Shown: positions 1 through 28,682 of the stretch, one piece after another
Numbering within the stretch: position 1 is the stretch's first letter
Layout of the letters: every line of letters starts with the position of its first letter
Assembly: GCA_900128565.1 (NCBI GenBank)
Contig: LT635976.1
Span: 1 to 28,682, forward strand
Length of the DNA stretch: 28,682 bases
Direction of reading: 5' to 3'
DNA from: Stramenopiles sp. TOSAG23-6
Lineage: Eukaryota > Sar
Position numbers and translations under genes: made by a program
Notes under the pieces: model-generated
The model's input: only the letters and a program-made list of their open reading frames with translations
Database searches by the model: none
What the model was told of the DNA's origin: nothing

Positions 1-239
1 TCTTGCAAATTGAAGAAAAAATCACTTAGGTACGGAATTTGGTACAAAAAAAAAAGAAAGAAAATCGAATTTTTTGGCCAAAGAGGTCCAACCGACAGGA
101 TTGCAAAAATGGCCAAAGTTACCGGGATTTATTTATTACTAGACATAAAAAAATTTAAAAAGACATAAACCAATAAATGGCCAGAAATTACAGTTAAAAA
201 GTTAAAAAATAAAACGTATTATTTCTTTTGTGTCATACT
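1..239 (-). other. 3' flank with a degenerate introner-like core
   Basis: This non-coding stretch lies downstream of the TGA stop of the giant gene. On the minus strand, positions about 20-56 read GTACCAAATTCCGTACC followed by TAAGTGATTTTTT, which matches the core and branch region of the intron family in this window, especially the CCAAATTCC variant in the intron at 7825-7919. A donor-like TACGTTTTATTTTTT lies at about 205-220 on the same strand. I cannot place both splice ends. It may be an old copy in the 3' UTR or the end of an intron of a gene beyond the left edge. No other gene is visible. Confidence 0.45.
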
Positions 240-3200
240 TCAAACAATAATTTCTTTACTTCTCCTTTGTTTCGCCAATGAACTTGATCGCTTTTTAGTT
301 TTCTTCAAATGTTCTGCTGTGTATATTTTTCCTTCTATGATAAATTTCCTATAAAATGAATCCATTTTGAGCAAAGTTGGTTTTCTGTCATCGTCAAACG
401 CCAACAGAAAACAAGAACGGACAAGAGTTTCTAGAAATCCTTCAAACGTCAAAGTTAAAGCTTGCAAAGTACTTTTCGACGGATTGATTTGGAAATAATG
501 ACTTTGATTAAAAGCTAACCTGCAAGATACATCCGTCCATTTATCACATTCACCCCGATGAACTGCTCCAGCAATATCAAAATCCTTTACTAAACGTTGC
601 CACGCTTTATAAGATAGCCTGCCGTGCTCTCTCCTTTCGCCCCAACTATAAGCGTCATAAACATCACGAAGTTGTAAAATCCTTGATCGAACTTCAACTT
701 CTTCTTCTATATCTGTTTGCGCAACTACGCCTTCTATTTGTAGTTGAGGTGCACACCAAAAATAAGACATACTTTTTGTATATAATTCTTTTTTTCTAAA
801 TGTACTATTATCAAGTGAAATGTCAAATTCTTCTGCATCTTTGAAAACTTCATTTTTAAATGGAGTCCAAATATCTGTAAAGAATGTTTCCACGGCAAGT
901 GATAGTGAATCATGACATTTGTATAGTTTGAGTGCCAAAAGTATCAAAGCTCCAAGAAATTCAGTACGAACTAAATGAGCATCCATATTTTGCTTTCTAA
1001 AGACGTCACGATCATCTTCTTCATCATAGTAAATAACAGTATTTGCAATTCTAAATATTTCAGGAATATCATCATTTTTGAATATTTTGCCATCAATAAT
1101 TCTCAGTGACTGTACAATACCTTCAAATGCCTCAAAAGGAAGCCCACCAGATGCATCATACATCGAGCATTGAAAATCGAATATTTGGTAGATACTTTCA
1201 TAGTGTACTTTTACAACTGCTGCGACATCTCCATATTTGCAACCGTCGCTATTTCTATTGCTTAAACTCGATGCAGTACTCGCTCGGCTATTTGCACGAC
1301 TTCTGCAGAATATTGAAGGTACTGAAATAATACTCCAGTCAGAATCAAAACCTAAACTAATTACATTGTATGAATCAAGTGGTGTCTTGCCATCAATTTG
1401 TTCTAATCGCTTATTCCATAAAGAATTTCCAAACTCTTCTTTGATCCAATTTCCTCTCCAATCTGTAGCACGTCGCACTTTCTTCGAGTGTAAAAACTTA
1501 AGTAAGCCTCCTGCAGAAAATGCGTCTTCTGAATCTGCTTCGTTTCCCATTGGGAAATCACTCGTGTCATCAAACACCATGTTTGTATTATTTGAAATAT
1601 TACTACCTTGTGCTAACTGGCCTGGAAACTCTTTCATGGCTTGTTCCCATAAGGATGAAATGAAATTGTCTTCGGTTTCTTCATCGCCAAATTCTTCAGA
1701 GCCTTGGAAAAGGAAAAGGACATCATTCAATAGGTTTTCTATAAAAAAACGCTTATTTATAAAACCTTTTCTCAGTAATACCTTCGTCGTATGGTCGCTA
1801 CAGTCATCTAAAATACTCGGCATTCCGCTTGTGTGGTCTTCCTTATTATTACCGCAAAGCTTCACCTGTCGAAGACGCGAACGAATTTCATTCATTACTC
1901 CACGTTCACCCATAAATAGTGCTAATTTTCTCCATTCATCACATTTGATTTCTTCTTCAGGACGGGGTGTAAGGCTTTCTATCTTTTCATTTGCAAGTTC
2001 TTTTGGAACTCCAAATGTTGCAGGCCATAAATGGTTTTTTAGAAGTAGTAACATTCGACATGCATGCCTCCCTCCATATATTGTATTCTGTACATAAGAA
2101 GAATATGTGCCGTTTTCTTTCTCTGCATGAGGCAAATTCCATCGACTCTCTGCTAATCGAGTCAGAGCCTCAAGGAAATCGGTGAAACTAAGAAGGCAAT
2201 GATCAGGATTACTTCCACCTGCATAATAGTGTGCTTCTTGGTTAACAACATACGGCTTTGACAATAAAAATGAAGAAGCTAAGCAAGCAACGGTGAATTC
2301 ACTATTTGGCTCGGAGATAACTCGGTCGTACTCCATTGCAATGTGATAGTCTACACTCACTCCCTTTGCTGGGGGCTGCTGCAAAAGGTATCCATTAAAT
2401 CCCTCCTTGGGCTTACTTTTATCAATCCATTCCTGTCGCTTTGCAGAGCCCTTGAAACCAACAGCGCTGATCCCAAGTGATACTTTATCCCGTGATACTT
2501 TCTCGATTTCTTTCAAACGCAGTAATACCGTAGTGCGATACCCCGGTACAATACCAGCCTGAACTAACATATCACACCACCTTGTGTAAGATAATCGCGA
2601 TCTACCATCACTCGGATGACAATCAGCATCATTGCTCCAAGCATTAAATATTAGTAGAAATTGACTATAGTATTCATTCATCCAATTACTATACTCCTTA
2701 GTATAGATATTTAAGGCCCTCCATGTATCTGGTTTCATAACAGAAATACATTTTATATCTATGCGATTAACCACATTATTCAATATTAAGTTAATTCCTT
2801 GTCTACGTGCACCATTTTTCATATTCAAATTACGAACTAGTATAGCAAGTTCTACGATGCATCTCAAAAACTCACTTCTTGTAATGGCATTGTCAGGGAG
2901 TACAACATTCGAAGAAACACGTGAAGAAGAAGCAGTTACAGATCTATATTTAATGGTACTATGAAATATATCCAATGCTTTTTCGCGTTTCATACTACTA
3001 TCTGCTTCAGAAATGTAACCCATGGTACAGAGAAGATTGACCCATGCCTCACATGATACAAACCCAAAATTACTATTTGCCTTACACATTGAATTAGCAA
3101 GATCTCTTGCATTTTGTTCAGCATAGCTCGATATGCCATACCCTCCATAAATGTTCTTATCAAAATGTTTTTCCCGTAAAAGTTCGATGGTTGATGAATC

Positions 3201-6200
3201 ATTTTCATCTGTACTAATATCTTCCGCCGTATGTGTGTCTCTAGTGTCATTTTGAACATCCTGTGTACTAACTCTCGAGGGTTTATTATCACCCTCCTTG
3301 TCTACATTATCCCCTAAAGTTTCTGTGGTAGTAGTCTCGTTCGCATCTTTCATTTTCACATTTTGTATAACATCTCCGAATATGCGTAGCTGTATTTTTT
3401 TACAAGTAACCACTGGTGATTTAGACTTTTTACCAGATGAATCGAATAATGAAAACAGTTCTACTATTTTAACTTTGGGTATTTTTATGCTTGCCTTTTT
3501 TAAACATACCATAAATTGTCCAACAGTGATCTTTTCTAGTTTTTTTGAATTAAATGCAGCATCAAATAAATTGCCTAGCTCTCCTGGCGTATTGACATTA
3601 TAAATAGACAGCTGGCGCCGAAACCATTCCTCCACGCTTTCTATGGGTTGTTGTATCTCATCAACTTCGGATTCTGAAGTTTCCGAATATGATGTTGAAT
3701 TCCCTTCATCGGAGTCAAATTCATTTTCATCAGATTCATTCTCTTCTGGTATTTCCTCTACCTTTTCAAATTCACCTCTGAACACTGTTGGATATAAAAG
3801 ACCTTTGCTAAATTTCGACGCACAAATTTTATACAAAGTTATCAATGATTCATAATTCTTCCATATTGTTTGACGGGTATCTTTGATACATTTATCTACA
3901 TATTGTTCCATAGGTATACTCAAAAAATCACGCAATTTCTTCATTTCTTCAAAACGTTTGATCTCTCGATCCATTGCAGCTTTACTACGCTGTTTGCCTT
4001 TTTTTACACGAGTAACTGTTCGAGCAAACCTTTCTCGTTTACCAATTGTTTGTATTTTCTTACGAAGTTTTCTGCGCATAGCTTTTGCCTTCTTTTCTTT
4101 TTCCAGTTTTTCAGTCGCTAATTGTTCTTCCAATGCTTTTTTTTTCTCGAGCTCCACTATTTCACTGAAGTGTTCGTCTTCTAGTGCATACAGTCTTTTT
4201 CTTAACTTGCTTCTTTCAGCTACTACCTCACCTTTTACAAGATTAGCTATTACATCAGCAATTTTACTTTTTTGCCAATCAATTTCGAATCCGCGAAAGA
4301 AAACTATATGCTTATTACGAGTCTTCTTGGAATGTACTTTTGGGTTTATTTTCATTGGTTTGGGAGAAATACTTCTCTTTTCTGTACGAGCTTTACCAAA
4401 TCTCCGTTTAGTATCATTTTTTGGTGACTTTGGCTTCTGAATAATTACCGATTGTTTCTCCTCTGAGTCTTCTTCAAATCTTCCAATACCCCACAGAGAA
4501 CTTGAATCACATTCTTTTCGACGTCTTGACCATACAAGCTCCCCCATCTTTACAGCAGTTGCATCGGATTTACTTACTTTGCGCGAGCCTTCTTCTGGAA
4601 AACCTTTAAAAATTACGTGCACCTCTTGCATTTTGTTTCGTTTTTTTTTGCGGGGTGCGCGAGGTACACAATGTTGCGGTAAAATTGGGCCATATCGAGG
4701 TAAGATGTCAATGTAGTTCATGTCTAAACTTTGAAGTATCTTTTCAGACGGAATATCTTTTTCGGGTAAGCTTTGAAACTCTCGTTTTGCGATACTAACA
4801 AGCTTCTCTTCAAGTAATGAAGGTTCATTTTCATAATTATTGCCAATCCAATGGCGCTTCTCCCGCTCATATCTTCTTGAGAGCATGTGGATGCCATCAA
4901 CAGTAAAAAAGAAGTGTTGTCGCCCTGGAGGTACCATACACCATACTGACCATATATTTTCTTGGTGAATACCATCTGATATTTTCTCGTCTTCTTTAAG
5001 AGGCTTAAGTAAAGGATAGGGTTCCAAATTAAGCTCTCTGCTCTTATAACCATCACAGTGTAAATGAACTCTCACCGAGCACTTTCCAGGCAAAATGTCC
5101 TCCTCAATTCCTGGATTTTCATCTTCGACATCAAAATCTATGTCTTCTTCAACAGCAAGGTAACTTTCCAAGTCACTATCTTCGTCACCGCCAGACTCAC
5201 AAATTTCCTCTTCATTTGCAGATGATTCTTCTTCAGCAGTTGTATTATCATCTGAATAATCCGTTGTAGAACTTTCATCTTCATGGTTATCATCATTCAA
5301 ATTTTCATTATTTGTTTGGGCATGTTCATCTAAATTCAAATCAACGTTGCTAATACCATCAACTTGGTATTGCTTTGCTCTCCGCAACCTTTGCACAGCA
5401 AAGTCACTCAATTCTATTTTCACCTCTTGCCAACCTCCACATACCCAACAACAGCTGCTACCAAGATTATTTCGCCAACCGTATGCATCTACTCTTGATC
5501 GAATATCAGGTAAATCTAGCCATTCTTGCTTCATAGTACGTCTTCGGGACTGAACATTACCACGTTGTATGGCCTGTTGATCATATTGTAGGGAATTACT
5601 TGACTTCGTCATATTATTATATCTTGCGGGTTGTGATCGCCCCCTCCGTAGATAACCAGAGGCATCTGTCGTGAAGACATCTGATATATGTGAAATGTTA
5701 ACTTTATCCACAGGTAATGTGACAGTACGTGGTTCAGTACTAGTATTGCGAAGATCCATTACTTCAAGAGTCACAGGTGGTGCACCGTACAAAGCAACTG
5801 CTGATTTCCCCCATCTTTTTATACCAAAAGGTGTCTTCTCAAAATTTTCTTCAGTACCAGCTGTATCATTGCTATCCTTTTTCTCATCGCTAATATTATT
5901 TTCTTCTTTTTTGAGTTCTTTTTTGGGTTTAATGGCTAACGGCGACAATATGATGCCTTCCATATGAATTCCAAGCAGACATGTATTCTTATTTAAAGCT
6001 TTTCCAATCATGACGGCATCCTCTTGCGTTAGTTGACAATAATCAATAGATATATGCAAAATTGTTTTGTTAGATCTTAATGCAATCGCCAGAAGTTTTG
6101 GAGCCGAAATTAACTCAGATATGGCCACCTTGTCATTTGAAGTATCACCTATTGTATCAACAGCAGCATTTTGCATTTGTCCGCCGATTGGATTGTATCC

Positions 6201-9200
6201 CAAATCTAGCCATTGTAAGCCGAGCAACTGAACTGCCCGGGCAGCTGTCCTATTCAGATTATTCCATGAAAGATTAAGTTCTAGTAATGTAGACTGTGGG
6301 GAAACCGACAAGCTATTGGTGCCCTTCTTTTGTGCACTTGCATATGATTTTGCTCTTGTGTGTAATACCGAAAGCATCGGTTTGATGCCTGTGTCGGAAA
6401 TTCCATTGTCTGATAAATTTAGACGTATTAAATGTGGTATACCCCAATCACCTTTTGACCCACCTTTTTTTCTCTTTCCCTGTCTCTGTCGGCGAAAACA
6501 CTGTGCAAGTTGAACGACACCGGAATCTCGAAGGTTGCTTTTGCAGAGATCCAGTTCCTGTATTTGTGAATATTGCTTCAATCCAATCGACTTCAGCACT
6601 TCTATCGATTCGCTACCAACTTTATTACCTGAAAGTCCAAGTTCCATTATATCAACCGGTAGTAATTTCAAAACTTCAGCCAACAAACCATCAGTCAAAT
6701 CACAATTTTGTAATTGAAATGTCCGAAAAAAAATCATTTTGTCTAGCTTTAATGATTTCATAACCAATAGGATCTGATTAGGTGTTCCAGCAAGGGATGA
6801 TAAATTCACTTTGTTACTAACAATTCCTACATTCTGCATAATGAGAGATATCTGTGGGCATTGTTTTACCTTTTCACAGCCTAAATCATATACTTTAATT
6901 GGGTCTATCATAAAAGCATTTTCATCTTCATTTGGTACCTCTTTCTTTGATCTATGTAGTTTCTTCATGTGTATCTCTTGTCTAATTTCTTCATTACTTT
7001 GTCTAGATCGAATCGCATCTTTGGTGGAAGAAACTGCGATGGCCACCTCCGCTTCTAATTTTTTGTATTCTTCTTCCTGTTGTAACTTTTTCGCCCGTTG
7101 ACTCAATTTCCCACCGTATCTAGTTCTCCCTCGCTTCATCTGAGTTTTGGTCTTACTACTAACTGAATGTTTTGTTTTGATTTTAGAAGCACTACTCTTT
7201 TCATTATTTTTGGTTATTTTTGGCACACCCACTTTCTCGGGTTGAACAACTTCAGGCGAAGAGATTGATGAATACATTTTTTGCAGCGAGTGGCTGTAAC
7301 TACTATGTGGTCGCTTTACAATATCATCAAATCTGGCACGCGTTGTTCCATCTTCTCGGAGAAGTTCAGGCTTCACTTCTGGAAAATAGAACTTTTGACG
7401 AATCGCTGTTTGAGCTCGCAAACCTCTATTTTTATAATTATCTACAAAATTGTTGAATGATTTATGACGATATTCAGCAGCTTGCACCGCAAGAGCTTGT
7501 TCTCTCTGAAGCATCATCATTGTTGCACGTTTTGCTTTTTCCTTTGCAAGTCGCCGCTCTCGGGCAACTCGCTTCGATGCTGTTTTTGTTGATGCTTGAT
7601 TATCTTGAGTATGTTTTAAAACCTTTTCTAATAGAAGAGACGCGACACTAGGAAAGTCAGAAAGCATTGCTGAAAATCCCTTTCGATCCAAAGACAATAC
7701 TACTGCCCCGGTTTCATTTGCAATTACAGAAGCTGTACGAGGTTGACTAAAGACCAAAGCAACTTCACCAAATACAAAACCAGGTTCTAATACAGGAGCA
7801 TAGGTTACTGGGGTCCCATCTTTCATGTATTGTGAAAAAATATTTTTCATTCAAAATTCGTTAATTGTGGAATTTGGTACAAAACAAATTTAGGTAAACA
7901 ATTCAATTTTGAAACTTACATACGACCTTCTACTCTGACTACACCCTTAACTAAAATATAGAATTTGTCTCCCTGAGCACCCTGAACACAAATGCTTTCA
8001 TTTGGATTGTATGTTTCTTCAAAGAATATCCTAGATGTCTTGATCACTTTTTCAAAATCCAAACCTTCAAACATTGGTACATTCATCAACCATTTTGCTC
8101 TTTCTAAACCTGTCATTGTGAAAGTTCGCATCCCTCCACATTCTTTGAATTGAGGACTGTTTTCAACTTCGTCTTCAATTTCTCCCTCTTCGTCTTCTGA
8201 ACTAGATTCTAAATTTACACCCCTTGACTCTAGCTCGGTTTTTTTCTTCGCTTCTTTTTGTATTCTTAACTTTTCTTTTCTTTCCGCCTCTTTTTTATCT
8301 TCATTTGCTTTATAATCTTGGTCTTCTCGTTGCCGCTTTCTTTCTATGAATTCTTCATATTCTCGAAGTAACTTTAGTGATGGATTTGCTGCCTCAGCTT
8401 TGTCTCTTTCTATCAAAGCAACGGCCGCTCTTTCACGTTCCAGTTCGTCTAATACATGAGTGGCTTCAGCAGCTGCCAATGCTGCTACTTTTGCAGTAGC
8501 TCTGGCTATCTTTTTTGCTATTTTCTTCTGTTTCTCTATTGCCTTAAGGTCTAGCGCACTTGGTTCCTCCATCGTTTTTTCTTGCCTTAGAGATCGATCT
8601 ATAGATGTGCGTTCTGCGAGCTTATTTATTACCAAAAATAGTTCGAGATCCCCATTAGATATTTGAGAAACCATCGATCTAGCTTTGCCTTCTAAATTAG
8701 CTTTCAGATTAACGAGTTCTCTCTTATATCTGTTGTACCTTACGTCCCTTTCTTTCTTTTTTTGCCTTTCTAATCGCCGGGATTTCATTATTTCTGAAGC
8801 ATCCGTACACTTTGATGCTTTCTGAGTATTCTGTCTACGTCTTTCATTTGCTTCTTCTTTTTCTATTGCTTCCATTTTTTGCTCTTCAGCTTCATTTTTT
8901 TCTAAAAGATTATTGTATTTCTCAGCAACCCATGCACTCACCAATTTTTTACGTTGTTGAACTCTTATTTGATTTGAGCTACGTGGACTAAAATTTGATC
9001 CTACATGATTCGCTATTTTCTCCCACATTTTCATCGACCCGGGCAACATTCTTCGTTTCTTTCCTTTAGATTGAGCTTTCAAGTTTGGAAAAGTATATTT
9101 CCTTCCACCACGATTTTTTTTTGCTTCCAAATAACGCTTGTTTGCTCTTTGGCCTTCCCTGTCAGAGGTTTCGAAATCTCTCATCTTAAACATTGATGCA

Positions 9201-9394
9201 AGCATTCCTCTACCAGCATTTGGTCCATAGCTTTTATTTGCTTTTTCTAAATCTGATCGTGATAACTTTTTAATTGCACTGAAATCAGTACCAAAGTGTT
9301 TGTTTTCAGTTAACCAGGCCGGAAAAGATTCACTTGAGTTTTTCCTGTGATAGTTACGACTGTGCTTATCTCCTATATTGCAGTGTGAATGCAT
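240..9394 (-). CDS. giant cyclic-nucleotide-binding / leucine-rich-repeat protein (about 3019 aa, one intron)
   Basis: Exon 1 is 9394-7920 and exon 2 is 7824-240, joined across the intron at 7825-7919. The sum is 3020 codons including a TGA stop. Residues about 170-395 are a charged coiled coil. Residues about 435-575 are a cyclic-nucleotide-binding fold, with the phosphate-binding cassette FGEVALVFSQPRTA at about 510-523, including its Glu and Arg. The intron falls inside this domain, so the join restores one fold. RI-type leucine-rich repeats span about 825-1080, an acidic D/E-rich stretch about 1320-1400, and a W/F-rich beta segment about 1405-1490 that faintly recalls a carbohydrate-binding module. 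The C-terminal third carries four related EF-hand-like modules. The domain mix suggests a cNMP- or Ca-responsive scaffold, perhaps flagellar, but this is inference. The ATG at 9394 is the first in frame. The gene diverges from the MIT gene at 9627 across 232 bp. Confidence 0.85.
7825..7919 (-). other. introner-family intron in the giant cNMP/LRR gene (95 nt)
   Basis: Sense ends are GTAAGTTTC and TTTTTTCACAATACAT. The exon before it ends CGTAT and the exon after it starts GAAAG, giving the peptide join EGRM-KDGTP inside the cyclic-nucleotide-binding fold. It is the most divergent complete copy: the core reads GTACCAAATTCC and the branch-like site is ATTAAC. The intron ends in AT, or equivalently reads AT...AC if shifted by 2 nt. 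Phase 2. Confidence 0.85.
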
Positions 9395-9626
9395 TGTGTA
9401 GATAAATTCAACAAATGAAAAATGTTTTTCTTGACCTTAGCAGATAAGTACTATTAGAGACACATTACGGTATACATGCTACAGTTTCATGCATCCACAG
9501 ATCGGACATGGCCATCAAAAATCGCTCAAAAATCGCCGAGAGATCTCGATCGAGATCAAAGAAAAGTTGAAGAATTGGCCGTGGATGAAAACTTACTTTT
9601 GCAAAAACATCGAATTAATAGCATAG
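9395..9626. other. divergent intergenic region
   Basis: The 232 bp between the start of the giant gene (minus) and the MIT gene (plus) should carry both promoters. I see no recognisable element beyond short AT runs and a GATCTCGATCGAGATC inverted repeat at about 9541-9556. Confidence 0.4.
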
Positions 9627-10217
9627 ATGGCAGCATCCCCAATACATCGCATCAACTATGACGATAACCCATCTACTGCAAGATATCTTAGAAGTCAAGG
9701 TATTTTAAATTGTTCAGAGAAATTAGGGTATAATAAATTTTTTGGCAACGCTGCTAGCTTTGCTAATGACGCGTTGAAGGCTGACCGGCAGGGTCAAGAA
9801 CCGAGAGCCCTGACTTTGTACAAAAAGGGAATCGAGTACTTCATACATGCTATTAATATTGAAGACAATAAGGTAAATATTCATGGAATGCAGAGAGAAT
9901 TCAATCCTGTAATGGATCGGGCTGAAGAACTTGATAAATTTATGAAATTAATGAAAGAAGCAAAGTTATTGGGAGAGAGAGCTATTGATGCTGATAATTT
10001 AAGAAATTGGGTATTAGCTAAAGAGCTGTACGAAAATGCTGCCGAAAACCTAATCAAATCTTTGAAGCTAGTCAACAAGGATTCTCCGACCCATTCTACG
10101 TTAAAGGAAAGAGTAACTCAGTTCATTACTAGAGCAGAGGTACTTTCTCAAACACAACCACTCCCACTTATTCCGACTGCACCACCTGCCCCTCTTGAAT
10201 TTAATCCATATGCTTGA
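9627..10217 (+). CDS. tandem MIT-domain protein (paralogue 1)
   Basis: This is an intronless 196-aa protein with two alpha-helical repeats of the MIT/TPR-like kind found in Vps4-, spastin- and calpain-7-type proteins. The first, about 38-105, contains ALTLYKKGIEYFIHAI and the second, about 112-175, contains AKELYENAAENLIKSLKL. MIT domains normally bind ESCRT-III tails. The protein has no AAA+ or protease domain, so it would act as an adaptor (inference). The tail is proline-rich and ends PLEFNPYA, close to the PPAYNP motif of its neighbour. It is clearly paralogous to the gene at 10436-11125: the central stretch AKLLG-RAIDADNLRNW is shared almost exactly. The two genes converge with 218 bp between their stops. 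Confidence 0.8.
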   Translation: MAASPIHRINYDDNPSTARYLRSQGILNCSEKLGYNKFFGNAASFANDALKADRQGQEPRALTLYKKGIEYFIHAINIEDNKVNIHGMQREFNPVMDRAEELDKFMKLMKEAKLLGERAIDADNLRNWVLAKELYENAAENLIKSLKLVNKDSPTHSTLKERVTQFITRAEVLSQTQPLPLIPTAPPAPLEFNPYA

Positions 10218-10435
10218 CATTTTAGAGATGATACTATTATTCTCTTTTCATCCATGTAGATGCAAAACGTTTGCTCGAAATATATATAATTGAGTATATA
10301 TGTTATGCACAAAAAAAAAGTATAAAGTTTTTGTGTGTTTATGTGAGAAGCATCAGAGTATGATGACTATTTATATATTTTTTTTAATAAAAACTCTTTC
10401 TCATCATTAGCCCACTACTACTCAAAGATTTAAAA

Positions 10436-11125
10436 TCAATACTTCCAAGGTGGTCTTTCATTTTTCTTTGACCATCTTTTTTTTTTATGTTTGGTTGGAG
10501 TGTTCGAAATAACATTAAAAAAAGCTTTTTGTCCTCGGTGGCCGATNTCTTCTTTATTATTACTATTGACAGCTGGATTATATGCTGGAGGAGGTGGTGG
10601 GGCAGAAGCAAGAGGCAAGTTTTGTCTCTGAATATGAACATCACGAATTGCTTCTGCTCTTTGTATGTAAAGAGTTGCCCTTTCCTTTAACATGGGACGA
10701 GTCGGGGAGTCCTTGTGGACTAACTTTACGGCTCTGATAAGCTTATCAGTGGCTTTTGCGTAAAAATCTTTTGCTACTGGCCAATTTCTTAAATTATCAG
10801 CATCAATAGCTCTAGAGCCTAATAGTTTTGCTTCCGAAATAATGTCAAAGTAAATGCGAAGTTCTTCTGCTCTATTTATCATTGGACTGAACTCTCTTTC
10901 CATAGCTCTTTTACTGATTTCGTTGTCTTCGTTGGAAATTGCATATAAAACATACTCAAGTGACATCTTATACAGCTTCAAGGCAGCGGTTTCACGTCCA
11001 GCTTTGTCATTCAACAATGCTTTGTTTGAATATTCTATAGCTTTATCAAAGTGTCTGTTGTACCCCGATTTCCTCACCGTTGCTTGTCCATCTGCATACT
11101 GAATAAAATGAACTCTTGAAGTCAT
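10436..11125 (-). CDS. tandem MIT-domain protein (paralogue 2)
   Basis: This is an intronless 229-aa protein, convergent with and homologous to the gene at 9627-10217. It has two MIT-like helical hairpins, at about 25-92 (AALKLYKMSLEYVLYAI) and about 100-162 (AKDFYAKATDKLIRAVKL). A proline run with PPPPPAYNP follows at about 176-184, and a basic tail (KHKKKRWSKK) that the paralogue lacks. One N at about 10547 leaves one residue as D or E but does not affect the frame. The likely role is endosomal or ESCRT-linked binding, inferred from the MIT fold alone. Confidence 0.8.
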   Translation of the reverse strand: MTSRVHFIQYADGQATVRKSGYNRHFDKAIEYSNKALLNDKAGRETAALKLYKMSLEYVLYAISNEDNEISKRAMEREFSPMINRAEELRIYFDIISEAKLLGSRAIDADNLRNWPVAKDFYAKATDKLIRAVKLVHKDSPTRPMLKERATLYIQRAEAIRDVHIQRQNLPLASAPPPPPAYNPAVNSNNKEXIGHRGQKAFFNVISNTPTKHKKKRWSKKNERPPWKY

Positions 11126-11598
11126 GAAACTCTCAGACTATCCGAAAATTGTATTTATAATGCGTGAATGTTCTGTTTTTTCCTATATCAATTTATGCTC
11201 TCTCTGAGTACACTTACTATAAAATAGACCTTATTCAAAAAACAAATAAACGTAAATAATAATATATGCTCTAAGATCTTCAGGTTAGTAGCCTACCTAA
11301 GAGACTACCAAGCCCAAGGCTAAGAGCTCCTCGTTGTTGACTTGCCGCTTGTTGTCAAAAAAAAAAACGATATTGTTTCGCTCAAAAATTACCTAGCTAG
11401 GGTTAGGGTTAGTCAATTTTTTTCGACATCACGCCAACGAAGTCAAGAGTCAAGACTCCAAGACGAAGACTTAGTCCTTCTCAAATACAGTTTTCTCTTG
11501 AACCGAGTGTTCGGCATTCATCTCTGGCACCTTTTATACTGTATATAGTAGTTGCATCACTTCCCTGTGACATCTAGCTCAATATCAAGTTTGTTAAA
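11126..11598. other. divergent intergenic region with a short telomere-like tract
   Basis: This 473-bp gap separates the minus-strand MIT gene and the plus-strand SET gene. Positions 11398-11412 read TAGGGTTAGGGTTAG, about 2.5 units of a TTAGGG telomere repeat. No coding potential or RNA gene is apparent, and promoters for both genes are expected here. Confidence 0.5.
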
Positions 11599-13420
11599 AT
11601 GTCAAGTTCTAATAGAGAAATTGAAGGGCAGCTTGCTGCGTTAGAGATAGGCGTTGACGCCGCAAATGGGAACACGTTTGGCCCGTCCAAAGAAACTTTA
11701 GACCGTTTAAAACAGAATGATAGGGGTGGCGACGAGTTTAAAGGTGGACGGGCGGATATTCATAAATTTTCTCATCCCGTTATAGCTCAGAGAATGAGTT
11801 CTGTTGAAAATGAACAGAAGCGAGGAATGGAAGAGTTTGTAAAGTGGCTCAAGGATAATGGGGCAATTTTTCCAAATCTGTACTTTAAATGTTACTCTGA
11901 AAGCGTAAGAGGAGTCCATGCTGCCAAAACTATTTCACCATATCAACAGGTTATGGCAATTCCATTGAAATGTATAATTACAGATGAAACTGGTAGGAGA
12001 ACTCCAATGGGGCAACGTTTAGAGGCTGTTCGGCATCAACTGACAGTTCCTAACCATTGTCAAGTTATTGTTTATATGATGACAACTCGTGAGCGTGGAG
12101 ATTCCTGGTTCCAGCCTTATTACGCCACCCTACCAAAAGATTTCAATAATTTCCCTATATTTTGGACGGACGAGGAACTCTCTTGGCTGGAGGGTTCCTC
12201 CCTCGTAGAACAAATTCGAGATCGGAAGAGAAATATCAGATCGGACTATGACACCATTTGCAAAGCACTACCTGAATTTAGCAGATTTACTTTTTCTGAT
12301 TTCTTGTGGTGTCGTACGGCAGTAGGAAGTCGTAACTTCAGTATCGTCGTGAATGGTGAAAAACGTACTGCAATGGTTCCTATGGCAGATATGCTCAACC
12401 ATGCACGTTTTATTTTTTTTCAATTTCGAATTTATTTTTAGTACGAAATTTTGTACCTAACGATTTTTTTTTGAAATATTTTTCCAAAATACAGTATCGT
12501 CCTAGAGAAACAAGTTGGACGTATGACAATTCGCAAGGAGCCTTTACTATGACGTCACTAAAGATATTGTCAGAGCACAATCAGGTGATGGATTCATACG
12601 GGAAGAAATGTAATTCAAAATTTCTCTTGCATTACGGTTTCACTATTGAATGTATGTTTTATTTTTTTTCAAATTCGAATTTTTTTTTTCGTACGGAATT
12701 TTTTACCTAACAAATTTTAATTTTTTTTTTGAAATATTTTTCCAAAATACATGTAACAGAGAAAGTGATGATAAATGTCAAAATGAATTAGATATCACTC
12801 TCTCCTTAGATGAGACTGATCCATTATTTGACAAGCGCAGTTATTATGTGAATAAATCTCGAGGCTATCGTGTTACTATGAATCATGTACGTTTTATTTT
12901 TTTTCAATTTCGAAATTATTTTTCGTACGAAATTTTATACCTAATAAATTTTAATTTTTTTTTGAAATATTTTTCCAAAATACATGAAGATCGAGGTACT
13001 CAGGATGCAATGGCATATTTACGTGTTGCTGTTGCTACTTCCGATGAACTTACATCATTTAGTCGCGGATTCCAGCATTCTGTTATATCAGCTCAAAATG
13101 AGTTAGCAGCACTTTTATTAATGGCTCAATTTTCAACGGAAGTATTGAGTGGGTACCCGAAGACAATGTCAGAAGATAATGCTGCACTTGCTGATGATGG
13201 ACTGGACCCCTTTTGTAATAAGCGCCACGCAATAATTGTGGTGAGAGGGGAGAAACAAATATGTCACTTTTATATTAAGCTTGCACAGGCTGCATCTCAG
13301 TTGCTGAAACTGCCCACAATGGAACGAAAACTTTTATTAAGTGAAAAATATACCGCAGACGATGATATTTCCAGGTTTTTGACTGCTACATGTCGTTCGC
13401 TTTTGTGTAAAGGATTATAA
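11599..13420 (+). CDS. SET-domain protein methyltransferase, SETD3 / Rubisco-LSMT class (509 aa, four exons)
   Basis: Exons are 11599-12402, 12495-12651, 12753-12886 and 12986-13420, giving 510 codons with the stop. The SET core begins near residue 100 (RGVHAAKTI). It contains the AdoMet-site motif MADMLNH, with N267 and H268 as the last residues of exon 1, and continues in exon 2 with YRPRETSWTYDN and DSYGKKCNSKFLLHYGF, which supplies the catalytic tyrosine region. Exon 4 (about 366-509) is helical and fits the Rubisco-LSMT substrate-binding domain. The family methylates lysine or histidine on non-histone proteins such as actin or Rubisco, and the substrate here is unknown. All three introns belong to the repeat family, and the first cuts immediately after the NH motif. 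The ATG at 11599 sits in an AAAATG context. The gene converges with the EF-hand/C2 gene. Confidence 0.87.
12403..12494 (+). other. introner-family intron, SET gene intron 1 (92 nt, GC-AG)
   Basis: The ends are GCACGTTTTATTTTTTTTC and TTTTTCCAAAATACAG, with the exact core GTACGAAATTTTGTAC followed by CCTAAC. Removing GC...AG yields LNH-YRPRETSW and keeps the SET-domain histidine. Shifting 2 nt left to AT...AC would give NQ instead. This copy therefore fixes the splice register for the family. Phase 0. Confidence 0.9.
12652..12752 (+). other. introner-family intron, SET gene intron 2 (101 nt)
   Basis: The ends are GTATGTTTTATTTTTTTTC and TTTTTCCAAAATACAT, with a branch-like CCTAAC. The upstream exon ends GAAT and the downstream exon starts GTAAC, so ATGTA is repeated at both edges. 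Splicing to the next AG (12758) creates an in-frame stop, so the AT end is needed. Phase 1. Confidence 0.9.
12887..12985 (+). other. introner-family intron, SET gene intron 3 (99 nt)
   Basis: The ends are GTACGTTTTATTTTTTTTC and TTTTTCCAAAATACAT, with branch-like CCTAAT. CATG is repeated at both edges. The join MNH-EDRGTQDAM keeps frame, whereas the nearby AAG would frameshift. The 3' half is nearly identical to intron 2 of the same gene. Phase 0. Confidence 0.9.
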
Positions 13421-13472
13421 GTTTATTGCTACGTATTGTTCACTTTTCTTTAAAGGATTATAAATTTACTAG
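13392..13472. repeat. imperfect direct repeat over the SET gene stop codon
   Basis: The last about 33 nt of the SET gene plus its stop (GTTCGCTTTTGTGTAAAG then GATTATAAGTTTA) recur just downstream as GTTCACTTTTCTTTAAAG then GATTATAAATTTA. The copies lie about 45 nt apart. This looks like a small tandem duplication of the 3' end. Confidence 0.6.
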
Positions 13473-13644
13473 GTGGCAAGATCATAGGGCTACTGTTTGA
13501 TATTTCGGCAGTGTAAAGCAGACCATTACTTTAACACAAAATCTACAAAAATACACTAATAAAAAATTGTCTGTTTAGAGATTAAAATTAGTGTGTTTTA
13601 TTTACTTCTTTAATTTTCTTCCTAGTGTTGACATCATCATCGTT

Positions 13645-15897
13645 TTATTTACGTACTTTTTTATTCGTTTTTTTTTGGTTTTGCATTTCTTTCCATTCTG
13701 CTTCTTCTTTAGCCAAAACTTCCTCTCTTTCTTTATTGAACTCTTCATACCCTGTAGCGTGCTTCACCTTGAATGCGAAATGTATAGCCCCTTTTACATT
13801 TAAATCTTCGGGTTTTGAATGAATTTCAGGCCATGTCTCAAGATTGATCCACCTTTCATGTATTCCAAGTCCTAATTGAAAAATTACAGCCGTTGGTACT
13901 CTAACGACTCCCATAAAATCATTATCTGATCCTAAGTCGTAATCCCAACAAGTAACAATAATTTCCCGGGGATCTGATTCGATAGCATACTTTACTACGA
14001 ATGGTGGATCATTCCAACTTGGATTCAAAGAGCATCTAACTACACTAGATTGGTAAAAACGATCCGCCTTTTTACCACTGCCCCATGTAATTGTATAATA
14101 GGGATCAGACTTTTTATTGAGATCCTTGGGTGCAAGACCTTTACCAGCTTTTACCCAAATTGTTATTTCTCGTACCCTCGGAGCAACAGTAGGTGTACGC
14201 CAAAGTATTGCTTTCACTTCGTCAGTCTCTGCGATTTCATTAGCATTCATCGGTTCCCACTCCTCCAGTCGTATTGCTTCGTTTAGAGATTCATTTGCAT
14301 CGTCACGTTCATCTATTTTATTTTTATTTATTTTGTTCCCTTTGTTTGTTTCATTTGTATTTCGAGATTTATCTTTAATTCTACTTCTGACCTTTTCGTG
14401 TACTTGATTTTTTATCTTCACTTCCTCCTTCAAAGTGCAAGAATCTCCTAAGCATTGAACTTTCCAAAAAGCTCCGTTTTTAGACATCATCAGTAAGACT
14501 AAATGTTTCCCCTCAAAGATATCTGGGTAAGTGTGCTTGGTCAAAGGAAACCTGAAAAGTTCACTCCCACCACCTGCCGAAAGATTTTCGATACCTTTAG
14601 TACCCGGCACAGCTGGGTCATTTACCCATGCTGTCAACGAAATCTTTCTGAATTCCGTCAAATCAAGTTTTGACGACAAATTTAAAGTATATAATATAAA
14701 CGAACATTCCTTTGGGATTTTTCTTAGGCGGAAAAAGATTTCTTCATTCTGTTTCCAGTGGTATAATTTAGATGGCAAATAAACTACTGCACCTGTCTTT
14801 GACACCAGAGGATCCGTTATTATTTCAAGTAGCTTTCCAGCATCACTGTATAGACACACACTCGTAGTTATATGCTTTGAAAGAAATTTTCCCACTCTCT
14901 GACCGAACCGATAGAGTTGAAGAGTTCCTCTGGGAAGCGCCAAATATGAAGTAGGTGCAGCTCCTTTAGGCTTCCCATCATCAGCATCATCTTCACAATC
15001 ATCTACAGCACCTTGAAGACCAAGATTCCGGCGTCTGGTATCTTCAGCGCTCAAATTAGCATCGAATACATATTGTAAAGATATTGAAAACTTTGTTACT
15101 GAGCCATGAATCCCAAAAGTTCCTCCAGGTCGCATGTCGGTGCAAGGCTGCCAGGGTGCACGAGTCCCTAATGGCGCCTTTGGAAAAAACAACTTTTCCT
15201 CTCCAGGACAAACTTCACAGATATAACATTCTTCAGGCGGTTGCATTCGAGTAGAACTTATATTGATAGCCCGATATCGAGCATAATTACCACGAAATAA
15301 TGATTGTATTTTCACTGCTGCACTTCTTTCGGTCAGTTTCTCCTCCCGCCATAAGTTTAGTAAAATTGAGCGAAACTTTCTTCTAGCTATACGACCTCTA
15401 TAGAATCGAGCCAAGAAATTAGCAGATTCTTGAGAATCTGTTTTGAATTTGATACGTATTTCATGCATGAATCTTTCTGCTCTTCCTCGTGTGAGTGCTT
15501 GAATTTTAGCTGCTGCTCGAGCCTGTTCTGCACGTTCTTCTCTAAGATTTTCAATATCGGTATCGTCATCACTATTGGAGTGCTCAGAATAAAAACTAGC
15601 GTCATCTTCATCCGCTTGCCACCATGCAATAAATTCATCAAAACTAATTTTCCCATCTTCATTTAGATTTATTTCACGCATTGCGTCTTCTATATCGGGT
15701 TCCTGGAGTTCTTCTCCTAGAACTTTTGCTAAGTTAATAAATTCGTTTTCATTGATGAAGCCTGACTTTTCAATGTCAAGAATATCAAAGTGTTCTCTTA
15801 TCACATGCAGCTGCTTAGTGGTAAGTAACCAGTTGTTGTCTTTACACGCTACTAGTCTCTCGCGATGGTACAATGAGAGCGGATTGTCCTTTCCCAT
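13645..15897 (-). CDS. EF-hand / IQ-motif / C2-domain protein (750 aa)
   Basis: This is an intronless protein. Two EF-hand loops are complete: residues 41-52 (D-x-E-x-S-G...E) and 77-88 (N-x-N-x-D-G...E), so Ca binding is expected. Three IQ-like motifs follow: AKIQALTRGRAERF (about 130-143), a weaker one near 160-176 (FLARFYRGRIARRKF) and VKIQSLFRGNYARY (about 195-208), which are calmodulin or light-chain sites. About 260-470 is an unrecognised beta-rich region. About 570-700 is a C2 domain with KSDPYYTI, SLNPSWND and DYDLGSDNDFMG, which retains several Ca-loop aspartates and would bind phospholipid. The tail is a short charged coiled coil ending in Lys/Arg. Together these suggest a Ca-regulated, membrane-targeted adaptor, by inference. 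It converges with the SET gene and diverges from the USP39 gene. Confidence 0.85.
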   Translation of the reverse strand: MGKDNPLSLYHRERLVACKDNNWLLTTKQLHVIREHFDILDIEKSGFINENEFINLAKVLGEELQEPDIEDAMREINLNEDGKISFDEFIAWWQADEDDASFYSEHSNSDDDTDIENLREERAEQARAAAKIQALTRGRAERFMHEIRIKFKTDSQESANFLARFYRGRIARRKFRSILLNLWREEKLTERSAAVKIQSLFRGNYARYRAINISSTRMQPPEECYICEVCPGEEKLFFPKAPLGTRAPWQPCTDMRPGGTFGIHGSVTKFSISLQYVFDANLSAEDTRRRNLGLQGAVDDCEDDADDGKPKGAAPTSYLALPRGTLQLYRFGQRVGKFLSKHITTSVCLYSDAGKLLEIITDPLVSKTGAVVYLPSKLYHWKQNEEIFFRLRKIPKECSFILYTLNLSSKLDLTEFRKISLTAWVNDPAVPGTKGIENLSAGGGSELFRFPLTKHTYPDIFEGKHLVLLMMSKNGAFWKVQCLGDSCTLKEEVKIKNQVHEKVRSRIKDKSRNTNETNKGNKINKNKIDERDDANESLNEAIRLEEWEPMNANEIAETDEVKAILWRTPTVAPRVREITIWVKAGKGLAPKDLNKKSDPYYTITWGSGKKADRFYQSSVVRCSLNPSWNDPPFVVKYAIESDPREIIVTCWDYDLGSDNDFMGVVRVPTAVIFQLGLGIHERWINLETWPEIHSKPEDLNVKGAIHFAFKVKHATGYEEFNKEREEVLAKEEAEWKEMQNQKKTNKKVRK

Positions 15898-16238
15898 TAT
15901 TTTAGACTATCATATCAATGTATACCAATATAGGCCTACGTACTTCCTAACTAAGGCTATATAATAAGTCCAAATTAACGGAAGGAAAAGTTCAACGGAT
16001 TATTCTGCTACCTGCAAATTTTCTGCCTGCAGTGGCAGTCAGTCGCAGTCGCAGTCCAGTCTTCGATTTTTCGAATTTTATTTCGGCTTTATTTCGCCCG
16101 CATTGGCAATCGACGAACCCCTCTCTCGAGCTAAAAAGAGGAGGACATTTTTGTTCAACTTATTATTGCTCTCGCTCATTGCATATAATATTGACATTAT
16201 AAAGAAATAGTGGCACTTTCATAGATTGATAGTTTGAA
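15898..16238. other. divergent intergenic region
   Basis: The 341 bp between the EF-hand/C2 gene and the USP39 gene contains a short iterated CAGTCGCAGTCGCAGTC tract at about 16035-16055 and otherwise unremarkable AT-rich DNA. I see no gene or RNA. It should hold both promoters. Confidence 0.45.
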
Positions 16239-17954
16239 ATGAAGCGCGGCCGTTCCAATAGTCCCAAGAAACCACCACCTAAGCGTCATAACTTGTTGGC
16301 GATAAAAAAGACAGTTAATGCTATTCCTCCTGAAACTCGTAAAGCAGTCGTACCTGAGCCTTCAACACCTCGTATAAGGTGCCCATATTTGGACACTATA
16401 AATCGAAATGTCTGTGACTTTGATGTTGCAAAAGAATGCTCTATTAGCCTTCGCAAACAACACGTTTATATGTGCCTTGTTTGTGGTACTATTTTTNATG
16501 GCCGTGGAAAAAACACTTTTGCGTACACCCACTCTGTACAAGCTGGCCACCACGTGTTTTTGAACCTACACTCTGAAAAGTTTTACTGCCTACCAGATTT
16601 ATACGAGATAGTTGACTCTTCTTTAGATGACATTCGTCTCGCACTGAACCCTGTGTTTACTTCGAATGATATGAATAATTTAGACACTAAAACGAGTTTA
16701 TCAAAAGATGTCTTTGGAGTCTCATACCTTCCTGGATATATTGGACTGAATAATTTAAGTTCAACAGATTACATCAATGTAGTTTTACATGCCCTTGCAC
16801 ATGTCAAACCACTTCGAAATTTTTTTTTGGATGCTACAAATTATCAAGGTTGTACTGATCCTCTAGTAGTAATGTATGGTGAGTTAATGAGGAAAATATG
16901 GAGTTCATTTTCTTTCAAAAATATTGTTGCTCCTCATGACTTTGTCAATGCAGTTGTTAAACAAAGTAAAAAGCGTTTTCAAGTCGGTACCCAAGGTGCT
17001 AGTGCTGAATTTCTCATTTGGTTACTGACTTCACTTCATAGGGGACTGGGAAAAGGAACGGGTAAGAATGGCAAAGATCTAAGTCGTAGAAAACGTGAAA
17101 GTTCAATAATCACTCAAACCTTTCAAGGTATTGTTGAAGTAAGAACAGAGCCTCTTCTCGTAAAGGAAACCATTGAAAATAGCAAATCCAATGGGCATGC
17201 TGAAGAAATATCTAATATTTCAGTTCAAAAGTCACCTTTCTTAGTTCTTTCGGTCGATTTACCAGCAATGCCGTTGTTCAAAGACAGTGAAGGAAGTAAT
17301 GTTATACCCCACGTGCAACTAATGCAAGTACTTCAAAAATTTAGTGGTCAAAAGCACACAGATTTTGTGTTGAAAAAAATACGAAGACGCTACGAACTCT
17401 TAGAACTTCCTCCCTATTTGATTGTTTGTTTGAAGCGATTTACAAAAAATAACTTTTTTACTGAAAAAAATTCGACTATCGTGAATTTCCCAGTTATTAA
17501 TTTAGACATGAAAACTTTCGTTAAAGATAGTGAAAATGATTTACAATCTAAAATTTCGGATGTTTTGTTGCCTAGTGTTGATGTGATTCGAAATATGTCC
17601 GTAGCCAATCTGAAGGGGCTTCTTGATAGTTTACAAGTGATCCATAAGGACATTGTAGAAAAAAGAGAATTAATCCTCCGCTGCGAGGAATCTGTCTCAG
17701 AAGAGAGAAAATTAAGAACACTTCGATCAAAATATGACTTGACAGCAAATATTGTGCATGACAGCCCACCGGCGGAAGATAGTAAAATTCAAGGTAAGGG
17801 TGACGCCATTGGTGACGGGAATTATCGAGTTCATATATTCCACGAAGCGACATCTCAATGGTATGAAATTGAAGATTTGCGTGTCAAAGAAATACTTCCT
17901 CAATTGATGAGTATTTCTGAGTCGTATATTTTAATGTATAAGCGTAAAGCATAA
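16239..17954 (+). CDS. USP39: USP39/Sad1-type tri-snRNP ubiquitin-specific protease-like protein
   Basis: This intronless 571-aa protein is close to the length of human USP39 (565). Residues about 48-125 form the ZnF-UBP domain (CPYLDTINRNVCDFD, CLVCGTIF, THSVQAGHHVFLNL). The USP fold begins at GLNNLSSTDYINVVLHAL. The catalytic Cys of true USPs is Asp here (TDY instead of TCY), as in known USP39/Sad1, so the protease should be inactive. The C-terminal YRVHIFHEATSQWYEIEDL and the end matching SEAYI-type sequences agree with the family. The known role is stabilising the U4/U6.U5 tri-snRNP during spliceosome activation in the nucleus. One N at about 16497 leaves one residue after CGTIF undetermined (TAT, CAT, GAT or AAT). 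Its own gene has no intron. Confidence 0.92.
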   Translation: MKRGRSNSPKKPPPKRHNLLAIKKTVNAIPPETRKAVVPEPSTPRIRCPYLDTINRNVCDFDVAKECSISLRKQHVYMCLVCGTIFXGRGKNTFAYTHSVQAGHHVFLNLHSEKFYCLPDLYEIVDSSLDDIRLALNPVFTSNDMNNLDTKTSLSKDVFGVSYLPGYIGLNNLSSTDYINVVLHALAHVKPLRNFFLDATNYQGCTDPLVVMYGELMRKIWSSFSFKNIVAPHDFVNAVVKQSKKRFQVGTQGASAEFLIWLLTSLHRGLGKGTGKNGKDLSRRKRESSIITQTFQGIVEVRTEPLLVKETIENSKSNGHAEEISNISVQKSPFLVLSVDLPAMPLFKDSEGSNVIPHVQLMQVLQKFSGQKHTDFVLKKIRRRYELLELPPYLIVCLKRFTKNNFFTEKNSTIVNFPVINLDMKTFVKDSENDLQSKISDVLLPSVDVIRNMSVANLKGLLDSLQVIHKDIVEKRELILRCEESVSEERKLRTLRSKYDLTANIVHDSPPAEDSKIQGKGDAIGDGNYRVHIFHEATSQWYEIEDLRVKEILPQLMSISESYILMYKRKA

Positions 17955-18119
17955 TTTTCCCTCTTAATCCCTCTTAATTTACTGTTTTGTCGTGTTTATT
18001 TTGGAATAATAAAAAAGAAAAAAAATTACAAAAAGAGTTATTGAAAATCCATTCATTTATTTCTATAAAATATTTAATATTTGTCATATTATCATGAAAT
18101 TATTCTGAGTTATGTTGCT
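17955..18119. other. convergent 3' intergenic spacer
   Basis: The 165 bp between the stops of the USP39 gene and the RJL gene is very AT-rich, with A-runs consistent with cleavage/polyadenylation signals for both. No gene is seen. Confidence 0.4.
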
Positions 18120-18674
18120 TTAACGTTTTCGTTTTGTAAGTACTGCGCGGAATAGTGTATCAAATGCTTTTTCAATATTTTTTCCAGATTGAGCTGAAGT
18201 TTCAAAATAAGGAAACCCCCTAGTCTCTGCCCAGCTTCGCCCGATGGATTCAGTTACCTGGCGTTGACTAACACTCTTGTCCGTTTTATTTGCACATACC
18301 ACACACCGAAGCATAGAAGCACCGTATTTACGTGCTTCTTTCATCCATGTATCCAATGACTCAAACGACTTTTTGTCATTGACGTCATAGACCAAAATCG
18401 CTCCTTGAGTATCTTTATAAAACTCATTTCTGACTTCGAAAAACTCTGGGTGCCCGGATAGATCCCAAAAGTTTACTTTAACTGTAGATCCATCAATATG
18501 TACCGGTTTGACCCCAAAGTCTACACCTATTGTACATATGTATCTTTTAGTGAATTTTTCTTCACAGTATCGTTTGATCACGCAACTCTTGCCAACGGCA
18601 CCGTTTCCCATCGAAATAATTTTAATTCGCACAACTTTCGGAGGTCGTGACCCTGCGCCCTTCTTTTGACTCAT
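18120..18674 (-). CDS. RJL-type small GTPase (Rab-like, DNAJC27 family, no J domain)
   Basis: This intronless 184-aa protein has all G boxes: P-loop GNGAVGKS (23-30), switch I Thr48 in TIG, DLSGH (71-75), NKTD (129-132) and ETSA (158-161). The RJL hallmarks are His at the position of the Ras catalytic Gln (DLSGH), the stretch VRNEFYKDTQGAILVYDV, and no C-terminal prenylation cysteine (it ends KRKR). Low intrinsic GTP hydrolysis is expected from the His. Vertebrate DNAJC27 carries a C-terminal J domain that is absent here, as in many protist RJLs. The family tends to occur in flagellate eukaryotes. It lies 224 bp downstream of the membrane J-protein gene on the same strand and converges with the USP39 gene (165 bp apart). 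Confidence 0.88.
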   Translation of the reverse strand: MSQKKGAGSRPPKVVRIKIISMGNGAVGKSCVIKRYCEEKFTKRYICTIGVDFGVKPVHIDGSTVKVNFWDLSGHPEFFEVRNEFYKDTQGAILVYDVNDKKSFESLDTWMKEARKYGASMLRCVVCANKTDKSVSQRQVTESIGRSWAETRGFPYFETSAQSGKNIEKAFDTLFRAVLTKRKR

Positions 18675-18898
18675 ATTTCAATACTCGATGCAATGCATTT
18701 AATCATATTTTGATTGAAAGCCAAAAGTGCCATTGCGTTTCTACGATTATTACACTTGCGAAAGCTTTTCTGTTTAAAATTTATTTTTTTGAGCCCAAAA
18801 GTTTATCTGAAAGGCTGTGTAACGTTCGTAACGTTATACGTTTAATCTAATTTAACGTACACATTTTTATTTTTTTTATTTATTTTGCAAACGAAAAA
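18675..18898. other. spacer between J-protein and RJL genes
   Basis: This 224-bp head-to-tail spacer on the minus strand must hold the 3' end of the J-protein mRNA and the RJL promoter. It contains an AACGTTCGTAACGTTATACG iteration at about 18820-18840. Nothing else is recognisable. Confidence 0.4.
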
Positions 18899-21757
18899 TT
18901 AAACCATAATAAAGATAAAAAGAAAAATTAATTGTCTGATCGGACCTCTGACTTCATATGTACATAATAAAGATTCCCAAATAATGCCAAATAAAGCGAC
19001 AACCCAGAAACAAGCTAAGCTTCCGTTCATAGCATTTAATTTATGAGTGCATATCATGTTTTGTAAAACATATTTTTTTTTGGTTTAAAAAAAATCGTTA
19101 GGTACAAAATTTGGTATGAAAAAAAAATAAATTTGAAATGAATGATGAAAACATACATAAAACACTGAACTAAACCTGATATAGTCAATACTGTTCGTAT
19201 AAAAATTAAGTACGAACTTCTGTATTTCTTACGAGCTAATATTGCGCGTCTTGTCGCAAGAGCCCATTGAAACGTAAACATCAATGGAAGTATTAATAAA
19301 TACATTCTAAAAAATAATGTAACGACAGAAGCCCAAGAACCAAACAAATATTGTGAAAAATATTTTTTTTTAGTAAAAAAAAATGTTAGGTACAAAATTT
19401 TCTATGAAAAAAAAAAAGTACATTCGAAATTAATGATGGTAACGTACAACATTCTGAAGGGACCACCAGCACAATCGCCAACACCATTTCCTGCGCGAAG
19501 AGCTACATGTTCAAGAGTGCTAAATTGAACGCGCGAACTTGAACTCATCATATCCGAATATTCCTTAGGTATAAAGTTTTGTATGAGAGAATTTATGTAG
19601 CTAGTCACTTGAGAAAATCCGCCAAATATTTCCCCAAAACTACCTGGTAATAACTCATGTAAAATAATACGCATCGAAATACCTGAAGAAAAAGTACCAA
19701 TGAAGCCAATTTCATTGCCCAAGCCTCCTACCGAACAAAATGTAGCTCCCAGGAGTGCCAAATTAGCTAATTGTATGTATTGTAAAAAATATTTTACATT
19801 CAATTTCGTTGTTACGTACAAATTTTCATAGTAAAAAAAAAAAGATCAATTTTAAATTCAATTATGAAAAAGTACATCGAATCCTTAAACCCCCAATGCC
19901 ATTCTAATCGGAGGACATCATTAATACCAGCATTTTCTGCATGTATTTTGGAAAAATATTTGAAAAAAAAAATCGTTAGGTACAAAAGTTCGTACGAAAA
20001 AAAAATCGATTTTTTTGTTAAAAAAAAAAATAAAACAAACATGGCTATGGATCTCCTGACTTTGTATGCCTAGTACAGTGTGCGCAAGGCCACATAATAA
20101 AATAAGAAAATGTACAGTATCCGGAAATGCAAATTTTGCCACCCAATTTCGTAACACGTGGCCAATAAAAACAGATGAAAGAAAACCATGTATTTTGAAA
20201 AAATATTTCAAAAAAAAAAAAAAAATTGTTAGGTACAAAATTTCGTACGAAAAATAAATTCGATTTTTTTTGTGAAAAAAAAAAATAAAACATACATTCA
20301 CTGTGAAGCCAGTAAAAATGAGCATCAACAGTGGAATGATAGGCTTTGAAAGAGTCAAAAGTAAATCAAACTGACAATGCATAGATGCACAATATCGACC
20401 TTTTGTACCTTTCCGAACATCAGTCCTGTGTTTGTAAAAGAATATGTCAAATTCGAAATTTCTTACGTATGAAATTTTCTATAAAAAAAATAAATTTGAA
20501 ATTCATGAAAAAAACATACATGGAAGGTCTTCGTCCAATGACAGAGAATAAGGCACTCGTACCACTAATTGCAAATACGTCTAGCATTTCACGTTCTTCC
20601 TGAATGATAATTTGTGATTCAACATTAGCCTTAAATTGAGCTTCCATAACGTTCGTGAGGGCATCTAACCGTTTCACCTCCCGTTGATTGACTGTATCAC
20701 TAGCTTTTTTCACTGCATTTTTTCTTCGAATCCCACCGGCCATTTTTTCAACATGTTGATTTAATTCCCTCAGCCTTTTCTGATATTTTAAAGTTAGAGC
20801 ATTTGATTTACTATCATCATTGTGTGTCATCATTAAACTACCGAAAATATCCCGAGAACCAATTGAAGACATGTAACGCTGTTGCTGCACAAATACAATG
20901 AAACGGACAAATGGAGAAATAAAAAGCTGAAATATTGTGGGAAGAGGTCCGACCAAGATCTGTTGTACAGCTGAAAATATCTTTTTCAAAAATGATTCGT
21001 GTTCTCTTCCACCACGAAATATACCGCGGCACAAATTAAATAAATGCCACAGCAAGAGTAAAAGACCAATTGTTGGCATTAAGCCGTTTTCTAATGTCAC
21101 AATCCCGTAGGTAAAATCTTTCAAAAAATAAGCAACTTCTGAAAAAAAATACGTAGAACTTTCCATTGTTGAGAATGTTGCTGAGAATGACGAAAAATAA
21201 TCAAGGACTTCAGCTTCCAACCCAAAGAGATGTGCTACACTATAGCAAGATGCAGTCTTTTTTGGTCTACTGTGACGCAGCATCCCTAGGGCTTCCTCGC
21301 GAGCGGCGCTTATTTGAGTGAAGAATGCTTCACCCATGGATTGATGATCTTTACCTAAACGAACAAGGCGATCTGGGTGGGTGCAAAAGGATACATCACG
21401 GTATGCTTTCGCAACATCTCCGCGAGAAAATGGTGACTGTACACCCAATAGAGCACAAGGTGAGCTATATATAATGTAAACTTTGACTAATACATATAAA
21501 CCCATCAAAAATACTAACCACCAAGGCGCTATGATGGAATTGTATTTCCTCGTTCCAACTATAACAGGTAATTCATCCATTTTCTTGAAATCCTCAGGCA
21601 CTTTGGGACTTTCAGTTTGCTTAGTAGTTGCTGTTGTTGCTTTTGGTGGTGATGCCTCAGAAGCTTTGCTTGATTCATCAGAAGTCGAAGCCTTTTGCTC
21701 TTTATCTACAGCTTTTAAAGCAGCTCTTTTGCGAGCTTTTGCGCGACTACCTCCCAT
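18899..21757 (-). CDS. multi-pass membrane J-domain protein (750 aa, seven exons)
   Basis: Exons are 21757-20520, 20425-20296, 20187-20041, 19940-19876, 19774-19448, 19345-19157 and 19055-18899, giving 751 codons with a TAA stop. The frame closes exactly over all six introns. The N-terminus is Lys/Ala/Ser-rich and cytosolic-looking (1-70). A membrane segment (about 78-98) is followed by a J-domain-like region (about 100-170) with HPD at 127-129, the Hsp70-stimulating motif. Further hydrophobic segments include GLMPTIGLLLLLWHLF and at least six after residue 400 (for example IIPLLMLIFTGFTV, FLILLCGLAHTVLG, LACFWVVALFGIIW). It recalls ER J-proteins in layout but is not Sec63 by sequence, so the precise family is unknown. 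All six introns are introner-family copies, the highest density in the window. Confidence 0.83.
19056..19156 (-). other. introner-family intron, J-protein intron 6 (101 nt)
   Basis: The ends are GTATGTTTTCATCATTC and ATGTTTTACAAAACAT, core TACCAAATTTTGTACC followed by TAACG. The join is QCF-M-ICTHKLN. Phase 2. It is closest to intron 5 in the donor-proximal CATCATT block and the A-rich 3' tract. Confidence 0.88.
19346..19447 (-). other. introner-family intron, J-protein intron 5 (102 nt, ends TT)
   Basis: The ends are GTACGTTACCATCATT and TTTTTCACAATATTT, with CCTAAC. The upstream exon ends TT instead of AT and the intron ends TT: the terminal dinucleotide follows the exon dinucleotide. The join is RM-L-FGSWASVV. 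Phase 2. Confidence 0.87.
19775..19875 (-). other. introner-family intron, J-protein intron 4 (101 nt)
   Basis: The ends are GTACTTTTTCATAATTG and ATTTTTTACAATACAT, with branch-like CGTAAC. The join is DS-I-QLANLALLG. It belongs with introns 1, 5 and 6 in a subgroup with a CATNATT-type motif after the donor. Phase 2. Confidence 0.88.
19941..20040 (-). other. introner-family intron, J-protein intron 3 (100 nt)
   Basis: The ends are GTTTGTTTTATTTTTTTTT and TTTTTCCAAAATACAT, core GTACGAACTTTTGTAC, branch-like CCTAAC. Splicing to the AG six bases into the exon (ATGCAG) would frameshift into a stop, so the AT end is needed. The 5' half shares a T-run/AACAAAAAAATCGA block with intron 2, which suggests local copying. 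Phase 0. Confidence 0.92.
20188..20295 (-). other. introner-family intron, J-protein intron 2 (108 nt)
   Basis: The ends are GTATGTTTTATTTTTTTTT and TTTTTTCAAAATACAT, with the exact core GTACGAAATTTTGTAC and CCTAAC. A T-run/CAC/A-run hairpin lies near the 5' end and is shared with intron 3. No AG lies near the acceptor: the exon begins GGTTTTC. Phase 0. Confidence 0.92.
20426..20519 (-). other. introner-family intron, J-protein intron 1 (94 nt, GT-AG)
   Basis: The sense 5' end is GTATGTTTTTTTCATG and the 3' end is CTTTTACAAACACAG. It is a divergent copy with branch-like CGTAAG, and the core is degraded. The upstream exon ends CCAT and the downstream exon starts GACTG, giving S-M-T-D. It is one of only two copies ending in AG. 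Phase 2. Confidence 0.85.
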
Positions 21758-21968
21758 TGAGTATTCTATGTTACTATGATAATCTTAGACGAATGGAATG
21801 CCCAAATCGCGTAATAAAAATTTTGCGACACTACTCGTGACCAAGGTCGATGTCGATGAACCGTGGTTCTGCGGAATGAATTATTTTTTTTTTTCGTTTG
21901 TTTGTTTGTTGTTTCGAAACGACCGTTAATTTCCGTTATTATAGCGTAGTAAAACTACGTAGAAAACC

Positions 21969-22470
21969 CATGGTTTCCGGGTTTTTACGTTTTACGCATA
22001 AATGCATTTACACGAAAAACTTAAAAGTGCCTTTTATCATAAATGACTTTATGGCCATTTCAAAAACACCCTTTTACCATAAATTAATTTATGCATAAAT
22101 GCATTTATCATAATGACTTTATGGCCATTTCAAAAACACCTTTTTACCATAAATTTATTTATGCATAAATGCATTACGGAATAAAGTGATATTTATGGTA
22201 TATTTATGTCTATGTAAAGCGTATTTATTGTGGTTTTATGCCTTGAAAAACACTAATTTTACCATAAATGGATTTATGATAATGCATTTATCATAATGAC
22301 TTTATGGCCATTTCAAAAACACCTTTTTACCATAAATTTATTTATGCATAAATGCATTTATCATAATGACTTTATGGCCATTTCCAAATCCATAAATTGC
22401 GGATTATTTACCAAGATAAAAAATAAAAACCTCGAATAAAGTTTTTATGGATAAAAACCCGGAAACCATG
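21969..22470. mobile_element. non-autonomous MITE-like element, 19-bp TIRs, 8-bp target duplication
   Basis: The left end CATGGTTTCCGGGTTTTTA (21969-21987) is the perfect reverse complement of the right end (22452-22470). The element is flanked by the direct repeat AGAAAACC at 21961-21968 and 22471-22478, an 8-bp target-site duplication. The interior has no ORF of note and is made of 70-bp repeats. An 8-bp duplication fits hAT-type transposases, but the termini do not settle the superfamily. Perfect TIRs and duplication imply recent insertion. Confidence 0.9.
22035..22390. repeat. 70-bp repeats inside the MITE
   Basis: The block GACTTTATGGCCATTTC occurs at about 22045, 22115, 22298 and 22368. 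Each adjacent pair has a 70-bp period and the pairs are separated by 183 bp of partly related sequence. Each unit also carries TTACCATAAAT and the palindrome ATGCAT in TTATGCATAAATGCATT, which could form hairpins. Confidence 0.85.
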
Positions 22471-22646
22471 AGAAAACCTATTTAATAGTAATAGTATTTA
22501 TTTAATTTAAGGCTACACGAATCACCCGAGTTTGAACTTTGAAGCTTGTAATGAAGTGTATCGTTATTTTATGTACATGAAATCCGTCGAATCATGAACA
22601 GATGAGTATTAATCAATAGTATATCTTTACCTTTTTTGTATAAAAA

Positions 22647-25600
22647 ATGGCTTCTGTGCTAGCCAAAGTTGATCTTACTTCAATGACTGCCTTACGACGC
22701 GAATTACAGAAACGAAACATTAGCACAACCACACCAAACTTAAAAGGGGAAGAGAGAAGAAAAGAGCTGGTGTATCGCTTAAAAGAAGTGCTTAATATCA
22801 TTGAATCAGAAAGTGATAGTAGTACAGAAGACTCAAGGAATCTATCAGAGCAAATAAGTAAACCGATAGACTGGAATAGTATGTTATCGATTCGTAAACA
22901 TCTTCTTGCTCGTAATCTTAGTGTATCAACACCAGGCGCGACTAATGAGGAACGTAGAGAGGTCTTAAAATGTCGACTCAAGGCATTTTTATCAAAGAAA
23001 AATGAGAAACGCAGAGATGTCGTAAAAGGTCGACTCGAGGCGTTTTTATCAAAGAAAAAAGATTCTTTGCCAAATAAAAATGTGCAGTTGTCACTACAAA
23101 CTGGTTTATGGAACAAACCAAAACAGGTTCCAGCAAAGAAAGCGGCTAGTTCGGCTCGGTCTGAAACTCGATTAAATGCCGACAGAGATGCTACTATAGT
23201 CAAGAATAACTCTACACTTACATCAGTAGATCAGTCATTAGGGTTAGGGTTAGGGCATGATTTTGTACCAAGTAGTGAACTTTTATCTTTACAAAAAAAA
23301 TTACAAAAGCAAAAAGATGAAATCGCGACAATAGAAAAGCGACGAAGAGATATTGTCTTCAAGAGACTTAGTGGTGCTGAAGGCACTGAACTCTTTGAAT
23401 TCATGAATGCATGTACGTTTTATATGAATTTCTAATTTATTTTTTTTCATACGAAATTTCGTACCTAACAAATTTTAGTTTTTTTTTTTTTGAAATATTT
23501 TTTCACAATACATTTCGATCGGTTAAACACGAATTGGATAGAGTTTGTAAGTGGAAAAAACGCTTTATTGATTCCAGTGCGCTCTGCATTGCAGCATATG
23601 CTCTTGGAACTGAATCAAAGAATAATGAAGAAACCGGTACAACAACCCGATTCCATGTCGATGTATGTTTTACTTTTTTTAAAATTCGAAAACTTTTTTC
23701 GTACGAAAATTTGTACCTAACGATATTTTTTTTGAAATTATTTTTCCAAAATACATGTATTACGTGTCCGTCTTGAGGAAGCTATTGTAAAGATGAAGAA
23801 ATCGTTATCTGATAAGCGAATGTCGGTTATGGCAGAGGAACGTCATAATCCACTCACTGGGGTTATTGTACAACGAGAAAAACAAGAAACAATTTCACAT
23901 CTTCAGGAAAAAGTTGAGTCTCTTTATGACTATGAATTAGATACACATATACACCACAAGAAGGAGAAACGCCAAGATAGAGAAATGAAACAAAATTCGG
24001 ATCGAAAGTCCAAATTACGAGTGTCAACTGAGTCAAATAAAAATAGACATGGAGGGAAACATAGTCGTAAAAGCCTTCGAAAAGGTGGTGCAGCCGCTGT
24101 TGCAAGACGTGCTGCAACTGGTCTTTCAGATTACTCTGCCCAGAAGGCAATGAGAGCAGCACGTGTTCGACTTGCTGCTAAATTTAACGATCAACTTTCA
24201 CGATCAGGTTCGGCAAACCCAGTGGGGAGAAATAGATTATCCGTAGTTCCTGGAGGATCACCAGTAGTACAACTTCGAGGAAATGATATTATTGCTCCAC
24301 CTCCCTCTGGCGATTCCTTTACAGAGACAAATAATAGTAAATTCGGAAATAGATATGCGAAGTTACCCCATTCTCGTCGTTTTGATTTTGATAATAGTGA
24401 TAGCATACCTCCTAGAATATCAGGAATTTCTGCGTCTCGCAATGAGGAGTCCATCGTATATCAAAATCCGGATAAATGTTGGCGTCAAGCATTTGTAAAG
24501 TANATAGCGAAACAAGATATAAAGGGCGCATCAACACTTTTCATGAAAGGAATTGCATTACATCCATATCACCCAGAATTGCTTCATCAATATGCTAACT
24601 TTATTCGCACAACTACAAGAAATTCAGAACTTGCGTCGAATCTCTATCTGCGAGCTCTTGAGGCATTCAGCAAAGGTCGAAATACTAATTTAAATGATGC
24701 AGAACGGTATAGTGCAGGGATTACTATGTTTGATCACGGAATGCACATGCAGGCATGTGGACAAACTGAAGCTGCTTTAAATTCTTTTAAAAAAGCTGTC
24801 GTAGCTTGTCCGAATCATCCTAGATTACTAGCAAAGCTGGCTGTTACNTTACACCGAATTCTCCCAAGCGAAAAACAAAATGATCGCCCGCCTTCACGTG
24901 CAAAGAATCATACAGATATAGTGACAAATTCGCGGACACCTATAAAAGAGAAGTTGCGTGTTCAAGACTTATACGAGCGGGCTTTTGTTGCTGATAGATT
25001 TAATGTGAAAAATTTAGTGAACTATGCACTCTTTTCTCAACGGTTATTAAAAAATAATAACCTTGCCGAAAAGTTGTTTCTTCAGGCATCCATATTAGAC
25101 CCATTTAATGGTGGTATTCTTTCAAACTTTGCTGCTTTCCTCGTGAAGGAAAAAAATGATTATGACCGAGCAGAAGCCTATTATAGAAGGGGTATTGAGA
25201 ATGATCCAAAACATGCTGGATGTATAGGCAATTATGCATCATTTCTCTGGAGAGTGCGAAATGATACTAAAAGTTCACACGCTTACTTTGAAAAGGCAAT
25301 GCAACTATCTCCGAATCATGCAAATAATCTGGGTAAATTCGCATCATTGCTCAAAAGTTGCAAAAAGTTTAAAGAAGCAGAAACTTTATACGAAAGAGCT
25401 ATTGCTGCTGATCCAGCAAATGCAACAATCCTCGGCAACTTTGCTAATTTTGTAAAGAAAATTCGTGGAGATAATAAATATGCAAAGAATTTATATTTAA
25501 AAGCTTTACAAATCGAACCGAATCACCGAATGAACCGTCGCAATTACGGACTACTTTTACGCGATTGTCCTGAACTTCGCGATGGGCCTAGTCGAGTCGT

Positions 25601-25655
25601 GTATCGAAGTGAATTTAGTAACACCGAAGGAAAGATTGCATCTCGAGGAAAATAA
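22647..25655 (+). CDS. SAP-like / coiled-coil / TPR-repeat protein (937 aa, three exons)
   Basis: Exons are 22647-23412, 23514-23662 and 23757-25655, giving 938 codons with the stop. The N-terminus has two SAP-like helix-turn-helix units (about 10-45 and 78-115: L-x-x-R-x-L-x-x-R-N-[IL]-S...ERR...RLK), and a 19-aa element of the second is duplicated (57-bp DNA repeat). A coiled coil lies at about 210-240. A basic Arg/Ser/Gly-rich region follows, then about 540-930 consists of TPR/HAT-type repeats near 37 aa, such as AEKLFLQASILDPFNG and AETLYERAIAADPANA. SAP motifs usually bind DNA and TPRs bind proteins, but no specific function is recognised. At about 24503 a codon reads TAN, which is Tyr or a stop. 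Another N at 24847 is silent (ACN, Thr). The ATG at 22647 is in a good AAAATGG context. Confidence 0.8.
22954..23066 (+). repeat. 57-bp tandem duplication in the SAP/TPR gene
   Basis: The blocks encoding RREVLKCRLKAFLSKK and RRDVVKGRLEAFLSKK are adjacent DNA copies with a 57-bp (19-codon) period, seen from GTCGACTC at 22972 and 23029. The frame is kept. Confidence 0.8.
23238..23255 (+). repeat. three TTAGGG telomere-type units within a coding exon
   Basis: Positions 23238-23255 are exactly (TTAGGG)3, translated as part of LGLGLG in the SAP/TPR protein. A shorter tract lies at 11398-11412. Confidence 0.9.
23413..23513 (+). other. introner-family intron, SAP/TPR gene intron 1 (101 nt)
   Basis: The ends are GTACGTTTTATATGAATTTC and ATTTTTTCACAATACAT, core TACGAAATTTCGTACC followed by TAACA. 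The join is FMNA-F-RSVKHELD. The exon after it starts TTCGA, so only CAT is repeated at the edges. Phase 1. Confidence 0.9.
23663..23756 (+). other. introner-family intron, SAP/TPR gene intron 2 (94 nt)
   Basis: The ends are GTATGTTTTACTTTTTTT and TTTTTCCAAAATACAT, core GTACGAAAATTTGTACC followed by TAACG. The edges share ATGTAT (6 nt). The join is FHVD-VLRVRLEEA. Phase 0. Confidence 0.9.
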
Positions 25656-25791
25656 AGTATGACGTATGTACAATTTTGTGTTTCTCAATTTAGATAAAGT
25701 TTTGAATATATACTAATTAGATTCTTTTGTATTGTAAAGTAATATTAGGTTAAAAGTTTATGAAGACATTTTAGATTATTTACGAAAGTCT

Positions 25792-28627
25792 TTATTGATT
25801 ATTAACTCGTTGTTCTATTCTACTACTTGTAGGGCGACTACCTAAAGGAGTAATAATACCATCACCCATACGTCGCAGCACTTCTCGGCTTTTCGGTCGA
25901 TGTGATCCCGGGAATGAATCATGTTGACTTTTCAATGAAAAAGAAAACTCTGGAAAAAATACAGCTGGCGACGACGATTCTTTTGTCATATCTTCAGGTA
26001 GACTCCAAAGTCCATCATTATTTACGTCATCTTTATCAATTTCATCATTATTGACAATAAATCTATGAATGTCATCTTCTTGATCGAAATCTGTTTTATC
26101 TTGTCCGAATTTACTAAATTTGCGAAGTCCTTTAAATCGTTTTGTTGCTCCAAAAACAAGTTTTGCTTTTGAAGCTTGGATTTTCGATTTAGCACGACCG
26201 ATTGCTACTTTCTCTCGAACAAGAAAATTTAAACGTTGTGTAAAACCCATTCCCGCAATATTTGCTTTACGCTCATTTTTTTTTCTTTCTATCTCTGCTT
26301 GACGCGCTAAAGCTGCTTTTTCTTTTTTCCNCGCTTTGTNTTCATCGATGTCTATTTTTTCTTGTTCTTTAACCTTCTTCAATTCCATCAGAATCAAATC
26401 AACTGCATCCTCAATATTATTATTGGATAGTTTGAGCGCGGCCATATAAGTTGGTCTCTCAAATGCCTCAAAAAAGTCTTCTAGTTCTTCAGGTATCACT
26501 GCTTGATCATATATTGGTTCACCGAATGAATCACTGGACTTATTTGATTTAGAACTAATAAAAGAAGCATTTGAATCAGGTCGTTGGTGTGATTCTTTTG
26601 AATTTGGTCGAAATTGTGGTTCAACATCTGAGTGCAAAGAAATTGTATTAGTAAGATTTTCTTTTGCTAAAGATAATGATTGATCAACCTTTTGACGTCT
26701 CCTAAATGTATGACGTTTTTTTTTACGCCAATGGAGTTCATACAATAGTTGCGTTGCTAGCAACTCTCTCTTTTGTCTTTTTAGTCGGCGCCGATATTTA
26801 TTATTATGTTTTCGAACTCTTTCAACTTTATTTCGTAACATGTTCCGTTTGTGTTGTGCAATCTCTCGATTTGGTTCCCTTCTGTAATAAATACGAATCA
26901 CTCTTGGAGGTTTCCAATCGCACTGATCAAGAAGTTTATTATAGTAAAAGGAAACACCGCTATTGTGTTTCATCATAACCCATCCCTTCCACTCCGTTTC
27001 GTCTCGCTCAATTTGAGATACTTTAACGAGTGTGGCCCACACTTCTCGCATTTCCTTATCTCCAAAACTTACCATTGACATTGCCTTTTCATCTTCTATA
27101 TTTGTATCGAGTAACTGAAACCGTTGATCTGGTCTTGTTCGGCTCACCAAGACCCCAGGATGTGGACATTCATCCTGTACTGTTTTGGAGAGTGAATTAT
27201 AGTAAAATATGCAGTGCTGTGACGGATTTACCACTGGTTTCCAACTGAGTAATAACTTATGAGGATCATATTCCTCAGTATTTGCTTGCTCACTGGATTG
27301 TTGCAAATCATTGTTGCCATCACTATTATGTTTTCTGATAGACAGAGGAGGGATACCAGAAAGAATTTTTTGCTCTGAAGAATATTTCTTCTTTGTTTCT
27401 GAATCTGATGTATTTGCATGGACATTTGCTTCTTTCTTTTGTATTTCATTTGTATTATGTGTATCCAATGCCAGTTCCACAGAAATACATTTATCAATGT
27501 TATTTTTTTCTTCTTTTATTTCATTTATGAATTCCCTTGTATCTTCTATGATACCATTCTTTTCATTTTCACACCCAAACTTTCCCTCGCTAGAATTTGC
27601 ATTACCTTTTCGACCTGTACTATTAAAATCTAAACGATGACTTGATGGTCGGGAATGAGTGCTTACAGGTCTAGATCTAGGTCGGTGTGTAATCCTCGTA
27701 CTTTTCGGACGAGAATGAGAATGGGTGCTTACAGGTCTAGATCTAGGTCGCCGTACAATCCTCGTACTTCTTGGACGCCTCGTACTTACTGGCCGAGAAT
27801 ATGACTGTGGAAGTGTCCCGTGAACTGTAGATGGTCGAGATACAATAGACGTTGTACGAACGCTACTAGGTCTAGATAAACTACTATCTCCTAATGATCC
27901 AGAGCCTATAAGGTCTCTTATTGAGCGACTAGATGTTGGCCTTTTACCAGAGACAATATTCATGAGACCACGTTTGCGTGGTGTTGATAATATAGTAGAT
28001 GATCTATATTCATTTTTATCTTCTGTATCTGCACTTAATGTAGTCAAATATGTCCTTGATGTGCCAGGTCGCGAATTCGCCGGAAAACCAAGTATTTCCC
28101 GCTGAAGTTTTTCTTCAGCCATAACGTCTGGGTCAACAGCAGACCGAAGCGCACGCTTAACTAGCAGCATCGATTCATCATCACACCATCGATTCGCCGA
28201 AATATCAATGTGAAGGGGTTGGTCAGAAGGTCGGCGGTTCAATGAAAGGCTAGCTGCCATTTCTGCAGCATTGGTATTACTTAAATCACAGTCACACATC
28301 TTCAAAATACCAAGGGAAAGTGCAAGAGGTGCCCCCCAACCAATGATACCAGCACCACACCCAAGTTTCTCATTCCCACACAAATTAAGCTCAGTCAAAC
28401 CAACGTTTTCAGCAAGTCCTTCTCCAATACCTTCAGCACTGTGTAATGTGAGGCTACAAGAAACCAGCTGCAGTAATTGCAACACTTGATTGTATTCAAG
28501 CAAATACTGTAAGGCTTTGCCAATTCCTGGACCTGCTAGAACATTCGATGATAAATCTAATCTAATTAAGTATGGATTACGCCATATTGACTGTAGTAAC
28601 ATAAAACACCCATCTGGTGAACCAGGC
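25792..28627 (-). CDS. LRR / WW-like / UBA-like protein (C-terminal about 944 aa, 5' part outside the window)
   Basis: The 5' end is missing: the exon begins at 28627 behind an introner-family intron that runs off the right edge. The first about 170 residues are RI-type leucine-rich repeats (LIRLDLSSNVL, LTELNLCGN, LHIDISANRW). About 230-345 is Ser/Arg/Pro-rich with a 22-aa repeat (RPRSRPVSTHS). Two WW-like units follow: about 456-492 (SWKPVV...IFYYNSLS) and a better one at about 540-575 (WKGWVMMKHNSGVSFYYNK...W-x-x-P). About 600-640 is strongly basic, and about 709-745 resembles a UBA helix bundle (YMAALKLSNNNIEDAVDLIL). LRR plus WW plus UBA suggests a scaffold linked to proline-rich and ubiquitin ligands, by inference. 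Two Ns near 26332-26340 leave two residues unresolved. It converges with the SAP/TPR gene across 136 bp. Confidence 0.75.
27658..27790 (-). repeat. 66-bp tandem repeat in the LRR/WW/UBA gene
   Basis: The block GCTTACAGGTCTAGATCTAG (plus strand) recurs at 27661 and 27727, a period of 66 bp or 22 codons, encoding the RPRSRPVSTHS repeat. The frame is kept. Confidence 0.8.
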
Positions 28628-28682
28628 AAGTATTTTGGAAAAATATTTCAAAAAAAAATCGTTAGGTACAAAATTTCGTACG
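28628..28682 (-). other. introner-family intron, 3' part, cut by the window edge
   Basis: In sense, the visible part starts CGTACGAAATTTTGTACC, continues TAACGATTTTTTTTTG and ends TTTTTCCAAAATACTT. It is an exact core copy and ends TT, like J-protein intron 5. The exon then begins GCCTGG. The donor and upstream exon lie outside the window. Confidence 0.85.

Follow-up and report, generated by a model that had tools for sequence, protein, structure and literature searches.

The introns of a 28,682-nt stretch of stramenopile DNA (hereafter the window) very probably belong to a DNA-transposon-like family of introners whose 2-bp target-site duplication supplies the last bases of the intron, and most of which would be spliced without a 3′ AG. 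In this study, we establish the membership of this family, its copy number across the genome, the 2-bp repeat at its ends, the restoration of the reading frame upon excision and, for two conserved proteins, the point at which the cut falls. We confirmed that the window holds twelve complete introns of 92-108 nt, plus a thirteenth truncated at its right edge, between positions 7825 and 28682, in five genes, on both strands and all in sense; the sequence-only reading, which had listed them, was right about the family and silent on the missing 3′ AG. The features are as follows, a slash within a protein motif marking the junction:

22..55, minus strand: degenerate core-like stretch without recognisable intron ends (nhmmer, 17.5 bits), left out of the counts
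7825..7919, minus strand: family intron, GT...AATACAT (GT-AT), an old copy, now divergent, in the gene of a cyclic-nucleotide-binding protein; nhmmer match
11599..13420, plus strand: SETD3-like gene with three introns, its relatives being of the Rubisco LSMT substrate-binding family
12403..12494, plus strand: SETD3-like gene intron 1, GC...AATACAG (GC-AG), asymmetric repeat AT/AG; profile match, reading frame and the H of NH/Y
12652..12752, plus strand: SETD3-like gene intron 2, GT...AATACAT; gapless junction alignment at GFTIE/CNRE with 10 relatives
12887..12985, plus strand: SETD3-like gene intron 3, GT...AATACAT; junction TMNH/EDRGT aligned without gap
19056..19156, minus strand: membrane-protein-like gene intron 6, GT...AAAACAT; profile match, reading frame
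19346..19447, minus strand: membrane-protein-like gene intron 5, GT...AATATTT (repeat TT/TT); profile match, reading frame, repeat test
19775..19875, minus strand: membrane-protein-like gene intron 4, GT...AATACAT; profile match, reading frame
19941..20040, minus strand: membrane-protein-like gene intron 3, GT...AATACAT; profile match, reading frame
20188..20295, minus strand: membrane-protein-like gene intron 2, GT...AATACAT; profile match, reading frame
20426..20519, minus strand: membrane-protein-like gene intron 1, ...ACACAG (GT-AG) by frame; reading frame
23413..23513, plus strand: TPR gene intron 1, GT...AATACAT; profile match, reading frame
23663..23756, plus strand: TPR gene intron 2, GT...AATACAT; profile match, reading frame
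28628..28682, minus strand: 3′ part of a family intron, the rest cut by the contig end, ...AATACTT; profile match, 3′ block

Removal of the six introns of the membrane-protein-like gene leaves a single 750-codon frame, which is preserved when intron 1 ends with ...ACACAG and broken by the end projected from the profile. For the intron at 7825..7919, the spliced frame is open over 9099 nt, against 7608 and 1572 nt when the cut is shifted by 1 or 2 nt and 66 nt when nothing is removed, and the cNMP_binding domain continues across the junction. The core GTACGAAATTTTGTAC, which is nearly its own reverse complement, had been described as shared by these introns; it is exact in 3 of the 13 window introns. 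With up to 3 mismatches it has 24 matches over both strands of the window, while 0.46 are expected from shuffling. The core-like stretch at 22..55 is perhaps a relic.

Across the whole assembly (8.03 Mb searched), the 14-base 3′ block of class A has 509 exact matches (258 and 251 on the two strands) and the 3′ block of class B 193 (99 and 94), against 0 for either reversed pattern. The core with up to 2 mismatches has 1721 and 1674 matches compared with 9 and 16 for the reversed pattern, counts by strand that include the near-palindrome twice. Scaled by the ratio found in the window (14 matches at 10 places), they correspond to roughly 2,400 places, and the 47 non-duplicate profile matches in about 175 kb scale to about 2,100 copies, both estimates being inflated by duplicated contigs. 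The family has hundreds of copies, and probably about two thousand. The family is widespread in the assembly. Forty-seven introns are spread over 30 reading frames, and their host genes are of differing Pfam families. Between C13 and C14, which run in parallel and remain offset by 2 bases at every place listed, no polymorphism was seen. Finally, a search of viral_contigs with exact family blocks (22, 22 and 20 bases) gave 0 matches each, in a collection from which the records nearest this genome may be excluded; at this strictness there is no sign of viral carriage.

The copies differ in class and in age. Among 58 unique full copies, we distinguished at least two classes (..CCAAAATAC, 21 copies; ..CACAATAC, 21; other, 16), and similarity ranges from pairs that are 95.6% identical at different loci to copies that are barely recognisable. 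The nearest neighbour is at least 85% identical in 25 of the 58, so the spread that had been called recent is recent for part of the copies but not for all. Could these be ordinary introns, alike through an unusually long splice signal, rather than mobile copies? In very old copies, what survives is indeed largely the donor with the ...ACAT end, as in L023 (1577-1691), which the profile missed, and in the fourth intron of L044, which has no profile match at E <= 1 and yet ends with CACAATACAT. Moreover, identity outside the shared motifs is weakly raised over all classes (0.60 against 0.565 when shuffled). Similarity beyond the splice signals, claimed from the window, is therefore near background over the whole set but clear within classes, where identity in the 5′ spacer is 0.70 against 0.58-0.59. 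A long signal is nevertheless an unlikely explanation: the 5′ and 3′ variants are linked (Fisher p = 2.8e-5, 45 of 58 copies typed), the 95.6% identical pairs stand at different loci, and matched dinucleotides other than AT at both ends of a copy are no splice signal. It also sits poorly with the enrichment of contig starts among the copies listed (10 of 100 core places listed lie within 60 b of one), which is expected if near-identical copies break assembly.

The matched dinucleotides form a 2-bp direct repeat. The same dinucleotide stands before GT and after ATAC in 44 of the 58 copies, where shuffling gives a mean of 31.2 and none of 20,000 shuffles reached 44; the pairs are AT/AT (36), TT/TT (5), GG/GG, CT/CT and AA/AA (1 each). 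Most copies thus read GT...ATAC followed by one copy of the repeat, that is GT-AT, and only 3 of the 58 can be written GT/GC-AG even when sliding is allowed, so the family departs from the canonical 3′ AG. The script found unequal dinucleotides in 14 of the 58; by eye, five of these have mis-anchored ends (L011 273, L015 3257, L035 1081, L003 2779 and window 20521) and the others are real mismatches. Among 100 listed of the 509 class A places, ATAC is followed by AT (84), AC (4), AG (4), TT (3), GT (2), CT, AA or GG (1 each), and among 100 listed of the 193 class B places by AT (65), GT (13), TT (11), AG (3) or others (8); after removal of duplicates, AG remains at 3 of 85 and 3 of 90 of the places listed, respectively. 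Terminal inverted repeats would amount at most to GTAY/RTAC and a resemblance between the A/T-rich ends (13 and 11 ungapped identities over 24 positions). Altogether, the last two bases of the intron look like duplicated target. A spread through RNA and not by DNA insertion, in which excised introns splice back in reverse, would naturally account for sense positions in genes. However, reverse splicing does not duplicate the target and should leave AT as the last two bases at any target, while TT/TT, GG/GG, CT/CT and AA/AA pairs occur, and a truncated copy in L034, outside the 58-copy count, carries by eye an AG/AG pair and reads GT-AG. We consider this route quite improbable.

The continuity of frames and domains suggests that the segments would be spliced out of RNA as introns. 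Excision opens a sense frame of at least 300 nt in 47 of 48 copies, against 5 of 48 in antisense and 48% of 600 random excisions on a random strand; a frame of at least 1000 nt is obtained for 39 of 48 copies and for 30.5% at random. The 48th copy, the lone failure, touches the locus end. No frame was longer than that left by the exact cut in 38 of 48 copies, the alternatives being a cut extended by 1 or 2 nt and no cut at all; in the other 10, one of these alternatives outran it. A test by codon score was less favourable: both flanks looked coding in 29 of 48 copies, a lower share than among random 100-nt segments (70%), which speaks against enrichment in coding sequence. This test failed the membrane gene of the window; we considered it unduly strict for genes of membrane proteins and for those that evolve fast, and preferred reading frames. 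At the level of proteins, the SNF2 motif ILADE/MGLGKT aligns gaplessly with CHD1 across the junction, two of three joins are continuous in an XPD/FANCJ-type helicase, and domains also continue over junctions in Asn synthase, RING, TBC, Kelch, cNMP and kinase proteins.

We also looked for introns without using the element, starting from kinase domains that are split. A frame-gain scan for unrelated introns, whose output mostly resembled intergenic noise, was replaced by this approach. Of the stretches whose domains were split or contained stops, the sample comprised 11, while C296, C54, C106, C12, C372 and others were left out; L039 had no intron and L042 contributed no resolved one. Thirteen introns were resolved, ten of them GT/GC-AT, two GT-AG and one GT-AA, and the family profile has an overlapping match at 11 of the 13. 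One canonical GT-AG intron, in L045, is unrelated to the family. The earlier remark that no unrelated intron was found may be right for the window but is not for the genome, and the proposal that the family is the main source of introns is plausible, though not as an exclusive source.

Where the cut falls bears on the type of intron. U12-type introns have AT-AC (or GT-AG) ends and a ATATCCTT-like donor, and 23 of the 58 copies can also be written AT-AC, with the cut two bases upstream (AT...AC), because the repeat permits sliding. Several GT/AT and AT/AC copies are uninformative on the cut since the alternatives are synonymous. Two asymmetric copies in conserved proteins are informative and place it at GT, excluding AT-AC: at NH/Y in the SETD3-like protein, the H present in 10 of 10 aligned relatives would become Q, and at HR/D in the MAPK-like protein of L040, HRD would become HHD. 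The TT, GG, CT and AA copies are likewise incompatible with AT-AC, and the donors (GTATGT in 31 and GTACGT in 11 of the 58) resemble the U2-type GTATGT and not the U12-type. AT-AC introns, removed by the minor or the major spliceosome, are thus a very unlikely reading.

Least probable of all are internal eliminated sequences, removed from DNA and not from RNA: those of Paramecium are AT-rich and transposon-derived, with 2-bp TA repeats and no orientation preference, and the 2-bp direct repeats, short AT-rich units and restored frames found here recall them, but the repeats are AT, TT, GG, CT and AA, the frame is in sense in 47 of 48 copies, donor, branch and T-tract stand in intron order, some family members are GT-AG, the genome has the canonical intron of L045, and we know of no programmed elimination in stramenopiles.

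Introner-like spread, already proposed for the window, is well supported by related introns in unrelated genes, sense orientation with frame restored, the 2-bp duplication, the linked variants and the highly identical pairs. The element would be a non-autonomous, DNA-transposon-like unit of roughly 90 bp, its transposition presumably driven by a trans-acting enzyme. It would bring a strong donor (GTATGT/GTACGT), the near-palindromic core with a branch-site-like CCTAAC behind it, and a 3′ tract rich in T that closes with ATAC. Copies lie in sense within coding sequence, flanked by what would be a target-site duplication of 2 bp with a preference for AT. Splicing would then take out GT...AC and one copy of the duplicated dinucleotide, restoring the original mRNA exactly; the 3′ splice site would in that case be whatever the target supplied, usually AT and rarely AG, and the spliceosome would take the last two bases without AG. 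We infer that a U2-type spliceosome removes these introns and tolerates non-AG 3′ ends. A PRP8-type PROCN domain is encoded in the genome. The donor fits the usual U1 match, unlike that of euglenid-type introns. Searches for snRNAs with Rfam U1, U2 and U6 gave nothing credible (three U6 matches below cut-off, best E 0.106), which is not evidence of absence, and neither did core patterns of U6 and U2 (two U6-like matches with 3 mismatches each, one of them antisense inside a long reading frame resembling a WD-repeat protein). Human U2AF1 as query found no candidate in the assembly, which, as the assembly may be incomplete, does not show absence. There is about an even chance that the spliceosome sets the 3′ end by the branch site and the element-borne ATAC, nearly ignoring the last dinucleotide; without a need for AG, the introner could enter targets with a wide range of dinucleotides, NT most of all, and the host rule would have turned from AG to predominantly AT while the copies came to fill the genome.

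The family joins two open questions, the origin of introns in bulk and the reason why nearly all introns end in AG, and it could reveal how a cell copes with introns that depart from the common rule of splicing. As the copies are numerous and similar apart from their naturally varied 3′ dinucleotides, the genome offers a natural set of mutants in which to study the choice of 3′ splice sites. Gene annotation built on GT-AG would overlook most such introns or put their ends in the wrong place.

Huff and colleagues reportedly described introners with co-opted splice sites in 2016. As in the introners presented in the main text of Gozashti et al. 2022 (PMC9860276), near-identical introns occur here in unrelated genes, with target-site duplications in some of their families, one splice site borne by the element and the other derived from the duplication, and mRNA length mostly unchanged. 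Their Chrysochromulina introner, with a 4-bp duplication and no terminal inverted repeat, carries the 5′ site and co-opts the 3′ site. The splice-site nucleotides are given there as GY/AG, whereas the present family duplicates 2 bp and co-opts a 3′ site that is usually AT; stramenopiles, MAST and single cells are absent from that main text. Introns of the present kind are not mentioned in the parts considered here of papers on single-cell assemblies from uncultured marine stramenopiles (PMC5269757, PMC5778133, PMC8163842). Diplonemid and euglenid noncanonical introns are also short and off the GT-AG rule, and in the portion of that work used here (PMC12621601) the euglenid type is described as having ends joined by secondary structure without U1 pairing. 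In contrast, six folded window introns showed no consistent end-joining hairpin and no unusual stability (z -1.97 to 0.02). In the dinoflagellate Amoebophrya, non-canonical introns exceed 60% of the total, as described in the relevant part of Farhat et al. 2021 (PMC7789003), and its introner elements share with the present family the non-GT-AG ends and the direct repeats over exon/intron borders (there 3-5 nt). However, dinucleotides are diverse at both ends in Amoebophrya and inverted repeats of 8-20 nt define the elements, while here the donor (GT) and the branch block change rather little from copy to copy, most of the variation falling on the last dinucleotide. The hosts differ as well, a dinoflagellate there and here a stramenopile, as judged from a protein search with one gene. 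Finally, a departure from GT/AG at the scale of the genome is common to Fritillaria borealis, where, according to the part of the report considered (PMC13326754), less than 10% of introns are GT/AG, a U2-type spliceosome handles them and a duplicated U2AF recognises non-canonical 3′ ends; in the present family, unlike in F. borealis, the 5′ GT is kept and the departure lies at the 3′ end.

Twelve complete introns and one cut by the contig edge had been described in the window by the sequence-only reading, in five genes, on both strands and in sense only; for the window introns all of this is borne out, each being found at its position, and the interval opens, at 7825, with one of them. They belong to a family of short introner-like introns composed of a GT donor, a near-palindromic core, CCTAAC, a T-rich 3′ tract and ATAC, with at least two variant classes (A and B) that differ in their 3′ blocks. 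Excision of the introns from the six-intron window gene gives a single 750-codon frame, whose product has no Pfam match. The other window features are:

115-230, near the left contig end: perhaps a fragment similar to the CATAAATGCATTTATCATAATGACTTTATGGCCATTTC-unit repeats
9627-10217, plus strand, and 10436-11125, minus strand: adjoining intronless genes in opposite orientation that by eye look like a pair of paralogues (REFNPVMDRAEEL / REFSPMINRAEEL)
11599-13420, plus strand: SETD3-like gene with three family introns (intron 1 at 12403-12494, GC-AG)
22040-22390: intergenic AT-rich repeats with CATAAATGCATTTATCATAATGACTTTATGGCCATTTC units (by eye)

Judging from reading frames and domain continuity, the family copies behave as introns. 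We excised 48 unique full-length copies from GT through two bases beyond (A)ATAC. A sense frame of 300 nt or more results for 47 copies, and one of 450 nt or more for 44; the antisense figures are 5 and 1. Open frames of at least 1000 nt were obtained for 39 of the 48, and of 600 random excisions on a random strand, 48% reached 300 nt and 30.5% reached 1000 nt. In 38 copies the exact cut yields a longer open frame than extending the cut by 1 or 2 nt or leaving the copy in place; the ten others include one at a locus end, one with a different 3′ end in the window and one back-to-back pair. Phases 0, 1 and 2 are represented by 15, 14 and 18 introns (47 introns, 30 reading frames). A codon-score test was less favourable, with coding-like flanks on both sides in 29/48 copies versus 70% of random segments. 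At the protein level, conserved sequence of the SETD3-like protein, aligned to ten relatives, is unbroken across the joins, a SNF2 motif is gap-free across its join, and asparagine synthase, RING, TBC, Kelch and cNMP-binding domains are unbroken over theirs; the domain of an XPD/FANCJ-type helicase is continuous over two of three joins. One SETD3-like relative, P0005, carries at about alignment columns 480-510 a ~28-residue insert reminiscent of an in-frame intron that was read through; the window gene has no intron there.

In 44 of 58 copies, the same dinucleotide precedes GT and follows ATAC (AT/AT 36, TT/TT 5, also GG/GG, CT/CT and AA/AA), while shuffled pairs match 31.2 times on average and never reached 44 in 20,000 shuffles. 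We read this as a putative 2-bp target-site duplication. Since a perfect duplication allows the cut to slide (GT-AT, TG-CA or AT-AC), it is the asymmetric copies, with unlike dinucleotides at their two ends, that resolve its position, which rests on two of them (^ marks the cut). In the SETD3-like gene (AT/AG), only CAT^GCACG...ACAG^TAT preserves the H of the NH motif, found in 10/10 aligned relatives. In the MAPK-like gene of the sampled stretch L040 (GT/AT), only CGT^GTACA...ACAT^GAT preserves HRD, in a region that aligns to ERK1 without gaps at the junction. Four other asymmetric copies (L019 2674, L024 6914, L036 963 and L041) give the same amino acid under either cut (codons read by eye), and L012 1907, L015 249, L033 and others do not discriminate. 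A truncated copy at L034 829-966, with an internal A/T expansion and a profile match to its 3′ half only, is AG/AG (by eye) and hence has a canonical GT-AG reading.

By script, the 5′ end is GT in 56/58 unique copies; the exceptions are window 12401 (GC) and L011 273, anchored at GC and better read as AT^GAATG. Even with sliding allowed, GT/GC-AG can be written in only 3/58. Among the 100 places listed for each class, ATAC is followed by AT in 84 and AG in 4 for class A, and by AT in 65 and AG in 3 for class B; with duplicates removed, AT accounts for 73/85 and 59/90, with AG in 3 of each. Family introns thus appear mostly not to be GT-AG. We propose that the element would bring the donor, CCTAAC and the T-rich tract, and that the target would provide the last two intron bases; the AT excess may stem from where the element prefers to insert, from selection for copies that can be spliced, or from both. 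A spliceosome exists, since a PRP8-type PROCN domain is encoded within an uninterrupted 2021-codon frame; it may accept any 3′ dinucleotide or favour AT.

We also sampled introns blind to the element, taking 11 stretches in which protein-kinase domains were split or stop-bearing in a six-frame search. Thirteen introns were placed via domain continuity and kinase motifs (the first two of L044 by eye, the other eleven joins by script), and Pfam was run on seven spliced products; L039 has no intron and L042 was left out of the 13. Ten are GT/GC-AT (L037, L038, L040, L041, two in L043, three in L044, L047), one is GT-AA (L046) and two are GT-AG (the first of L044, and L045). The family profile overlaps 11; at E ≤ 1 it matches neither the L045 intron nor the fourth of L044, which nonetheless ends CACAATACAT. 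The L045 intron (141-275, minus strand, contigs C275/C276; 135 nt, FQD^LKPEN in a kinase gene) is an ordinary GT-AG intron; being canonical and outside the family, it indicates that AG is still used and that canonical splicing coexists with the family. The suggestion that the family is the main source of introns therefore holds for most, not all, introns of this small kinase sample. Inside the L037 family intron (146-279), the branch-site region is tandemly duplicated (two GTACCTAAC blocks).

The family profile was built on the copies in the window, then refined with 200 kb from other contigs; across these 200 kb and the window it gives 73 matches, amplification duplicates counted. A genome-wide count had been proposed as a check: the core (at most 2 mismatches) matches 1721 + 1674 times versus 9 + 16 for the reversed pattern, and the 3′ blocks 258 + 251 times (class A) and 99 + 94 times (class B), each versus 0 reversed. 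Extrapolated from the window and the sample, the total is ~2,100 to 2,400 copies, duplicated contigs included. Density is uneven, with no match in 6 of 20 sampled 10-kb stretches (L017, L021, L022, L026, L027, L028). In the 8.03-Mb assembly of 408 contigs, of which the window is C26, some contigs are mirror images (C2, C4, C27, C37, C43) and others come as twins (C13/C14, C275/C276). Multiple-displacement amplification makes contigs of this kind, which suggests whole-genome-amplified single cells; such duplicates inflate raw copy counts.

The likeness among copies probably reflects descent rather than constraint. Indeed, end variants are linked, TTTTA with CCAAAATA and TTTTC with CACAATA (20/8/1/16, p = 2.8e-5, 13/58 untypable rows left out), and 5′ spacer identity is 0.70 within classes, 0.62 between them and 0.58-0.59 when shuffled. 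The closest pair from different loci is 95.6% identical, and 25/58 copies have a neighbour at 85% identity or more. Against descent, identity outside the motifs, all classes pooled, is only 0.60 versus 0.565 shuffled; because this is near the shuffled level, many copies are old. A very degenerate intron in L023, between 1577 and 1691, is still GT...ACAT. At L010 7483-7678, two family introns stand back to back with zero exon bases between them, as if one copy had inserted at the AT ending the other.

In a SETD3 search, the nearest named proteins come from Hondaea, Aplanochytrium and oomycetes, with unnamed environmental and EukProt proteins ranking above; from this one gene, the host would be a stramenopile, perhaps of an uncultured MAST lineage. 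In the literature on introners, MAST introns, Fritillaria and non-canonical splice sites, covered through titles, abstract openings and passages of mainly open-access papers, we found no report of a GT-AT introner genome, and it is within this body of work that we claim such a genome as new.
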